From assembly GCF_014218335.1 (NCBI RefSeq), contig NZ_AP023367.1:2543501-2607500 (forward strand): a stretch of 64,000 nucleotides of DNA, read 5' to 3'. The notes beneath the pieces were generated by a model. It made no database searches. It was not told the origin of the DNA and worked only from the letters and a program-made list of their open reading frames with translations. This stretch comes from Anaerocolumna cellulosilytica (GTDB lineage: Bacteria > Bacillota > Clostridia > Lachnospirales > Lachnospiraceae). Of the stretch, positions 1 through 64,000 are shown piece by piece. The position numbers and the translations under genes were made by a program. Every line of letters begins with the position of its first letter. Position 1 is the first letter of the stretch.

Positions 1-1
1 A

Positions 2-358
2 GTAGAGGCAGTAGTCGATAAAAATGGTTATATAACGTTTAATATCAGTCATTGTTCAGCCTATGTTATTTTACCGGAGAAACCGGATAAAGCAATTGTG
101 GCTTCCCTCATAGAACAGGTACAGGTTCCGGCTACTAAAACCCTTAGTATAGATAAAGCCGTATATATGGGAGTAAAACTTCCCATGGATATAAAACTTC
201 CGGAAATAACTTATATATCGGGTAATCCTATGACAGCAGTCGTTAATAAAAAAGGATTAATAACTCCTAAAAAAGCTGGTGAAGTAACCATTACCACAAG
301 AATCACAATAAACGGAACTACAAAATCCTATAAGACGAAACTTATGATAAAAAAGTAA
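2..358 (+). CDS. C-terminal part of a surface protein with an Ig-like domain (5' end outside window)
   Basis: The reading frame is open from the left edge to a TAA at 356-358, so only the last 118 codons are present. The final stretch (about residues 40-118 of the fragment) is beta-rich, with a pattern GLITPKKAGEVTITTRI that is typical of bacterial Ig-like (Big_2) domains, where a constant phrase precedes Gly-x-Val-x-Ile/Thr strands. The part before it (NGYITFNISHCSAYVI) resembles the ends of repeat modules in clostridial extracellular proteins. The role is probably adhesion or structure at the cell surface; the family is inferred and no enzyme motif is visible. Confidence 0.6.
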   Translation, partial: VEAVVDKNGYITFNISHCSAYVILPEKPDKAIVASLIEQVQVPATKTLSIDKAVYMGVKLPMDIKLPEITYISGNPMTAVVNKKGLITPKKAGEVTITTRITINGTTKSYKTKLMIKK

Positions 359-434
359 AAGGAAGCTTTGTAAAACAAATAGAGGTTCTGGCTGCTTAGG
401 GTGTGTTAGATGCATCATAACTACAAATAACAGT

Positions 435-480
435 GGACTGTTAATCTTTTATGTCAGACGTTACATAGGATTAACAGTCC
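435..480 (+). terminator. long inverted repeat, terminator-like
   Basis: GGACTGTTAATC at 435-446 pairs with GATTAACAGTCC at 469-480, and an inner ATGT/ACAT extends the stem. It sits just after the surface-protein gene. No U-run follows, so it may be a factor-dependent or weak terminator, or an RNA-stabilising hairpin. Confidence 0.45.
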
Positions 481-582
481 TACTGTATTAAAAACTTTAG
501 CCGATTGCAAAACTATTATCTTATGTGACGGATTTGGGTGGAATTACTATATTTAAGCATTTCATTTGAGGAGGAATACAGC

Positions 583-1797
583 ATGAGTAGTACAAAAAAA
601 TACGGTAAATCCCCTAAATTGGATTTACATGTTCAGAATTTTCGAAAGAAAGACCAGACGATAAAAGGTATAACATTAGCAGTAGCATGTATTATAATAA
701 TTGCTGCCGGATTCATAATACCGAATGAGGCAATGCAGAATGGTGAAAAAGGTGTTGTTTATTATAAAGGAAAAGTAATGCAGGTACAGGAAGATACTAC
801 GGTTGTGGATGAAGCGACAGAAGGCGTTAGAAGAGGTAGCCAGAAACTATTGATAAAAATTACAGAAGGACCTGATAAGGGTAAAATTATAGCCTTGGAT
901 AATTATTTAAGTGCACTATACAATATCTATGCAAAGGAAGGGACGAAACTCGTTCTACGTGCTACGATGTACGAAGAAGGTACCAATTATTCCATATATA
1001 ATTATGACAGGACAACGGTTTTATATGGGTTTGTGGTCCTGTTTATTTTAGTTTTATGCGTAATTGGCGGTAAAAAAGGACTGATGGCTTTATTGGGACT
1101 TTTATTTACATTACTGGCAGTAATAAGGATTCTGTTACCTTTATTAATAAAAGGGCACCCGGCTGTACCAATTACCCTTTTATTAATTATAGTAACAACC
1201 ATTATTTCTTTTATTCTTTTAGACGGTATTAACAAAAAGACAATAGCTGCAGCAGCAGGAACGATAGCTGGTGTAGTCGTATCAGGTGGTTTTGCTTATG
1301 TGGCAGGAATGATTGGTCACATCTCCGGTTTTCAGATGGAGGAAGCAGAATCTCTGCTCTTAATTGCCGGAACAGAAGGGATAAAAATCAAAAACCTGTT
1401 GGTATGCGGAGTACTGATAGCATCCCTTGGGGCGGTTATGGATGTGGCTATGAGTATAGCTTCTTCCATTCATGAACTGCAGGAAGTGAATCATACGCTG
1501 AGTAGGGCAGAGCTATTTCATTCCGGTATGAACATTGGAAAAGATGCAATGGGTACAATGGCAAATACTTTAATATTAGCTTTTACCGGTTCTTCGCTTA
1601 ACCTGTTACTAATGATTTATTCTTATGGAATTCCTTACTCACAATTAATAAATACTGATATTATTGCCATTGAAATCATAAAGGGAATCGCCGGAAGCAT
1701 TGGTATTGTACTTACAGTTCCTTTTGTAGCTTTTGTCAGTTCAAGAATTGAAGGTTATAGTATACAGCATCATAATAAAATAGAAGCCGCTTCTTAA
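583..1797 (+). CDS. YibE/F-family membrane protein
   Basis: A 404-residue integral membrane protein of the YibE/F family, whose function is not settled. After a cytoplasmic N-terminus there is one membrane segment (about residues 29-46), an extracytoplasmic beta-rich domain (about 55-145, with YYKGKVMQVQED and a KLLIKITEGPDKGK strand pair), then about seven hydrophobic segments, as is usual for the family. The ATG at 583 is chosen because GAGGAGG lies 8-9 bases upstream; an in-frame GTG at 538 has no ribosome site. It is a monocistronic gene pointing toward the convergent metallophosphoesterase. Confidence 0.85.
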   Translation: MSSTKKYGKSPKLDLHVQNFRKKDQTIKGITLAVACIIIIAAGFIIPNEAMQNGEKGVVYYKGKVMQVQEDTTVVDEATEGVRRGSQKLLIKITEGPDKGKIIALDNYLSALYNIYAKEGTKLVLRATMYEEGTNYSIYNYDRTTVLYGFVVLFILVLCVIGGKKGLMALLGLLFTLLAVIRILLPLLIKGHPAVPITLLLIIVTTIISFILLDGINKKTIAAAAGTIAGVVVSGGFAYVAGMIGHISGFQMEEAESLLLIAGTEGIKIKNLLVCGVLIASLGAVMDVAMSIASSIHELQEVNHTLSRAELFHSGMNIGKDAMGTMANTLILAFTGSSLNLLLMIYSYGIPYSQLINTDIIAIEIIKGIAGSIGIVLTVPFVAFVSSRIEGYSIQHHNKIEAAS

Positions 1798-1812
1798 TTC
1801 AGGCAATACCTT

Positions 1813-2718
1813 CTAAGAAGGAAATTTAAGCATTGCGTATTTTGATATATCTTCCGGACCTCTTACAACCGTTCGGACTACATGAAGGGCACCTGCTTCA
1901 TCGGCTTTGATTCTCCAATCCACCATAAGAATTTTGCCATCCAATATTTCAATACCTGTTAAGCCTTTTGAATGGATACAGCATCCGGTATTAAAATAGG
2001 GAAGTTCTTTTTTCTTTGGAAATCTGGGTCGGTGGGTATGTCCGCAGATTAACATTCTTTTGTGTCTTCGTATCCACTTTTTATAAGCTTTTTCAATTTT
2101 ATGCCGTTTGTACAAATTTTTGGCTGGACTTGCAGGGTTATGAAAGCCTACCACATGTAGATAACGCCAGAAATAGCGAAGCATAATCATAGATATGACC
2201 CAGAGCTGGTCATTCATTAAATCGCCTTGATGACCGTGAACCGCAAAAATTTCCTGGCCGGTTTGTCTATGCTTTAGTACCAAGGCTTCATAAGGAGTAA
2301 TATCATTAAAAAGCGATTGTATTTGCTGGTTAAATTCATCATAGTATTGATAATAGTTTCTTTTCACATAAAATTTATTTCGCAGATAAATATTGTGATT
2401 ACCATATAAGATAATCAGACGATTTTCATTATTAAATTTTTTAAGTTCTAAAAATACGTCACTATGGGCCAGCCTGATGTGCTTAAAGTTAGGATATTCC
2501 CAAAGTTCATCCCCATCCCCTACCTCAACATAAACATAGCCGTTATTATAATAGTAATCCAAAGCATGAATAAATAACTGCTGATTTCTGGCAAATTCAT
2601 CAGACATACTATCATCACCTCTATGACAGTCACTAAAAAAGATGTACTTGGAATTTTTGTCAAAATATTCTACCCGTGCCTTTTTAAAGGCTTGTGTCAA
2701 TCTTTTATCTGTAAACAT
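1813..2718 (-). CDS. metallophosphoesterase
   Basis: A 301-residue calcineurin-like phosphoesterase. The metal-binding motifs appear in order: SDCHRGDD (D-x-H), GDGDELW (GD), GNHN, VHGHQGD and CGHTHRPRF (GHTH). The overall arrangement is like the LpxH/UDP-diacylglucosamine hydrolase branch, but a Gram-positive host has no lipid A, so the substrate is unknown. The ATG at 2718 is used because GATGGGGGTG precedes it; an in-frame GTG 15 bases upstream would overlap that ribosome site. It converges with the YibE/F gene with only 15 bases between stops. Confidence 0.85.
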   Translation of the reverse strand: MFTDKRLTQAFKKARVEYFDKNSKYIFFSDCHRGDDSMSDEFARNQQLFIHALDYYYNNGYVYVEVGDGDELWEYPNFKHIRLAHSDVFLELKKFNNENRLIILYGNHNIYLRNKFYVKRNYYQYYDEFNQQIQSLFNDITPYEALVLKHRQTGQEIFAVHGHQGDLMNDQLWVISMIMLRYFWRYLHVVGFHNPASPAKNLYKRHKIEKAYKKWIRRHKRMLICGHTHRPRFPKKKELPYFNTGCCIHSKGLTGIEILDGKILMVDWRIKADEAGALHVVRTVVRGPEDISKYAMLKFPS

Positions 2719-3089
2719 GGAATTCACCCCCATCTTTCAATATATAAATATTATACAGCTACCAGCAAAGGTTATTCAGGAAATAAATACCATAAAAAAT
2801 TGCATTCATTCATTTTAAAACCAATTGAAGTATTTCATTGGGAATTTGAAAAATGGGTTGAAAAAGATTGTAAAATTTGATAATCTTAATTCGAGCAACA
2901 AAAATAGGACTATAGACCTATTAAAATTACAAAAAACCATATGAAAATATGCTATAATATAACAGCTCTTGATCTTTAATGGTATTCGGTCTTATGCCCT
3001 GTGTCAAGGAAATGGTAGGGGGATAGAGAATTCACAGATACCCAGTATGTGAAAGCAGCAAAAATATTATTATAAGGATATTTAAAGGA
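2719..3089 (+). promoter_or_regulatory. divergent intergenic region with extended -10 promoter
   Basis: This 371-base gap separates the metallophosphoesterase and the radical SAM gene. An extended -10 (TGCTATAAT, 2950-2958) points toward the radical SAM gene, but no good -35 is visible. The transcript would have a leader of about 120 bases with GC-richer blocks near 2975-3050. I could not match this to a known riboswitch. Confidence 0.5.
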
Positions 3090-3962
3090 ATGAAAAGATT
3101 TAAAAAAATTTATATAGAAATAACCAATGCATGTAATTTATCCTGCAGTTTTTGTCCTCAGACCAAACGTCAGGGTGAATTTATGAAGGAAGAATTTTTT
3201 GAACAAATATTAAAACAAATAAAACCTTACACAGATTATATCTATCTTCATGTAAAGGGTGAACCTCTTTTGCACGAGAGGATAGGAGATTTCCTTGCTA
3301 TAGCTGGAAAGAATGGTTTTTATGTAAATATTACAACCAATGGAACTCTTATAAAAAGGGCAACGGAGCACCTGCTGTATAAATCTGCTTTACGGCAGAT
3401 TAACTTTTCTATTCACAGTTTTGGTGGAAAAGAGGGCATAGCTTGCCAAGATTATATAGAGGATATTTTAGAAAGTTCCGATAGGTTGCAAAGGCATATG
3501 GGCACATTTATTTCATACAGGTTTTGGAATCTGAATCAGAACCCAGATACTGAACTTAACTGTAAGAACCGGGCTATGTTAAGAGCAATTGAAGCACATT
3601 ATGGACTGGATTATGAAATAAAACAACAGGTTATACCCGGAAGAGGTCTAAAGATAAAGGATAAGGTTTACATCAATCAAGATTTTGAATTCCGCTGGCC
3701 GGCACTAACCGAAAAAGAAGATGCCGGAATTGGTTTTTGCCATGGGTTAAGAAATCAGGCGGCAATACTCGTGGACGGAACAGTAATTCCCTGTTGTCTC
3801 GATGGCGAAGGAATTATAAATCTTGGTAATTTAAAGGATAACATATTTGGTGAAATAATAGAAAGTAAGAGAGCAAAGACTATATATGACGGTTTTTCAA
3901 AACGTATAGCAGCAGAAGAACTTTGCAAAAAGTGTGGATACCGGCAAAAATTTGGTATGTAG
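3090..3962 (+). CDS. radical SAM / SPASM-like protein
   Basis: A 290-residue radical SAM protein. The cluster motif is near the N-terminus as C15-x3-C19-x2-C22 (ACNLSCSFCPQ), followed by a GEP motif (KGEPLL). The C-terminal part holds FCHGLRNQAAILVDGTVIPC and CKKCG, cysteine spacing like a SPASM auxiliary-cluster domain. Such proteins modify peptides or sugars; the substrate cannot be read here. Its stop is only 13 bases before the UDP-sugar dehydrogenase start, so the two are probably co-transcribed, which hints at a role in sugar or polysaccharide metabolism rather than peptide maturation (inference). Confidence 0.8.
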   Translation: MKRFKKIYIEITNACNLSCSFCPQTKRQGEFMKEEFFEQILKQIKPYTDYIYLHVKGEPLLHERIGDFLAIAGKNGFYVNITTNGTLIKRATEHLLYKSALRQINFSIHSFGGKEGIACQDYIEDILESSDRLQRHMGTFISYRFWNLNQNPDTELNCKNRAMLRAIEAHYGLDYEIKQQVIPGRGLKIKDKVYINQDFEFRWPALTEKEDAGIGFCHGLRNQAAILVDGTVIPCCLDGEGIINLGNLKDNIFGEIIESKRAKTIYDGFSKRIAAEELCKKCGYRQKFGM

Positions 3963-3975
3963 GGAAGGGTGACTC

Positions 3976-5295
3976 ATGAATTTTATACAAAGGATTCAGG
4001 ACAGGAAGGAAAAGATTACGGTAATCGGTTTAGGTTATGTAGGATTGCCTTTAGCTGTTGCATTTGCAAAGAAAGCAGAGGTGATAGGTTTTGATATTAA
4101 CCAGGATAAAGTTTCAAAATTAAAGCTTGGTGTGGATCCTACGCAGGAATTAGGCGATGAAGTAATTCAGGAGACGACAGTAGAATTTACAGATGACATT
4201 AGTCGAATCGGCGAAGGAAAGTTTTTGGTTATTGTTGTACCTACTCCTGTAAATGCTGACAAAACCCCTGATTTGGAACCTGTTATTACTGCTTCAAAAA
4301 TGGTAGGAAAAGAATTAAAAAAGGGTTCCATTGTGGTATATGAATCTACGGTATATCCAGGTGTCACAGAGGATATCTGCATCCCTGTATTGGAAAAAGA
4401 ATCCGGTTTAATATGTGGTGTCGATTTCAAGGTAGGGTATTCACCTGAGCGTATTAATCCCGGTGACAAGGTTCATAAATTAGAAAATATAAGAAAAATT
4501 GTATCCGGTATGGATAGTGAAAGCCTGGATATTATAGCCGGTATATATGAAATGATTGTAGAGGCAGGCGTTCACAAGGTAAGTAGTATAAAAGTAGCTG
4601 AAGCAGCAAAAGTGGCTGAAAATAGCCAAAGAGACATTAATATTGCATTTGTCAATGAGCTTGCTATGGTATTTGACCGGATGGAGATAGATACACGGGA
4701 AGTCATTGAAGCAATGAATAGCAAATGGAATGCATTAGGGTTTTATCCCGGCCTTGTTGGCGGGCATTGTATAGGAGTTGATCCTTATTATTTTATATAT
4801 GAAGCTCAGAAGCTTGGATATCACTCTCAAATTATTTTATCCGGCAGAAAAATAAATGACGGAATGGCAGAATTTGTTGCAGATACTATCATTAAACAAT
4901 TGATTCTTGCGGATAAAAACGTTAAAAGGGCAAAAGTGGCAATCCTTGGAATTACATTCAAAGAAAATTGCTCGGATGTCAGGAACTCTAAAGTAGAGGA
5001 TATTGTTAATTTCTTAAAGGTTTACGGTATACAGCCTGTGATTGTTGATCCTGTTGCGGAGCCGGATACAATCGAAAGAATCTATGGGATAAGACCTCTT
5101 GAAATAGCAGAGGTTAGTGATATGGATTGTGTTGTTTTTACAGTAGGTCATGATGCATTTAAAGGGATTACACTAAAAAATGTAGAGCATATGTTTGATT
5201 CTTGTGAAGGACAGGAGAAAGTATTAATTGATGTAAAAGGAATTTTTGACAGGTATGAAGCAGTGAATGCCGGATTCCGATACTGGCGACTGTAG
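3976..5295 (+). CDS. nucleotide-sugar (UDP-GlcNAc/ManNAc type) 6-dehydrogenase
   Basis: A 439-residue UDP-glucose/GDP-mannose dehydrogenase family enzyme, which oxidises the C6 hydroxyl of a UDP-sugar to a uronic acid using NAD. The N-terminal Rossmann motif is GLGYVGLPLA; the catalytic cysteine is C265 in GGHCIGVDPYYF; the C-terminal NAD/UDP-binding domain carries GITFKENCSDVRNSK. GGHCIGVDPYY is characteristic of the WecC/TviB/WbpA branch acting on N-acetylated UDP-sugars. It follows the radical SAM gene closely and precedes polysaccharide genes, so it probably supplies an aminouronic acid for the polysaccharide (inference). Confidence 0.88.
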   Translation: MNFIQRIQDRKEKITVIGLGYVGLPLAVAFAKKAEVIGFDINQDKVSKLKLGVDPTQELGDEVIQETTVEFTDDISRIGEGKFLVIVVPTPVNADKTPDLEPVITASKMVGKELKKGSIVVYESTVYPGVTEDICIPVLEKESGLICGVDFKVGYSPERINPGDKVHKLENIRKIVSGMDSESLDIIAGIYEMIVEAGVHKVSSIKVAEAAKVAENSQRDINIAFVNELAMVFDRMEIDTREVIEAMNSKWNALGFYPGLVGGHCIGVDPYYFIYEAQKLGYHSQIILSGRKINDGMAEFVADTIIKQLILADKNVKRAKVAILGITFKENCSDVRNSKVEDIVNFLKVYGIQPVIVDPVAEPDTIERIYGIRPLEIAEVSDMDCVVFTVGHDAFKGITLKNVEHMFDSCEGQEKVLIDVKGIFDRYEAVNAGFRYWRL

Positions 5296-5340
5296 AAGCT
5301 ATGTATAGGTTGCAAAAGGAAGAGAATGGTTATTAGGTTA

Positions 5341-5384
5341 ATTCTGATTTATACGTGTGCAAGCGCAAAGCACACAGATGGAAG
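5341..5384 (+). repeat. hairpin-AGATGGGAG leader element, copy 1 (tandem array)
   Basis: GTGTGC, nine loop bases, then GCACAC, followed by AGATGGAAG. This copy has GGAAG where the others have GGGAG, and no start codon follows it directly; it is the first unit of a tandem array leading to the deacetylase gene. Confidence 0.85.
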
Positions 5385-5420
5385 TCAGGTTGAAAAAACG
5401 ATAAGATATTTTTTCAACAT

Positions 5421-5457
5421 CTTGATTTGTATGTGTGCTAGGGCACACAGATGGGAG
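5421..5457 (+). repeat. hairpin-AGATGGGAG leader element, copy 2
   Basis: CTTGATTTGTAT precedes GTGTGC-TAGG-GCACAC and then AGATGGGAG. It is identical in sequence to copy 3, 75 bases downstream. Confidence 0.9.
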
Positions 5458-5495
5458 TTTAGGTTGAAAAAACGATAAGATATTTTTTTCAACAT

Positions 5496-5532
5496 CTTGA
5501 TTTGTATGTGTGCTAGGGCACACAGATGGGAG
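5496..5532 (+). repeat. hairpin-AGATGGGAG leader element, copy 3
   Basis: Identical to copy 2 over the whole 37 bases, with a TAGG loop. The near-identity suggests recent duplication or gene conversion within the array. Confidence 0.9.
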
Positions 5533-5569
5533 TTTAGGTTGAAAAAACGATAAGATATTTTTTCAACAT

Positions 5570-5606
5570 CTTGATTTGCATGTGTGCTAAAGCACACAGA
5601 TGGGAG
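5570..5606 (+). repeat. hairpin-AGATGGGAG leader element, copy 4, supplies RBS
   Basis: GTGTGC-TAAA-GCACAC then AGATGGGAG, ending six bases before the ATG at 5613. The terminal GGGAG is the only ribosome site for the deacetylase gene. A spurious in-frame ATG inside the element at 5571 would add 14 residues; these are element-encoded and not real protein. Confidence 0.9.
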
Positions 5607-5612
5607 TTTAAA

Positions 5613-8600
5613 ATGAATCGTTATAAAAAACGTATTTTACTGAATATAGCTTTCATTGTCATAGCCGGTGGTGCATTGGTCTACTTCCTGTTTTTCTATG
5701 GAAGGGATAAAGAGTCACAGACAGTAAATGGAACACAGACATTATACGACTCTGCGAGTGATATAAAAAAGGCTCTTTTAAGCCTTGAAGACAAAGACGG
5801 AAAAGCGGAAGTTATAGGCAGCATAAATACGTTTGAAAAGGTGGCTGCTCTTACTTTTGACGGAATGCTTACACAGGAGACGGGAGAAAAGCTAATCTCT
5901 CTTCTTAATAAATATGATGTAAAAGCAGTATTTTTCCTGCCTGGTATACCTGCGGCAGAAGATTCTGATATGGTAAGGCTTCTTTCTGAAAGTGGACAAA
6001 CCATAGGCAACTATACCTTATCCGCCAGAAAGTATCTGGAGGAGCTAACAAAAGAAGAACTGGTAGAAGATTTTGTTAAGACAAATCGCATCCTTTTAGA
6101 TATTACGGGAGGGGCTCCAGAAGTGTTAAAAGCCAATGTAACAGAATACACGGATGATTTTCTGTACGCGGCTTACGCAAGTGGTTTAAAACAGGTAGTA
6201 AAAAGTGATTATTATCTGAACTATCAAAGTTTCTCAAATAAAAAGACTGCTTTAGAATTCTTAAAAGGTATCAAAAGAGGTGCCGTTATATCCTTTAAAA
6301 CAGATAGTTCTTTGGATGAATCTGAATATGATAATTCTAAAAAATCAGAAGAAGAAAAACCTGCAATTGATAAGGAGCCAACCATTGAAACCAAGGACAT
6401 GACTCCAGTTAATAAGGATACTGCTTTTTTACAAAATGTTGAATACCTGCTACAGGCTATGGCAGTGGAAAACTATTCTTTTGTAGCAGTTGATGAATTA
6501 AATCTTTATAGGGACATGGATTATACATTCGATTTTACCCAGTTAAGAAACCTGAACAAAGGTAAGCTTGCTAAGGTTTATAAAAATATGAATACCGCTT
6601 TGCCTTCCGTAGCATTGACCTTTCGAGGTATAAGTGATGAAGAGAAAGTTACAAAAATGTTAGGTCTCTTAAAAGAGAAGGATTTAAAGGCAACTTTTTT
6701 TGTGACAGGAGAAGAAATACTTAACTATCCGGAGAGAATTGAAGCAATCATAAAGGATGGGCATCAGGTTGGTAACGGAGGTTTAAGCGGTGCCTCTTTA
6801 GAAGATGCTGCTTTTGAAAAGGCAGTCTTTGAAATATACAAAACAGATGTATTGTTAAAAGATAAATATAATATTAATACCAAGCTTTTTATGCCGGTGT
6901 ATGGAAAATATAATGATAAAGTCAGGGAAGCAGCGTCTGCTTTGGGTTATAAGGTAATTACTTATAGTAAAAATCCGGTTACAGAAGATAGAAGTACGCT
7001 TCATAGTTTATTAATCTATTTTAAGAACGGTTTCCGACAGGGGGATATTCTGTTTTTTAGGTTGGATTATCATAACGATATCGTAAAAGTCGTTACAAAG
7101 ACGTATGAATTACTGGAAAACTCATCAAAAACAGTAGCTTTAGTAAAGGACATGCTTACAAACCCCTTTGTACTTCCTTCATCAAATAGTAAACCGGTTC
7201 CCTCAAAAACAGGAGGTTCTAAAGGCAACGGTGGCAAAAAGCCGGACAAAGAGATTACCATTACACCTAAGCCCGAGGAACCCGTAAAAGAAGAGGATAC
7301 AGATCCCTACCAAGTTGATAAATCTCCGGATAATTATGCAGGGATGAGAAAGCATAATCAGGGAAAAACAGCGGTACAATTAACCAATCTTTACACAACC
7401 CAGCCGGCAGTTTCCTTTGTATTCCGGGATATCTCTAACCGAGAATCTTTGCTAAAGGTATTGAAGGAGCTTGATAGATTAAATGCCAAGGGAACCTTTT
7501 TTGTAACCGGCAAGGAAATCATGAAATACGAAAGTAATATAGATGAAATCGTAAAATACGGACAGGATATCGCCAACGGTGGTTACGGCATGAACTCAAG
7601 CAATCCAAGTTCCCTCAGTTATGAAGAGATTAGTTATGAAATTGATATGGGTGAGAGATATTTAAAGGCTTATCTGGGGGATGCTTACGATGACACCGTT
7701 AATAAGTATTACATGCCTATGTATGCAGATGCCGGCGGCAATGTGTTAGAAGCTGCTAAGGCATTAGGGTATGAAAAGGTTATTACTTATAACAGAAGTA
7801 CCATGACTAAGGCATATCAAAACCTTTCAGCGGAGGAAATTATTAGTAAATACTATTCCAATATGTCTGCACTTTATCGGGGAGATATTGTATACTTTCG
7901 ATTGGATTATTTAACGAATAAAAATCAAATTGAAAAACTAGTATATCAGACGGGGACAAAATTGGTGAAAAATGCAACCTATGATATAGTTTCCGTGGCA
8001 ACTCTGGCTGAGAGTAATTTAGTATATGAAGCAAGATCCAGAACAGATGCAATAGGGGGTAACTTGGTTAAGAAAGCCTATGGTTACCCAGAGAATAACC
8101 TTCTAAAGAAGCTTTTTACACATTATATTGGAAACCCTTTTATTGATTCCAGTGAAGTTCTTCACGGATTGACCGAGGAGGAGATTAAGAGAATAGATAC
8201 TACAGGAAAGATAGATACAAAGGGTGAAAAAGTAATATTTCTTACCTTTGATGACTGGGGCTATGACGATAATATAACTAAGTTACTGAATGTCTTAAAA
8301 AAATACAATGTAGAAGCCAGCTTTTTTGTAAGGGTAGGTAATGAAAAGATGTCCTTTGACAGTGACTTTACAAATCCAAACTTGTTAAGAGCGATTGCAC
8401 TGGAGGGACATGATATAGGAAACCATACATTTCGTCATATGAAGGTAGATATTACCTCCCAGGCGGAAAAGGAACTGTTGCAGCAGGATATATTGACTGC
8501 TCATCAGGAAATGTCTAGATATATCGGAGATACGGGAAATTTAAAATTACTATTTAGACCACCGACTCTGGCTGTAAGTAAATTAGGTCTTGAAACAGTA

Positions 8601-8924
8601 TTTGACAGTGGTTACGATTATATAATAAACGGAGATTTTAGCACCCACGACTATGAGGCAGCCAGTGCAGAAGAACTAATTCACAAACTAAAATACGGTA
8701 TTAATGAGGATGATGCCAGCCAGTGGGTAACAGAGGATACGCCTGAGGAATCTATTTTACGCATTGAATCCGGCAGCATAGTAGTTATGCATATGTCGGA
8801 GGATGCCAGGTATACGCCGGAAGCACTGGATGCAGTTATTCCTTATTATATAAAAAAAGGATATCGCTTTGCTAAATTAAGCGATTACTTAAAGAACGGA
8901 TACGAGCAAGCTTCGGGTAATTAA
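5613..8924 (+). CDS. membrane-anchored protein with four NodB-like domains, only the last with catalytic motifs
   Basis: A 1103-residue polysaccharide deacetylase-family protein, anchored by one N-terminal membrane segment (about residues 8-27) and otherwise outside the cell. Four NodB-like units start near residues 75, 328, 596 and 872. The last has the expected catalytic signature: TFDDW (D880/D881), HTFRH (H938/H942) and RPPT. The first three read TFDG, TFRG and VFRD and have NYTLSARKY, NGGLSGAS and NGGYGMN where the metal-binding His pair should be, so they look non-catalytic and may bind polymer. A Lys/Pro-rich linker lies at about 520-570. The start at 5613 follows the element-borne GGGAG. 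It is followed 27 bases later by the synthase gene, suggesting N-deacetylation of the exported polymer. Confidence 0.88.
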   Translation: MNRYKKRILLNIAFIVIAGGALVYFLFFYGRDKESQTVNGTQTLYDSASDIKKALLSLEDKDGKAEVIGSINTFEKVAALTFDGMLTQETGEKLISLLNKYDVKAVFFLPGIPAAEDSDMVRLLSESGQTIGNYTLSARKYLEELTKEELVEDFVKTNRILLDITGGAPEVLKANVTEYTDDFLYAAYASGLKQVVKSDYYLNYQSFSNKKTALEFLKGIKRGAVISFKTDSSLDESEYDNSKKSEEEKPAIDKEPTIETKDMTPVNKDTAFLQNVEYLLQAMAVENYSFVAVDELNLYRDMDYTFDFTQLRNLNKGKLAKVYKNMNTALPSVALTFRGISDEEKVTKMLGLLKEKDLKATFFVTGEEILNYPERIEAIIKDGHQVGNGGLSGASLEDAAFEKAVFEIYKTDVLLKDKYNINTKLFMPVYGKYNDKVREAASALGYKVITYSKNPVTEDRSTLHSLLIYFKNGFRQGDILFFRLDYHNDIVKVVTKTYELLENSSKTVALVKDMLTNPFVLPSSNSKPVPSKTGGSKGNGGKKPDKEITITPKPEEPVKEEDTDPYQVDKSPDNYAGMRKHNQGKTAVQLTNLYTTQPAVSFVFRDISNRESLLKVLKELDRLNAKGTFFVTGKEIMKYESNIDEIVKYGQDIANGGYGMNSSNPSSLSYEEISYEIDMGERYLKAYLGDAYDDTVNKYYMPMYADAGGNVLEAAKALGYEKVITYNRSTMTKAYQNLSAEEIISKYYSNMSALYRGDIVYFRLDYLTNKNQIEKLVYQTGTKLVKNATYDIVSVATLAESNLVYEARSRTDAIGGNLVKKAYGYPENNLLKKLFTHYIGNPFIDSSEVLHGLTEEEIKRIDTTGKIDTKGEKVIFLTFDDWGYDDNITKLLNVLKKYNVEASFFVRVGNEKMSFDSDFTNPNLLRAIALEGHDIGNHTFRHMKVDITSQAEKELLQQDILTAHQEMSRYIGDTGNLKLLFRPPTLAVSKLGLETVFDSGYDYIINGDFSTHDYEAASAEELIHKLKYGINEDDASQWVTEDTPEESILRIESGSIVVMHMSEDARYTPEALDAVIPYYIKKGYRFAKLSDYLKNGYEQASGN

Positions 8925-8960
8925 AGTTTGGATTAATCATACAAAGGGGCTATGAGAGCT

Positions 8961-10841
8961 ATGGAACTACTCAAACAATGGAAGATAAAAAGAGAGGTAG
9001 AAACAGAAGATATTTTATTGGCACCTTTAAAAGATAGAAGACTGCTTTCTGATGTACCGGACAAAGAAGCTCTGCGGACGAATATAGACCGCAGGGGTAA
9101 AAAGACTCTGGAAAATGAAGATACGAATATGCAGGCGTATATCCAAAGTAAGCAGTTAGGGGTGCGATATCAAGTAAATTATGCGGTTGAACTAACGTAT
9201 ATTCAGAAAAATGGAAACAAGGTAAAAATAGAGGGAATTGGGGAAGATATATCTACCACCGGGATTTTAATTAAGTTAAAGGAAAAACAACAGCTTCTTG
9301 AAATAAACGAAGCCAAAAAGATTATATTAAGATTTGAAATTCTACCTGGGACCATGCCGGAAGGCTATGAAATGAAGGTTCAAGTTCCTGCAATTGTAGC
9401 ACGTTCCTGGATAGCAGAAGATGCTTCGTGCTATTGTGCCTTTGAATTCCTGACCACTCTGGCACAGTATGCCAGTAGAAAAAAGGGCAGAGTAGTACTA
9501 CTTATGTCAAGTCTGCTGCTTTTATTTATTACTGTATTTATCCTGCTTATGAGAGCAGAGAGTATCTTATATTTTAAATTTAATAAGTATCTTTATTTAT
9601 ACAGTATCATTGCAGCTACCTTTTTACTGAGCAGATATTTATTCGGGGCATTGTATAAACCCATGGAAATAAATACAGAATTCACACCGGGAGTAACGAT
9701 TATTATTCCTTGTTTTAATGAAGAGAAATGGATCGAACGAACCATAAACAGTTGTATGAATCAGGACTATCCAATTGATAAGCTGGAAGTCATTGTAGTT
9801 GATGATTGTTCGAATGATAATTCGGTAGAGGCAATCAAAGTGGCGGTGGAAAAGCTTCATAAACAAGCCGGACGATTTAAGACCGAAGAGCGGCTTAGAT
9901 ATGCGGTACAGGAAGAAAATGGAGGAAAAAGAGAGGCACTGGCTAGAGGAGCACTTATGGCAAAACATGAGCTTGTGGTATTCGTAGATTCTGACAGCTT
10001 TTTAGACCCATATGCCATTAGAAATCTGGTACAGCCATTTCAGGATCCTAAAATGGGAGGCGTATCGGGTCGGACAGATGTGGCCAATACCTATACCAAT
10101 GCATTAACAAAAATGCAATCGGTTCGTTATTACATTGCCTTTCGTATCATGAAGTCAGCAGAAGCCTATTTTGATGCGGTAACCTGCCTTTCCGGCCCCT
10201 TATCCTGCTATCGGAAAGATTTAGTGCTGCTTAATATGAAAGACTGGTTAAACCAAAAGTTTTTGGGACAAAAAGCAACCTTCGGCGATGACAGGAGTCT
10301 TACTAATTTCATTTTAAAGAAGTATCGTACAAGCTATCAGGATTCAGCAGTCTGTTATACCATTGTACCTAATTCCTATAAGACATTTCTTAAACAGCAG
10401 ATGCGCTGGAAAAGGTCTTGGCTTAGAGAATCCATTATTGCCGGCAGTTTCATCTGGAAGAAAGAACCGTTTACCTCTCTTTTCTTTTATATGGGGCTTG
10501 TAGTTCCCATTGCTGCTCCTGTAGTTGTACTTTATAATCTCATATATGTACCTGTAATGCATAGGGTATTTCCAACTACATTTTTAGTGGGCCTATTAAT
10601 GATGTCTCTATTAATGAGCTTTACCCAGTTATTTTACCGTAAGAGTACAACCTGGTTATTTGGCATGCTTTTTTGTATCTATTACGAGGCTGTACTGCTC
10701 TGGCAGATGCCCGTTGCATGGGTGACTTTCTGGAAATCGACCTGGGGAACAAGGATGACACCGGAGGATTTAAAAGAAGAAAAGCGGAAAGCTGAAAAAA
10801 GAGATGAAGTGCTTCAAAAACAGGCAAAGAAAAAAAGGTAG
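8961..10841 (+). CDS. PilZ-domain family 2 glycosyltransferase (polysaccharide synthase)
   Basis: A membrane GT2 synthase of the BcsA/hyaluronan synthase/PgaC type, about 626 residues. A PilZ-like domain lies near residues 60-165, with GEDISTTGILI fitting D-x-S-x-x-G; the usual RxxxR partner is seen only as RYQVN, so c-di-GMP binding is uncertain. Two membrane segments follow, then the catalytic domain with VVDDCSND, FVDSDSF (DxD), SGPLSCYR, GDDR and the processive motif QQMRW, then several more membrane segments. The ATG at 8961 is preferred because AAAGGGG is 11 bases upstream; the in-frame ATG at 8952 lies only two bases from it. The C-terminus is very lysine-rich. It probably polymerises and extrudes a GlcNAc- or uronate-containing chain. 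Confidence 0.86.
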   Translation: MELLKQWKIKREVETEDILLAPLKDRRLLSDVPDKEALRTNIDRRGKKTLENEDTNMQAYIQSKQLGVRYQVNYAVELTYIQKNGNKVKIEGIGEDISTTGILIKLKEKQQLLEINEAKKIILRFEILPGTMPEGYEMKVQVPAIVARSWIAEDASCYCAFEFLTTLAQYASRKKGRVVLLMSSLLLLFITVFILLMRAESILYFKFNKYLYLYSIIAATFLLSRYLFGALYKPMEINTEFTPGVTIIIPCFNEEKWIERTINSCMNQDYPIDKLEVIVVDDCSNDNSVEAIKVAVEKLHKQAGRFKTEERLRYAVQEENGGKREALARGALMAKHELVVFVDSDSFLDPYAIRNLVQPFQDPKMGGVSGRTDVANTYTNALTKMQSVRYYIAFRIMKSAEAYFDAVTCLSGPLSCYRKDLVLLNMKDWLNQKFLGQKATFGDDRSLTNFILKKYRTSYQDSAVCYTIVPNSYKTFLKQQMRWKRSWLRESIIAGSFIWKKEPFTSLFFYMGLVVPIAAPVVVLYNLIYVPVMHRVFPTTFLVGLLMMSLLMSFTQLFYRKSTTWLFGMLFCIYYEAVLLWQMPVAWVTFWKSTWGTRMTPEDLKEEKRKAEKRDEVLQKQAKKKR

Positions 10842-10997
10842 ATTTATTTACATGCAAAAATAGTAGTAGTAATATGTTTAAATAGGGAACAAGATAATAA
10901 CCGACTACTATAATAATAGTGTAGTGATTACTATATTATTGCAATCATTGACTTTGATAAAGGGATGAAAGAACCTGAGATAAAGGAGCTGCTTTAA

Positions 10998-12863
10998 ATG
11001 AAGGGAAGGAAATTTTCACCTCAAAAAAAAGACAGGCGGAAAGCAATCCGCAGCATAGTTGAGGGAATTGTGTTACTAACAATTCTCATTGTTATCATAA
11101 GGGCACTTTTGCCCTCAAGAGGGTATTTTCCTGTTTCAGAAGATAGGAACCTACAGACAGAACAGGGTTTTATTGCAGTTTCATATTTTGGTGTTGATCG
11201 TACAGGAAACAAAACATTAATTAGTACTAAACGTCTGGAAGAGCATCTGAAAGCTCTTACTGCATCCGGTTATGTCACTATTAGTCAACAGGATATTATT
11301 AATTATTATACAGCAGGGAGACCTCTTCCTAAGAAAGCTCTTTTTCTAATTTTTGAAGATGGCAGAAGAGATACCGGAATCTTTGCACAAAAGATTATGG
11401 AAAAATACAACATGAAAGCCACTATTTTGACTTACGCTCAAAACCTCACATTAGAAGACTCTAAATTTTTAAAGGCAAAGGATTTAAAGGAGTTGGAAAA
11501 GTCTACTTTCTGGGAGTTTGGCACAAATGGCTACCGACTCTCCTATATTAATGTATTTGACAGGCATGATAACTTCCTGAACCAGTTAAACACTTATAAA
11601 TTCCAGTTGGTATCAGGTTATCTTGACCGAAATTATAACCATTATCTAATGGATTATATACGTGATGCTTCCGGTATACCTATGGAAACTTACTCCCAAA
11701 TGCAGGAAAGAATCGGCTGGGATTACAATAGCATTGAAGATATTTACAAAAGGGAACTGGGTAAAGTTCCTGACATGTATATTCTAATGCATTCGAATAC
11801 GGGACAATTCGGATCGAATGATAAGGTAAGTGCTGAAAACTTCAAATGGATGCAAAAGTTGTTCCAAATGAATTTCAACCGGGAGGGAGACAGCCTGAAT
11901 ACTTCCCAGGCATCTATATATGATTTAACTAGAATGCAGCCTCAGTCCTATTGGTATACGAATCATCTGCTTATGAGAATTCAGGATGATACAGGAGAGG
12001 AGGTAGCATTTGTAACCGGGGATGAAGATAGAAATAATTCCTGGGATACCCTAAAAGGGCAACCGGAATTTATAAAAGATACCATAGCATTAACTTCACT
12101 TCCGGGTGAATCAGGACTTATAAAGCTTAAGAAGAATATTACAGATAGCAATATAGAAGTATCCGTCGAATTAGATGGTAATAAAGCAGGAATCCAGACG
12201 ATTTATGTAAGAGCCGACGATGAATTAGAGGAGTATCTGGCTTTATCCATTGAAAATAATGTACTTTATGTTTATGAAAAACATAAGGGAGGCGAAAAGA
12301 AAACTATATTTTCATTAAATTTAGAGTTACACGATGGTATAAAACCCCAATCCTTGGAGGAAAATAAACTGGAAGCAGAAATTAAGGAATTGGAAACAGA
12401 ATTAAAATACGTAAGTGATGTGGAGCTAACAAAAAGATTAAATGAGCAATTAAAAGAGAAAAAAGCCAGACGGGCTGCTTCTGTTATCGAAGGAGCAAAG
12501 GAATATATACCTGAAATAGGAATTTCAGAAGCAGGCAAGCGTTTTCTAAAGGTTATGTTGGAAAATGACGAAATATCAGTTATAATAGATAATAAGGCAG
12601 TAACCGAGCGCCTAAAAGTTTCTGTTACAGAGGGTAAAGGTGTATATCTTGAAGCAGCTCCTAGCAAGGAAGGTTACAGTCAAAGAAACCTTACAGATGA
12701 TGTATATGACGGTGTCTTTAAAAGTCTGGTTATCAGTAGATATAGCACGGAAAAAAAGGATGATATTTTATATGATAACCGGCTAGCGGGTTTTGAGAAA
12801 GTAGCCGATACCATACAGAAGGGATGGGATTCTTTAATCAATTGGTTTATTAAATATTTATAG
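10998..12863 (+). CDS. polysaccharide deacetylase-like membrane-anchored protein
   Basis: A 621-residue protein with a basic N-terminus, one membrane segment (about residues 17-38) and an extracellular NodB/PgaB-like domain: LPKKALFLIFEDGRRDTG followed by MEKYNMKATILTYAQ, the start of a deacetylase barrel. FEDGRRD keeps an acidic residue, but a clear His-pair motif is not visible. After about residue 360 there is a beta-rich region, a charged coiled-coil-like stretch (about 460-500, ELETELKYVSDVELTKRLNE) and a beta-rich end, possibly lectin-like. AAAGGAG lies 8 bases before the ATG. It sits between the synthase and the GH18-like gene, so it probably processes the same polymer; activity is uncertain. 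Confidence 0.7.
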   Translation: MKGRKFSPQKKDRRKAIRSIVEGIVLLTILIVIIRALLPSRGYFPVSEDRNLQTEQGFIAVSYFGVDRTGNKTLISTKRLEEHLKALTASGYVTISQQDIINYYTAGRPLPKKALFLIFEDGRRDTGIFAQKIMEKYNMKATILTYAQNLTLEDSKFLKAKDLKELEKSTFWEFGTNGYRLSYINVFDRHDNFLNQLNTYKFQLVSGYLDRNYNHYLMDYIRDASGIPMETYSQMQERIGWDYNSIEDIYKRELGKVPDMYILMHSNTGQFGSNDKVSAENFKWMQKLFQMNFNREGDSLNTSQASIYDLTRMQPQSYWYTNHLLMRIQDDTGEEVAFVTGDEDRNNSWDTLKGQPEFIKDTIALTSLPGESGLIKLKKNITDSNIEVSVELDGNKAGIQTIYVRADDELEEYLALSIENNVLYVYEKHKGGEKKTIFSLNLELHDGIKPQSLEENKLEAEIKELETELKYVSDVELTKRLNEQLKEKKARRAASVIEGAKEYIPEIGISEAGKRFLKVMLENDEISVIIDNKAVTERLKVSVTEGKGVYLEAAPSKEGYSQRNLTDDVYDGVFKSLVISRYSTEKKDDILYDNRLAGFEKVADTIQKGWDSLINWFIKYL

Positions 12864-12884
12864 TAAGGACGGTGAGTTTACCCC

Positions 12885-13976
12885 TTGAAGCGATTTTCAA
12901 TTTTTCTTTGTTTTTTTTCTATCCTTTTATTGAACACGGGGTGTAAAAGTAACCTTTCAAAGAACTCACCAGAAGAGATTTCAAAGGCGAAAGATGAGGT
13001 TAGGCAGGAAATCTCATCGACAGAAACAGTAACGGGTTTTACTGCCTGGGAGGCTTATTGGAGCAATGAAACGGTTGTAGAGGAAACAGTTCTATTACAG
13101 GAGGCTTTACAAAATGTAGTGCATTTTGCTGCGTATTTTAATGCTAGGAATGAGTTGTTTATTCCGGATGAAACAACTCGTATTTTTAATGAATTGAAGG
13201 CAAAAAAATTAGGTATGGTACATTACCTGTCTATTGTTAATGACAAAATTAATGGCGATGGAAGCTCCTCTTTAAAGGATACGGAAGTGTTATATGATAT
13301 CTTTTCTAAGGAAGAGTCTATGAACAGTCACATTGAAATGATTCTTGATATGGCTCTTACAGAGGGGTATGATGGAATAGAGATTGATTATGAAGCTATC
13401 CGGCAAGATAAAAAACTATGGAAGCTATTCATCAATTTCTGTGAAAAACTTTATGTAAGGCTTGTAGAAAATCAACTCTCTTTACGGATTGTATTAGAAC
13501 CTTCCGCACCGGTTGACGAATTTACTTTTCCGGAGGGGCCAAAGTATGTTATGATGTGCTATAATTTGTATGGCAGCAGCAGTGAACCCGGGCCTAAGGC
13601 AGATAAAAATTTCGTGAAGGACCTAATAAAGAGTATGAAAGAGGTACCCGGAGAAAAATCCTTTGCTTTTGCAACCGGAGGATTTGCCTGGGATGAAGAT
13701 GGTAAGGTAAAAGCCATAACAGAAGCAGAAGCGGAAGCTTTACGAGATGAATATTCAGTTGCCGCAATTAGAGATAATAATAGCAGTGCGCTGACTTTTC
13801 AGTATGTAGATGCAGCAGGCACTTCTCACGAAGTCTGGTATGCCGATGGGAAAACACTGATTACCTGGATGATGCTTGTAAAAGATGCAGGAGATTATGG
13901 TATATCCCTTTGGAGACTGAACGGAAACCAGAAGGAATCTTTAAATATAATAAAGGACTGGATAATGGAAAATTAA
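12885..13976 (+). CDS. GH18-like glycoside hydrolase lipoprotein (TTG start)
   Basis: A 363-residue lipoprotein: the signal peptide ends in LLLNTGC with the lipid-attachment cysteine at residue 20. The central motif DGIEIDYE matches the chitinase family 18 signature DxxDxDxE, keeping the last catalytic Glu but with Glu in place of the first inner Asp. MMCYNLYG and GISLWRLNG resemble later barrel strands. TTG at 12885 is the start, with AAGGACGGTGAG upstream and no nearby in-frame ATG. The gene starts 21 bases after the deacetylase-like gene and ends the cluster. It may trim or release the polymer, as the hydrolase part of PgaB does (inference). Confidence 0.78.
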   Translation: MKRFSIFLCFFSILLLNTGCKSNLSKNSPEEISKAKDEVRQEISSTETVTGFTAWEAYWSNETVVEETVLLQEALQNVVHFAAYFNARNELFIPDETTRIFNELKAKKLGMVHYLSIVNDKINGDGSSSLKDTEVLYDIFSKEESMNSHIEMILDMALTEGYDGIEIDYEAIRQDKKLWKLFINFCEKLYVRLVENQLSLRIVLEPSAPVDEFTFPEGPKYVMMCYNLYGSSSEPGPKADKNFVKDLIKSMKEVPGEKSFAFATGGFAWDEDGKVKAITEAEAEALRDEYSVAAIRDNNSSALTFQYVDAAGTSHEVWYADGKTLITWMMLVKDAGDYGISLWRLNGNQKESLNIIKDWIMEN

Positions 13977-13977
13977 A

Positions 13978-14027
13978 GGCCATTGGACGATAGTTTGGAG
14001 CTGCAAGCTATCGTTCAATGGCTTTTA
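13978..14027 (+). terminator. strong intrinsic terminator
   Basis: GGCCATTGGACGATAG pairs with CTATCGTTCAATGGC around 13978-14022, followed by TTTT. It closes the polysaccharide cluster and also lies just past the end of the convergent peptidase gene. Confidence 0.85.
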
Positions 14028-14039
14028 TGTATCCTATCC

Positions 14040-14684
14040 TTAATGCAGTGTACCGGCAGGAAGTGATATGTCGTCGCTGTTCTTTACAATAGCCTCCAGA
14101 GCAAGCTCTAACCCATGTATGATACATGAAAGGGACATAGACGGAGTACTGCTGTAACGCTTAGCTACTTGGTTTGGCAGGAATGGTACATGGATAAATC
14201 CACCTCTTGTATGAGGGAATTCTTTGTCAATGTAATATAATACTCCATACATTAGATGGTTGCAAACAAAAGTACCAGCTGTATTTGATAATGAGGCAGG
14301 TAGCCCACCTTCTTGTATTGCTTTTACCATAGCTTTGACTGGTAAGTTTGAAAAATAAGCATTCTGACCATCTTCAAAAATAGTGGTATCAATCGGACTA
14401 AAACCTGAATTATCAGGAATTCTTGCATCATTTATATTAATAGCAATCCGTTCGGGAGTTATATCATACCTGCCTCCGGCTTGTCCGATACACACAACCG
14501 CGTCCGGCTTTTCTTTTTTCATGGCTTGGTATACCGTTTCAATGGATTTATCAAAGACCGTTGGAACTGTTAACTTTATAATAGTTGCATCTGCAATCGT
14601 ATCTCTTATTTTAAGAACAGCCTCCAAAGCTGGATTCGTATCTTCACCTCCAAAAGGGTCAAAGGCTGTTAATAGTATTTTCAT
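14040..14684 (-). CDS. pcp: pyroglutamyl-peptidase I
   Basis: A 214-residue cysteine peptidase (family C15) that removes N-terminal pyroglutamate from peptides; cytoplasmic and usually tetrameric. The start MKILLTAFDPFGG is the canonical family N-terminus. The catalytic triad is visible as E78 (PERIAININDARIPDN), C141 (AGTFVCNHLMY) and H165 (GFIHVPFLP). The ATG at 14684 is chosen by family alignment; its ribosome site is poor, so translation may begin at an ATG 12 bases upstream. A longer frame extends to 14789 but does not match the family. It is monocistronic. Confidence 0.92.
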   Translation of the reverse strand: MKILLTAFDPFGGEDTNPALEAVLKIRDTIADATIIKLTVPTVFDKSIETVYQAMKKEKPDAVVCIGQAGGRYDITPERIAININDARIPDNSGFSPIDTTIFEDGQNAYFSNLPVKAMVKAIQEGGLPASLSNTAGTFVCNHLMYGVLYYIDKEFPHTRGGFIHVPFLPNQVAKRYSSTPSMSLSCIIHGLELALEAIVKNSDDISLPAGTLH

Positions 14685-14906
14685 AGCAATACCCATTACA
14701 TTGCCACAAATAAAGTGTAAATGAATTAATATGCGGCATTCCTTTCTTCTGATTTTTGTTCTAGAATTGAGAGGGATTTCGATTCCCAAACTATTGTATC
14801 ACAAAATGAAGAAATAGAAAACGTAATTTAGAGAGCTGTATTTAGAAATGATAAATAAGATACATGCAAAATAGAAACAATGTTTGATGGATATAAAACA
14901 ATATAA

Positions 14907-14952
14907 TTGACAACTGTAAAACATTATGTTACTATAGTACTTAACTTAAGTA
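14907..14952 (+). promoter_or_regulatory. promoter with overlapping palindromic operator
   Basis: TTGACA (14907-14912), a 17-base spacer and TACTAT (14930-14935). Immediately downstream is the perfect palindrome TACTTAA-C-TTAAGTA (14938-14952), placed where a repressor would block initiation. It precedes an ArsR-type regulator, so autoregulation is plausible. Confidence 0.7.
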
Positions 14953-14979
14953 AGGTTTTACAGCTAGGAGGAGAATCGA

Positions 14980-16074
14980 ATGAAACAAAAGCTATTAAAA
15001 GAGCTTAATCTAGTAAGAGAGGTATATACCTTACTATACAACCATTGTAACGAAATTACCTTTCAACAGTTAAAAGATGGATTATTGCAAAAATTTCAAC
15101 TGGATAAAAGAACTACAGATTGCTTGGACACCCTTATTTTAATCAGTGAATATATCACGAAACGTTTAACTACCCCTAAGGAGCGGCTTGATTTTTATTT
15201 TAAAAAACTTCATGAAACGGAATTGTATTTTGCCTGGTTTGTTCTGGCTCCGGATGAGGGATATCAGTTAAAGAGTCTTTCAGAAATTGCCAAGGATTGC
15301 AAGACTCTTACCCAGGAAGAGCAGATAAATAAAATGTATAGCTATGTAAAATACTCACGTATGATATATGAAGAAGATAAGGAGGAAAAGTCAGAGGTTA
15401 CCTTTCATGATTTTTACCAAGCATTGAATAAAGCAGAATTACTGGCAGAAGAAAAATGGCATATAGTGAATATTCTATATGATCTTAATCCTTATCTTGA
15501 AGAATTGGTTACTATTGTACAAGAAGCACAAACACTGCTGTTAGAATGTCAAAAAGAAATAGATGTAATTTTAGATGAATTCTACAAGTATTGGAGTAAT
15601 AAATTTCTTTCTACCAATGTATATGATTATATAAAGGAAGCGACCGGTTCTGAATTTAATAAGGATCAGCAATATGCAGTTATCTTACCGTCACTTACAA
15701 TGTGTAATGGAATTGGTTTTTATTCAGAGGATAAGAATCCAGAGGGTGACACAATTTATATCGGTGTTTTATATGGCGAGAATTTTCACCCGGGAATGAA
15801 AAAAGAAAAGGATATTTTTCTATCCCAATATCTGAAGCTGCTAAGTGATAAAAGTAAATTTGATATTCTTATGAATATTAAAGATAAAAAGGTTTACGGA
15901 GCGGAGCTTGCAAAATTACTAAATCTTTCAACACCTACTATATCCTATCACATGACTGCTTTGTTAAATGCAGGGCTTGTTAATATTGAAAGAGAGAATA
16001 AAAGAATTTACTATTTTATGAACAAAGAGAAAATGGCTGAGTTTATTAAAACTATGGAAAGTTTGTTCCTTTAG
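14980..16074 (+). CDS. ArsR-type winged-helix transcription regulator
   Basis: A 364-residue regulator. The C-terminal 75 residues form a winged helix of ArsR type (VYGAELAKLLNLSTPTISYH, then MTALLNAGLVNIERENKRIY). The long N-terminal region (about 280 residues) is helical and lacks recognisable metal-binding cysteines, as in large ArsR-like regulators of unknown ligand. TAGGAGGAG precedes the ATG. It is followed 61 bases later by the TldD gene, but a separate promoter lies between, so co-regulation is uncertain. Confidence 0.78.
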   Translation: MKQKLLKELNLVREVYTLLYNHCNEITFQQLKDGLLQKFQLDKRTTDCLDTLILISEYITKRLTTPKERLDFYFKKLHETELYFAWFVLAPDEGYQLKSLSEIAKDCKTLTQEEQINKMYSYVKYSRMIYEEDKEEKSEVTFHDFYQALNKAELLAEEKWHIVNILYDLNPYLEELVTIVQEAQTLLLECQKEIDVILDEFYKYWSNKFLSTNVYDYIKEATGSEFNKDQQYAVILPSLTMCNGIGFYSEDKNPEGDTIYIGVLYGENFHPGMKKEKDIFLSQYLKLLSDKSKFDILMNIKDKKVYGAELAKLLNLSTPTISYHMTALLNAGLVNIERENKRIYYFMNKEKMAEFIKTMESLFL

Positions 16075-16083
16075 TACAAAGGT

Positions 16084-16113
16084 TTGACAGGTATAGCCTG
16101 TTTTACTTATAAA
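16084..16113 (+). promoter_or_regulatory. promoter for the TldD/TldE pair
   Basis: TTGACA at 16084-16089, a 17-base spacer and TTATAAA at 16107-16113. The spacer holds a small AGG/CCT hairpin that could also act as a weak terminator for the gene upstream. Confidence 0.55.
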
Positions 16114-16135
16114 ATTAACTTACAGGAGGTATCAC

Positions 16136-17473
16136 ATGTATCAATTTCCAAAAGATTTATATACCGATGTTCGAATTGAAACGGTATCAAACACTAATAT
16201 AACCTTGGAAAATTATCAGGTTACCCAGAATAAGGCTAAGACAGATATTGGTGCTATGATTCGCATTTATGACGGTAGTAGATGGTATTACAGTGCAACG
16301 ACAGATGTAGCAAATATCCAGCAGGAAATAGACGCACTGGCTAAAATGGCAGAGCCAAACACAGAGGTATATAATACACCTGTGGTAAAACGGCTAGAAG
16401 TCAATGTGGAAAAAGCTTTCACATATGAAGACACAGATGTGACAAAGATTGATAACCAGATTAAGCTGGAACTTTTGCAGTCTTACATACCGGTCCTAAA
16501 GGAATATGAACAGCTTAAGATGACTAGGATGTATTACTTGGATAAGCATATTGTAAAGCATATCGTATCCAGTAAAGGTACCGATGTAACCTTTGACACT
16601 CAGACTTGTAATATTGCAATCCGTTATACGGTGCAAATGAAAGATGTACCACATCAAGGGTCTGAAAACCTGTCCGGTTTAAGAATTGAAGATCTTTACA
16701 ATAAGCAGTCAAAGGTTAAAAAGACCGTGGAGCAGGATATCGCTTTCTGTCAGAATGCCGTACCGGTAGTACAAGGAAAATATACTTGTATTTTATCACC
16801 AGTGGTGACGGGTGTATTCGCCCATGAAAGTTTTGGCCATAAAAGTGAAGCAGACTTTATGGTAGGTGATGAAACCATGAAAAGAGAATGGGCTATTGGA
16901 AAAAGAGTTGGAGCCGATATATTAAACATTATTGATACCGGTACAGTCGAAGGTTCAGGATATATACCTTTTGATGATGAAGGCTGTAAGGCAAAAGTAA
17001 ATTACATTATTAAGGACGGTATTTTAACAGGACGCCTCCACAGTGGTGCTACAGCAGCTATATTAGAGGAAGAACCTACTGGCAATGCAAGAGCTATAAA
17101 TTTTGAATTTGAGCCAATTGTTCGTATGACCACAACGTATATAGGAGCAGGTACCCAGACCAAAGAGGAGTTAATAGAAAGTGTGAAAGAAGGTATCTAT
17201 ATTGATGATTTAAGGCATGGCTCCGGTATGACTACCTTTACTATTGCACCTAACAGGGCTTATATGATTCGGGACGGAAAACTAGCTGAACCTGTAAGAG
17301 TTTCTGTTATATCAGGTAATGTTATGAATACCTTGTATGAGATTGATGGGGCATCAAACTCTATTGAGTTATACTCCTTTGCATTGGGTGGCTGTGGTAA
17401 GATGGATCAGTATCCGCTGCCGGTAGGTTTTGGCGGTCCATATATACGAGTTCATAATATCCAGGTACAATAA
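16136..17473 (+). CDS. tldD: TldD-family metalloprotease
   Basis: A 445-residue TldD/PmbA-family protein with the zinc motif HESFGH (H-E-x-x-x-H) in VFAHESFGHKSEAD, which identifies the catalytic subunit. TldD and its non-metal partner TldE form a heterodimeric protease that trims modified peptides and unfolded chains in the cytosol. The C-terminal beta region includes GSGYIPFDDEG and RHGSGMTTF. ACAGGAGG precedes the ATG. The partner gene follows 131 bases later, as in other bacteria. No RiPP precursor is seen beside it. Confidence 0.86.
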   Translation: MYQFPKDLYTDVRIETVSNTNITLENYQVTQNKAKTDIGAMIRIYDGSRWYYSATTDVANIQQEIDALAKMAEPNTEVYNTPVVKRLEVNVEKAFTYEDTDVTKIDNQIKLELLQSYIPVLKEYEQLKMTRMYYLDKHIVKHIVSSKGTDVTFDTQTCNIAIRYTVQMKDVPHQGSENLSGLRIEDLYNKQSKVKKTVEQDIAFCQNAVPVVQGKYTCILSPVVTGVFAHESFGHKSEADFMVGDETMKREWAIGKRVGADILNIIDTGTVEGSGYIPFDDEGCKAKVNYIIKDGILTGRLHSGATAAILEEEPTGNARAINFEFEPIVRMTTTYIGAGTQTKEELIESVKEGIYIDDLRHGSGMTTFTIAPNRAYMIRDGKLAEPVRVSVISGNVMNTLYEIDGASNSIELYSFALGGCGKMDQYPLPVGFGGPYIRVHNIQVQ

Positions 17474-17560
17474 TTAATGAAGTAAAGAATATTTTACACT
17501 TTTTATTTGGGCAGTATCACACAGCTTTTGATAAGTATGGGTGTATAGTTTGTACTCTAT

Positions 17561-17599
17561 AATTTGTGTATGCATACGCGAAGCAGCGTAGAAATGAGG
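17561..17599 (+). repeat. possible divergent member of the leader element family
   Basis: AATTTGTGTATGCA precedes TACGC-gaagca-GCGTA and then GAAATGAGG, six bases before the ATG at 17605. The order (TTTGT, stem-loop, G-A-rich ribosome site) matches the leader element, but the sequence match is weak. Confidence 0.35.
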
Positions 17600-17604
17600 T
17601 AGAT

Positions 17605-18822
17605 ATGATTAAGGAATTATATAAAACCATTCAAAAGGAAACACAATTAATTATTACCCAAAGTAAAATAGATGCGGTAATGAAGAAGAATATAACAAAG
17701 AGCGGATGCAGGGTTTATGACAATGGCTGCATAGGTGTCGCAGGAACGTTAGGCGAAGCTACAGAAGCAACCTGGGAAGAAGCTGTTAAGAATCTTAAAA
17801 AGAAGATTGCATATCCTTATGAAGTGGAGCAGAATAAAATTAGAACAAGAGATTTACGCAAGCTAACTATATCGGACGAAGAATTTATAGCAGTTATGGA
17901 AGGAGTGTTAGGTACATTAAAAAGTGAATTTCCGGAGTTTATCTTAAGTCATAAAATTCTTATCGTTGAAACAGAGGAAGAACTTAAAAATGACGCAGGT
18001 CTGCATTACCGTAATCTGGATAAAACTGTACAAATCGGTTTATTAGTAAAGCATGTAGATTCCTTGGATATTATTGATTCTGCTATTATGTTTGAAGGCC
18101 GTGAGCTTGATCTTGACAGTTTCTTATTTGATGCCAGAGCCATGCTTCGTGCTTTTACAATAAAGGCAGAAGTACCGAAACAGGATAAAGTACCGATTAT
18201 TATTCAAACCTTAGAACTGAATAAGAAGCTTACGCAATCCTTAAATGGGGAAGCAGTTGGTCACGGAACATCCATCTTTTGCGATAAAATCGGAAAAAAA
18301 GCCTTTTCCTCTTCCTTTCATTACTTGGTAGATCGTTCGGAGAAAGGGTATCATCGTCCGTTTTTTGATGCAGAAGGTGTAACGATTGAAGGTGATAGAT
18401 TATATTTAATCAAAGATGGTGTGCTTGAAAGACCATTTACAGATAAAAAACAAGCCGGGATATTTTCCTATCAATTAACCAGTACAAGCAGTGGAAGCTA
18501 TGATGAAGTACCAAGTCTTGATTACCCTGCTTTAACTATTGAAGCAGGAGATAAGAAGCTTAAGGAACTTTTAAATGGAGAGTTAGGTATTCTGGTTATT
18601 TTCATTAGCGGAGGTGAATACACCAATGATGGAAACTTTGCATCTCCGGTACAAATGTCTTATCTAACAGATGGAGAGAAATTATACGGTAGACTTCCTG
18701 AACTTAATATAACTGGTAACCTTTACGAAATATTTGGTGAGGATTATCTGGGGGTAACGAACGATAAGGTTATTAGCGGAGAAGAGGCTTTAGTGGTACG
18801 TATGAAAGTACATACATATTAA
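17605..18822 (+). CDS. TldE/PmbA-like partner subunit
   Basis: A 405-residue TldD/PmbA-family protein without the HExxxH motif; the corresponding position reads GEAVGHGTSIFCDKIG. This is expected of the TldE (PmbA) subunit, which pairs with the TldD encoded just upstream. The ATG at 17605 follows GAAATGAGG; an upstream in-frame ATG at 17566 lies inside the putative leader hairpin and is probably not used. The C-terminal ISGGEYTNDGNFASPVQMSY region is typical of the family. Confidence 0.82.
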   Translation: MIKELYKTIQKETQLIITQSKIDAVMKKNITKSGCRVYDNGCIGVAGTLGEATEATWEEAVKNLKKKIAYPYEVEQNKIRTRDLRKLTISDEEFIAVMEGVLGTLKSEFPEFILSHKILIVETEEELKNDAGLHYRNLDKTVQIGLLVKHVDSLDIIDSAIMFEGRELDLDSFLFDARAMLRAFTIKAEVPKQDKVPIIIQTLELNKKLTQSLNGEAVGHGTSIFCDKIGKKAFSSSFHYLVDRSEKGYHRPFFDAEGVTIEGDRLYLIKDGVLERPFTDKKQAGIFSYQLTSTSSGSYDEVPSLDYPALTIEAGDKKLKELLNGELGILVIFISGGEYTNDGNFASPVQMSYLTDGEKLYGRLPELNITGNLYEIFGEDYLGVTNDKVISGEEALVVRMKVHTY

Positions 18823-18896
18823 GTCTAGTCCTGAAAAATGACAGATTTTATAAAAATTAGTGTATAGGTAAGGGAGAAAAAGTTAAGGAGGTCTTT

Positions 18897-20075
18897 ATGG
18901 GCAAAGAAAAAAACGGGTTGCTCTATATTTTGTCTGGAATTCTTATGATGTTATGTTTAGGAACGGTATATTCTTATAGTATATTCCGCCCCTATGTAGA
19001 GGAATTTTATCAGGCAGGAACAACAGAAAGCGGATTGCCTTACATGTTCTCCCTGGCTTTTTATGCACTATTTATGATGATTACCGGTAAATTTATAGGT
19101 AGCTGTAAACTTGGGACTCTTACTAGAATAGGGGGATTATTAGTAGGAAGCGGATGGATATTATCCGGTTTTGCAGATAATATCTTTGTTTTAACAATCA
19201 CGTATGGTATGGTGCTTGGTGCAGGGGTTGGTATTCTTTACGGAGTACCTCTTAATTTAGTAACAAGTTGGTTTCCGAAACAAAAAGGTGCTGCTACCGG
19301 GCTTGTGCTGGTAGGTTTCGGACTTTCTCCGGTAGTTACTGCACCTATGGCAGAGGGATATTTGGAGCTGTATGGTCTTCATAAAACCTTTCAGATTCTC
19401 GGACTAGGCTTTTTTATAATATTATTGTTACTTTCTTTTCTTTTTCGCTATCCATCACAGAGTGTATCAGAAAGCAAAGTGATAGCGGCAAGAAATTTGT
19501 TCTGGGATGGTTCTTTTCGTGGGCTTTATCTTACCTTTACGATTGGTACCATGATTGGGCTTTTAATAGTAGGTATGACTGCCAATGTAGGAACAGAGTT
19601 AATTGGTATATCAACGGATGGAATTTCCTGGTATATAGCGGTATTTGCTGTATTTAACGGTGCCGGCAGACCGTTCTTTGGCTGGCTGGCAGATAAGGTA
19701 TCATTTCAGAAGGCTATGATGACGTCCTATTTGTCACTAATACTTGGTGCGGGTCTTTTACTGATAGCTGATAAAGGTAATCTAATCTTATATGTAACCG
19801 GCTTTGCTATATTCTGGTTTAATCTGGGAGGCTGGCTGGCAATTGCACCTGCTGCTACGATGTATTTGTTTGGCACTTCTAATTACAGCAGAAACTACGG
19901 AATTGTTTTTACAGCTTATGGCATAGGTGCTATTGCCGGAGTATTAGTATCCGGTAAGCTAAAAGAGAGTTTCACCAGTTATACTGCTGTATTTATCTTT
20001 ATTATACTGCTATGTATCCTTGGTTTGTTTATCAAAAGTAAGACGATATGGAAGAGGAAGGAACTGCTAGATTAA
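18897..20075 (+). CDS. MFS transporter, OFA (oxalate/formate antiporter) type
   Basis: A 392-residue major facilitator with 12 predicted membrane segments. The opening (ILMMLCLGTVYSYSIFRPYV) and GAGVGILYGVPLNLVTSWFP match the oxalate:formate antiporter family, whose members exchange small carboxylates. A loop motif GRPFFGWLADK corresponds to the MFS A-motif region of the second half. AAGGAGG precedes the ATG. The substrate cannot be inferred from its neighbours. Confidence 0.82.
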   Translation: MGKEKNGLLYILSGILMMLCLGTVYSYSIFRPYVEEFYQAGTTESGLPYMFSLAFYALFMMITGKFIGSCKLGTLTRIGGLLVGSGWILSGFADNIFVLTITYGMVLGAGVGILYGVPLNLVTSWFPKQKGAATGLVLVGFGLSPVVTAPMAEGYLELYGLHKTFQILGLGFFIILLLLSFLFRYPSQSVSESKVIAARNLFWDGSFRGLYLTFTIGTMIGLLIVGMTANVGTELIGISTDGISWYIAVFAVFNGAGRPFFGWLADKVSFQKAMMTSYLSLILGAGLLLIADKGNLILYVTGFAIFWFNLGGWLAIAPAATMYLFGTSNYSRNYGIVFTAYGIGAIAGVLVSGKLKESFTSYTAVFIFIILLCILGLFIKSKTIWKRKELLD

Positions 20076-20091
20076 TGTAGTACGTATGAAA

Positions 20092-20131
20092 AATCAGTAG
20101 ATACCGTTTATTAAAACGGCGTCTACTGATT
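20092..20131 (+). terminator. terminator hairpin between convergent genes
   Basis: AATCAGTAGATACCGTTT pairs with AAACGGCGTCTACTGATT across a 4-base loop. It lies between the convergent MFS and WG-repeat genes and could serve both, although U-runs are short on either side. Confidence 0.6.
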
Positions 20132-20158
20132 GTGTTTAAGAGCATATTATTTTAAAGC

Positions 20159-21865
20159 TTACTTTTGAAAGGCTTTCCAAAAGTCACCTTCTTTATCAAT
20201 GACATTGGTCAATTCGTCAAAGGATATTTTAAATTCCGGGAAACCGGCTGCATAAGGAGCTATTTCATAAGGGTAAAAATAAAGAGTGATTCCGTCCTGC
20301 TCAAGGAAGAAGTTCTGATTATCTGCAATGGAATCAAAGCTATCTTCAAAATAGAAATCTTCTTCCGAATCAGCGCTTTCTATTTTAGTTTGAATAATTG
20401 TATTAATAGGTGTAATATAGTCCGTATCTTTTATAAACAAATCAGCTAGAGAATAGAATACACCGGTTGTAAGGTCTACAAAATAGTATTGCTTAATCGG
20501 CATACCGTGGGCAGCTCCAAAATAATAATCATAGCCTGTTTGTATTATAATTAGCAGATTGCCAAGCTGAGAGGCCGTATAATCGTCTTCTACGGTTAAT
20601 TCGTCATCCTTAGTCAAACCTGTTCTTGGTGAAATAAAGATATCTTTTAGCCTATCATTCACACTTTTTTGAATCTCTTCAGAAGACATACCTTCTATTA
20701 CAGGATAATTAACAACAACATACTTATTTGGTTTGAACTTAAAGCTTTTAACCGTAACACCAGACGGAAGAGTTGTTTCATCTGCCATTTTCCAAAGGAT
20801 GGTACCGTCCTTTTTCAGATATAAAAGGCTATTGTCTACTTCGGCTTTTACAATACCATTAGATATTGTCATAGTACCTCGGCCTTCCAATTTAGGTAAA
20901 GACGTTACTTCTTTACCATTTGTATCAATAAAGTAAGTATTCGTATCATCTGTAACTGAGACATAATTCTCAGAAAAGGTGCTGACATCATAAAGCGTAA
21001 ATTCGGTTAACTGTTCCCCCTTGTTGTTATATAATGCAAAGGGTCTGTAGTAAGAATTAAAATGTTCTTTTCCTTCTTCCATCTCACCCATAACTGCAAA
21101 TAAATCATTTCCTAGATATTGTATCGCAGAATATACGGAATACGCACTAGTGTACTCAAAGGATAAGACAGATTCCCCTTTGTAATTAACAACACCTGTT
21201 TTGCCACCTTCATTGGTATAAACAACATAACCATCCACGAATTGATCCATGTTTGAATATTCAGGGGCTAGCTTATGGGATTCCAGTACAGTACCATTTT
21301 TATCAATGAGGCTGATGGTATCATCAATAAGTACATAGGCCTGGTTATTGCTGTTAAAGGAATCGGCTCGGTCATAAATTGGGTCAATTATTAACTTACC
21401 TGTCCCATCCACATATCCGCTTTTAAGGCTATTTTCAGATTCTACACTTACAACGGAAGCTCCATTTTTAAAGGGTGAAATAGTATATGGACTTTTATAA
21501 ATTATCTTACCGGCAGTGTCAATAAGTAAGGATTTACCGGTGGTATCTGTTACAACTGCATACCCTTCCGAAAAATCAGAAGCAGAATAATATACGGGTT
21601 CGATGACGAAATTTCCCTTATCATCCATGTATCCATATCTTTTGTCCTCATTTACTACGGTATAAGCAGGGTAGAGCACCTTCGTTTTATCATCATCTTC
21701 CGGCAAAACCACCTCTGTAGCAGTTGGTGTAACAGTTACGGTGCTCTCTATATTTGTGTCATTCTTTCCAGACACTTCTACACCTTCGTTTGAATTTTTC
21801 TTACTACATCCTGTAACCAGGATAATGACAATCGCAAGAAAAAGTGGCAACTTAATTCTTTTCAT
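20159..21865 (-). CDS. WG-repeat lipoprotein with DUF3298-like C-terminus
   Basis: A 568-residue lipoprotein: signal peptide with IILVTGC, lipid cysteine at residue 20, then a Thr-rich spacer. WG-type repeats follow (RYGYMDDKGNFVIEPVY, KSGYVDGTGKLIIDPIYD, KTGVVNYKGESVLSFEY and weaker ones), predicted to fold as beta repeats. From about residue 385 the sequence (FKPNKYVVVNYPVIEGMS, then AAHGMP near 465) resembles the DUF3298/RsiV C-terminal domain. It is an extracellular membrane-anchored protein of unknown binding partner. AGAGGAGG lies before the ATG. Confidence 0.82.
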   Translation of the reverse strand: MKRIKLPLFLAIVIILVTGCSKKNSNEGVEVSGKNDTNIESTVTVTPTATEVVLPEDDDKTKVLYPAYTVVNEDKRYGYMDDKGNFVIEPVYYSASDFSEGYAVVTDTTGKSLLIDTAGKIIYKSPYTISPFKNGASVVSVESENSLKSGYVDGTGKLIIDPIYDRADSFNSNNQAYVLIDDTISLIDKNGTVLESHKLAPEYSNMDQFVDGYVVYTNEGGKTGVVNYKGESVLSFEYTSAYSVYSAIQYLGNDLFAVMGEMEEGKEHFNSYYRPFALYNNKGEQLTEFTLYDVSTFSENYVSVTDDTNTYFIDTNGKEVTSLPKLEGRGTMTISNGIVKAEVDNSLLYLKKDGTILWKMADETTLPSGVTVKSFKFKPNKYVVVNYPVIEGMSSEEIQKSVNDRLKDIFISPRTGLTKDDELTVEDDYTASQLGNLLIIIQTGYDYYFGAAHGMPIKQYYFVDLTTGVFYSLADLFIKDTDYITPINTIIQTKIESADSEEDFYFEDSFDSIADNQNFFLEQDGITLYFYPYEIAPYAAGFPEFKISFDELTNVIDKEGDFWKAFQK

Positions 21866-22332
21866 TTGTTTCCTCCTCTAAATCGTTTTGCGTATACTTT
21901 CAATTGAAGATATACTTTACTTAAGCATTGACCTAATTATAGCAAGAGAAGGAGTTGTTTTCAAATTAAGTTTGTATGACGATTCTTTTACAATACAGTA
22001 AAAGAGTATTACATTAATTTTTTCTATGTGAACGAAGTATTACTGTATTCCTGGTTTATTAACAGCCATATCATATCGATTTCAGCCAAAGCACTTTTTA
22101 AATAGCTACATGCATATCTGGAGTAAGATTATAAATAGTAGGATTGTCTGATTATGTACTATTATATGTTTCGTTATTTTATATAAATACCAATTAAGAT
22201 TTGACATTATTGGTTTTTAAGGATAGAATAATGATAGTTGATATATAGATATAAAAAAAGAGTGATAGTTTTGCTGGTTGTTTTATATTTTCAGGTAACT
22301 ATTGAAATTTATCATAAAAGGCGGTGAAAGCA
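21866..22332. other. 467-base divergent intergenic region
   Basis: It contains the leftward promoter of the WG-repeat gene (21936-21964) and a rightward promoter TTGACA (22201-22206), 17 bases, TAGAAT (22224-22229) for the tiny lysine-rich gene. Between them, 21965-22200, I see only AT-rich sequence without convincing structure. Confidence 0.6.
21936..21964 (-). promoter_or_regulatory. promoter of the WG-repeat gene
   Basis: On the minus strand TTGAAA (21959-21964), a 17-base spacer and TATAAT (21936-21941) form a near-consensus promoter directed at the WG-repeat gene, giving a leader of about 65 bases. Confidence 0.75.
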
Positions 22333-22437
22333 ATGGGAGATAAAAATCCAAAAAAAGCTCCAAAGAAAAAGAAAACGGTTGAGAAATCAAATGCACAGGT
22401 TACTTCTTCAGCCGACACCTCCAAAAAAACAAAATAA
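22333..22437 (+). CDS. 34-residue lysine-rich small protein
   Basis: ATG at 22333 follows AAAGGCGGTGAAAGCA and the frame ends with TAA at 22435-22437. The peptide begins MGDKNPKKAPKKKKTVEKS and ends DTSKKTK, about one third lysine, with no hydrophobic segment. A consensus promoter upstream and a perfect terminator eight bases downstream frame it as a dedicated small gene. Similar short MGDKNPKK-type proteins occur in Clostridia as uncharacterised proteins (from general knowledge). Nucleic-acid or ribosome binding is a guess from charge alone. Confidence 0.75.
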   Translation: MGDKNPKKAPKKKKTVEKSNAQVTSSADTSKKTK

Positions 22438-22444
22438 TGTTAAA

Positions 22445-22490
22445 GTCAAGGTGCTGTTGTAGCTATTCTGCAACAGCACCTTGACCTTTT
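22445..22490 (+). terminator. strong intrinsic terminator after the small gene
   Basis: GTCAAGGTGCTGTTG pairs perfectly with CAACAGCACCTTGAC (15 bp), followed by CTTTTG. Its 15-bp stem makes it one of the most stable hairpins in the window. Confidence 0.85.
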
Positions 22491-22720
22491 GTAGGGCTGT
22501 CTTTACTTTATATTAACTTGTATAACTTTACCAAGTAAGGTTACATTTATTAATAGAATGATAAAGTAAAAACCTTTTGTAAATAAAAAAATTAGGGGAG
22601 GTAGTAGTAAGGCAGGACAAACATCTAGTTTGGATAGCAAAATTGAGAGTAAGAGTGAAAGAAAATAGAAAGATGAAAGGATGCCATAGGTTACTTCTTC
22701 ACTCCCTTTAAATGTGGCAG

Positions 22721-22741
22721 TATCACAGCTAACTTGTGATA
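22721..22741 (+). promoter_or_regulatory. 7-bp inverted repeat upstream of the DUF362 gene
   Basis: TATCACA (22721-22727) and TGTGATA (22735-22741) are perfect inverted repeats 18 bases before the chosen start. This may be an operator or a leader hairpin. Apart from it and the terminator, 22491-22720 shows nothing recognisable. Confidence 0.35.
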
Positions 22742-22758
22742 TAAAACAGGTAAACAAT

Positions 22759-23691
22759 ATGAGGAACAGACGAATACAGGAATCCATTGTTGGAATCGTC
22801 AAAAACCCTACAAAAGAAGAGGCGATAAAGCGGGTCTTAGACTTGCTGCCGGTTAAAGATATTATAAAGAATGGAGATAGAGTTGTTATTACGCCCAATT
22901 GGGTAAATGACAAGGCGCCGGGTACAGGTACCATAGTAGGCCCGGATACTTTAAGATACCTAATCCGTTATGTAAAAGACTTTAATCCCAAGGAAATCAT
23001 TATTGCTACTGGGTCAGGCGGAGTTGAAACAACCCAGGTCTTTCATAAGTATGGCTACACTAAAGTAATTGAAGAAGAAAAAGTTACTTTTATCGATTTG
23101 AATTACGGACCCTTTTGTATGCTGCCTTTAGGACATTCTATCATTGGGCAGACAGAAATAAATCAAGTGCTTATGAATCTGGATGTATTAATTAGCTTTA
23201 CACAATTAAAACAGCACGAGGAGGCAACAATGAGTGCTTCTATTAAAAATATTGCACTTGGCTGGCCTCCGGCAAGTATACATGGATTCCCTAAAAAGCA
23301 GCTAGGTATACACGAGGATCTTCACGGATTTATTTATGCAATGGCGAAAAAAATTCCAATTGATTTGGCCATTGTAAGTGCGGATAAGGCGATGATTGGT
23401 ACAGGACCATCCGATGGTAAGGCAGTAAATACTGGTGGCTTAATACTGGCAGGTACGGATGCCGTTGCAGTGGATGCTATAGGTGCCAGGCTGTTGGGAT
23501 TCCTGCCTCAGGCTGTACATTATCTGTACCGATTATATCAGGATGGGGTTGGAGAAGCAGACCCGAAAGCCATGACAATAAAAGGACTACCTGTTATAGA
23601 GGCTGAGAAAATCTTTTCAAAAGCAGCTTATGGAGAGGAGATTACATTAGATAAGAATAACACACTAAAAGATATTCATGGAAATACCTAA
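22759..23691 (+). CDS. DUF362-family protein
   Basis: A 310-residue protein with DUF362 features: VVITPNWVNDKAPGTGT near the N-terminus, IIATGSGG, LISFTQLKQHEEA-TMS, LAIVSADKAMIGTGPSDGK and LILAGTDAVAVDAIGARLLG. Members are cytosolic and often linked to iron-sulfur proteins; this one has no cysteine-rich ferredoxin tail. The ATG at 22759 (after AACAGGTAA) is preferred over a GTG at 22714 that would include the inverted repeat in the protein. The biochemical role is unknown. Confidence 0.75.
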   Translation: MRNRRIQESIVGIVKNPTKEEAIKRVLDLLPVKDIIKNGDRVVITPNWVNDKAPGTGTIVGPDTLRYLIRYVKDFNPKEIIIATGSGGVETTQVFHKYGYTKVIEEEKVTFIDLNYGPFCMLPLGHSIIGQTEINQVLMNLDVLISFTQLKQHEEATMSASIKNIALGWPPASIHGFPKKQLGIHEDLHGFIYAMAKKIPIDLAIVSADKAMIGTGPSDGKAVNTGGLILAGTDAVAVDAIGARLLGFLPQAVHYLYRLYQDGVGEADPKAMTIKGLPVIEAEKIFSKAAYGEEITLDKNNTLKDIHGNT

Positions 23692-23761
23692 GTACCTGAC
23701 TTAAAAATGGATGGATAAGAATGGTTATATGCACGGATGGATAGTAAATAAGTTCCTCTGT

Positions 23762-23860
23762 ACCTGCTATAGTCTCATTAAATTCTAGTATCGTTTTAAG
23801 CAACATTGTATATGTTTTATGTATACAAAACGGGAATGGTCTTCTGACAGTATAGCAGGT
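23762..23860. repeat. 100-base imperfect palindrome
   Basis: ACCTGCTATA (23762-23771) is the exact reverse complement of TATAGCAGGT (23851-23860), and an inner CGTTTT/AAAACG pair lies symmetrically inside. It occupies the gap between two convergent genes and could be a shared terminator-like structure or a small miniature element. No second copy is seen in the window. Confidence 0.5.
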
Positions 23861-23935
23861 TACATTAGAACTTTTTTATATTGAAGATTTCTTTGTATAA
23901 TGGATAAATACTTTTTGATAAAACTAAATAATTAT

Positions 23936-24898
23936 TTAAGGCAACAGCCAGATTAATGTAAAGGAAATTATAAGCTGTATAATTGCAAATTTGAAAACCA
24001 CCTGGGTATTGGACCAGTTTGAATTTTTTCTGACATGGTCATGTAGGGGGGTACGGGTGTTTTTCAAAATTCTGATTTTACAAAAACGTAGTAAGAATAC
24101 TTTAATAAGTCCAAGTCCGCCGTCAATAATCAGCATAAAAGCGGCAGGAATATACAAGAGAGGACTTCCGGTTTTTAATATGGCTATGCTGATAAACAAT
24201 CCAAGCGCTCTAGAACCAGCATCTCCCATAATCATTAAGCTTGGAGTTGCATTAAACCATAAATAGCTCATTACACAGGAAACCATAATCAGTATAAAAT
24301 AATTGGAATCTCTGTCTGTTTTTAAAATATTACCGATTGCATATATGGTAAGTAAAGTGATAACAGATAGGGTACCGCTTAGACCGTCAACACCATCAGA
24401 GCAGTTTGTAACATTTATGGAGGCCCAGACTAAGACTGTGCCAAGGACAATAAATACAATGGGTGAAAGAGTAACTGCCGTATCTGTAAACGGTATTTGA
24501 ATTGTACTCGAATTAAAATTGTAGTAGGTATAACTTAATGTAACAGCAATAACGAAATCAAGCAGTCCTTTTTTTAATTCTCCCCATGGAGATTTGGAGC
24601 AGTCATCCAGGAAACCGGTCAGCATAGCTGCAAGGGTCAAAATAACATAAATTATCATTTCGTTTTTTAATGGAAGAAAGAGCAGGGAGGATACAGCAAA
24701 TACCAGTACAAATAAGAATCCGGCTCCACGAGGTTTTCCGGCTGACAATTTTCCATCATGGGCATATTCACGTCCACCGTCTCTTGGCAGGATACCTGTA
24801 CCAAATTTTAATAGTAAAAAGGTTACTCCATACGTAAATAAGATGCCAAGCAGGGCTATGTTTTTATAGTCTATGTTTAGGTTTAACAAATGTATCAT
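23936..24898 (-). CDS. MraY-like phospho-sugar transferase (glycosyltransferase 4 family)
   Basis: A 320-residue membrane enzyme of the MraY/WecA family, which transfers a phospho-sugar from a UDP-sugar to undecaprenyl phosphate. About ten hydrophobic segments are present. Family motifs: GFLDD (catalytic Asp region), NVTNCSDGVDGLSG, MIMGDAGSRALG and TPLHDHVRKN (HHH-like motif, here H-D-H). The N-terminal DGKLSAGKPRGAG replaces the usual K-x-G-T-P-T-M-G-G, so this is a paralog rather than the housekeeping copy. It is the last gene of the leftward spore photoproduct lyase operon, suggesting a spore-envelope role (inference). Confidence 0.82.
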   Translation of the reverse strand: MIHLLNLNIDYKNIALLGILFTYGVTFLLLKFGTGILPRDGGREYAHDGKLSAGKPRGAGFLFVLVFAVSSLLFLPLKNEMIIYVILTLAAMLTGFLDDCSKSPWGELKKGLLDFVIAVTLSYTYYNFNSSTIQIPFTDTAVTLSPIVFIVLGTVLVWASINVTNCSDGVDGLSGTLSVITLLTIYAIGNILKTDRDSNYFILIMVSCVMSYLWFNATPSLMIMGDAGSRALGLFISIAILKTGSPLLYIPAAFMLIIDGGLGLIKVFLLRFCKIRILKNTRTPLHDHVRKNSNWSNTQVVFKFAIIQLIISFTLIWLLP

Positions 24899-24934
24899 AA
24901 CATTTCTCCATTCATATTCTCTTATTATTAATAA

Positions 24935-25630
24935 TTATTTCTTTCGATTAATTTGATGTTTTTGAGGTTGCAGAGTGATGTCAGAAACCAACATCCCCTC
25001 TCTCTGATGAAGTATCATTTCAACAGCTTTTGCAACTTCACCTGGAAGAAGATAAGTATCTTCTGCATGTCCTTCCATAAAGTCTGCATTCCGGTAAAAA
25101 TTTGTCTGGGTCATATCAGGATGAATACTAGTAACCTTGACTCCATACTTTCTGACTTCATCGAACAGGCTTTTGGAAAAGCTTGTTAATCCGGCTTTGG
25201 TAGCACCGTAAGCACAACCATGGGTATTGGACTTGCCGGCAGTGATAGAAGATATATTAATGATATATCCCCGTTGGCGTTTTATATCCCGTAACAGCAG
25301 CTGGGTTAGCAGCATAGGCACCTCCAGATTAACGCAAACCATTTCATGAATCTTTTTAGCATTCAGTTCTTCATGAGGGCCGAAGTAGCCTAGACCTGCA
25401 TTATTTACTAACAAACTTATAGTATCAGAAGCTTTAATTTCTTCTATTTTCTTACTTAATTCCTGCGTGTTGGTAACATCACAGCGTACTGGTATGAATG
25501 TTTCAACAGCAAAACTCTGCTCTTTAAAATCTCTTCCGATACCATATACTTTATATTGGTTATCAAGAAGTACTCTTGTAATTTCTAAACCAATACCGGA
25601 AGAAGCGCCGGTAACTAAAGCACTTTTCAT
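24935..25630 (-). CDS. short-chain dehydrogenase/reductase
   Basis: A 231-residue classical SDR. The NAD(P)-binding motif TGASSGIG, the NNAG motif, and the catalytic residues S128 (INISSITAG), Y141 and K145 (YGATK) are all present. The substrate is unknown. Its ATG overlaps the stop of the spore photoproduct lyase gene (ATGA), so the two are translationally coupled, and GGAAGGAG precedes the start. An in-frame ATG six codons upstream was not used because it would overlap the ribosome site. Confidence 0.88.
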   Translation of the reverse strand: MKSALVTGASSGIGLEITRVLLDNQYKVYGIGRDFKEQSFAVETFIPVRCDVTNTQELSKKIEEIKASDTISLLVNNAGLGYFGPHEELNAKKIHEMVCVNLEVPMLLTQLLLRDIKRQRGYIINISSITAGKSNTHGCAYGATKAGLTSFSKSLFDEVRKYGVKVTSIHPDMTQTNFYRNADFMEGHAEDTYLLPGEVAKAVEMILHQREGMLVSDITLQPQKHQINRKK

Positions 25631-26676
25631 AAGGTGGTCTCCTTCCAAACAAACACTTTATTTTTAGGAATATGTTCTCCTAGCAGGCATTCCATATATG
25701 CAATCATTTCATGGGTCAACGACTTATTATAGTGGTAAACACCGTTGTCATTTTCATAGGGGTACTGTAATATAACGGAGTCCATACGCTGTTTTCGCAT
25801 TTGTTTTAAAAATTCCTGAGATATACGAAATACACCCAGACTCACATCAAAAAGTTGTTCCCCGTTTATCTGTTTAAATACGGTGCGGATAAAATTCTCA
25901 TAAATGCTTTTCCAGTCTTTGTGATACAGCATAGGGTCAAAGCAAAGCCGTACCTTGTACCCGGCGTTAATTGCATTTACCGCACAACGGATACGCTCTT
26001 CCAATGGGGGAGTATGCTTTTCATATGCCTTAACAAATTCACTGGGGGAGAGTGTCCAGGCAAGTATGAAGTTTTGTGGCGGTGTATTCTCGTTATAACT
26101 TTTACATGTATAGTTTAGAGTATTCCAGTTACTGCTTTTGGTTCGAAGTTCTATGGTAAGATCCTTATGTTTCCTGCAAAATTCCATCCATTCTTTCACA
26201 TATAAAAGAGCAGAATCAATCGCCAGTAAATCTGTATCATAAGAGATACAAAGATAAACCGGATGTAGCGTTAGCAGTTTTTCTACCTCTAAGAATATAT
26301 CCTCTAAGTTAACAAAAACCACCAAGTGTGCAGAAGGATACATTCCTTGTAAGTAACAGTATTCGCAATCATAAATACAATTCATAACAGAAGAGGTGTA
26401 ATAAAAATGATTGTTTCCAAAGCTTTGGCAAACCGGTGCCCCCTCATAAATCATCGAGTTATTTTTTTTTGCAAGAATCAGGCAGGGACACTTTTTTTGT
26501 ATAAAAAAATTCTGTCCTTTTCTGCAAAAAATATCTTTATAGTGTGAGATTTCTACAATTTCAGCCCCTGGAAAACGTCTTAATATTTTCTGAGTGTTCT
26601 TATGATGCAGAATCTCCTTTTCTATATAAATGTGGCTGAAAAATGTATTATAACAGCCTTTGCTTAAACTTGTCAA
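25627..26676 (-). CDS. splB: spore photoproduct lyase family radical SAM protein
   Basis: A 349-residue radical SAM protein with the cluster motif C100-x3-C104-x2-C107 in MNCIYDCEYCYLQG, matching spore photoproduct lyase. This enzyme directly reverses thymine spore photoproduct during germination, so the host makes endospores. FYYTSSVMNC and the later AWTLSPSEFV and GYKVRLCFDPM blocks follow the family. TTG at 26676 is the likely start, with GAAGGAAAGAAG upstream; it overlaps the end of the upstream gene by 29 bases. The 3' end overlaps the SDR start. Confidence 0.86.
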   Translation of the reverse strand: MTSLSKGCYNTFFSHIYIEKEILHHKNTQKILRRFPGAEIVEISHYKDIFCRKGQNFFIQKKCPCLILAKKNNSMIYEGAPVCQSFGNNHFYYTSSVMNCIYDCEYCYLQGMYPSAHLVVFVNLEDIFLEVEKLLTLHPVYLCISYDTDLLAIDSALLYVKEWMEFCRKHKDLTIELRTKSSNWNTLNYTCKSYNENTPPQNFILAWTLSPSEFVKAYEKHTPPLEERIRCAVNAINAGYKVRLCFDPMLYHKDWKSIYENFIRTVFKQINGEQLFDVSLGVFRISQEFLKQMRKQRMDSVILQYPYENDNGVYHYNKSLTHEMIAYMECLLGEHIPKNKVFVWKETTL

Positions 26677-27577
26677 AGTACTTCTTTCCTTCCGCTTTTG
26701 TTTTGCACCTGTTAGGCATCTCTGCTAAAAAATCAGTGATAACAGTCAGTATACAGCCTTCCCTAACTTTATAATACCATGAATACTGCCATAGGCTGTG
26801 TTCCATGGTAACAGATAAGTGTAGGGCAGTTGATAACTCCTTTAAGGCTTCCTTCTCCTGGATTGTCAGCGTAGGAACTTGTAAAGCAGCATTGTTATCC
26901 TCTATCTGCATAATCCATTCAAGAATTTGAGAGCAGTTTTTCTCGAGTAAAGCCGTAATCCTTTGTGGTGTCACAATAGGCAAGGAAGAACCCTTAACCA
27001 TTAAATAATCAGATACCACTTTAAGAAAAATCATCTGATGAGTCTGAAAAAAGTAAGTCGCCGTCTGGTATAGACTTGCCGCCTCCATATCTACAAGGTA
27101 ATCACCGGTCTTTATGAACTGTTTTATATAAAAGAGGAACGCACTTTCTAGCTTTGTTTCTGTATCTTCAGAATAGTTTTTAGTTTCTTTGTATTTTGAT
27201 AAATCGATAGGCACCGGACTGGTAAGTACACGGTCTTCCAAAAAGGGATGGGAATACACCATATCCGGAAAAAACGTACGCCCAGTCTCTGCTTCTAGTA
27301 TTTTATTGCATAAAAAAACTGTACCTTCCGGCACCGTTTGGTCTGTACATCCACAGACACCGATATTTACCAGTAAATCCTCTCCGGATGGAGGAAAGCA
27401 GTTGCACAGGCTTGTAAGGGCAATTGCACTACTTATCTTGCCAGCACCTGTTATTAGCAGCAGAACCTTCTCATTCCGAAATAATTGAAATTTGGTAAAA
27501 TCAGTGTCCTTTTTTAGCTTTAGGTAATTTATTAAAGGCAGGGCTTCATTATACAAAGCCATACATAGTATCAACAT
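26648..27577 (-). CDS. nucleoside phosphorylase/MTAN-like protein
   Basis: A 309-residue protein whose first 200 residues resemble purine nucleoside phosphorylases and MTA/SAH nucleosidases: LLLITGAGKISSAIAL, VNIGVCGCTDQTVPEGTVFL and DMEAASLYQTA, the last matching the substrate-binding DMEGAA motif. The C-terminal 100 residues are helical and outside the usual family length. It is the first gene of the operon and overlaps the lyase gene. A plausible role is clearing 5'-deoxyadenosine or related radical SAM by-products for the lyase (inference). Confidence 0.75.
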   Translation of the reverse strand: MLILCMALYNEALPLINYLKLKKDTDFTKFQLFRNEKVLLLITGAGKISSAIALTSLCNCFPPSGEDLLVNIGVCGCTDQTVPEGTVFLCNKILEAETGRTFFPDMVYSHPFLEDRVLTSPVPIDLSKYKETKNYSEDTETKLESAFLFYIKQFIKTGDYLVDMEAASLYQTATYFFQTHQMIFLKVVSDYLMVKGSSLPIVTPQRITALLEKNCSQILEWIMQIEDNNAALQVPTLTIQEKEALKELSTALHLSVTMEHSLWQYSWYYKVREGCILTVITDFLAEMPNRCKTKAEGKKYFDKFKQRLL

Positions 27578-27618
27578 ATTTTCTATCCTTCTTTTTCCAA
27601 TCGTAAATCCTACCTATT

Positions 27619-27647
27619 ATTATGTGTAATTAAGACAGACATGTCAA
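27619..27647 (-). promoter_or_regulatory. promoter of the nucleosidase-lyase-SDR operon
   Basis: On the minus strand TTGACA (27642-27647), a 17-base spacer and CATAAT (27619-27624). It resembles a vegetative sigma-A promoter, although a sporulation sigma factor might have been expected for a lyase gene. Confidence 0.65.
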
Positions 27648-27693
27648 TAAAATTATGTTGGAAATGCAAAAATATTTTCTGATTAAATTGGGA

Positions 27694-27848
27694 TTGTCAG
27701 ATGAATACTAACTTAGTATAATAAATAAGATTTGGAATACTGCTAAAAAAGTTGGTTATGCCAAGTGATAAAATAAAGAAAGGGTGCAGTTAGGTTAAAA
27801 CCTAGCAGCGATATTGCAGGCGCGCTTGTAATAGAGAATGGTGTGGGT
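27694..27848 (+). promoter_or_regulatory. promoter and structured leader of the agmatine deiminase gene
   Basis: TTGTCA (27694-27699), 17 bases, TATAAT (27717-27722). The leader of about 120 bases contains TAGGTTAAAACCTA, a perfect small hairpin, then GCAGCGATATTGC and CAGGCGCGCTTG, both partly self-complementary. This matches no riboswitch class that I recognise. Confidence 0.6.
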
Positions 27849-28871
27849 ATGAATGATACAGGATATTTTATGCCGGGAGAATGGGCGAAGCATGAAAGAA
27901 CATTAATTTCGTGGCCGGTGAAGGATTCCCTAGTTTGGACTGATAACTATGAAGAAGTATGTAACGGATATGAAGAAGTAATTAATGCCATTGCAGAATT
28001 TGAAGCAGTAACGGTTATTGCGAATGACTCTGATGTAGAAAATCTAAAAAATAGACTGAATGATAAGGTACATATACTTATCGTACCTCATAATGATGCC
28101 TGGTGCAGAGACAACGGACCTACCTTTGTATGGAATAATCAAAAGGATTTAAAAGGTATTAACTGGAAGTTTAATGCATGGGGAGAAAAATATGCTCCCT
28201 ATGATTTGGATGATAAAGCAGCTAGCGCAGTGTTAACGGCAATTGGTGTACCTGTTCTTCATTCTTCCATTGTGCTAGAGGGAGGATCTATCCATGTAGA
28301 TGGTGAAGGAACCATGCTTACCACGAAACAATGCCTGCTCAATAAGAACAGGAACCCTCATCTGACCCAGAAAGAAATCGAAGAGGAGTTAAAAGACAAA
28401 CTGCGGATAGAAAAAATAATATGGTTAAACCAAGGGTTGTTCGGAGATGAGACAGATGGACATATTGACAATATTGCTTGTTTTGCAAGACCCGGTGAGG
28501 TAATAATCCAAACCTGCAAGGATAAGGAAGACCCTAACTATGAAATTACGCAGGAGAATCTTAAGATACTACAAGAAGCAACTGATTCAAAGGGAAGAAA
28601 ATTAAAAATTATGGAGATTCCCCAGCCTCCGGCAAGATTTTATAAGGGGGTTCGCTTAACCTTAAGTTATCTCAACTTTTATTTTGTAAACGGTGGAATT
28701 ATACTGCCGGTATTTGGCGGTGATGCGGCAGAGACAGATTATAAGGCGAGGGAAATATTGCAGAAGGAATTTCCGGATAGAAAGATAGTAACAGTTGACG
28801 GTATGGCACTTATCAAAGAGGGCGGCAATGTTCATTGTATTACCCAACAGATGCCGGCGGGTAAATATTAA
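27849..28871 (+). CDS. aguA: agmatine deiminase
   Basis: A 340-residue guanidino-group-modifying enzyme that converts agmatine to N-carbamoylputrescine and ammonia. The start is typical (GYFMPGEWAKHERTLISWP). Key motifs are WCRDNGPTF, LEGGSIHVDGEG, ETDGHIDNIACF and the catalytic cysteine C330 in GGNVHCITQQMPAG. The ATG at 27849 is used; an in-frame GTG two codons upstream is possible. The ribosome site is weak (GGTGTGGGT). The next gene supplies the second step to putrescine. Confidence 0.92.
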   Translation: MNDTGYFMPGEWAKHERTLISWPVKDSLVWTDNYEEVCNGYEEVINAIAEFEAVTVIANDSDVENLKNRLNDKVHILIVPHNDAWCRDNGPTFVWNNQKDLKGINWKFNAWGEKYAPYDLDDKAASAVLTAIGVPVLHSSIVLEGGSIHVDGEGTMLTTKQCLLNKNRNPHLTQKEIEEELKDKLRIEKIIWLNQGLFGDETDGHIDNIACFARPGEVIIQTCKDKEDPNYEITQENLKILQEATDSKGRKLKIMEIPQPPARFYKGVRLTLSYLNFYFVNGGIILPVFGGDAAETDYKAREILQKEFPDRKIVTVDGMALIKEGGNVHCITQQMPAGKY

Positions 28872-28963
28872 AATTTCCTCTTTTATACGTGAGATGGATA
28901 GGTTGAAAATTAGTTGTTTCCCAAGTGTCTAACTTGTAAACATGTGAAAGGATGGCAGAAAAA

Positions 28964-29845
28964 ATGAGAAAAGTGAAAGTAGCGGCAACGCAGATGAGCT
29001 GTACAGAAAATATTCAGGATAATATTGAGAAAGCGGATAAATTAGTTCGTGAAGCTGCTGCAATGGGTGCTAATATTATATTAATCCAGGAGTTGTTTGA
29101 AACTCTGTATTTTTGTCAGAAGGAAAAGCCGGAATATTATAACTATGCTACAGAAGCAGCGGAAAATAAAGCAATCAATCATTTTAAAAAAGTAGCCAGA
29201 GAATTAAATGTGGTACTTCCAATCAGCTTCTACGAGAGGATGAATAATGCAAGATATAATTCCTTGGCTGTTATTGATGCTGACGGTGAAATTCTTGGTA
29301 TCTATAGGAAAAGTCATATTCCTGACGGACCTGGCTATGAAGAAAAATATTACTTTAATCCAGGGGATACTGGTTTTAAAGTATGGAATACCCGTTATGC
29401 TAAGATTGGTGTGGGTATCTGCTGGGATCAATGGTATCCGGAGGCTGCAAGAGCCATGGCTTTAATGGGAGCAGAATTACTATTTTATCCTACTGCAATC
29501 GGGTCAGAACCGGAGAGTCCGGAGGTAGATTCAAAAGATCACTGGCAAAGATGTATGGTTGGACATTCCGCCTGTAATTTAGTACCTGTGATTGCTTCAA
29601 ACCGTATAGGCAAAGAGGATATCGATGGTTCAGTTATTCATTTTTATGGCTCCTCCTTCATTACCAATGCCGTGGGTGAAAAAATTGCAGAAGCTGACCG
29701 AATGACAGAAACCATTCTGACTGCTGAATTTGATTTGAGTGCAATCGCTGAGCAGCGCATTGAATGGGGGATTTTCAGAGATCGGAGACCTGATTTATAC
29801 CAAGTACTCTTAACCTATGATGGTGTTGTAAAAAGTAGTTTCTAA
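28964..29845 (+). CDS. aguB: N-carbamoylputrescine amidase
   Basis: A 293-residue nitrilase-superfamily enzyme that hydrolyses N-carbamoylputrescine to putrescine, CO2 and ammonia. The opening KVKVAATQMSC and the Glu/Lys/Cys catalytic elements are seen in LIQELFE, YRKSHIPDGPGY and GVGICWDQWYPE. The ATG at 28964 is preferred, as GAAAGGATGG lies 7-10 bases upstream; the ATG at 28952 directly abuts that site. Together with aguA it completes agmatine to putrescine. The gene for arginine decarboxylation is not in the window. Confidence 0.92.
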   Translation: MRKVKVAATQMSCTENIQDNIEKADKLVREAAAMGANIILIQELFETLYFCQKEKPEYYNYATEAAENKAINHFKKVARELNVVLPISFYERMNNARYNSLAVIDADGEILGIYRKSHIPDGPGYEEKYYFNPGDTGFKVWNTRYAKIGVGICWDQWYPEAARAMALMGAELLFYPTAIGSEPESPEVDSKDHWQRCMVGHSACNLVPVIASNRIGKEDIDGSVIHFYGSSFITNAVGEKIAEADRMTETILTAEFDLSAIAEQRIEWGIFRDRRPDLYQVLLTYDGVVKSSF

Positions 29846-29909
29846 ATCTTTTAATTTATTCTGAAAAGGAATATGAAAATAGAATAAAAATGTTATTAAG
29901 TAAACAAAC

Positions 29910-29945
29910 AGGAGAAGGAATGTCTATATCGAGATTTCTTCTCCT
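29910..29945 (+). terminator. terminator hairpin after the putrescine genes
   Basis: AGGAGAAGGAAT pairs with ATTTCTTCTCCT across about 12 loop bases, followed by ATTATGTT. The U-run is poor. Confidence 0.55.
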
Positions 29946-29973
29946 ATTATGTTAGGATACGAGAATAAATAAC

Positions 29974-30001
29974 TTGCGTGATGTGTAAAAAATGATATAA
30001 T
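29974..30001 (+). promoter_or_regulatory. promoter of the cysteine-protease-like gene
   Basis: TTGCGT (29974-29979), 16 bases, TATAAT (29996-30001). The leader is about 90 bases with no clear structure. Confidence 0.6.
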
Positions 30002-30098
30002 AATCACATTAAGTGGTTAAATTATTGAATTTCTACAAAAGATAATCTTCAGAGAAACACGGAATCGGAATGCTGGTTTACAGAAAGAAGGTGCACTT

Positions 30099-30728
30099 AT
30101 GAATATCTCAATTAGAAATAAAGATTTTTTTAATATAAAAGATAATGATTCATTACAAATATATTTTGGCGGGGATCAGGCTTGGTATATAAAGGCCTGG
30201 AGCAAAGAGGCTGGATGTGGTCCGACTTGTGCGGCTAACATCACTGCATATCTAGCCAGAAGCAAAGAGATGTACAAAGAACTATATCCGTCGGTAAGTT
30301 CGGATAAAAATGAATTTTCTAAGCACATGGAAGTACTTTTTCAATATGTAACGCCAGGTGCTATGGGTGTAAACAGTGTTACTAAATTTACAGACGGACT
30401 GGAGCAATATCTGAAAGCAAAGAACATAACATTAACACCAAAGATATTGTCAGTAGATCCTTTTTCTAAAAAGCTAAGAGATACAGAAGAGCTAAAAGTT
30501 TTTGTTGAAAAAGGGCTTTTAGCGGATTGTCCCATTGCCTTTTTAAATCTTTCAAAAGGTGCAGAACGGCGGCTTCAGGGCTGGCACTGGATTACGATTA
30601 CTGGAGTAAGAACAGAAGGGGAAAGCCTTATAGCAGAGGCTTCTGATGAAGGAAAGAAGATAGAATTTGATTTAAAACTCTGGTATATGACAACTAAAAT
30701 GCATGGAGGGTTAATTTATTATGTTTAA
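30099..30728 (+). CDS. papain/C39-like cysteine peptidase-fold protein, function unknown
   Basis: A 209-residue protein without signal peptide. AGCGPTCAANI (C40) resembles the active-site CGP motif of C39 and related papain-fold peptidases, and GWHWITITGV could supply the His with a following acidic residue (EASDEG). No transport domain is attached, unlike C39 exporters, and the DQAWYIKAW segment before the Cys may hold the oxyanion Gln. It may be a small cytosolic peptidase or an acyltransferase of the same fold. It has its own promoter and terminator. Confidence 0.55.
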   Translation: MNISIRNKDFFNIKDNDSLQIYFGGDQAWYIKAWSKEAGCGPTCAANITAYLARSKEMYKELYPSVSSDKNEFSKHMEVLFQYVTPGAMGVNSVTKFTDGLEQYLKAKNITLTPKILSVDPFSKKLRDTEELKVFVEKGLLADCPIAFLNLSKGAERRLQGWHWITITGVRTEGESLIAEASDEGKKIEFDLKLWYMTTKMHGGLIYYV

Positions 30729-30756
30729 CCAAAAGAATATGGTTATTATATTAAGA

Positions 30757-30785
30757 AGGAACGAGTAGCAACGTTCCTTTTTTTT
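30757..30785 (+). terminator. intrinsic terminator
   Basis: AGGAACG pairs with CGTTCCT across an 8-base loop, followed by about nine T. It ends the cysteine-protease-like transcript. Confidence 0.85.
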
Positions 30786-30838
30786 ACTTGTAATATATGA
30801 ATGAGGAAAAAATTAAATCTAAAATTAATATAAACTTA

Positions 30839-30867
30839 TTGACAGATTAATAAAAGAATAGTATATT
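30839..30867 (+). promoter_or_regulatory. promoter of the glutathione peroxidase-thioredoxin pair
   Basis: TTGACA (30839-30844), 17 bases, TATATT (30862-30867). No OhrR-like palindrome is visible here, unlike at the second peroxidase gene. Confidence 0.7.
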
Positions 30868-30921
30868 TAATTCAGAAAGATTGTAAACAATTAAATAGAA
30901 CAAAATCAATAGGAGGTTTTT

Positions 30922-31395
30922 ATGGGTTTTTATGATTATTCTGCTGTCAAAATGGACGGAAAAGAAGTAAGAATGGAGCAATACAAGGGCAAAGTAGTAA
31001 TTGTTGTGAACACTGCCAGTAAATGTGGTTTAACACCTCAATTTAAAGAATTAGAAGAGCTCTATAAAAAGTATAAGGATCAGGGCCTTGTTATTCTTGG
31101 TTTTCCCTGCAATCAGTTTGCAAAACAGGATCCGGCCGGAAATGATGAAATTAATTCCTTTTGCCAGTTAAATTATGGTGTCAGCTTTGATATGTTTCAA
31201 AAAATTGATGTTAACGGCAGTGAAGCCCACCCGTTATACCAATATCTTAAAAGTGCAGCAAAAGGGGCTTTGGGGAATACTATTAAATGGAATTTTACTA
31301 AGTTTTTAATAGATAAGGACGGTAATGTGATAGAACGATTTGCACCTACCGTAAATCCGGTTAAAATGGAAGATAAAATTACAGAATTACTCTAA
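30922..31395 (+). CDS. glutathione peroxidase family thiol peroxidase (first copy)
   Basis: A 157-residue GPx-fold peroxidase with cysteine instead of selenocysteine at the active site (C35 in [12 protein letters not shown]). The supporting Gln (FPCNQF) and Trp/Asn ([11 protein letters not shown]) of the catalytic tetrad are present. Bacterial Cys-GPx enzymes usually take electrons from thioredoxin rather than glutathione, and a thioredoxin gene follows 48 bases downstream. AGGAGG precedes the ATG. A second paralog is at 42047. Confidence 0.9.
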
Positions 31396-31443
31396 TATAA
31401 GAGATTATTCATACATTTGACATTCGAAAGGAGAGTAGACATT

Positions 31444-31752
31444 ATGGTACATGTATTATCAACAGAGAATTTTGAAGAAGAGGTAATAAAAGAAAAAGGT
31501 ACAGTATTGGTTGATTTATATGCGGATTGGTGCGGGCCATGTAAAGTACTTGCTCCTACTGTAGAGGCAATTGCCGATGAAGAAACGGGTTTAAAAGTAG
31601 GGAAAATGAACATTGACCAGAATCCGGATATCGCAGAGCAGTACGGAGTCCGCTCAATACCGACATTGTTATTATTTGAAAACGGTGAATTAAAGGAAAA
31701 AACCGTAGGCTTACAATCCAAAGCGCAGATATTAAATTTAATTAAAAAGTAA
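31444..31752 (+). CDS. trxA: thioredoxin
   Basis: A 102-residue thioredoxin with the redox motif WCGPC (C30, C33), the cis-proline region SIPTLLLF and the buried Asp (DLYADW). The ATG at 31444 follows AAAGGAGAG. Placed after a glutathione peroxidase, it is the likely reductant of that enzyme. It lies in the same transcript, which a strong terminator ends. Confidence 0.92.
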   Translation: MVHVLSTENFEEEVIKEKGTVLVDLYADWCGPCKVLAPTVEAIADEETGLKVGKMNIDQNPDIAEQYGVRSIPTLLLFENGELKEKTVGLQSKAQILNLIKK

Positions 31753-31781
31753 TAGTAATTTTTAAGCTGACACTTTATATG

Positions 31782-31826
31782 AAGGGCTGTTGTTATTCTA
31801 TCTGATAAGAATAGCAACAGCCCTTT
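31782..31826 (+). terminator. strong intrinsic terminator
   Basis: AAGGGCTGTTG and the following bases pair with CAACAGCCCTT, with inner TATTCT/AGAATA pairing, then TTTT. It lies between thioredoxin and the convergent FtsH-like gene. Confidence 0.85.
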
Positions 31827-31852
31827 TATAAAATTAGCTTATAGGATTATTA

Positions 31853-33568
31853 TTAAGCAACGATTCGATTAATATCTTCTCCGGTAAGAGACTCTTTCTC
31901 TAATAATTCGATTGTGATTGCTTTAAGAGAGGATAAATTCTTTTCTAACAGAGTTCTTGTGGAATCATACAACTGATTCATCTGACAACGGCATTTGCTT
32001 AACAGTTCCCTATCATAACCTTCTTCTAAAACAGAAACATTAAATAAACCCATGTCTTCATCCATACCATATTTATTAATATAATCTACCAGCATGGCAG
32101 AGGCTTTTTGAATATCATTGCTTGCTCCTGTTGTTATTTCATCAGATCCAAATATCAATTCTTCAGCAGCTCTTCCAGCTAAGAGCATCTGGATACTTGC
32201 TTCTATCTGCCGTCTAGTCTGAAACATAGTATCTTTAGGAATACTTAAGTTAAAACCGCCAGCACCCCGGACACTAGGTATAATGGTAACCTTAGATATA
32301 TAATTTTCCGGTTGTAAAAGCTTAGTGGCCAATGCATGTCCTGCCTCATGATACGCTGTAATATTCTTATCCCGGTCTGTAATATAACTTCTGTCTTGTA
32401 TGGGAGCTCCTGCAATAACAGTATAGAAAGCCTTATCTATATGACTTCTTGATATCATCGCCATTTTGTCATTTGCGGCATTAATGGCCGCTTCATTTAA
32501 CAAATTCTCTAGCATAGCACCACTAAAATAAACGGTGGATTTTGACAAGGCATCTAAATCTACATCCTCTGCCAATGGTTTTTTGTCTGCATGTAATTGC
32601 AGGATTTTCTTTCTTGCATTTATATCCGGAAGAGCAATTTCTATCTGCCGATCAAAACGTCCTGGTCTTAATAATGCTTCATCCAAGGTATCAAGACGAT
32701 TGGTAGCACCAATAACGACAATACCCTTATTGTCATGGAAACCAGACATTTCTGTTAGAAGTGCATTGAGTGTCTGATCCCGTTCGTCATTACTGGCAGA
32801 CGCATTCCTAGCTCTTTTCTTACCAATGGCGTCAATTTCATCAATAAAAATAACGGCACGTTCACTTTTTTTAGCTTTATTAAATAGATTTCGGATACGG
32901 CTGGCTCCTACACCAACATACATCTGAACAAAATCAGATCCGCTCATGGCATAAAAAGGAACATTAGCTTCTCCGGCAATCGCTTTGGCCATTAATGTTT
33001 TTCCGGTTCCCGGAGGGCCGTAAAGCAAAAGCCCCTTTGGCATACGGGCTCCGACAGCAGTATATTTTTCAGGATCTTTTATAAACTCGATAATATCTCC
33101 AACCATCATTTTAGCTTCTGCATTACCCGCCACCTGATTCAAAGTAACCGTTGAGGCAGTCATATTTTTGGTGGCATCAGCAATTAAAGGTTTATTAGAG
33201 CCGCCTCTTCGCATATAATAAAACACGCCTCCTGCTACGGCGATTAAGATTAGAAATTGGAATACTCTAACGAAGGCACTGGTTTCGCCATAGGTTACGG
33301 TTATATTATTTGTTAATAAAAATTCGATAAAATCTTCTGTTTTAGGGTTGGGAATCGTATACGTTTGCTTTTTATTACCTTTTAAAACCGCTAAAAAAGT
33401 ATTTCCGTTTTCCTTAATTTTGACCGAATCGACTTTATTTTGTTCTAGAGCCTCTAAAAATGAGGGGTAGGACATTTCCTGACTTTTGTTGTCCAGGTTT
33501 AGAAATATAAAAACACTAAGACTTATAAATGCCAGGACTGATAAAAGAATAATTATGGTTTTTTTCAT
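31853..33568 (-). CDS. FtsH-like ATP-dependent membrane metalloprotease
   Basis: A 571-residue AAA protease of the FtsH family, which degrades membrane and regulatory proteins. There are two membrane segments (about 4-24 and 104-118) flanking a small extracytoplasmic domain, an AAA module with GPPGTGKT, FIDEIDAIG and the SRH RPGRFDRQ, and the zinc site HEAGH. The C-terminus is short, so the protein is smaller than housekeeping FtsH (usually 600-650 residues), suggesting a paralog. The third zinc ligand is probably the Asp in GASNDIQKA. GGGAGG precedes the ATG. Confidence 0.9.
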   Translation of the reverse strand: MKKTIIILLSVLAFISLSVFIFLNLDNKSQEMSYPSFLEALEQNKVDSVKIKENGNTFLAVLKGNKKQTYTIPNPKTEDFIEFLLTNNITVTYGETSAFVRVFQFLILIAVAGGVFYYMRRGGSNKPLIADATKNMTASTVTLNQVAGNAEAKMMVGDIIEFIKDPEKYTAVGARMPKGLLLYGPPGTGKTLMAKAIAGEANVPFYAMSGSDFVQMYVGVGASRIRNLFNKAKKSERAVIFIDEIDAIGKKRARNASASNDERDQTLNALLTEMSGFHDNKGIVVIGATNRLDTLDEALLRPGRFDRQIEIALPDINARKKILQLHADKKPLAEDVDLDALSKSTVYFSGAMLENLLNEAAINAANDKMAMISRSHIDKAFYTVIAGAPIQDRSYITDRDKNITAYHEAGHALATKLLQPENYISKVTIIPSVRGAGGFNLSIPKDTMFQTRRQIEASIQMLLAGRAAEELIFGSDEITTGASNDIQKASAMLVDYINKYGMDEDMGLFNVSVLEEGYDRELLSKCRCQMNQLYDSTRTLLEKNLSSLKAITIELLEKESLTGEDINRIVA

Positions 33569-33934
33569 ACAACAGCCTCCCGGAAGTTTTCAAAAAATAC
33601 AATATGTTAACAGCACAATTGGTTTACATAAAACATTACTCTTATTATAGAACTGTCTATTCCAAATATCTACAATGTATTACTGGTAAGTATGTTTTTT
33701 TATACCAGTTAAAAAGGGAGGAAGCGTATTTTTGGATTATATGTATAAGGGAATACCCCTACCCATCCTCAGATAGTGTACAATAACTAGGTTTATCTAT
33801 ATTTTTCATAGTTAGTTCATATAATAAAATATAGGTAATTACAGAACTTTGTATTCAATGGCAGGTATAATTTCATCCTTCAATAACTGTTTTCAAGTAT
33901 CTATAATGGTGAATTTAAAAATGGGGGAGTGTTT
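33569..33934. other. 366-base intergenic region
   Basis: It contains a CTGGTA/TACCAG hairpin (33683-33708) followed by AAAAAGGGAGG and a possible 14-codon TTG-initiated frame (33732-33776) for which there is no other support. No convincing promoter for either flanking gene could be assigned. Confidence 0.4.
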
Positions 33935-34405
33935 ATGACAGACGGAGAATTTTTTACATTTCATGAATATATGAAAAGGGAAGCCGAAGGCTTGTCACCC
34001 TCAGCCCAGGATTATCTGGAAATGATTTTTAGGCTTTCGAAGGAACATGAATTTACAAGAGTAAATGATTTGGCAGCAGCCCTAAATGTACAGCCGCCGT
34101 CAGTTACCAGAATGATTCAAAAACTGGCAGACCAACATTTACTAAAGTACGAGAAGTATGGAGTAATCAGGCTAGAACCGGAGGGGCTCCTTCTTGGTAA
34201 AAATTTATTAGACAGACATAATCTAATCGAAGAATTTTTGAAATTACTATGTATAACAGAAGGGCTATTAGAAAGTACAGAAAAGATGGAACACACTATA
34301 AATGCAGATATCTTATTGGGAATAAGCAAGCTGCTGAGGTTTTTTAAGGAATATCCCAATGTTATGGAAAAGTATAAAAAGTATATGAGCGAAAAATCAG
34401 AATGA
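33935..34405 (+). CDS. DtxR/MntR-type metal-dependent regulator
   Basis: A 156-residue protein with an N-terminal winged helix (LEMIFRLSKEHEFTRVNDLA, then LNVQPPSVTRMIQKL) typical of DtxR/MntR, followed by a helical dimerisation region with DRHNLIEEFL and EKMEHTIN, which carry metal-ligand-like His and Glu. It lacks the SH3-like third domain, as MntR does. It probably senses manganese or iron. The ATG at 33935 follows GGGGGAG; a GTG two codons earlier is possible. Confidence 0.85.
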   Translation: MTDGEFFTFHEYMKREAEGLSPSAQDYLEMIFRLSKEHEFTRVNDLAAALNVQPPSVTRMIQKLADQHLLKYEKYGVIRLEPEGLLLGKNLLDRHNLIEEFLKLLCITEGLLESTEKMEHTINADILLGISKLLRFFKEYPNVMEKYKKYMSEKSE

Positions 34406-34449
34406 GCTGTTACAATAAATCAATATCTGAGATTGGTTTGTAACAGCTC
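34404..34449. terminator. terminator-like hairpin between convergent genes
   Basis: GAGCTGTTACAA pairs with TTGTAACAGCTC, and inner AATC/GATT adds to the stem. It lies between the convergent regulator and sugar-binding genes. U-runs are lacking. Confidence 0.5.
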
Positions 34450-34478
34450 TGCAAACTAAATACAAACTAGGAATTGGC

Positions 34479-35489
34479 TTAACGATTTCTGGTGCCGGTT
34501 TCATCAATTAAATAAACTTCTGAAAAAAGTTCTTTTGTCTCTCTATCATCATAAGTAATGGTACCACCATTTAGTAAAGTATTTGCTATTTCTACACCTA
34601 AAGCCCCCATTTCATAAGGCTGCTGGGCTATTGTGCCCTGCATATACCCATTTTGAATGGCTTCAATTGCAGAAGGATCTCCATTAAAACCAATTATCAT
34701 GATTTTGCCTGTCAAACCGGCCTCATTTACAGCTTGCGCTACTCCTAGTGCCATAGTATCATTTTCGCTAAAAACCACCGCTAAATCACTGCCATAATTC
34801 TTTAGAATTTCTTTCATTGCTTCATAAGCTTGTTTTTGACTTGAGTTGGCGGTAACTTCCGCAACCACAGCAATATTACTGTCTTCCATAACTCTGGCAA
34901 AGGCTTCGCCGCGCCGTCTTGCATAGGTGGAAGTTTCTTCTGTTTTAATTATAACGGCGTTGCGGCTGGAAAGTTCATGCTCACGTATTAATCTTAGTGC
35001 ATATTCTGCTGCCAGTACACCTCCCCCATAATTGTCAGAAATAATGAATGCATCAATATCTGCTCCTCCTGTACCTACATCTATTACAATTAATGGAATA
35101 CCTGCTTCCTCTGTTAAGTTTGAAACTACCATCATGGCTTCCGGATTTATCGGAGATATTAACAATGCATCAATTCCCTGAGCAATTAATTCCATAGTAC
35201 CGGTTATCATTTCAGAGGTATTGCTCTTTTGGTCATAAGGTATAACACCTATATTTAATTCCCTAGCCCGGTTTATAACTCCTTGTTGCATAGTCTGGAA
35301 ATATTCCTGCTCCGTATTATAAACCGACCACCCAATTACAATATTGTCCGCTGTTTTAACGTAGTCTTTTTTAGATTCATTGCCTGTAACCGCATTTTTA
35401 TAAACTACTGTATTTTTATGATATCCGATATAAATTAACAGGAATGAAAAGGCCAGCAGTAATACATTTATCCTCCAGAAATTTTTCAT
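34479..35489 (-). CDS. solo membrane-anchored sugar-binding protein (RbsB/Peripla_BP_4 type)
   Basis: A 336-residue periplasmic-binding-protein fold of the ribose/galactose class: IVIGWSVYNTEQEYFQTM, DALLISPINPEAM, IPLIVIDVG, AVVFSENDTMALG and IIGFNGDPSAIEAI. It has an uncleaved-looking N-terminal hydrophobic helix (about 8-22) and no lipobox cysteine, so it may stay anchored rather than be a lipoprotein. No ABC permease or ATPase is beside it, so it may present ligand to a distant transporter or a sensor kinase. Its neighbour on the other side is the lysine riboswitch region. Confidence 0.82.
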   Translation of the reverse strand: MKNFWRINVLLLAFSFLLIYIGYHKNTVVYKNAVTGNESKKDYVKTADNIVIGWSVYNTEQEYFQTMQQGVINRARELNIGVIPYDQKSNTSEMITGTMELIAQGIDALLISPINPEAMMVVSNLTEEAGIPLIVIDVGTGGADIDAFIISDNYGGGVLAAEYALRLIREHELSSRNAVIIKTEETSTYARRRGEAFARVMEDSNIAVVAEVTANSSQKQAYEAMKEILKNYGSDLAVVFSENDTMALGVAQAVNEAGLTGKIMIIGFNGDPSAIEAIQNGYMQGTIAQQPYEMGALGVEIANTLLNGGTITYDDRETKELFSEVYLIDETGTRNR

Positions 35490-35676
35490 AAAGCACCTGT
35501 GCCTTCCTGTGTATCCCCAAAAATATTTTGAGAAAGGTTTATATTGTTAAAATATGAAACCCTGTATGCATTTATTCCCAAGGACGAGTAGGATTTTAAT
35601 TTCGCCAAAGTAACAAGGTTTTAATAAAAGAATAAAGTTTTAGCAGACTAACTTTTTAGGAATTATGATTTCATAA

Positions 35677-35705
35677 TTGACAGATAGTGATTCCTGTTGT
35701 AAGAT
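35677..35705 (+). promoter_or_regulatory. promoter of the lysine-transport transcript
   Basis: TTGACA (35677-35682), 17 bases, TAAGAT (35700-35705). Transcription would begin near 35712, just before the riboswitch. Confidence 0.75.
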
Positions 35706-35726
35706 AGATAACATAATTTCATATGG

Positions 35727-35916
35727 CCTCACTTTGACAAGTGAGGTAGAGGCGCGGTATTTAACAGTCTGTTGTGGAGTCTGAGTGGCAAAGATGCTAT
35801 GGAGAAGGAAATATCGCCGAAGTGTATAATACACTCCGTATTATATGCTGGGACTACAGTTAAGAGCTGTAGGACTGTCTCAATGAACTTCCCAGTTTAT
35901 TGAGTTGTGCTATCTC
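35727..35916 (+). promoter_or_regulatory. lysine riboswitch (L box) aptamer
   Basis: The conserved L-box segments occur in order: GAGGTAGAGGCGC (35743-), GAGAAGGAAATATCGCCGAAG-like core, GCTGG, GGACTGTC and the closing TGCTATCTC. P1 is formed by GAGGTAG (35743-35749) with CTATCTC (35910-35916). An upstream hairpin CCTCACTT/AAGTGAGG (35727-35746) overlaps the P1 5' strand and could compete with it. Lysine binding should stabilise P1 and favour the downstream terminator. Confidence 0.93.
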
Positions 35917-35950
35917 CGATGGGAAAATGGTGGGGACAAAGGATTTTTTA

Positions 35951-35982
35951 GTGAGCCTGAGTTTACCTCAAGGCTTTTTTTG
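35951..35982 (+). terminator. riboswitch-controlled terminator
   Basis: AGCCTGAG pairs with CTC-A-AGGCT followed by seven T. TGAGGT in the aptamer P1 strand (35742-35747) is complementary to ACCTCA (35965-35970) in this hairpin, a possible antiterminator pairing (inference). Confidence 0.8.
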
Positions 35983-36214
35983 TTTCAATAGTAGAATATT
36001 CTTCTTGTAAAGGGTTGCTATAGTAGGATTTCTCATAAGCTAAAAGAGGACAAACTGACCAGGATGCAGGCGTAACCATAAAAAACAAGATAGATTAAAA
36101 GAGGGTGCACAGCAAGAATTAACTGGGGAAATATAATATTAAGTGTATACTGGTTGGGTATAATATGGAAATAGATTATGCAGTATCTAACCAGTTGTAA
36201 GAATGGAGGAAATT

Positions 36215-37066
36215 ATGAAGAAGAAAGTAGTTGGATTATTAGCCGTTGCGTTATCAGCTGTTATGCTTTTAGGAGGGTGCGGTACAAAGAATACTGCAGG
36301 GAACGGAGATAAAACAGGAGAAAACGGTGATAATATGTTCCGTGTGGGAATGGAAGCTGGTTACGCTCCCTTTAACTGGACCCAGATGGATAATAAAAAC
36401 GGTGGAGTAACAATTGAAGGCAGCCCGGAATTTGCAGGTGGTTATGATGTGGAAATCGCAAAAAAACTGGCGGAAGGCCTTGGAAAAGAATTGGTAATTG
36501 TAAAGACAGAATGGGATGGGTTGGTACCGGCTTTAACCTCTGGAAAAATTGATGCTATAATAGCCGGCATGTCACCAACTGCTGAAAGAAAAGAAACCAT
36601 TGATTTTACTGAAAATTATTATAAGTCAGATTTAGTTATGGTAGTAAAGAAAGGCAGTCAATATGAAGGAGCTGCTTCCATTCAGGATTTTTCAGGCGCA
36701 AAAATTACAGCGCAGTTAAATACATTCCATTATTCTGTAATTGATCAGATAAATGGTGTAGTAAAGGAAACTGCTATGGATAATTTCACTGCAATGAGAG
36801 TAGCTTTAGAATCCGGCATTATTGACGGATATGTATCTGAACGTCCGGAGGGAGTCAGTGCAGCAGCTGCAAATGAAAATTTTGCGATGGTAGAATTTAC
36901 ACAAGGTTTTGATACCTCTGATGACGATACAGCGATTGCTGTAGGTTTAACAAAAGGTAGTGACTTAACAGCTAAAATAAATGAAATATTGGCTGGAATA
37001 TCAGAAGAAGAACGTACAAGCATTATGGATACAGCTATTTTAAATCAACCAGCTGCACAAGAATAG
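36215..37066 (+). CDS. amino-acid ABC transporter substrate-binding lipoprotein, probably lysine
   Basis: A 283-residue family 3 solute-binding protein with signal peptide and lipobox LLGGC (C22). The fold motifs are seen in FRVGMEAGYAPFNW, YDVEIAKKLAEGLG, AIIAGMSPTAERKETIDFT and DGYVSERPEG. ATGGAGG is the ribosome site, so the ATG at 36215 is used; the upstream ATG at 36203 is part of that site. Position behind a lysine riboswitch identifies lysine (or a close analogue) as the probable ligand. Permease and ATPase genes follow. Confidence 0.9.
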   Translation: MKKKVVGLLAVALSAVMLLGGCGTKNTAGNGDKTGENGDNMFRVGMEAGYAPFNWTQMDNKNGGVTIEGSPEFAGGYDVEIAKKLAEGLGKELVIVKTEWDGLVPALTSGKIDAIIAGMSPTAERKETIDFTENYYKSDLVMVVKKGSQYEGAASIQDFSGAKITAQLNTFHYSVIDQINGVVKETAMDNFTAMRVALESGIIDGYVSERPEGVSAAAANENFAMVEFTQGFDTSDDDTAIAVGLTKGSDLTAKINEILAGISEEERTSIMDTAILNQPAAQE

Positions 37067-37077
37067 ATTTTTTACAG

Positions 37078-37179
37078 ACTGCCGCAAGTTAAGTTTTGCC
37101 TGTGTATACCTAGAATGTTTCAGGGTAAGAAGGAACGATGACGATTGGTTACCGGGTAAGGCTTGCCTAGTGGCAGTTT
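37078..37179 (+). promoter_or_regulatory. intercistronic stem between binding-protein and permease genes
   Basis: ACTGCC (37078-37083) is complementary to GGCAGT (37172-37177), which is followed by TTT, in the 135-base gap after the binding-protein gene. Such structures often reduce permease expression relative to binding protein. Support is modest because the loop is long. Confidence 0.35.
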
Positions 37180-37201
37180 TGCGAATGAAGGAGGAAGAAT
37201 T

Positions 37202-37984
37202 ATGAGCCTGGAATGGCTGATTAATATAATTTCAAAATACTGGCCTATGTTCTTAAGAGGCGCGGGGATTACGCTATATATATCAATTATTGGTACGATT
37301 GTGGGAACCTTTATCGGATTGATGGTAGGAATTGTGAAAACAATTCCGCTGCCTGAGAGAGGTATGAAAAGAATACTATTAAAAGTAATAAATGGGCTGC
37401 TAAGTGCATACATTGAATTTTTCAGAGGAACACCGATGATTGTACAAGCCATGGTAATTTATTATGGCTCGGCACAAGCATTTGACATAAACATGAACAA
37501 GACCTTTGCGGCTATTTTTATTGTGTCCATTAACACAGGTGCGTATATGTCTGAAATTGTCCGCGGAGGTATTTTGTCCGTGGATAAAGGACAGTTTGAG
37601 GCAGCCTCAGCAATTGGTATGAATCACATTAAAACGATGATACATGTTGTTTTACCTCAGGTAATTCGAAATATTTTACCAGCTACCGGAAATGAATTTG
37701 TTATCAACATTAAAGATACCTCAGTATTAAATGTGATTTCTGTATCTGAGTTATTTTTCCAGACTAAGTCCGTTGCAGGCAATAATTTCAGATACTTTGA
37801 GTCATTCTTTGTAGCTTGTGTCCTGTATTTTATTATGACCTTTACCATAACAAGAATTTTAAGAATGGTTGAGCGTAAGTTGGATGGACCTGATAATTAC
37901 ATTATGATGGGAAACCAGATGCAGGTTGAAAAACCGGAACATATGTTAAAAAGAACGAAAAACAGCCCCGGTGGCAGAGTGTAA
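37202..37984 (+). CDS. amino-acid ABC transporter permease
   Basis: A 260-residue His/Glu/Gln/Arg-type permease with about five membrane segments. [18 protein letters not shown] and the EAA loop [21 protein letters not shown] are diagnostic. The ATG at 37202 follows GAAGGAGG; an in-frame ATG upstream at 37163 would add 13 residues without membrane character. It works as a homodimer with the ATPase encoded 17 bases downstream. Confidence 0.9.
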
Positions 37985-38001
37985 AGGAAGGAAATGTGGA
38001 G

Positions 38002-38742
38002 ATGGAAAAAGTGATAGAAATTCAACATTTGAGTAAGTCCTTTGGCAGCCATGAAGTATTAAAGGATATTGATTTTACTGTGAACAAAGGGGAAGTAGTT
38101 TGTATTATAGGCTCTTCTGGTTCCGGTAAATCAACGCTTCTTCGTTGCATAAACCTCTTAGAGAAGCCAAACGGCGGGAGTATTATTTATAACGGTGAAA
38201 ATATTTTAGACAGTAAACATGATATTTACGGATATCGTACTAAACTTGGTATGGTTTTCCAGCATTTTAACCTGTTTAATAATCATAATGTGCTTAGCAA
38301 TTGTATGGTTGGACAGCTAAAAGTCTTGGGTCGTAGTAAAGAGCAGGCACAGACTGTAGCCATGAAATACCTAAAAGTGGTTGGAATGGAACAGTATATT
38401 AACGCTAAACCAAAACAGCTCTCAGGCGGACAAAAACAACGTGTGGCGATTGCACGAGCATTATCCATGGAACCGGATGTTCTGCTTTTTGACGAGCCGA
38501 CATCCGCACTTGACCCGGAAATGGTAGGGGAAGTATTAAAAGTTATGAAAGAACTGGCTCAATCAGGCTTAACCATGCTGGTTGTAACCCATGAGATGGG
38601 ATTTGCAAAAGAAGTGGCAGACCGAGTGGTATTTATGGATAAAGGGGTTATAGCAGAAGAAGGCAGTCCGGAGCAAATCTTTAATAATCCAACAGAAGAC
38701 AGAACAAGAGAATTCTTAAGCCGTGTATTAACAAATTCCTGA
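38002..38742 (+). CDS. amino-acid ABC transporter ATPase
   Basis: A 246-residue polar-amino-acid ABC ATPase: Walker [10 protein letters not shown], the Q-loop region [10 protein letters not shown], signature [12 protein letters not shown], Walker [14 protein letters not shown], switch His in VVTHEMGFA. The start could be GTG 37996 or ATG 38002; ATG is given because GGAAGG is at a more usual distance. It energises uptake by the preceding permease and is thus under lysine control. Confidence 0.9.
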
Positions 38743-38787
38743 TAAGAATAAGTAGTACCATTTGCTAAAAAGGATGCTCGAATTAAC

Positions 38788-38838
38788 AATGGAACTATGT
38801 AATATCCTGCTAGGGGATAATTATACAGTTCCATTTTT
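38788..38838 (+). terminator. intrinsic terminator
   Basis: AATGGAACT pairs with AGTTCCATT, with additional inner pairing of TATCC with GGGATA, then TTTTT. It closes the lysine transport operon. Confidence 0.85.
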
Positions 38839-38846
38839 ATTTATAG

Positions 38847-39791
38847 TTAGATATAGAGTATTTTAGATATAAAGCCACCGGGTGCAACTCCGTTGTTCGA
38901 CTGCTGAAATGTCTTTGTTCCTATTAAGGTCCATGTACCAGGGTTATCAGCTATTAAGTCAATGTCAGTTCTTCTGCCAGAGGCAAGGTCTATGGTGTCA
39001 TCCATAAAATCACTTCTGGAAAATCCATTAACATTGGCAATCATAAAATTGTGTCCGTGAAAATGCATATATTGATTTTCGCCAGCTTTCGTTACAAAGC
39101 GGATACGTATTTTATTGCCATAGCGAAAATATAGTGGTGAGGTATCCGGAAAGCATTTTCCGTTAATTGTGAAATAATTAGGGTGCCTGTGAAATTTGTC
39201 CGGTTTATAAACACCTGGATATATTTGCCCCATTTGGGGCTGCGGAATATCCCATTGTTGCATTAACAGGATATAATCCTGATCCGGGATTATACCATCA
39301 CTGATATCCTGATCTTTTGGTAAAACAATAAATGCCCCCATCATACCCATAGATACTTGAAAGTCTTGACTAGATTGATAAAAATAAGTACCGCTTTGCC
39401 AACATAGGAATTTATAAGTATAGCATTCACCGGGTTTTACTGGTTGAAAACGTTGGTTCATATGAAAGGTATTATTTAGCAGATTCGGAATTGTCAAACC
39501 ATGAATGGACAAGCCTGTTGGCTCATCCAATCTGTTTTCTAAAGTAAGGTAAATCCATTCCCCTTGTTTGATGATAATCAATGGACCGGGTGTTACACCA
39601 TTATAGCCTAAGGCATCAATGGTCAAATCAGTTAATATATTATGCAAAACCGGCTGAGCGATAAGGTGAAAATGTCTAAGATTGTACTCCTTGGTGTAGG
39701 AGGCTATCTCCATATCCGGGGCGATAATACGGGATTCCCAAATAGCAGCATCTGCACGATGTACGATTTGATATCCAAATTGATTATCCAT
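38847..39791 (-). CDS. two-domain multicopper-oxidase-like cupredoxin protein with lost copper ligands
   Basis: A 314-residue protein with the two-cupredoxin outline of multicopper oxidases (PGPLIIIKQGEWIYLTLENR, then QYMHFHGHNFMIAN). Most copper sites are altered. The first HxH is reduced to SIHG (H97); the second position reads YFYQSS (136-141); the third keeps H243/H245/H247; and the C-terminal HCHxxxH is absent, replaced by WTLIGTKTFQQSNNG (287-301). It has no signal peptide. The ATG at 39791 follows GTAAGGAAT; an ATG at 39839 lacks a ribosome site. Adjacency to a LysM-GH18 gene suggests a spore-coat protein, by analogy to CotA (inference). Confidence 0.72.
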   Translation of the reverse strand: MDNQFGYQIVHRADAAIWESRIIAPDMEIASYTKEYNLRHFHLIAQPVLHNILTDLTIDALGYNGVTPGPLIIIKQGEWIYLTLENRLDEPTGLSIHGLTIPNLLNNTFHMNQRFQPVKPGECYTYKFLCWQSGTYFYQSSQDFQVSMGMMGAFIVLPKDQDISDGIIPDQDYILLMQQWDIPQPQMGQIYPGVYKPDKFHRHPNYFTINGKCFPDTSPLYFRYGNKIRIRFVTKAGENQYMHFHGHNFMIANVNGFSRSDFMDDTIDLASGRRTDIDLIADNPGTWTLIGTKTFQQSNNGVAPGGFISKILYI

Positions 39792-39916
39792 AGCATTATT
39801 CCTTACAGGTTTATTAATTATAGTATTCTTTAAGTACAATAGTGTGCATTTCGATAGTACTGTCGCAGTTCTCTGTAAGGAGTAAGAAAATCTTTCTTCT
39901 ATACATGAGTAATAAT

Positions 39917-41200
39917 TTAAACCTTGGTAATATTAAAAAGTTGTGTTACTACAATCCAGCTCTGTGGGAAAAAATTCATAATCTGCCAGATTCCTGAACC
40001 ACTTAGTCCATATTCTGGTATTAATCGATATTTTGCATTCATACTTCTGGCATCCTCAAACCATACAACATGCTCCCTGCTGTCAGGAGCAGTATAATAG
40101 TAAAATGGTGTTTGTGAGTCTTCATCGAATTGAATGGTAACGCCGTTTTCAACACCACGCTCTAATGCAGCAACGTTACTTAAGGATTCCGCTTTTGTTT
40201 CACCTCTGACAAAGGGCAGCGCCCAATCATATGCATAATTAGGAATTCCCATCAATATTTTATCAGGATCAATTTCAGATATACCGTATTCAAGTACTCT
40301 GCGTACACTATTTAGGGGAGCTGTTGCCATGGGAGGGCCAAATGTATATCCCCACTCATAGGTCATTAACAGCACTTTATCTGCAATTCCACCAATAACG
40401 GGATAATCATGAGCCTGATATAAGAGTCCAACTTGGCCTGCCGAAGTTTTTGGTGCTAGTGCTACGGTAACAATATAGCCTTCGGGTTCTAGTTTGGCTT
40501 TTGCTCTTGATATGAAATCTATGAATAATTGTCTGTCTTCTGGTAATACAAACTCGAAATCAATATCTAGTCCTTGGTATCCCTTTGTCTGAATATTAGC
40601 AAGAATGTTATTAACAAGCCGGTCTTGAGCTTCCGGATTAATGAACATTTGATGGGCAATTTCATTACTAAAAGAACCACTGGCGTCCATTGGGGCGAGC
40701 ACCATTAGAGGGGCAACACCGTAATCAAGAGCAAGCTGAATCAACTCTTCGTCATCGATTGTATTAAGTTCACCTTCCGGAGTAAACCCATAAGTAAAAA
40801 CAGAAAGGTACGTAAGAAAAGGGAGTGTTTTTCTTAGAACAGTACGGTCTATAAAGGTATAAGCATATCCATTAATAATAATATTACCTAAAACTTCATC
40901 GCGTTGAAAACGAATAACTAAGTTATCCCCGGGGATTAATCCCTCCTGGTTTGCAAGCCAGGGGTTGTTTTGTAAAATCTGAGTAGGTGTGACGCCGTAT
41001 TGATTAGCTATTTGGTACAAAGTGTCGCCCTCTACAACGGTATGGGTTACTTCTGGAGTTAAAGCAATGATACTTTGCCCAACTAATAAATTATCTGGGT
41101 TTGGCAGTTCATTATCTACAATGAGCCTTTCACGTGTGACTCCATATTGTGCGGCGATTGAAGTCAAGGTATCGCCAGGCTGTACGACATGTATTTCCAT
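39917..41200 (-). CDS. LysM-GH18 N-acetylglucosaminidase (SleL/YaaH type)
   Basis: A 427-residue protein with two N-terminal LysM domains (VVQPGDTLTSIAAQYGV and VVEGDTLYQIANQYGV) and a family 18 glycoside hydrolase with catalytic GLDIDFE. This architecture matches the SleL/YaaH spore cortex-lytic enzymes, which act on muramic-lactam peptidoglycan fragments during germination. There is no signal peptide, consistent with deposition in the spore by the mother cell. LLMTYEWGYTFGPP and GIPNYAYDW are other family motifs. TGAGG lies before the ATG. Confidence 0.9.
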   Translation of the reverse strand: MEIHVVQPGDTLTSIAAQYGVTRERLIVDNELPNPDNLLVGQSIIALTPEVTHTVVEGDTLYQIANQYGVTPTQILQNNPWLANQEGLIPGDNLVIRFQRDEVLGNIIINGYAYTFIDRTVLRKTLPFLTYLSVFTYGFTPEGELNTIDDEELIQLALDYGVAPLMVLAPMDASGSFSNEIAHQMFINPEAQDRLVNNILANIQTKGYQGLDIDFEFVLPEDRQLFIDFISRAKAKLEPEGYIVTVALAPKTSAGQVGLLYQAHDYPVIGGIADKVLLMTYEWGYTFGPPMATAPLNSVRRVLEYGISEIDPDKILMGIPNYAYDWALPFVRGETKAESLSNVAALERGVENGVTIQFDEDSQTPFYYYTAPDSREHVVWFEDARSMNAKYRLIPEYGLSGSGIWQIMNFFPQSWIVVTQLFNITKV

Positions 41201-41353
41201 AATGCCTCACAAGAAACTTTTATATCTAATATATGCTGGAAGAAATCCATTGTGTCATAATGGAGTGTATTAATAATTTCATTGCATCTCTGAATGTTCC
41301 GGTATTTTTATACACAACTGGAATGAATATAAAACCATAAATAGCAAAGACTA

Positions 41354-41848
41354 TTAATAATCATTTTTTCCAGTTATCTGCTCCATAAGAGTATGGAGCG
41401 TAGACATGAAGCCCATGGTATTATCTAGACTAAAATCGATAGAGCAGATTAAGTCTTGTGGAATATGAAAAGCTTGCTCTTTTAAGTTGCGCCCTGTATC
41501 AGTGAGTTTGATTACAACACTGCGTTCATCGTCCATGCTTCGGATTCTGGTAACAAATCCCTGACTTTCCAACTTCTTTAAAAGGGGTGTTAGGGTGCCG
41601 GAATCTAAAAAGAGCCTATTGCCCAGTTCTTTTACTGTGATTTCATCTTTTTCCCAAAGTGCAAGTAAAGCTATATAACCTGTATAGGTCAAATCGAGAG
41701 GGTCTAACAGAGGTTTATATTTTTTTATGATTTCCTTTGAGCAGACGTAAAGAGCAAAACAAAGCTGATTGTCAAGCTTTAGTGCTTCCTCATGGGGAAA
41801 ATTATCGGAAAGTTGATTTTTGATATCTTTATCAAGGTTTTTACTCAT
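41354..41848 (-). CDS. OhrR-like MarR-family peroxide regulator
   Basis: A 164-residue MarR-family repressor. The N-terminal segment LDNQLCFALYVC matches OhrR, whose reactive cysteine corresponds to C30; a second cysteine (C36) is one helical turn away. The winged helix is ELGNRLFLDSGTLTPLLKKL with the wing VTRIRSMDDERSV. OhrR proteins are inactivated by organic peroxides. The gene is divergent from a glutathione peroxidase and both promoter regions contain OhrR-type palindromes. Confidence 0.88.
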   Translation of the reverse strand: MSKNLDKDIKNQLSDNFPHEEALKLDNQLCFALYVCSKEIIKKYKPLLDPLDLTYTGYIALLALWEKDEITVKELGNRLFLDSGTLTPLLKKLESQGFVTRIRSMDDERSVVIKLTDTGRNLKEQAFHIPQDLICSIDFSLDNTMGFMSTLHTLMEQITGKNDY

Positions 41849-41901
41849 AATAACAAATCCTTTCTGGTATAATTCAAGTAGTTTAGATAGGTGGTTAGTA
41901 C

Positions 41902-41918
41902 TACAATTAAATTTTGTA
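41902..41918. promoter_or_regulatory. OhrR-type operator, regulator side
   Basis: TACAATTAAATTTTGTA is an imperfect palindrome that matches the TACAATT-AATTGTA class of OhrR boxes and lies 54 bases upstream of the regulator start, suggesting autoregulation. Confidence 0.6.
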
Positions 41919-41964
41919 CAATTTAATAGTAAATAAGAAAATTCAAAAAGTCAAGAAAATTATA

Positions 41965-42005
41965 TTGACAAATCTGTTATAATTGAATACAATTAAATTG
42001 AAAAC
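41965..42005 (+). promoter_or_regulatory. peroxidase promoter overlapped by an OhrR-type operator
   Basis: TTGACA (41965-41970), 17 bases, TACAAT (41988-41993). The -10 is the left part of TACAATTAAATTG (41988-42000), a palindrome of the same type as the box at 41902. A bound repressor would cover the -10, giving peroxide-inducible expression. Confidence 0.72.
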
Positions 42006-42046
42006 AATTAACAACAATATATATACTAATTTTAGGAGGTAGAAAA

Positions 42047-42592
42047 ATGAGTGTTTATGATTTTAGTGTTTTAAATATCGCAGAAGAGGAAGTTTCATTA
42101 AAAAAATACGAGGGACAGGTACTACTCATTATCAATTCAGCAACAAAATGCGGCTTTACGCCTCAATACGATGAACTACAGGATTTATATGAAAAATATA
42201 GCAAAGATGGTTTTGTTATTCTGGATTTTCCTTGCAACCAGTTTGGAAACCAGGCTCCTGGTACGAATGAAGAAATCCTAAGTTTTTGTGATGCAAAATT
42301 TGGTATAACCTTTCCTATGTTTTCAAAAATTGAGGTAAATGGGGAGGAGGCACATCCTCTATTCCAATATCTTGTGAAAGAAAAAGGATTTGGTGGATTT
42401 AATGAAGATCATGAATTGTCAGCTTTATTAAATAATATGTTATCCGGTAAAGATCCGGATTATGATAAAAAGCCAAGTATAAAGTGGAATTTTACTAAAT
42501 TTCTAATTGATAGAAATGGAAATGTTGTTGAAAGATTCGAACCAACGGAGTCTATATCTGTTGTAGAAGATAAAATAAAAAGCTTGTTGTAG
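42047..42592 (+). CDS. glutathione peroxidase family thiol peroxidase (second copy)
   Basis: A 181-residue GPx-fold enzyme with active-site C35 (NSATKCGFTPQY), Gln in FPCNQF and [11 protein letters not shown]. It has about 24 more residues than the paralog at 30922, mostly an insertion after HPLFQYLVKEKG (GGFNEDHELSALLNNMLSGK), as seen in longer bacterial GPx proteins. TAGGAGG precedes the ATG. The divergent OhrR-like gene and the operator on its -10 suggest induction by organic peroxides. Confidence 0.9.
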   Translation: MSVYDFSVLNIAEEEVSLKKYEGQVLLIINSATKCGFTPQYDELQDLYEKYSKDGFVILDFPCNQFGNQAPGTNEEILSFCDAKFGITFPMFSKIEVNGEEAHPLFQYLVKEKGFGGFNEDHELSALLNNMLSGKDPDYDKKPSIKWNFTKFLIDRNGNVVERFEPTESISVVEDKIKSLL

Positions 42593-43000
42593 AAAATAAG
42601 AGTAAGTTGCTAGAGTTTGTGAAACGTAAATAACTTTGTCTGAATCAGCTAAAAATTAAAAAGAAATATGTTGATATTTCTCTTAATTTCATAAATCTTA
42701 AAATTTGCTTAAAAATACATTGACAAAATATAAACTGCCAATTATACTTACTAATAAATAAAAGGCAAGGGCGCTGTAGATATTTTCTGCAGTGCCCTTT
42801 TTGATTGCAAGGAGGGTCGCAGATTTGGATGCTTTCTATTAACTTTATTGCAGATTTAAGGTTGCATGCAGAAGTCAAGCGACCTAAAGTGTAAGATTAC
42901 ATTATGTATTATAAGAGAATTTGAACACAAAGATGTGTATTCAGGACTGCATAGAAGAGATTCCTGAATATACGTCTTTTAATTTTAGGAGGGAAAGTTT
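42593..43000 (+). promoter_or_regulatory. promoter, early terminator and structured leader ahead of the Amt-PII gene
   Basis: TTGACA (42720-42725), 17 bases and TATACT (42743-42748) form a strong promoter. Only about 12 bases past the predicted start, a 14-bp hairpin (42767-42799) with TTTTT follows. Further on, GGTCGC (42815-42820) pairs with GCGACC (42879-42884), and inner GATGC pairs with GCATGC-like bases. The leader is about 245 bases long. This looks like attenuation, or a very short RNA, or a terminator for the upstream peroxidase gene. Confidence 0.65.
42767..42802 (+). terminator. terminator hairpin in the Amt leader
   Basis: AAGGGCGCTGTAGA pairs with TCTGCAGTGCCCTT (14 pairs, two of them G-U), with a 5-base loop, then a T-run. 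Confidence 0.8.
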
Positions 43001-44701
43001 ATGTATTCATCAGCAAATACGATTTGGGTTTTAATTGCAGCAGCACTTGTTTTTTTTATGCAGGCTGGATTTGCAATGGTTGAGACTGGTTTTACGAGGG
43101 CTAAAAATGCCGGTAATATTATTATGAAAAATTTAATGGATTTTTGTTTAGGAACTCCGATTTATTGGCTCTTGGGATTTGGTATTATGTTTGGAGGAAG
43201 CAGTGCATTAATTGGGGGCTTTGATCCATTCGTTAGAGGAGACTATTCTTCTATTTTGCCGGATGGTGTACCTCTAGAAGCGTTTTTAATTTTTCAGACT
43301 GTTTTCTGTGCAACAGCAGCAACTATCGTATCTGGAGCAATGGCAGAAAGAACAAAGTTTTCATCTTACTGTATCTATAGTATGGTAATTAGTGCAGTGG
43401 TTTATCCTATTTCTGGACATTGGATTTGGGGAGGCGGCTGGTTGGCACAAAGGGGATTTGTTGATTTTGCCGGTTCTACAGCAGTTCACATGGTAGGTGG
43501 AGTTGCAGCCTTGGTTGGAGCAAAAATATTAGGGCCTCGTATTGGAAAGTATGATAAAAACGGCATATCAAAGGCTATACCGGGACACAGCCTAACACTT
43601 GGTGCGTTGGGAGTATTTATTCTCTGGTTCTGTTGGTTTGGATTTAATGGCGGATCAACCGTATCTGCAACAGGAGATGAGTCTCTCGTTGCCATGGGGC
43701 ATATTTTTGTTACAACAAATCTATCAGCAGCAATTGCAACCATAGTAGTAATGTGCGCTACTTGGATTCGTTATAAAAAACCAGATGTGTCAATGACCTT
43801 AAATGGCTCTCTGGCAGGGTTAGTTGCTATTACCGCAGGCTGTGCAGTTGTATCTCCGGTTGGAGCTGCCATTATCGGTATTATAGCAGGTTTTGCTGTA
43901 ATGTTTGGAATTGAATTCATTGATAAGGTATTAAAAATAGATGACCCGGTTGGAGCAGTTGGCGTTCATGGTGTCTGTGGTGCATTAGGTACTATACTGG
44001 TAGGTTTTTTTGCACAGGATGGAGGTTTATTTTACGGTGGCGGAGTATCTTTGCTAGGGACTCAGATTCTAGGTGTAGTTGCGGTTGCGGCATGGGTCGT
44101 TGTTACAATGACAGTTACTTTCTACATTATTAAAGCTACCGTGGGATTGAGAGTCTCCAAAGAAGAAGAGATTCTTGGTCTAGATATCAAGGAGCATGGA
44201 TTAACAAGTGCCTATGCAGACTTTATGCCCAGCGTAGATGTAACTTCAGAGGTTCAAGCAGCAGGAATGCCTGTACAGCTTGCAACACCTGTTGAAAAAG
44301 CAATTCCCGTATCTACAGTCGGCTATACACCGGCTGCAGACGGAGTTAAGATGACGAAAGTTGTTATTATTGCAAAGCAAAGCAGATTTGAAAGTTTAAA
44401 ACAGGCAATGAATGCAATCGGTGTTACAGGTATGACTGTAACCAATGTCCTTGGTTGTGGTATGCAAAAAGGTTCAACTGAGTACTACCGTGGTGTTCCA
44501 TTGGAAATGAATTTGCTTCCAAAAATTAAGGTTGAAATTGTAGTTTGCAAAGTGCCGGTTGAAACGGTAGTTCAGGAAGCCAAGAAAGCCCTTTATACAG
44601 GCAACATTGGTGACGGTAAGATATTTGTTTATGATGTGGAAAGTGTTATAAAAGTACGGACTGGTGAAGTGGGCTGTGCCGCTCTTCAGGATGAAGAATA
44701 A
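43001..44701 (+). CDS. ammonium transporter fused to a PII signalling domain
   Basis: A 566-residue fusion. Residues 1 to about 395 are an Amt/Rh ammonium channel with 11 membrane segments (FFMQAGFAMVETGFTRAKNA, GGWLAQRGFVDFAGSTAVHM, VDDPVGAVGVHG-type motif). After a linker, residues about 450-566 are a PII (GlnB/GlnK) domain with KGSTEYYRGVPLEMNLLPK (T-loop region) and GDGKIFVYDVESVIKVRTGE. PII proteins normally dock on Amt to close it according to ATP, ADP and 2-oxoglutarate; here the regulator is covalent. The position of the uridylylated Tyr51 is not Tyr. GGAGGG precedes the ATG. Confidence 0.93.
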   Translation: MYSSANTIWVLIAAALVFFMQAGFAMVETGFTRAKNAGNIIMKNLMDFCLGTPIYWLLGFGIMFGGSSALIGGFDPFVRGDYSSILPDGVPLEAFLIFQTVFCATAATIVSGAMAERTKFSSYCIYSMVISAVVYPISGHWIWGGGWLAQRGFVDFAGSTAVHMVGGVAALVGAKILGPRIGKYDKNGISKAIPGHSLTLGALGVFILWFCWFGFNGGSTVSATGDESLVAMGHIFVTTNLSAAIATIVVMCATWIRYKKPDVSMTLNGSLAGLVAITAGCAVVSPVGAAIIGIIAGFAVMFGIEFIDKVLKIDDPVGAVGVHGVCGALGTILVGFFAQDGGLFYGGGVSLLGTQILGVVAVAAWVVVTMTVTFYIIKATVGLRVSKEEEILGLDIKEHGLTSAYADFMPSVDVTSEVQAAGMPVQLATPVEKAIPVSTVGYTPAADGVKMTKVVIIAKQSRFESLKQAMNAIGVTGMTVTNVLGCGMQKGSTEYYRGVPLEMNLLPKIKVEIVVCKVPVETVVQEAKKALYTGNIGDGKIFVYDVESVIKVRTGEVGCAALQDEE

Positions 44702-44745
44702 TAAGAAAAGTTATATTTTTGAGGCGGAATGTATATAAACTGTAG

Positions 44746-44799
44746 AAACATAAAGGAGGACTTATTTTTTAACAGATAAGTCCTCCTTTATGTTTGTTT
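44746..44799 (+). terminator. strong intrinsic terminator
   Basis: AAACATAAAGGAGGACTTAT pairs perfectly with ATAAGTCCTCCTTTATGTTT (20 bp) and is followed by GTTT. It ends the Amt-PII transcript. Confidence 0.85.
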
Positions 44800-44842
44800 A
44801 GAAAAATAAATTATATTTGTTACATTAAATATTAAAAAGGTA

Positions 44843-44893
44843 TTGACAAAAATGTTATACTAGTGTACTATCTAATTAGTTCACTAGTATAAC
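44843..44893 (+). promoter_or_regulatory. promoter with a 40-base inverted-repeat operator
   Basis: TTGACA (44843-44848), 17 bases, TACTAT (44866-44871). GTTATACTAGTG (44854-44865) and CACTAGTATAAC (44882-44893) are perfect 12-bp arms that flank the -10. This spacing and symmetry fit a GntR/YtrA-type operator for the operon that encodes the repressor. Confidence 0.8.
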
Positions 44894-44914
44894 GTAAAAG
44901 AAAGGAGGAGTTAC

Positions 44915-45274
44915 ATGGAATTTGATAATAATATACCAATTTATATTCAGGTTATAGAGGATATAAAAAAGGATATTGTGCGAGGAGTCTTGGAGTTGGG
45001 TGAGAAGCTTCCCTCCGGAAGGGATTTGGCAATGAAGTATAAGATAAACCCGAATACTGCTAATCGCATCTATAAGGAAATGGAAGCAGAGGAACTGTGT
45101 TTTACAAAACGAGGCTTAGGAACTTTTGTAACGGAGGATATAGATAAGTTGAAACAGATACGCGAAGAAATGGCCGGAACTCTTTTAGAGAATTTTCTGG
45201 AAGGAATGAAGCATTTAGGGTTTTCAAAAGAGGATATCAAACATCTGATAGATGTAAAATATGATGAGAAATAA
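44915..45274 (+). CDS. GntR-family (YtrA-type) repressor
   Basis: A 119-residue GntR regulator: an N-terminal winged helix (PIYIQVIEDIKKDIVRG, LPSGRDLAMKYKINPNTANR) with a short helical C-terminus, the size and layout of the YtrA subfamily that controls ABC transporter operons. AAGGAGG lies before the ATG. The operator overlapping the promoter suggests autoregulation. ATPase and membrane genes follow. Confidence 0.9.
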   Translation: MEFDNNIPIYIQVIEDIKKDIVRGVLELGEKLPSGRDLAMKYKINPNTANRIYKEMEAEELCFTKRGLGTFVTEDIDKLKQIREEMAGTLLENFLEGMKHLGFSKEDIKHLIDVKYDEK

Positions 45275-45328
45275 TTAAAACAATATGAAGTATAGTAGGA
45301 GTGAAGTTCAGATACAGATATTCAACTC

Positions 45329-45364
45329 CTCGATTTGTACGCGACCAAAGGTCGCAGATGGGAG
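45329..45364 (+). repeat. hairpin-AGATGGGAG leader element, copy 5 (stem replaced), supplies RBS
   Basis: CTCGATTTGTAC then GCGACC-AAA-GGTCGC then AGATGGGAG, ending six bases before the ATG at 45371. The stem sequence differs wholly from GTGTGC/GCACAC but still pairs perfectly, which argues that the RNA fold is what matters. It lies between the GntR and ATPase genes, inside the operon. Confidence 0.85.
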
Positions 45365-45370
45365 AAAATT

Positions 45371-46060
45371 ATGATTTTACAAAGTAATAATCTTGTGAAA
45401 AAATATATGAGTAAAACTGCTGTTAACGGCATTACGCTGGATATTGAGGCCGGTAAAGTATATGCGTTACTAGGGCCCAATGGCAGCGGAAAAACCACCT
45501 GGATGAAGATGGTAGCAGGACTGGTTAAGCCAACCAGTGGAACGATTACCTATAAAGGCATCTCTATTGGAATCGAATCCAAAAGTAAGATTGCATATAT
45601 GTCTACAGAGCCTTTCTTTTACAATTATATGACAGTTAAGGATGTGGGCAAATATTACAAAGACTTCTTTTCAGATTTTGATGAAAAACGATATGAAGAA
45701 CTGATTGAACGTATGGAATTATCTATGAAGGACAAAGCAAAGAGCTTATCCTCCGGTATGGCCGCTAAATTAAAAATCGCCGCCACTATGGCTAGAAAAG
45801 CAGAACTCTATATGCTGGATGAACCTTTAAATGGTATTGATATAATTGCCAGAGAGAGAATTATCACTACAATTCTTGAGGTAACGGGTGAGGAAGCCAC
45901 TCTTATTATATCCTCACATTTAGTAGATGAATTGGAAAAAATCATTGACAATGCTATCTTTGTTAAAAAAGGAACCATTGCAATGAACGGAGAGGCAGAA
46001 GAACTCCGCTTAGCTCATGGCAAATCTATAGTTGAATTATATAAAGAAGTATATGCATAA
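45371..46060 (+). CDS. ABC transporter ATPase (YtrB-like)
   Basis: A 229-residue ABC ATPase: Walker A GPNGSGKTT, a degenerate signature LSSGMAAKLKIA, Walker B LYMLDEPLNGID and switch His in IISSHLVDE. It belongs with the short ATPases linked to ABC-2-type membrane proteins, exporting a peptide or lipid-like substrate. The ATG at 45371 follows the leader element; an upstream in-frame ATG at 45335 lies in the hairpin. Regulator, ATPase and membrane protein form one operon. Confidence 0.88.
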   Translation: MILQSNNLVKKYMSKTAVNGITLDIEAGKVYALLGPNGSGKTTWMKMVAGLVKPTSGTITYKGISIGIESKSKIAYMSTEPFFYNYMTVKDVGKYYKDFFSDFDEKRYEELIERMELSMKDKAKSLSSGMAAKLKIAATMARKAELYMLDEPLNGIDIIARERIITTILEVTGEEATLIISSHLVDELEKIIDNAIFVKKGTIAMNGEAEELRLAHGKSIVELYKEVYA

Positions 46061-46075
46061 TAGGGGGATTAAAAA

Positions 46076-46837
46076 ATGTTAAAATTAATGAAATATGAAT
46101 TTAGAAAACAAGCTTTATCAAAGTTGGTAATTCTGTCAATTATAGCATTTCTTGAAGTAATGTTTGTTATAGGTGTGTTGCTTGAGAATGAAAATACTAT
46201 GGCCACTTCTATGGGCTTTTTAGGAGTACTTACAATCGGAGCCATGTTCTTTCTTGCTTTTGAGTCAATTATAACATATAGCAATGATTTAAAACAGAAG
46301 TGCAGTTATATGCTGTTTTTAACTCCTAACTCCAGTTACAGTATCGTAGGAGCAAAGGTCGTATCAGCTGCAATACAAGTCTTTGTATCTGGCATTGCCT
46401 TCGTCGCTATTTATGCCATAAACGGAACCATTTTAGTTGCTAAATTTGCTTCGATAGCGGAAGTAAAAGATTTGATTTTAGAATTTTTTAGAGCCGTAAT
46501 AAAAATAGATGTCGATATGTCTGCTATTTTGCTTGTAGTTGCAGTTATATTACTTTTCTGGATTAATACCATAACCGTAGCCTTTTTCTCTATAACCTTA
46601 AGTACCACTTTCTTGGCAGAAAAGAAATTTAAAGGAGTGGTAAGTTTTATACTGTTCTTCTTTATAAATTATGTGTATGGTAAAATAACGGATTTGGTAT
46701 TAAATGATAGAGTTAATTTAATGGTTCATAGGGAAACAAATATATATTTGTTTCTAAACATACTGTTTCTACTATGCTTTACCATTATCACCTATGTGGG
46801 TACTGCCTGGATGTTAGAGAAGAAGGTTAGCGTATAA
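46076..46837 (+). CDS. ABC-2-type membrane subunit
   Basis: A 253-residue protein with six predicted membrane segments and no clear catalytic motif, placed 15 bases after the ATPase. A short basic N-terminus (MLKLMKYEFRKQALSKLV) precedes the first segment, as in YtrC/D-like and bacitracin-type ABC-2 permeases. GGGGG lies before the ATG. It probably forms the membrane pore of the exporter controlled by the GntR protein. Confidence 0.8.
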   Translation: MLKLMKYEFRKQALSKLVILSIIAFLEVMFVIGVLLENENTMATSMGFLGVLTIGAMFFLAFESIITYSNDLKQKCSYMLFLTPNSSYSIVGAKVVSAAIQVFVSGIAFVAIYAINGTILVAKFASIAEVKDLILEFFRAVIKIDVDMSAILLVVAVILLFWINTITVAFFSITLSTTFLAEKKFKGVVSFILFFFINYVYGKITDLVLNDRVNLMVHRETNIYLFLNILFLLCFTIITYVGTAWMLEKKVSV

Positions 46838-46900
46838 AAGTTATTCCTGTAATACGGTTTACTTATAATCGGGTGCAATAGATTATAGATAGGAGCTAAC

Positions 46901-47035
46901 ATGAGGATAAACAGCAATTATTATTATATAAAGAAAAGAAAAAAGAGATACTTACTAACAGTTCTTACAATATGCGCAGTATTCATTTTACTGGTGGCAA
47001 GAAAAAACAATAAAAAAATGGGAACACTTCCATAG
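46901..47035 (+). CDS. 44-residue small membrane protein
   Basis: ATG at 46901 after ATAGGAG, stop TAG at 47033-47035. The peptide has a basic, Tyr-rich N-terminus (MRINSNYYYIKKRKKRY), one hydrophobic segment (about residues 18-33, LLTVLTICAVFILLVA) and a basic end. It lies 63 bases after the ABC-2 gene and may be part of that operon as a small accessory subunit (inference). It matches no family that I recognise. Confidence 0.55.
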   Translation: MRINSNYYYIKKRKKRYLLTVLTICAVFILLVARKNNKKMGTLP

Positions 47036-47176
47036 TGTCAAACCATAAAGTAAATAATTTTAAGAAAGTATCTGCACCTCATAAGGTGTCTAAGATGTAA
47101 ATGGCAGTCACACAACAAAGTACGTTGGTGGCTGCTTTTATTTTGATATGAATTTTATTGTCTGGTAAAACGTTAC

Positions 47177-47482
47177 TTATGCGGCAATAAGACGCTCGGC
47201 TTCTTCGCAAATAGTTGAAGCAACGGCAGCTTCATAATTGTCTGCCTCTACATGCATTTTCTTAATATCAAAATATAAAATTTCAAAGGGGATAGTACCT
47301 TTAACTTCTTTTCCTTCTTTTGTAACAGTCATTAAGATTTCTCGATTGTGGTATTCTATGCCGACAGCAACTTTGCTGTTAGTTAACAATGTATTATTAC
47401 ACAGTTTCAATATAATATCCTTAATTAAATTACAATCGCTCTGAACATTGTCAGACATAGCACTTGGACTAGTATAAATCAT
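47177..47482 (-). CDS. hypothetical protein, 101 residues
   Basis: ATG at 47482 follows AAAGGAG, a good ribosome site, with a start MIYTSPSAMSDNVQSD; a longer frame to 47560 has no such site. The sequence is soluble, with a repeated beta/helix pattern (KVAVGIEYHNREILMTVTK) and a helical C-terminus (EAAVASTICEEAERL). I do not recognise the family. It is alone on the minus strand next to a long non-coding region. Confidence 0.6.
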   Translation of the reverse strand: MIYTSPSAMSDNVQSDCNLIKDIILKLCNNTLLTNSKVAVGIEYHNREILMTVTKEGKEVKGTIPFEILYFDIKKMHVEADNYEAAVASTICEEAERLIAA

Positions 47483-48257
47483 AGTTATCTCCTTTTCAAT
47501 TTGGGACGTTAATTGTAAAATTGCCTTTTTAGTTGCATTAAAAAAGATTGAAAGCAACAAATAGCTACACTTAAACCCTTATCTTATTTTAAGCTAATAC
47601 ATATAGAAATCAAGCCCGCCTGAAATCTATTCATATTAAATTTAAAAATCAGAATCAGAATACAAGTTATTCTAATCTTGTTAAACCTTTCAACCCGGCG
47701 TAGCAGGCATTCCAAGCCCGCTTGGAACACTGCCCATCCAGCACAATCTAAGTAGATATTGATTGTGCTCGACGTTTTACAACATAATATACTATTTTTC
47801 TTAAGATAATTCAATACCTTTTTAAAAGTTTGTAAAATCTGCTTAAGATAGCAAGAGAAATAATAGGATTTCATACGTTTCTTTTAAGCAAAATAAAAGC
47901 CTCTAGCAATATGCATGAGTTTTAGTGAGAAAAATATGATTTAATGGTGATTATTATAGTTAAGAAAGAGAAGAAGACGACCGTGTCTAATAGCGGATTG
48001 GATTTGCACATTATAATAAGAAAAAATGCATAAAAAAATGACGATTTTGTGAACAAAAAGCAAATTCGTACAAGACTGTGCATTGTGTAACATGTATATT
48101 ATGAGATGTAAAAACCTATAATAAAATGCAATAATAACATATAAATACTTGCATGTAAATAAATGGTATGCTATAATGCACATATATAAATAAATAATGC
48201 AAGGTTGTGACTATTATTATGCACAGTAATGCACAAATGCAAGAAAGGAGAACGAGA
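47483..48257. other. 775-base non-coding region with a structured GC-richer island
   Basis: Within AT-rich sequence, 47600-47790 is GC-richer and contains TTCCAAG/CTTGGAA, a similar AAGCCCGCCTG further left, and AGCACAATC pairing with GATTGTGCT (47750-47780). These could be an unannotated RNA or the remains of a repeat. The right part holds the operon promoter and several TGCA-containing motifs. Minus-strand frames across it have no ribosome sites and look spurious. Confidence 0.45.
48149..48177 (+). promoter_or_regulatory. promoter of the large surface/transport operon
   Basis: TTGCAT (48149-48154), 17 bases, TATAAT (48172-48177) with an extended TGC before the -10. Around it are repeated ATGCA/TGCAC words (48127-48245) that may be regulator sites. 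Confidence 0.75.
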
Positions 48258-51179
48258 GTGAAAAGAACAAAAGAGCCAAAGATGTTTGTAATACTTTTGT
48301 TAATTTTTGCTACACTTAGCAATACTTTTCACAACCCTAGCAATATAATCCATGCTGAAACAAACAGGGATATTTCTAACTTCATAGAACAATTAGATAA
48401 TGTTTCAACCCAGGGAATGGGATATCAGGAATATATTTCACGATATGACAATACTAAGAAGCCGAATGCTGTTTATACAATCGAGGCAAAAGATTATGTA
48501 CGGGTTGAAGGTATGACAGTTGAGGAATGGACGGACTATGAAAAAATGGAAGGTATATCAGTTTATACTGAGGAAAGCGGTTTTATAGAATATGAAGTGA
48601 TGATAGAGACAGAAGGATTTTATGAATTAGCTATGCTATACTACCCCGTAGAAGGAAAGAGTGCTTCTATTCAGAGAGGAATATTTATAGATGGTGAGTT
48701 CCCTTATAAAGAGTTAAATCTAGTTGAATTCTCAAGAATATGGGTAGACTCCGTTGACCAATGGGAAAAAGACAACAGAGGCAATGATTTAAAGCCAACT
48801 CAAAGAGAAGCACCGGAATGGATTACCAGCTATTGCTATGACAGCAATGGTTATGAAACAAATCGATTATCTGTATATCTAACAGTCGGTAAGCATACCA
48901 TAACACTATATTCGAGAAGAGAGCCCATGCTCCTTCGAAAGATTATATTAAGCAATTCACAAAAATTAAAGACATATTCACAATTAATGGTCACAAATGA
49001 AGCTTTTAATAAGAATAATTCAATAGGAAAAACCGTGAGAATCGAGGCAGAAGATGCCAATCGGAAATCCTCACAGATGCTTTATCCTACTCAGGATAAA
49101 TCCTCTCCGGCAGTATTTCCTTACAATGCAAAAGAACTTCGGAATAACACAGTCGGAAATAACAGCAACTGGAGACTGCTCGGACAGTGGCTGGAGTGGG
49201 ATTTTGAAATAGAGGAAAGCGGGTATTATTACATAACCCTTCACGCAAAGCAAAATTTTGTAAGAGGTATATACACTTCCAGGAAGATAAGTATAGATGG
49301 GAAGGTACCTTTTGAGGAAATGAATGATTATGGTTTTTATTACCATAGTGATTGGAATATGATAACCCTTGGAAGTAAAGAAAAAGAACCTTACCTCTTT
49401 TATTTGGAGGCGGGAAAACATACTCTTCGCATGGAAGTGGTATTAGGAGACTTCTCAAAACTGGTGAGCCGGGTACAAGACTGTATCCTTAAGTTAAACT
49501 CCATATACCGGAAAGTAATTCGAATTACTGGTGTAGAGCCTGATAAGTATAGGGATTATAATATAGAAACTAACGTACCGGGTCTACAGGAAGAAACAGC
49601 CGTTTTAAGAGACCAACTGGATGAGGTTTTAACCGGACTTAAAGAAGTATCAGGAGGTACCAGTAACCGGGAAGCAGTACTAAAAACTATGAGGGATCAG
49701 TTAGACTATATTTCAAAGGATGTAGAACGTTTCACTAAAGTATTAGGTTCTTATAAAATAAATATGAGTGCCATGGGCACCTGGATAAGTTCTGCACTCG
49801 AGCAGCCATTAGCACTGGATACGATATATGTTCATTCGCCGGATGTAAAGATAAGGGAAACTAACAATTCCTTTTGGGATAAACTAAGGCATTCTGCGAA
49901 AACTTTATTATATTCCTTTATCATTGATTACAATTCCATTGGAACTGTGGTAGATGAGGATGACACGTTAAAAACTATTACTGTATGGGTAGGTTCCGGC
50001 AGAGATCAGGCAAATGTACTAAAATCCCTAATTGATGAGTCTTTTACGGCTGCGGCCGACATAAACGTTAACGTCATGTTGGTTGACATGAGTACTTTAT
50101 TACAGGCAACTTTGTCAGGGCAGGGACCGGATGTTGCATTACAGGTAGGTGGAGATTTACCCATGAACTATGGCTTGCGAAATGCAGTTGTTGATTTGTC
50201 TGCGTTTAATGATTTAGGAGAAATTAAAGAAAGATTTAGGGAAAGTGCTATGGTACCTTTTCAATTTGAAAGAAAGACTTATGCACTTCCGGAAACCCAG
50301 ACATATCTCATGATGTTCTATAGAAAAGATATCTTAAAAGAACTGGGTCTTGCTATACCTACAACCTGGGATGATATGAAGATAGCGTTGTCCGTTTTAA
50401 GTAAAAACCAGATGGATCTTGGTATGCTGCCGTTAACGGAACAAGTTTTTGCCATGCTGCTCTATCAAGGGGGAGGAGAATATTATAATAGCTTAGGGAC
50501 TGCCTCTGCATTAGACAGTGATATTTCCATTAATACATTTAAGGAATATTGTGCTTTTTACACAGATTATAAATTAGATAAAGAAACCAGTGTTTCCCAA
50601 AGGTTCCGCACAGGGGAAGCACCCTTGGTAATTTCAGACTTTACCTTGTATAACGAGTTACAAGTATCAGCACCTGACTTAAAGGGATTATGGGGCTTTA
50701 CAATGGTGCCGGGTACCTTTAATACAGCAGGTAATCAAAAAACGGTAGACCATACAGTAACAGGTACCGGTACGGCTGCCGTAATTATGAGTGCATCAAA
50801 AGAAAAAGAAGCCTCCTGGGAATTTTTAAAATGGTGGACGTCAACAGAGATTCAAACTCAATATGGCAGGGAAATGGAGGCACTTCTAGGTGCAGCAGCT
50901 CGTTATCCGACAGCGAATATAGAGGCATTCCGGAATCTGCCTTGGCCCTCTCAGGACTATGAGGCTCTAATGAAGCAGGCAGAATGGTTAGCCGGAATTC
51001 CTCAAGTTCCTGGTGGTTATTATTCCTGGCGTAATATTAATAATGCCTTTTACCATGTAGTGTCGGCAGAAGAGAAAAACAAGATGCAGCCCCGGGAAGC
51101 TTTAACGGATTTTGTAAGGTATATTAATGATGAAATAACCTTTAAACGTAAAGAATTTGGATTAATAACAGCAGAATAG
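48258..51179 (+). CDS. giant extracellular solute-binding protein with N-terminal CBM-like modules
   Basis: A 973-residue secreted or anchored protein. After a signal segment (about residues 9-35) come two carbohydrate-binding-module-like beta domains: IEAKDYVRVEGMT with GFIEYEVMIETEGFYEL, and RIEAEDANRKSS with GQWLEWDFEIEESGYYYI. The EAED/EAKD start and 'GYYxIxL' strand are typical of CBM6/35-type folds. A helical region (about 460-540) follows, then a full family 1 binding protein from about residue 590 (KTITVWVGSGRDQANVLKSL, QGPDVALQVGGDLP, FQFERKTYALPETQTYLMMF). There is no lipobox cysteine. GTG at 48258 follows AAAGGAGAACGAGA. Two permease genes follow directly. Confidence 0.8.
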   Translation: MKRTKEPKMFVILLLIFATLSNTFHNPSNIIHAETNRDISNFIEQLDNVSTQGMGYQEYISRYDNTKKPNAVYTIEAKDYVRVEGMTVEEWTDYEKMEGISVYTEESGFIEYEVMIETEGFYELAMLYYPVEGKSASIQRGIFIDGEFPYKELNLVEFSRIWVDSVDQWEKDNRGNDLKPTQREAPEWITSYCYDSNGYETNRLSVYLTVGKHTITLYSRREPMLLRKIILSNSQKLKTYSQLMVTNEAFNKNNSIGKTVRIEAEDANRKSSQMLYPTQDKSSPAVFPYNAKELRNNTVGNNSNWRLLGQWLEWDFEIEESGYYYITLHAKQNFVRGIYTSRKISIDGKVPFEEMNDYGFYYHSDWNMITLGSKEKEPYLFYLEAGKHTLRMEVVLGDFSKLVSRVQDCILKLNSIYRKVIRITGVEPDKYRDYNIETNVPGLQEETAVLRDQLDEVLTGLKEVSGGTSNREAVLKTMRDQLDYISKDVERFTKVLGSYKINMSAMGTWISSALEQPLALDTIYVHSPDVKIRETNNSFWDKLRHSAKTLLYSFIIDYNSIGTVVDEDDTLKTITVWVGSGRDQANVLKSLIDESFTAAADINVNVMLVDMSTLLQATLSGQGPDVALQVGGDLPMNYGLRNAVVDLSAFNDLGEIKERFRESAMVPFQFERKTYALPETQTYLMMFYRKDILKELGLAIPTTWDDMKIALSVLSKNQMDLGMLPLTEQVFAMLLYQGGGEYYNSLGTASALDSDISINTFKEYCAFYTDYKLDKETSVSQRFRTGEAPLVISDFTLYNELQVSAPDLKGLWGFTMVPGTFNTAGNQKTVDHTVTGTGTAAVIMSASKEKEASWEFLKWWTSTEIQTQYGREMEALLGAAARYPTANIEAFRNLPWPSQDYEALMKQAEWLAGIPQVPGGYYSWRNINNAFYHVVSAEEKNKMQPREALTDFVRYINDEITFKRKEFGLITAE

Positions 51180-51199
51180 GGGAATTAGTGTGAAATGAA

Positions 51200-51232
51200 A
51201 GTGCTATAAGCACTAGGGCACACAGATGGGAG
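51200..51232 (+). repeat. hairpin-AGATGGGAG leader element, copy 6, supplies RBS
   Basis: AGTGCTATAAGCACTAGG then GCACAC and AGATGGGAG, five bases before the ATG at 51238. Here the stem is AGTGC/GCACT, an inner-stem variant that lacks the GTGTGC arm. It lies between the binding-protein and permease genes. Confidence 0.8.
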
Positions 51233-51237
51233 TTGAG

Positions 51238-52164
51238 ATGAGTAAGAAAACAACAAAAACTACAAATAATGAATGGTCCCTGTTAAACCAAATTAAGCGC
51301 AGCAAGACATCATATATCATGCTTGCACCCTATTTCATACTATTTTTCCTGTTTACAATATTACCGGTTATTACTTCTATTGTTTTTAGCTTTACCAATT
51401 TTAATATGTTAGAACTGCCAGAATTCGTTGGATGGGATAATTACATTCGATTATTGTTAGATGATGATATCTTTAAAACAGCGATCCGAAACACCTTGAT
51501 TTTTGCTGTTATTACAGGACCAGTCAGTTATTTTATGTGTTTAATCTTTGCTTGGATTATTAATGAATTCAAGGGTAAGGTAAGGGCACTTTTAACACTG
51601 ATATTTTATGCTCCCTCCATCTCTGGTAATGCCTTTGTTATATGGTTAATTATTCTCTCTGGTGATCGTTATGGGTATCTAAATGGTTTTCTCATGCGAT
51701 GGGACTTTATCAGTGAACCCATCTTATGGTTAAAAACAGAAAAATACGTACTGCCACTTCTAATTATTGTTCAATTGTGGCTAAGCCTTGGTACCGGCTT
51801 TTTAACCTTTATAGCGGGACTTCAAACAGTAGATAAAACGTTATATGAAGCAGCAGCAGTAGATGGAGTAAAGAATCGATGGCAGGAGCTTTTCTATGTA
51901 ACCCTGCCATCTATGAAACCCCAGCTAATGTTTGGTGCTGTCATGCAGATTACCCAGTCTTTTGCTGTGGCAGACATATCCATTCAACTGGCAGGCAATC
52001 CAAGTATAAACTACGCAGGAACAACCATTGTAACCCATCTTCTCGACTTTGGTACTTTCCGCTATGAGATGGGATATTCCTCTGCCATAGCCTCTGTTTT
52101 GTTTCTGTTTATGATTGGTACGAATAAACTGGTACAAAGACTGTTAAGAAAGGTGGGCAGTTAG
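51238..52164 (+). CDS. carbohydrate ABC transporter permease (MalF/LplB type)
   Basis: A 308-residue permease with six membrane segments and the EAA loop EAAAVDGVKNRWQELFYVTLP. The soluble N-terminus is short, as in clostridial LplB/UgpA-like permeases. The start follows the leader element. It pairs with the permease encoded immediately downstream (stop and next ATG adjoin) and with the CBM-carrying binding protein. No ATPase gene is in the operon. Confidence 0.9.
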   Translation: MSKKTTKTTNNEWSLLNQIKRSKTSYIMLAPYFILFFLFTILPVITSIVFSFTNFNMLELPEFVGWDNYIRLLLDDDIFKTAIRNTLIFAVITGPVSYFMCLIFAWIINEFKGKVRALLTLIFYAPSISGNAFVIWLIILSGDRYGYLNGFLMRWDFISEPILWLKTEKYVLPLLIIVQLWLSLGTGFLTFIAGLQTVDKTLYEAAAVDGVKNRWQELFYVTLPSMKPQLMFGAVMQITQSFAVADISIQLAGNPSINYAGTTIVTHLLDFGTFRYEMGYSSAIASVLFLFMIGTNKLVQRLLRKVGS

Positions 52165-53052
52165 ATGAAGCGAGACTACAGTAAACCTAAAAAGAGGTTG
52201 TTTCACCGTCAAAAAACCCTAAACCGTTCTATGGCGGGGAATCTTACTTTATTTTTATTTATGGCTGTCTGTGGTGTATTTATGGTACTCCCGCTCATTA
52301 TGGTGGTAAACAATGCTCTAAAGCCTTTGGATGAATTGTTTCGTTATCCGCCTAAAATATTCGTAAGAAATCCAGAATTTGATAACTTCTCTGATTTATT
52401 TGTTCTTATGTCAAACTCCTGGGTACCCTTAAGCCGTTATATACTAAATACCGTTATTATTACCGGTGGCGGAACCATTGGCCATGTACTATTTGCTTCG
52501 CTTGCAGCTTATCCTCTGGCAAAACATAATTTTCCGGGAAAGAATATATTATTTAAAATAGTAGTATTATCTTTAATGTTCTCCTGGCAGGTTACCCAAA
52601 TACCTAATTATATGATTATCTCCTGGCTTGGAATTAATAATACGTATCTGGCAGTCATACTTCCGGCATTTGCCTATGGCTTGGGATTATATCTTATCAA
52701 ACAGTTTATGGAGCAAATTCCTGACTCCTTAGTAGAATCTGCAAGACTTGATGGAGCCAATGAGTACCGCATATTCTGGGCCATTATTATGCCCAATGTC
52801 AAACCAGCATGGTTAACCCTGGCTGTTTTACAATTTCAAAGCATGTGGGGAAATACCGGAAGTACATATTTACGAAGTGAACAGCTCAAACCCCTGCAAT
52901 ATGCCTTACAGCAGATTGTAAACAGCGGACCCGCAAGACAAGGGGCAGCTGCGGTGGTAACTTTTATTATAGCTGCCATTCCAATCACCTTCTTTATTAT
53001 CTGTCAGAGCAGTATCATCGAAACCATGACCACATCGGGCATGAAAGAATAA
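52165..53052 (+). CDS. carbohydrate ABC transporter permease (MalG/YtcP type)
   Basis: A 295-residue permease with six membrane segments and the EAA loop ESARLDGANEYRIFWAIIMP. Its ATG directly follows the stop of the first permease, so translation is probably coupled; GGTGGG upstream is the ribosome site. It forms the second half of the channel. Confidence 0.9.
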   Translation: MKRDYSKPKKRLFHRQKTLNRSMAGNLTLFLFMAVCGVFMVLPLIMVVNNALKPLDELFRYPPKIFVRNPEFDNFSDLFVLMSNSWVPLSRYILNTVIITGGGTIGHVLFASLAAYPLAKHNFPGKNILFKIVVLSLMFSWQVTQIPNYMIISWLGINNTYLAVILPAFAYGLGLYLIKQFMEQIPDSLVESARLDGANEYRIFWAIIMPNVKPAWLTLAVLQFQSMWGNTGSTYLRSEQLKPLQYALQQIVNSGPARQGAAAVVTFIIAAIPITFFIICQSSIIETMTTSGMKE

Positions 53053-53060
53053 GAAGGTGT

Positions 53061-53117
53061 ACGTGTGCAAGCGCAGATAGCGCTAGTGCTATTAGTACAA
53101 GGGCACACAGATGGGAG
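53061..53117 (+). repeat. hairpin-AGATGGGAG leader element, copy 7 (long form), supplies RBS
   Basis: GTGTGC (53063-53068) is closed by GCACAC, with about 30 bases between, including AGCGC/GCGCT and AGTGC/GTAC-like partial pairs; then AGATGGGAGG, seven bases before the ATG at 53125. Confidence 0.85.
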
Positions 53118-53124
53118 GAAAGGT

Positions 53125-54591
53125 ATGAAATATAAAAGAAAGAAGTATAAAAAGCTGTATGGCTATCTGACATTTGTTTTAGCACTGATACTGTCAGCGA
53201 GTACTACTGTGTCAGCGGATAGTGCGTTACCCTACGAGACTTATAATTTTGACTACTGGGAATATGTATATTATACTCCGGCAGCCTATGTACCGGAAAG
53301 CAGCCTATCGGGTATTGATTTAGGGGTTGGAAGTTTAAGTAATCCCCAGGATTTATTTGTAGCAGCAGATGGCAAAATATACATTGCAGATACAGGGAAT
53401 AACCGCATTCTTATTTTAAATTCGGATTTAACACTTTATAAAGTGATGGAAAACTTTGATAATAACGGCAGTCCTGATACTTTTTTAAACCCATACGGTG
53501 TTTTTGTAACCGGTCAAAATGTGATATATGTAGCTGATATGGATCATAATCGAATTATAGCCCTGCATGAGAACGGGGAGCTAATACGAATTATTAATAA
53601 TCCAGTATCGGAGGTATTGCCAGATAATTTCGTTTTTATACCCATGAAGGTGACGGTAGATTATGCCAACCGTGTTTACGTGATTGTTAAAAATATGTTT
53701 CAAGGTATAATGGCTTTTGATGAAAATGGGAGCTTTACTGGGTTTACCGGAACGATTAAGGTAGCTATCAGCACGTATGACAAGATTTGGAGACGTTTAT
53801 CTACCAAAGCGCAAAGAGCAAGACAGGTACAGTTTATTCCAACGGAATTTACAGGCGTAGATATGGCACCAGATGGCTTTGTATATGCCACTAATATTGA
53901 TACAAAGGGAGTACAGTCAGTCAGGAGGTTGAATCCAAAAGGTCAGGATGTTATTAAGAAGAAAGATGGCAGTTTAAGCGGTGATTTATGGTATAGACTT
54001 GCCGGAGACTATTCCGGAGCATCCAGAATTGTTGATATTGCCTACCGTGATAATGGAATCTATTCTATCATTGATCAGACTAGGGGTAGAATCTTTACCT
54101 ATGACCATGAAGGAAATATTCTTTATATTTTCGGAGGAAGAGGAAGTCAGAAAGGGACTTTTAAAAATCCGGTTGCCATCGAAGCGATAGGCGATGTGAT
54201 TATGGTTCTGGATGCAGGAAGGGGCGAAATAATGACCTTTACGGCAGCAGAGTATGGAAGATTGATTAATGAAGCGGTATCCTTACGTTTTCGCGGTGAT
54301 GAATCAGCAGCGGTAGAAATATGGAAAAAAGTATTATTATTAGATGAGAATTTTGAACTTGCTTATGTTGGTATTGGAAAATCCTATTTGGCAGCAGGAG
54401 AAAATAAAATGGCAATGAAGTACCTAAAGCTTGGAATGGATAGGACGTATTATTCCATTGCGTTTAAACGGTATCGGGATGATATTTTAAAAGAGAATTT
54501 GGGTTCAATACTAACCATTGGCACACTATTGTTTGTAGGAACTGGTATTATACTAAAAATAAAAAGAAAGGGAGGAACAGAGCATGAGTAA
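53125..54591 (+). CDS. NHL-repeat / TPR membrane-anchored protein
   Basis: A 488-residue extracellular protein: signal peptide, then NHL-type beta-propeller repeats (GSLSNPQDLFVAADGKIYIA, NPYGVFVTGQNVIYVADMDH, DMAPDGFVYATN, GTFKNPVAIEAIGDVIMVLD), a short TPR-like helical segment (FELAYVGIGKSYLAAGENKM) and a C-terminal membrane segment (about 463-480) with a basic tail. NHL propellers bind partner proteins or glycans. The start follows the leader element; an in-frame ATG at 53065 lies inside the hairpin. It overlaps the Yip1 gene by 8 bases. Confidence 0.82.
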   Translation: MKYKRKKYKKLYGYLTFVLALILSASTTVSADSALPYETYNFDYWEYVYYTPAAYVPESSLSGIDLGVGSLSNPQDLFVAADGKIYIADTGNNRILILNSDLTLYKVMENFDNNGSPDTFLNPYGVFVTGQNVIYVADMDHNRIIALHENGELIRIINNPVSEVLPDNFVFIPMKVTVDYANRVYVIVKNMFQGIMAFDENGSFTGFTGTIKVAISTYDKIWRRLSTKAQRARQVQFIPTEFTGVDMAPDGFVYATNIDTKGVQSVRRLNPKGQDVIKKKDGSLSGDLWYRLAGDYSGASRIVDIAYRDNGIYSIIDQTRGRIFTYDHEGNILYIFGGRGSQKGTFKNPVAIEAIGDVIMVLDAGRGEIMTFTAAEYGRLINEAVSLRFRGDESAAVEIWKKVLLLDENFELAYVGIGKSYLAAGENKMAMKYLKLGMDRTYYSIAFKRYRDDILKENLGSILTIGTLLFVGTGIILKIKRKGGTEHE

Positions 54592-55207
54592 GAAAGAAAA
54601 ATTATTATATCCATTCTATATAATATCCCATCCCTTTGACGGTTTTTATGAGGTACGGCATCGGGAAAAAGGTAGTGTTTTAGTAGCTCTGTTTCTGGTA
54701 TTTTTATTTGGCTTATCCTTTTCTTTAAATAGAAGATATGCAGGATTTATAGTAAATGTTATTAACCCAAGAACAGTTAACAGCTATGCAGAAATTATAA
54801 GCATCTTTTTGGCAGTCCTGTTATTTGCCGCCGCCAACTGGTCAGTAACCTGCTTAACAGAGGGAGAAGGGCGGTTTAAGGATATTATAACGGTAATTGG
54901 TTATTCCCTGCTGCCAATGGTACTAACCTTTATACCGGCAACCATTTTATCCTGGTTTACCGCATATGGGGAAGAAATCATCTATTATCTCCTTCTTTTA
55001 GTATCCGTTGTATTTTTTTCCATTCTACTCTTAATTGGGATAATGACAATACATAATTTCGGATTCGGTAAGACGCTCTTTACCCTTGTGCTTACTTTCA
55101 TATCTCTCTTGCTGATTCTGTTTGTGTTGCTGCTTTTGATCTCACTCATCAATCAAGTGTATCTGTTTTTTGAAAGTATTTATACAGAACTAATTTTAAG
55201 AATATAG
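54584..55207 (+). CDS. Yip1-domain membrane protein
   Basis: A 207-residue protein with about five membrane segments and the Yip1-family region VTCLTEGEGRFKDIITVIGY. Bacterial Yip1 proteins are widespread and uncharacterised. It overlaps the end of the NHL-protein gene, so the two are translationally coupled and may form a complex in the membrane. AGGGAGG precedes the ATG. Confidence 0.78.
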   Translation: MSKKEKLLYPFYIISHPFDGFYEVRHREKGSVLVALFLVFLFGLSFSLNRRYAGFIVNVINPRTVNSYAEIISIFLAVLLFAAANWSVTCLTEGEGRFKDIITVIGYSLLPMVLTFIPATILSWFTAYGEEIIYYLLLLVSVVFFSILLLIGIMTIHNFGFGKTLFTLVLTFISLLLILFVLLLLISLINQVYLFFESIYTELILRI

Positions 55208-55236
55208 CTTAAAAATAACTAAATATTTTTTAGCTT

Positions 55237-55288
55237 CTTGATTTATACCTGTGCAAGCGCACATTGCACTAGAGCACACAGATGGGAG
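55237..55288 (+). repeat. hairpin-AGATGGGAG leader element, copy 8
   Basis: TGTGC pairs with GCACA around AAGCGCACATTGCACTAGA, then AGATGGGAG. No start codon follows directly; it is the upstream unit of a pair, joined by a GTTGAAAAAA/TTTTTTCAAC hairpin (55293-55315) to copy 9. Confidence 0.85.
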
Positions 55289-55317
55289 TTCAGTTGAAAA
55301 AACCATTTTTTCAACAT

Positions 55318-55353
55318 CTTGATTTGTATGTACGCTGGACCTACAGATGGGAG
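55318..55353 (+). repeat. hairpin-AGATGGGAG leader element, copy 9, supplies RBS
   Basis: CTTGATTTGTATGTA, a weak TGTA/TACA stem, then AGATGGGAG, six bases before the ATG at 55360. The stem is eroded but the flanks and ribosome site are conserved. Confidence 0.85.
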
Positions 55354-55359
55354 TTTAAT

Positions 55360-57981
55360 ATGAAAATAAGTTTAAAGAAAAGCATAAAGCATAAAATGAA
55401 GCGGAACAAAACCCTGTTCATTATAATAGGACTCATTTTAGCTGCCGGAGGTTATCTAACCTATCTTTGTCTGAACTACTTCTTCTATGACACATATAAA
55501 CAGTATCTTACGGAAGCTGTTTATGAAGACGGTTCACAATTTACACCTCTTACGGAAGACAATTCTTATGTATACGGCATGGTTTTAGCAGCAGAAAATG
55601 ATATCTTAAAACTATATACCAATATAGAAACAACAGAGATAGCTGTTTACGATAAACGGAGCAATACAATTACATACTCCAATCCGCCGGACAGAGAGAA
55701 AGACATCCTTGCCTCAGGCAGCAATAAAACAGCATTAAACTCTCAATTTGTACTAAGTTATTACGATAGCAGTATGACAGAAGTAACTATGTATAATTAT
55801 GATTACAGTGTGTTGAAAAAGCAGGTGACAGCAGAAAAAATAAAAGATGGTATTCGCTATACATACCTGTGTGGTAATCTGGACAGTCCAACCGGGTTGG
55901 TGCCCCCTTTTATCACAAAGGAGCGTTTAGAAGAAAAGATATTAAGCAGATTAACTGAAAAAGAAGCTAAGACGTTTAAAAACAGTTATACAGAATCTAA
56001 AACCCTAGAAGGCTTTCTAGAATTGTCAACCGGTGTAAAGGGAAACAAAGTTGGATTATCAAAACTAAATAAGCTTGTGGAGGCTGCCGGCTATACAGTA
56101 GAGGAGTTTGATGCAGACGCACAGGCGGCATCCGGTGATGAAGCCGCTGAAAGAACTACCTTCACAATTCCTTTGGAGTATCGGTTAGAGAAAGATAAGC
56201 TTATAGTATCCGTACCTACGGAACAGATACAGGAAACAGGCGGTGGAAAGCTTGCAAAAATAGATTTACTTTGCTTTTTCGGTGCAGGGGGAACAGAGGA
56301 AGAAGGCTATATGTTAGTACCAAATGGTTCCGGCTCTCTCATACACTTTAATAACGGCAAGCGAACGGAACGGTATAACCAATATATATATGGTATGGAC
56401 GAAGCCATGCAATCCTTTATTGTAGTAGAGAACACAGAAGAGGCAAGACTTCCGGTATTTGGTATAAAAAGAAGGGACAATGCAGTATTTGCCATAATTA
56501 CAGAAGGGGATACCTTGGCAAATTTAATTGCTGATGTATCTGGTGGTGTTAATAGCTATAACTATGTATATCCCTCCTTTCTTTTAAGAGGAACGGAAAA
56601 GGTATCTATGTTTGGTACCGCAGGAGTATCTGCTGATTTACCGGTATTGGAAAAGGATTTGTACCGGCTTACTATTACGGTTGGCTATTCCTTTCTAGAA
56701 AAAGAGGACGCCAGTTATTCGGGTATGGCTACTTATTATCGGACAGAATTAATGAATCGTGGTTTGTTATCGAAAAAATTGCCCTCAGAAAAGATACCTT
56801 TTTATCTGGATGTGGTAGGCGGGGTAAAACAGCAGATGAGTATACTGGGTGTACCTTATCTTGGTGTATACCCTATGACCACCTTTGAGGAGGCACAAGA
56901 TATTGTTAAAACTTTTCAAGCAGAGTCGGTTAACAATCTTCGCATCAATTATTTAGGCTGGTTTAATGGTGGATATTATCATGACGTAGCCAAGGACATT
57001 AAGATAGAAAAGAAACTAGGTGGAAAAAAGGAACTTTTAAAACTAAAAGAATTGTTAGTTAATTCTGGTTCTAAATTATTTGGTGATGTTGCATTTCAGA
57101 AGGTATCTTTTGAATCAGATTACTATAATTATAAAATGGAAAGTTCCCAGTATTATTCCGGTTATGTAATATCCCTGGGTAGAAAGAATCCCGTTACCCT
57201 AAGACAAACTGGTTCCATGGGTTATCAAGAAACTAATTATAATATAGTGTCTCCTAAATTTTTGGTCCGTCATATTGATAAATTCAAAAAAAGCTTAGAA
57301 GAAGTTCCGTTAGATGGTATATCCTTACGAGATATGGGCGAGGTTTTATCTTCTGATAAAAGAAGAACAAATGTTATAAACAGAGAAGAAGCGAAAAAAA
57401 TAATTACAAGTCAATTAATGCTGTTGCAGAATTCTGGTAAAGAGTTGATGATAAACAGTCCCAATGTGTATGCCTTTGCCTATACTAAAGATATACAGAA
57501 TGTACCGGAGGGGCATAATCCGTATTATATTGTAGATGAAGAAATTCCATTTTATCAGATGGTAATCCATGGTATGACAGACTACTGCGGTAACCCCATT
57601 AATTTGAGTGACAATTTTGATAAACAGCAATTGGTTCTTAGAATGTTAGAATATGGTCTGGCACCACATTTTACTTTATCCTATCAGGACTCCAGTGATA
57701 TTAAATATTCCGGCTTAAACAGTCTGTATTCAACACAATACGATAATTGGCTGAAGGCGGGGGTTGCAATCTATCATCAAGTCAATGAAGTGTTACAGTA
57801 TGTAACCGGAAGCACTATAACAGAACATGAGATTTTGGACAATGGTCTGCGTCATATAAGTTATGAGAATGGTTGTACTCTATACATAAACTATAGCAAT
57901 AAAGATAAAACCCATCAGGGAGTTAACATACCGGCCAGAGATTATGTTCTTAAAAAGGGGGCGAAAGGGCATGGCTATTAA
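55360..57981 (+). CDS. DUF5696-type extracellular protein
   Basis: An 873-residue protein with one N-terminal membrane segment (about 19-42) and a long extracellular region. The N-terminal half is beta-rich (AVYDKRSNTITYSNPPDR, GEGYMLVPNGSGSLI-like, TERYNQYIYGMDEAM). The C-terminal half alternates strands and helices (NNLRINYLGWFNGGYYHDV, LDGISLRDMGEVLSSDKRR), compatible with a TIM barrel, and ends in a beta domain. This fits DUF5696 proteins, found beside sugar ABC importers, possibly as glycan-active enzymes. The start at 55360 follows element copy 9; an upstream in-frame start at 55282 lies in element copy 8. Confidence 0.75.
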   Translation: MKISLKKSIKHKMKRNKTLFIIIGLILAAGGYLTYLCLNYFFYDTYKQYLTEAVYEDGSQFTPLTEDNSYVYGMVLAAENDILKLYTNIETTEIAVYDKRSNTITYSNPPDREKDILASGSNKTALNSQFVLSYYDSSMTEVTMYNYDYSVLKKQVTAEKIKDGIRYTYLCGNLDSPTGLVPPFITKERLEEKILSRLTEKEAKTFKNSYTESKTLEGFLELSTGVKGNKVGLSKLNKLVEAAGYTVEEFDADAQAASGDEAAERTTFTIPLEYRLEKDKLIVSVPTEQIQETGGGKLAKIDLLCFFGAGGTEEEGYMLVPNGSGSLIHFNNGKRTERYNQYIYGMDEAMQSFIVVENTEEARLPVFGIKRRDNAVFAIITEGDTLANLIADVSGGVNSYNYVYPSFLLRGTEKVSMFGTAGVSADLPVLEKDLYRLTITVGYSFLEKEDASYSGMATYYRTELMNRGLLSKKLPSEKIPFYLDVVGGVKQQMSILGVPYLGVYPMTTFEEAQDIVKTFQAESVNNLRINYLGWFNGGYYHDVAKDIKIEKKLGGKKELLKLKELLVNSGSKLFGDVAFQKVSFESDYYNYKMESSQYYSGYVISLGRKNPVTLRQTGSMGYQETNYNIVSPKFLVRHIDKFKKSLEEVPLDGISLRDMGEVLSSDKRRTNVINREEAKKIITSQLMLLQNSGKELMINSPNVYAFAYTKDIQNVPEGHNPYYIVDEEIPFYQMVIHGMTDYCGNPINLSDNFDKQQLVLRMLEYGLAPHFTLSYQDSSDIKYSGLNSLYSTQYDNWLKAGVAIYHQVNEVLQYVTGSTITEHEILDNGLRHISYENGCTLYINYSNKDKTHQGVNIPARDYVLKKGAKGHGY

Positions 57982-58903
57982 TAAGAAGATAAAAGCTGCA
58001 AAACATGATAAATTGACGTTGAGACATAAAAGGGCGATTGTTGGCTTGCTCTTTATATCACCTTGGTTTCTTGGATTTTTAATCTATTATGTAAGAAGCC
58101 TGTTTATCACTATTTCTTTCTCTTTAAGCAAAATCAACATAGCAGAAAGCGGAGGATATACTTCTCAATTTATCGGACTAAATAATTTTAAATATGCCCT
58201 GTTTCAAGATGCAAATTTTAATCAATTATTTGTCAATTCTATTATAGACATATTAATTGATGTACCTTTTATTATATTCTTCAGCTTGTTCATTGCATTG
58301 CTTTTAAATAGCAAATTTAGGGGACGAGGGCTAGTTCGAGCAATCTTTTTTCTACCGATACTATTGGGGTCCGGTGCTGTAGCAAACACACTATTGTTAG
58401 CAACACAGAATATTCAGGGTGGTGCCGGTGCTGTAGCTTCAGAAATGTCTGGCATATCGGGAGTGAATATAGATTATTTTCTAAGTATATTTACAGATTT
58501 AGGGCTTCCGGATAAACTGCTTGATTATATAGTTGATTTGATTGGCAGAATCTTTGATATTGTAAGAGCTTCTAGTGTACAGATAATAATATTTATAGCT
58601 GCATTACAATCTGTACCGCATTCTCTGTATGAAGTTTCCAATATTGAAGGTGCTACAACATATGAAACCTTTTGGAAGGTCACATTTCCAATGGTTTCTC
58701 CTCTGATTCTTACGAATGTAGTTTATACCATAGTTGATTCCTTTGTGGGAAGTTTAGTCGTTGACACCGCCTATGAGGCTGCTTTTGTAAATTATAACTA
58801 TGGGTTAAGTTCCGCTATGAGTATTCTAAGTACTGCCGTTGTATGTGTTATTTTAGTGACAGTTGGTACCATATTAACCAGGAAAACATTTTACTATAAT
58901 TAA
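57971..58903 (+). CDS. carbohydrate ABC transporter permease, second set (MalF-like)
   Basis: A 310-residue permease with six membrane segments, the EAA loop EVSNIEGATTYETFWKVTFP, and an unusually long extracellular insertion between segments (GGAGAVASEMSGISGVNID and following). It overlaps the DUF5696 gene by 11 bases. The ATG at 57971 follows GGGGGCGAAAGGG. This couples it to DUF5696, supporting a joint function. Confidence 0.88.
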   Translation: MAINKKIKAAKHDKLTLRHKRAIVGLLFISPWFLGFLIYYVRSLFITISFSLSKINIAESGGYTSQFIGLNNFKYALFQDANFNQLFVNSIIDILIDVPFIIFFSLFIALLLNSKFRGRGLVRAIFFLPILLGSGAVANTLLLATQNIQGGAGAVASEMSGISGVNIDYFLSIFTDLGLPDKLLDYIVDLIGRIFDIVRASSVQIIIFIAALQSVPHSLYEVSNIEGATTYETFWKVTFPMVSPLILTNVVYTIVDSFVGSLVVDTAYEAAFVNYNYGLSSAMSILSTAVVCVILVTVGTILTRKTFYYN

Positions 58904-58915
58904 AGGAGGGCTGTC

Positions 58916-59905
58916 ATGAAAACGGGTCAATTAAAATTGCAATGGAAAAAAATCCGTCAGGATACTGTATTACAGAATAAAAGAAGTAAGATTCTAACAA
59001 AGTATAAGAAACGGCTTTTTTCTTTATTTAAGTTTCTTATCTTGTTAGGAATTTCTTATATTATATTAGGGCCGATTATAAGCATAGTCAGCAATTCCTT
59101 CTTTTCACCGACAGATGTATATAACCCTTCTGTTTTTCTATTTCCATTAAAACCTACCTTTGATAATTTCCGGCTAGCTATGCTTCGGCTTAATTATGTC
59201 AAAACGCTGAGCTTTACGGTAGTCTATATTAGTTTAATTACATTAATTCAGATTTTTATAACGTCAATGGCAGGATATGGTTTCGCAAGATTTGAATTTC
59301 CATTCAAAAATATTTTGTTTGGATGTGTAATTATAACAATAGTGCTGCCGACGCATACAATAATGCTACCCCTTTACCAGCATTTTAGAAGCTTTGATTT
59401 TTTAGGAATCTTTGAATCAGCCAGAGGCTCTAAGCTAAATCTGCTATCGAGTGAAACACCTATGTTTTTAATGACAATACTAGGCAGCGGATTACGTTCC
59501 GGTTTATATATCTACATATTCAACCAATTTTTCCGCGGTTTGCCAAAAGAAATTGAAGAGGCGGCCTTTATTGATGGAGCCGGCATGTGGTATACCTACC
59601 TTCGAATTATGTTAGTAAATGCTATACCCTCCGTTCTTACCGTAACTGTATTCTCGCTGGTGTGGCAGTACAATGACATGTTTTACGCCAGATTATTTTC
59701 AATGGCTTCTGATCATATAATAACCTTTCGGCTTTCAACGATACAGGCAACTATTGAATTTGTGGATAAGGTTAAGGATCCCTTGATATCGCAGCTTTAT
59801 GTATATGCAGGTGTGATTTTAGTGTTACTGCCAATTTTAGTTATCTATCTGATTTTACAAAAGTATTTTATGGAAGGTGTAGAACGTAGTGGTATAGTGG
59901 GGTAA
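58916..59905 (+). CDS. carbohydrate ABC transporter permease, second set (MalG-like)
   Basis: A 329-residue permease with a long basic N-terminus, six membrane segments and the EAA loop EEAAFIDGAGMWYTYLRIML. AAGGAGG lies before the ATG, 12 bases after the previous stop. Partner of the preceding permease. Confidence 0.88.
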   Translation: MKTGQLKLQWKKIRQDTVLQNKRSKILTKYKKRLFSLFKFLILLGISYIILGPIISIVSNSFFSPTDVYNPSVFLFPLKPTFDNFRLAMLRLNYVKTLSFTVVYISLITLIQIFITSMAGYGFARFEFPFKNILFGCVIITIVLPTHTIMLPLYQHFRSFDFLGIFESARGSKLNLLSSETPMFLMTILGSGLRSGLYIYIFNQFFRGLPKEIEEAAFIDGAGMWYTYLRIMLVNAIPSVLTVTVFSLVWQYNDMFYARLFSMASDHIITFRLSTIQATIEFVDKVKDPLISQLYVYAGVILVLLPILVIYLILQKYFMEGVERSGIVG

Positions 59906-59907
59906 AA

Positions 59908-59923
59908 GTAAACACATGTTTAC
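59908..59923 (+). promoter_or_regulatory. 16-base palindrome before the second binding-protein gene
   Basis: GTAAACACATGTTTAC has 7-base arms around a 2-base centre. It could be an operator for an internal promoter or a small processing hairpin that sets binding-protein levels. Confidence 0.4.
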
Positions 59924-60009
59924 ACCCCTGTTTTGGGCTGCGATGCGATTTAGTGACAGAAGTTCTAACTTTCTAAAAATAAATTATTAATCTATTGGAG
60001 GAGAATTCA

Positions 60010-61473
60010 ATGAAGAAGTGGAGCAAAAAATTACTAACTGTTATCATGGCCTTTATTCTGGTTTTATCCTTGGCCGGCTGTAAGAAAGATAACAACACAC
60101 AAACAGTAAACCAACCAGACAGTACACCAACCGTAGCCCCTGAAACAACCGAACCGACTAAAGGAGAAACCGAGAGCGTAGATGAAATCTACCCAGCTTT
60201 TGACATGCAAAAGAGAACCATTAAAGTCGGTATTTGGTGGGATATGTACTACACGAGTGAACATAATGATATAACAGATAACCCGGGATTGACCAATACG
60301 GAAACAGCCCAAATGATGTTAGACAATGTGAGAAGAATTGAAGAGAAATACAATGTTAGAATTGAATTTGTAAACCTGGGTTGGGAAGGTATCACGGAAA
60401 GTATTAATACTTCTATTATGGCCGGTACACCGGAATGTGATATCTATTTGGCAGACCTGCAATTTGGTATTCCCGCAGTAATTAACGGTCTTGCACAGGA
60501 TTTGACAAAGATAGCCTCTCCGAATAGTGACATGTTTCATGACCAGAAAGTAATAAAACCGTTGGATGCTTTAGGCGGAACGTACCTTTTTTCCGAACAG
60601 GGGCTGCCTCAAAATGGTATCTTTCTTGGTTATAATGGAACTATGATTCAGGAGCTTGGTTTGGAAGATCCTCAAGAACTTTATAAACAAGGTAAATGGA
60701 CCTGGGATAAATTTGCAGAACTTGCAAAAGCAGGCACCAGAGATACGAATGGTGACGGAACTGTAGATGTGTATGGTTTTGGAGGTGTATTCATTGATTT
60801 AATCAATGGATTAAACATGAATAATGGAGGAAGCCTTGCAGGAAATCCTACAGAAGGCCTTTCCACAAAACCAGTAATAGAATCTTTGGAATTTATTAAT
60901 CGTCTTTATAACGTTGACCAATCTGCAAGACCATGGAACACGGAAGATTGGAATGATAATTACTTTGCCTGGTCTGATGGAAAAGTAATGTTTTGGACAG
61001 CTCAGGGTTGGTCTTTGAAACAGGAAGCAGATGCTGCGATAGCAGAAGGCGCAGAATTACCCTTTGATTACCATGTCGTACCTTATCCTTCCGGTCCAAG
61101 CGGTGATGGCAAAGCATATAGTCCAGTATCCGGCAACTGGTATTTTGTGCCCGTCGGTGTACAAGAACCGGAAAAAGTATTACAGGTATTTGAAGAGTAT
61201 TTAAACTGGCATGGTGGAGACAGCGAATATAGAGATGACCCTAGTTGGTTTGAAAGCTGCTTTCAGACGGAAGAAGATTTAGAGATGGCGTACATCACTG
61301 GTGCCAACTTAAAATTAGACCCATGGAGTAGTTTAACCAGCTTTGATTTTGGAAGTAACATCTGGAATCCGATTGTAGTTGATAAAAATGCAACCGTTGC
61401 TCAATCAGTTGAATCCAGTAAACAGGTATTACAGGATGCTCTGGATACCTTCTATGGTGCAAATAAAGAATAA
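60010..61473 (+). CDS. extracellular sugar-binding lipoprotein
   Basis: A 487-residue family 1 solute-binding lipoprotein: signal peptide with LSLAGC (C24), a Thr/Pro/Glu-rich spacer, then IKVGIWWDMYYTSEHNDI, RRIEEKYNVRIEFVN, GTPECDIYLADLQFG and DTNGDGTVDVYGFGG, the last resembling a calcium-binding loop. The GTWTWDKFAELAK-type segment is common to oligosaccharide binders. TTGGAGGAG precedes the ATG. It serves the second permease pair. Confidence 0.9.
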   Translation: MKKWSKKLLTVIMAFILVLSLAGCKKDNNTQTVNQPDSTPTVAPETTEPTKGETESVDEIYPAFDMQKRTIKVGIWWDMYYTSEHNDITDNPGLTNTETAQMMLDNVRRIEEKYNVRIEFVNLGWEGITESINTSIMAGTPECDIYLADLQFGIPAVINGLAQDLTKIASPNSDMFHDQKVIKPLDALGGTYLFSEQGLPQNGIFLGYNGTMIQELGLEDPQELYKQGKWTWDKFAELAKAGTRDTNGDGTVDVYGFGGVFIDLINGLNMNNGGSLAGNPTEGLSTKPVIESLEFINRLYNVDQSARPWNTEDWNDNYFAWSDGKVMFWTAQGWSLKQEADAAIAEGAELPFDYHVVPYPSGPSGDGKAYSPVSGNWYFVPVGVQEPEKVLQVFEEYLNWHGGDSEYRDDPSWFESCFQTEEDLEMAYITGANLKLDPWSSLTSFDFGSNIWNPIVVDKNATVAQSVESSKQVLQDALDTFYGANKE

Positions 61474-61490
61474 ACTATATAATAATACAA

Positions 61491-61523
61491 ACGGCACAAG
61501 GACATAAAACCTTGTGCTGTTTT
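61491..61523 (+). terminator. intrinsic terminator of the transport operon
   Basis: ACGGCACAAGG pairs with CCTTGTGCTGT across about eight bases, then TTTT. Confidence 0.85.
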
Positions 61524-61549
61524 GCATTATGGATTCGAATGAGTTTCGA

Positions 61550-61578
61550 TTGAATTGTTTGAACTTTTCAAGTATAAT
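61550..61578 (+). promoter_or_regulatory. promoter of the dihydrofolate reductase gene
   Basis: TTGAAT (61550-61555), 17 bases, TATAAT (61573-61578). The leader of about 145 bases contains both leader-element copies 10 and 11, so the element is in the 5' untranslated RNA. Confidence 0.75.
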
Positions 61579-61611
61579 GTATATTGTTGTTTTTATAGGA
61601 GGTTTTTTAAC

Positions 61612-61650
61612 ATTCTTATATATACGTGCGCTAATGCAGCAGACAGGCGT
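61612..61650 (+). repeat. hairpin leader element, copy 10 (degenerate)
   Basis: CATTCTTATATATACGTGCG, CTAATGCAGCAGACAGGCG: it aligns with the element consensus but has lost the paired arms and the GGGAG. It precedes an intact copy by the usual tandem spacing (about 75 bases), so it looks like a decayed repeat unit. Confidence 0.55.
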
Positions 61651-61677
61651 TTAAAAATTAAAAGCATTTTTCAATGT

Positions 61678-61725
61678 CCTGATTTTAGGTGTGCAAGTGC
61701 TATTGCACTGGCACACAGATGGGGG
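61678..61725 (+). repeat. hairpin-AGATGGGAG leader element, copy 11, supplies RBS
   Basis: GTGTGC-A-AGTGC-TATT-GCACT-G-GCACAC then AGATGGGGG, six bases before the ATG at 61732. The inner stem and the single A-G mismatch make a clear 11-bp coaxial hairpin. Confidence 0.88.
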
Positions 61726-61731
61726 TTTATT

Positions 61732-62208
61732 ATGATTTCAGCAATTGCAGCAATGTCTAAAAACAGAGTGCTTGGAATGAACGGAAAGATTCCCTGGCAT
61801 ATTAAGGGTGAGCAATCTCGTTTTCGGGAGCTTACTACCGGCAAAACCATTATTATGGGGCGGCGCTCTTATGATGAAATTGGCAGACCATTACCGGATA
61901 GAAAGACAATTCTTATATCAAGTAAATTAAATATACAGGATAATAACTGCGTTACAGTATCTTCACTTATAGAAGCATTAAGGCTGACTAAACATGAAGA
62001 AGAAGTATTTATAAGCGGCGGCGGACAGGTTTATGAAGAAGCACTGCCATTTCTTGATAGAATATATCTGACTGTAATTGATAAAGAATACGATGGAGAT
62101 ATATACTTCCCCGTTTTTGATACCAATATATATCGTAAAATCTATGAACATCGAATAGAAGGCGAAATACCCTATACTTATTATACCTATGAAAAGTATA
62201 GAATTTAA
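61732..62208 (+). CDS. folA: dihydrofolate reductase
   Basis: A 158-residue DHFR, which reduces dihydrofolate with NADPH. Canonical motifs are MISAIAAMSKNRVLGMNGKI (start), IPWHIKGEQSRF with an acidic catalytic position, GKTIIMGRRSYDEIG, ISGGGQVYEEAL and the C-terminal YTYYTYEK. The ATG at 61732 is the family N-terminus and follows the leader element; a longer in-frame start at 61555 would add element-encoded residues. It has its own promoter, so the element is not tied to one operon. Confidence 0.93.
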   Translation: MISAIAAMSKNRVLGMNGKIPWHIKGEQSRFRELTTGKTIIMGRRSYDEIGRPLPDRKTILISSKLNIQDNNCVTVSSLIEALRLTKHEEEVFISGGGQVYEEALPFLDRIYLTVIDKEYDGDIYFPVFDTNIYRKIYEHRIEGEIPYTYYTYEKYRI

Positions 62209-62246
62209 TGTGATGTACTGAGACTGTGTACAGCTACAGGTTACAT

Positions 62247-62276
62247 TTTACAGACAGTTTTAGTATTAGGTACAAT
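62247..62276 (+). promoter_or_regulatory. promoter of the cysteine desulfurase gene
   Basis: TTTACA (62247-62252), 18 bases, TACAAT (62271-62276). Confidence 0.55.
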
Positions 62277-62308
62277 TAATTTTTCGCAGAAAAGAAAGGA
62301 AGATTTTC

Positions 62309-63430
62309 ATGATTTATTTAGATTATGCAGCCAATACACCAGTGGACAAGGAGGTTGCCGATACCTTTTATCAAATGTGTATGAATTATATAGGCAACCC
62401 CAACTCCCCCCATTCTCTTGGTGTTGGAGCGGCTGAAAGAATGTTAGAGTCAACCACTAAAATTGCAGGTCTTTTAGGTGTAAAGGAACAAGAGATTATC
62501 TATACTTCCGGTGCAAGCGAATCCAATAATATGGCAATCAAAGGAATTGCAGGAAGTTATAAAAGATACGGGAAACATATTATTACAACCTTTCTTGAGC
62601 ATGCTTCTGTAACGGGACCCTTTACAGCACTTCAAAATGACGGTTTTGAAGTTGATTTTGTCAATATAGAGAAAAATGGACAAGTGGATTTACACCATTT
62701 AAAGGAGTTAATACGAGAAGATACCATATTAGTATCCGTTGGACTAGTAGATAGTGAAATCGGTACAATCCAGCCAATAACTGAAATTAATCAGATAATA
62801 AAAGAAAGAGACCATCTCTTCTTACATGTAGATGCCACTCAGGCAGTGGGTAAGATTCCGGTAAACTTTCAGGAAGCAGATCTTATTACTTTTTCTGCTC
62901 ATAAATTTTATGGTGTTAATGGAAGCGGAATCTTAATTAAAAAAGAACATGTAATGCTGGAACCTTTGATTCATGGCGGATTAAGTACAACCTCTTTTCG
63001 AAGTGGAACCCCTGCACTTGCTCTGGCAGCGTCTACAGAAAAAGCACTTTCTTTGGCAATAGAAAACCAGGCCAAACGCTTAACTTACGTTAGGGGATTA
63101 AATCAACTGCTCAGAGAAAAGTTGTCTGTCTCTAAACCAATTGTAATTAATTCTCCCAAAGAAGCTTCTCCTTATATCTTAAATATAAGTGTAAAGGGAG
63201 TAAATACAAATAAACTTCAAGCAGAATTAGATCAAAAAGAAATCTATATCGCGACCAAGTCAGCCTGTTGTGCACCAAATACTGTATCAAAACCCGTGTA
63301 TGCCATGACAAAAGACAGGAAACTAGCCCTTGCAACAGTTCGTATCAGTTTAAGCCACTTAACTACGAAAACTGAATTAGAAGAATTTATTTCAGTATTT
63401 TTAGAACAACTGCAAGTATTAAATAATTGA
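62309..63430 (+). CDS. cysteine desulfurase (NifS/IscS-like)
   Basis: A 373-residue PLP enzyme that moves sulfur from cysteine to acceptor proteins. It opens YLDYAANTPVDKEV, has the PLP lysine K199 in SAHKFYG and the active-site cysteine in SACCAPN (C320/C321). AGAAAGGAAG lies before the ATG. The gene precedes a TtcA-like tRNA thiolase, so it probably supplies the sulfur for 2-thiocytidine, although a general Fe-S role is possible. Confidence 0.92.
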   Translation: MIYLDYAANTPVDKEVADTFYQMCMNYIGNPNSPHSLGVGAAERMLESTTKIAGLLGVKEQEIIYTSGASESNNMAIKGIAGSYKRYGKHIITTFLEHASVTGPFTALQNDGFEVDFVNIEKNGQVDLHHLKELIREDTILVSVGLVDSEIGTIQPITEINQIIKERDHLFLHVDATQAVGKIPVNFQEADLITFSAHKFYGVNGSGILIKKEHVMLEPLIHGGLSTTSFRSGTPALALAASTEKALSLAIENQAKRLTYVRGLNQLLREKLSVSKPIVINSPKEASPYILNISVKGVNTNKLQAELDQKEIYIATKSACCAPNTVSKPVYAMTKDRKLALATVRISLSHLTTKTELEEFISVFLEQLQVLNN

Positions 63431-63532
63431 CAATGTATAGGCATTATATTGTATTAGTAAGTAAAAAGAATACTGAATAGAAAGGAAGCCGCGTTTGTGG
63501 CTGTAACACATCAGCATAAGGTGTGTTATCCA

Positions 63533-64000
63533 ATGAATATTATTATGGAAAAGCATATTGAGATAGAGAGAAGCCTTATAAAAAGGTTTCGCAAAGAAAT
63601 ATGGCGTAAGTTTATTACAGCAGTAAATGAGTATCAATTAATTAAAGAAGGCGATAAAATTGCCGTCTGTATATCCGGTGGTAAAGATTCCATGTTACTT
63701 GCAAAATGTATGCAGGAGCTTCAACGACACGGAAAATTTAAATTTGAATTAGTCTTTATGGTTATGGATCCTGGATACAATCCATATAATAGACAAATCA
63801 TCATTGATAACGCAAAATACCTAAATATTCCTATTCATATATTTGAGACGGATATTTTTGATATTGTGGCAGATATAGAAGATTCACCCTGCTATTTATG
63901 TGCCAGAATGCGAAGAGGTTATTTATATAAGCATGCACAAGAATTAGGATGCAACAAAATTGCCTTAGGTCATCACTTTGACGATGTGATTGAAACTATC
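63533..64000 (+). CDS. TtcA-like tRNA 2-thiocytidine synthase, 3' end outside window
   Basis: At least 156 residues are present; the frame runs off the right edge. The PP-loop SGGKDS, the CYLC metal-binding cysteine pair and GHHFDDVIET are hallmarks of TtcA, which thiolates C32 of tRNA using an Fe-S cluster. The start may be ATG 63533 or 63545; an in-frame GTG at 63497 has the better ribosome site (AAAGGAAG) but adds residues not usual for the family. A TAACACA/TGTGTTA hairpin lies between GTG and ATG. Confidence 0.85.
   Translation, partial: MNIIMEKHIEIERSLIKRFRKEIWRKFITAVNEYQLIKEGDKIAVCISGGKDSMLLAKCMQELQRHGKFKFELVFMVMDPGYNPYNRQIIIDNAKYLNIPIHIFETDIFDIVADIEDSPCYLCARMRRGYLYKHAQELGCNKIALGHHFDDVIETI

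Follow-up and report, generated by a model that had tools for sequence, protein, structure and literature searches.

MIRU occur in tandem copies, and the palindromic elements derived from IS200/IS605 (PATE, REP/RAYT) carry a pair of subterminal hairpins, are oriented in one way with respect to a target on their 5' side and show no clear target duplication. According to the passages used of PMC12548453, MIRU are short, apparently mobile repeats inserted at start codons, where they hardly disturb the gene; translation of the latter is kept through an ORF coupled to it at −4 nt. The pneumococcal repeats BOX, RUP and SPRITE are presented in the consulted passages of PMC3049150 as short structured repeats with MITE features, found in 30–125 copies per genome and largely confined to a species group; BOX is modular.

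The family described here is very probably a non-coding mobile repeat of about 60–100 nt, amplified in Anaerocolumna, with the genus delimited as in the tools used, and in certain other Lachnospiraceae, which inserts just 3' of a Shine–Dalgarno sequence (SD) and replaces it; this grade applies to the explanation as a whole. The nearest known kind is the mycobacterial MIRU, likewise apparently mobile repeats at start codons. Compared with them by description, not by sequence, the present repeat differs in carrying an SD and two hairpins, and it comes from a different phylum. Its general character is like that of BOX, RUP and SPRITE as described in part of PMC3049150; however, in the passages seen these are not restricted to the gap between SD and start codon, and BOX and RUP possess terminal inverted repeats and duplicate their target, neither of which was seen in the few junctions available here.

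The window, that is the whole 64-kb stretch of DNA analysed (positions 2543501–2607500 of the 5.43-Mb single-contig genome), contains eight exact occurrences of AGATGGGAG, all on the + strand, versus 0.45 expected from shuffles. An earlier note had listed eleven copies of a leader element; eight of these are matches to our covariance model at E ≤ 0.01 (starting at 5331, 5389, 5463, 5538, 45306, 55207, 55293 and 61649), and three of the eight (5389, 5538 and 55293) belong to the training set of the model. All the copies lie on the + strand. A degenerate copy with the core AGATGGAAG (5331–5390, or G000:2548831–2548890; E = 0.0063) comes first and is followed by a head-to-tail array at 5389–5612, overlooked before as such. 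The array is composed of a full copy with the 5' hairpin, the TTGATTTG box, the right hairpin and AGATGGGAG (5389–5463; E = 5.2e-11), a second one (5463–5538; E = 7.9e-11) and a third (5538–5612; E = 1.7e-11), the AGATGGGAG of which lies 6 nt before the ATG at 5613 of a polysaccharide deacetylase gene. A copy of subfamily B with the hairpin GCGACC-AAA-GGTCGC (45306–45370; E = 3.4e-7) is located 6 nt before the ATG at 45371 of an ABC ATPase gene. Two further matches form an array, with an upstream member at 55207–55292 (E = 6.6e-4) and a downstream member at 55293–55359 (E = 1.8e-9), 6 nt before the ATG at 55360 of a DUF5696 gene. The last match, with the core AGATGGGGG (61649–61731; E = 3.6e-4), lies 7 nt before the ATG at 61732 of the dihydrofolate reductase gene.

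The three remaining candidates are not matched by the model and were delimited from the sequence. In those given as 51200 and 53061 the CTTGATTTGT box is missing and the right hairpin and AGATGGGAG are retained: the former is a partial copy reduced to these two parts (51188–51237), 5 nt before the ATG at 51238 of a permease gene, and the latter (53061–53124), which lacks the TGATTTG box and has extra inner hairpins, lies 7 nt before the ATG at 53125 of a gene for an NHL protein. The candidate at 61612 is only a decayed remnant (61610–61650, limits by eye) with neither exact motif. The placement 5–8 bases before a start codon, claimed for seven copies, was found for six, at 5–7 nt from an ATG (cores at 5598, 45356, 51224, 53109, 55345 and 61716). 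Pfam assigns the genes behind them to polysaccharide deacetylase, ABC ATPase, BPD permease, NHL, DUF5696 and DHFR, in agreement with the functions read earlier, and no function is common to them. The box C-T-T-G-A-T-T-T-G-T, given in the note as common to the eleven copies, holds in part: CTTGATTTGT is exact in only three copies and has one mismatch in three more, and the box alone, with one mismatch allowed, gives 14 matches versus 7.87 expected, hardly above chance. At the gathering score, the only Rfam match in the window is a lysine riboswitch located elsewhere (RF00168, 100.6 bits; 35739–35920, + strand), and seven loci of the same genome bearing elements gave none at E ≤ 1, consistent with the view that the element is no described Rfam class.

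The architecture and two main subfamilies were derived from reading the copies. In the unit, a 5' hairpin (GTTGAA..TTCAAC or GTGAAAG..CTTTCAC) is followed by a C/T-rich box with TGATTTG at its end, then by a right hairpin (GTGTGC..GCACAC, GCGACC..GGTCGC or others) and finally by AGATGGGAG; the 5' hairpin GTTGAA..TTCAAC had not been counted as part of it. Subfamily A reads GTTGAAAAA..TTTTTCAAC, ATCYTGATTTGTAC, GTGTGC..GCACAC with a variable loop, AGATGGGAG and TTTA; subfamily B reads GTTGAATAAA..ATTCAAC, CCCTTGATTTGTAC, GCGACC-AAA-GGTCGC, AGATGGGAG and CTAA. The two ends, GTTGAA.. and ..AGATGGGAG, do not form inverted repeats. Head-to-tail copies have a period of about 63–79 bp, and the longest array of the genome consists of eight contiguous model matches, near-identical copies of 70 bp (G000:C1:3296975–3297536, − strand).

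Both hairpins covary, and the proposal of a structured family with a built-in SD is supported. In a MAFFT alignment of 27 sequences (A2), two-sided changes affect five of the six pairs of the right hairpin (helix 3) and one of six in the 5' hairpin (helix 1); among 72 copies from relatives, aligned by fitting to the model, they affect four of six and all six pairs, respectively. In both alignments the covariation score exceeds all 500 shuffles, which ignore relatedness; slid structures, in which relatedness is kept, also scored lower. Helix 2, the putative pairing between box and SD, is for the most part invariant or changed on one side, with two-sided changes in none of eight pairs (MAFFT) and in one of eight (model-fitted).

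This covariation, together with the fixed placement at the start codon and single folds in which the box pairs with the SD, could point to a class of cis-regulatory RNA, be it a riboswitch, a thermometer or a leader bound by a protein, in which AGATGGGAG would be concealed by pairing with a YCYUGAUUU box and translation thereby controlled. We consider such a role highly improbable. Sequestration of the SD was convincing in single folds but failed against shuffled linkers: of the 127 copies, 87 could be parsed, and in these the mean pairing between box and SD is 0.656 for native linkers and 0.670 for shuffled ones; the native value is above the shuffled mean for 43 of the 87, so that hiding of the SD is unsupported. 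The tandem arrays, the functionally mixed genes, the lack of an Rfam match, the orthologues without the element and the empty sites in sister species (see below) also argue against the recognition as a regulatory leader which the earlier note had deduced from the conservation. Copying of a mobile repeat is the better explanation for the high similarity of the copies, and the family looks like a mobile repeat rather than a regulon.

The covariance model (R1) identifies 127 copies in the 5.43-Mb genome at E ≤ 0.01, every one of which was inspected. There are 81 copies located 4–11 nt before an ATG which opens an ORF of at least 30 codons, 79 of them at 4–6 nt (6 nt in 50 cases, 5 nt in 23, 4 nt in six, and 8 nt and 11 nt in one each). 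In the other cases, the copy is followed by another copy (26), precedes another start codon (three) or lies elsewhere (17); some of the latter resemble decayed starts or the ends of arrays. The same ATG test is passed by 901 of 18 058 evenly spaced window sites and by 43 of 376 GGAG sites. The copy set is not fully independent of the ATG, since 15 of the 27 seed sequences came from loci that had been retrieved by a pattern including an ATG. The exact 14-mers CACACAGATGGGAG, chosen without an ATG condition, occur 36 times in the genome and are followed by an ATG after 3–7 nt in 29 cases, no ORF being required; AGATGGGAGN6ATG occurs 55 times, and the controls gave no occurrence for either (reversed patterns in the case of the 14-mers). 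In the relatives, 62 of 84 matches (95 minus 11 that were duplicates of one place or came from the genome under study) precede an ATG, 13 are in arrays and nine are other cases, some resembling GTG starts. The preference for start codons proposed from the window is thus strong genome-wide. The genes behind the copies are functionally mixed and many are housekeeping genes; beyond those tested with Pfam, their names come from reading of the sequence.

Orthologues without the element were found for two genes. The trpB-like gene (Pfam PALP) and pth (Pfam Pept_tRNA_hydro) carry it only in the genome under study; it is absent from the 12 orthologues examined of 13 found and from the 13 examined of 14 found, respectively, the orthologue from G013 being left out of both comparisons. 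In G002, pth has a different repeat-like leader in its place. The species concerned are too distant for alignment of the leaders. Closer comparisons come from three sister species (G011, G012 and G014), which are 88–91% identical in four long common loci and 77–78% in a fifth (L120). At 15 sites of G011 with orthologues in both G012 and G014 (a 16th piece with weak matches only was left out), the element is common to all in 11 cases, sometimes in diverged form, and absent from both relatives in four (L207, L218, L237 and L252). For G014, 17 sites were considered, one of which has no orthologue; of the 16 others, 12 were compared with both genomes and four with a single one. The element is present in every compared orthologue at 15 of the 16, and it is absent from G012 at L310. 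Overall, one or both relatives lack the element at five of 31 sites, and array length differs at more. Since all compared orthologues are occupied at the other 26, as judged by eye on the alignments, turnover of the element is slow. Pairs of loci both holding the exact pattern gave no clean empty site, only differences in array length, as expected from the selection.

The empty sites at clpP, L252 and L310 all consist of SD, spacer and ATG, and the element occupies the gap between SD and ATG. For example, clpP (L207; Pfam CLP_protease) is preceded in G012 and G014 by AAAGGAGGATAACTATG, i.e. AAAGGAGGATA-ACTATG, and in G011 two elements lie between AAAGCAGATA and ACTATG. The old SD is therefore still in place upstream of the elements in G011, in decayed form. 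At L252, GAGAGGAAAGTATG is found without the element and GAGGGGATAG-element-AAGTATG with it. At L310, AAAAGAGGTTACCATG (equal to AAAAGAGG-TTACCATG) corresponds to AAAAGAGG-element-TTACCATG; here the copy is short and the third species, G011, has a variant, so that loss in G012 is as possible as gain. At L218, GATAGGAGTTAAAGTG contrasts with GATAGGAGTTTGT followed by three units and GTG, and at L237 the native leader is replaced and not simply interrupted. No target duplication is seen at the clpP and L310 junctions; the other junctions are ambiguous. The direction of change, gain rather than loss, would follow from the decay of the SD at one site, clpP.

Displaced SDs are also apparent within the genome under study. 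In 59 of 101 copies that are first in their array, the element is closely preceded by a second SD, compared with 12 and 11 of 101 for control positions further upstream. The threshold was a duplex of −6 kcal/mol or better with an anti-SD tail which we take to have its usual sequence; the two exact patterns searched for the 16S tail of this assembly gave no match. By class, the upstream SD is found for 44 of 71 first copies before an ATG and for five of 13 first-in-array copies among those located elsewhere.

Taken together, these observations point to a repeat that has probably moved many times to a place directly behind an SD, each time bringing a replacement SD with it. An enzyme acting in trans would move it into the spacer between SD and start codon, in sense orientation and just 3' of the native SD. 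As its right end is itself an SD, the interrupted gene would receive a new one, usually 4–6 nt before the ATG, and would stay translatable; the repeat-borne SD is presumably the one used. The displaced SD may then decay or become the upstream flank of an array, and arrays may arise by repeated insertion or tandem duplication at one place.

The repeat could also be mobile and land anywhere, only the copies between SD and start surviving selection. This would account for the 17 of 127 copies elsewhere, and for the eight of 13 first-in-array copies among them for which no SD upstream passed the threshold. We find it unlikely, though not negligible: other intergenic DNA should tolerate inserts as well, and more copies away from starts would then be expected; in addition, the left junction coincides with an SD or is near one at three empty sites. 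Because the share of copies elsewhere is small, targeting is favoured over purging of other insertions, and we infer that the repeat is directed to SD sites and does not merely survive there.

Translation might instead be kept by coupling, as in MIRU, with an NTG at the 5' hairpin starting a small leader ORF that delivers ribosomes to the gene. TTGA is indeed found at position 2 in 85 of 127 copies, and the element is often preceded by an SD. On the other side, the leader frames of 97 copies starting with NTGA stop at widely varied codons (2 to 32), 11 of them having no stop within the element plus 30 nt, and a conserved leader peptide was rejected; the frame is not kept by the length of the inner loop; and a relative's copy at L241 starts with GCAGAAAG, without a start codon. 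Coupling of this kind is therefore very unlikely here. As MIRU have a coupled ORF and no leader frame is conserved in the present repeat, we regard the latter as a variant of the MIRU kind, not a member of it.

In its two hairpins, its single orientation relative to a 5' target and the lack of a clear target duplication, the repeat resembles the IS200/IS605-derived elements; it differs in that the Y1 elements of the same genome have other ends and no autonomous partner was found. This genome codes for four Y1 transposases, which represent two IS200-like types with two near-identical copies each (G000:C1:878922, 1697691, 4610801 and 4655984). Mobilisation by these resident elements was rejected, the ends of all four being unrelated to the repeat, and the comparison with them revealed no mobilising enzyme.

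The element is present in this genome and in 12 of 14 relatives of the same genus, and in none of 26 other genomes of the order (under stricter filters, several genomes being incomplete). Across species genomes, GTGCNAANGCACNCAGATGGGAG occurs exactly in 56 stretches, diverged copies being missed by such a pattern; by record title or known affiliation all are Lachnospiraceae, including Anaerocolumna, Lachnoclostridium, Kineothrix alysoides, an Acetatifactor MAG, Clostridium sp. KNHs205 and uncultured members. One pattern searched in viral contigs gave no exact match, and carriage by viruses was rejected. The earlier note had named a match to a known insertion-type repeat as evidence against its proposal; the probable mobile nature of the repeat comes close to this, but no matching known family was found, and the literature matches listed, judged by title or start of abstract, contain no description of this repeat.

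A mobile repeat that brings its own SD could enter the start regions of housekeeping genes (those for peptidyl-tRNA hydrolase and dihydrofolate reductase, and clpP in a relative) without silencing them, and the ribosome-binding sites of many genes in one lineage would then be replacements derived from the repeat. We can envisage, with some reserve and without leaning towards it, a class of mobile elements that have the ribosome-binding site as target: the enzyme would recognize the SD and insert 3' of it on one strand, the right end would copy the target, essential genes would thus be safe landing sites, and several different-looking repeat families might use this strategy and stack at one start codon. 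The sites described amount to a natural series of SD exchanges with which translation could be measured, and they raise the question of which enzyme aims at ribosome-binding sites. Predicted start codons in these genomes may also be wrong, as an older SD precedes the TTG and GTG codons of the repeat.

Other repeats were encountered near the element. One of them has the same plan with another right hairpin (GTGAATTAT..ATAATTCAC, CCTGATTTGTGGCAGTGCC, CATCTG..CAGATG, GGCATGCAATGGGAG); it also precedes start codons and stacks with the present element. It was seen upstream of the element at L207 and L218, in the G011 orthologues of L300 and L309 and, in the genome under study, just upstream of the copy at G000:2704657. 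The copies at G000:1049412, 1138974, 1854539 and 4773961 are immediately preceded by another repeated leader, similar to CATCAAAAAATTGAAAGGCACGGGTATTAG. Finally, a dispersed sequence near GATGTTCACGAAAGGGGTTAATATG has dozens of matches in G011 and G012 and looks like another SD-bearing repeat.
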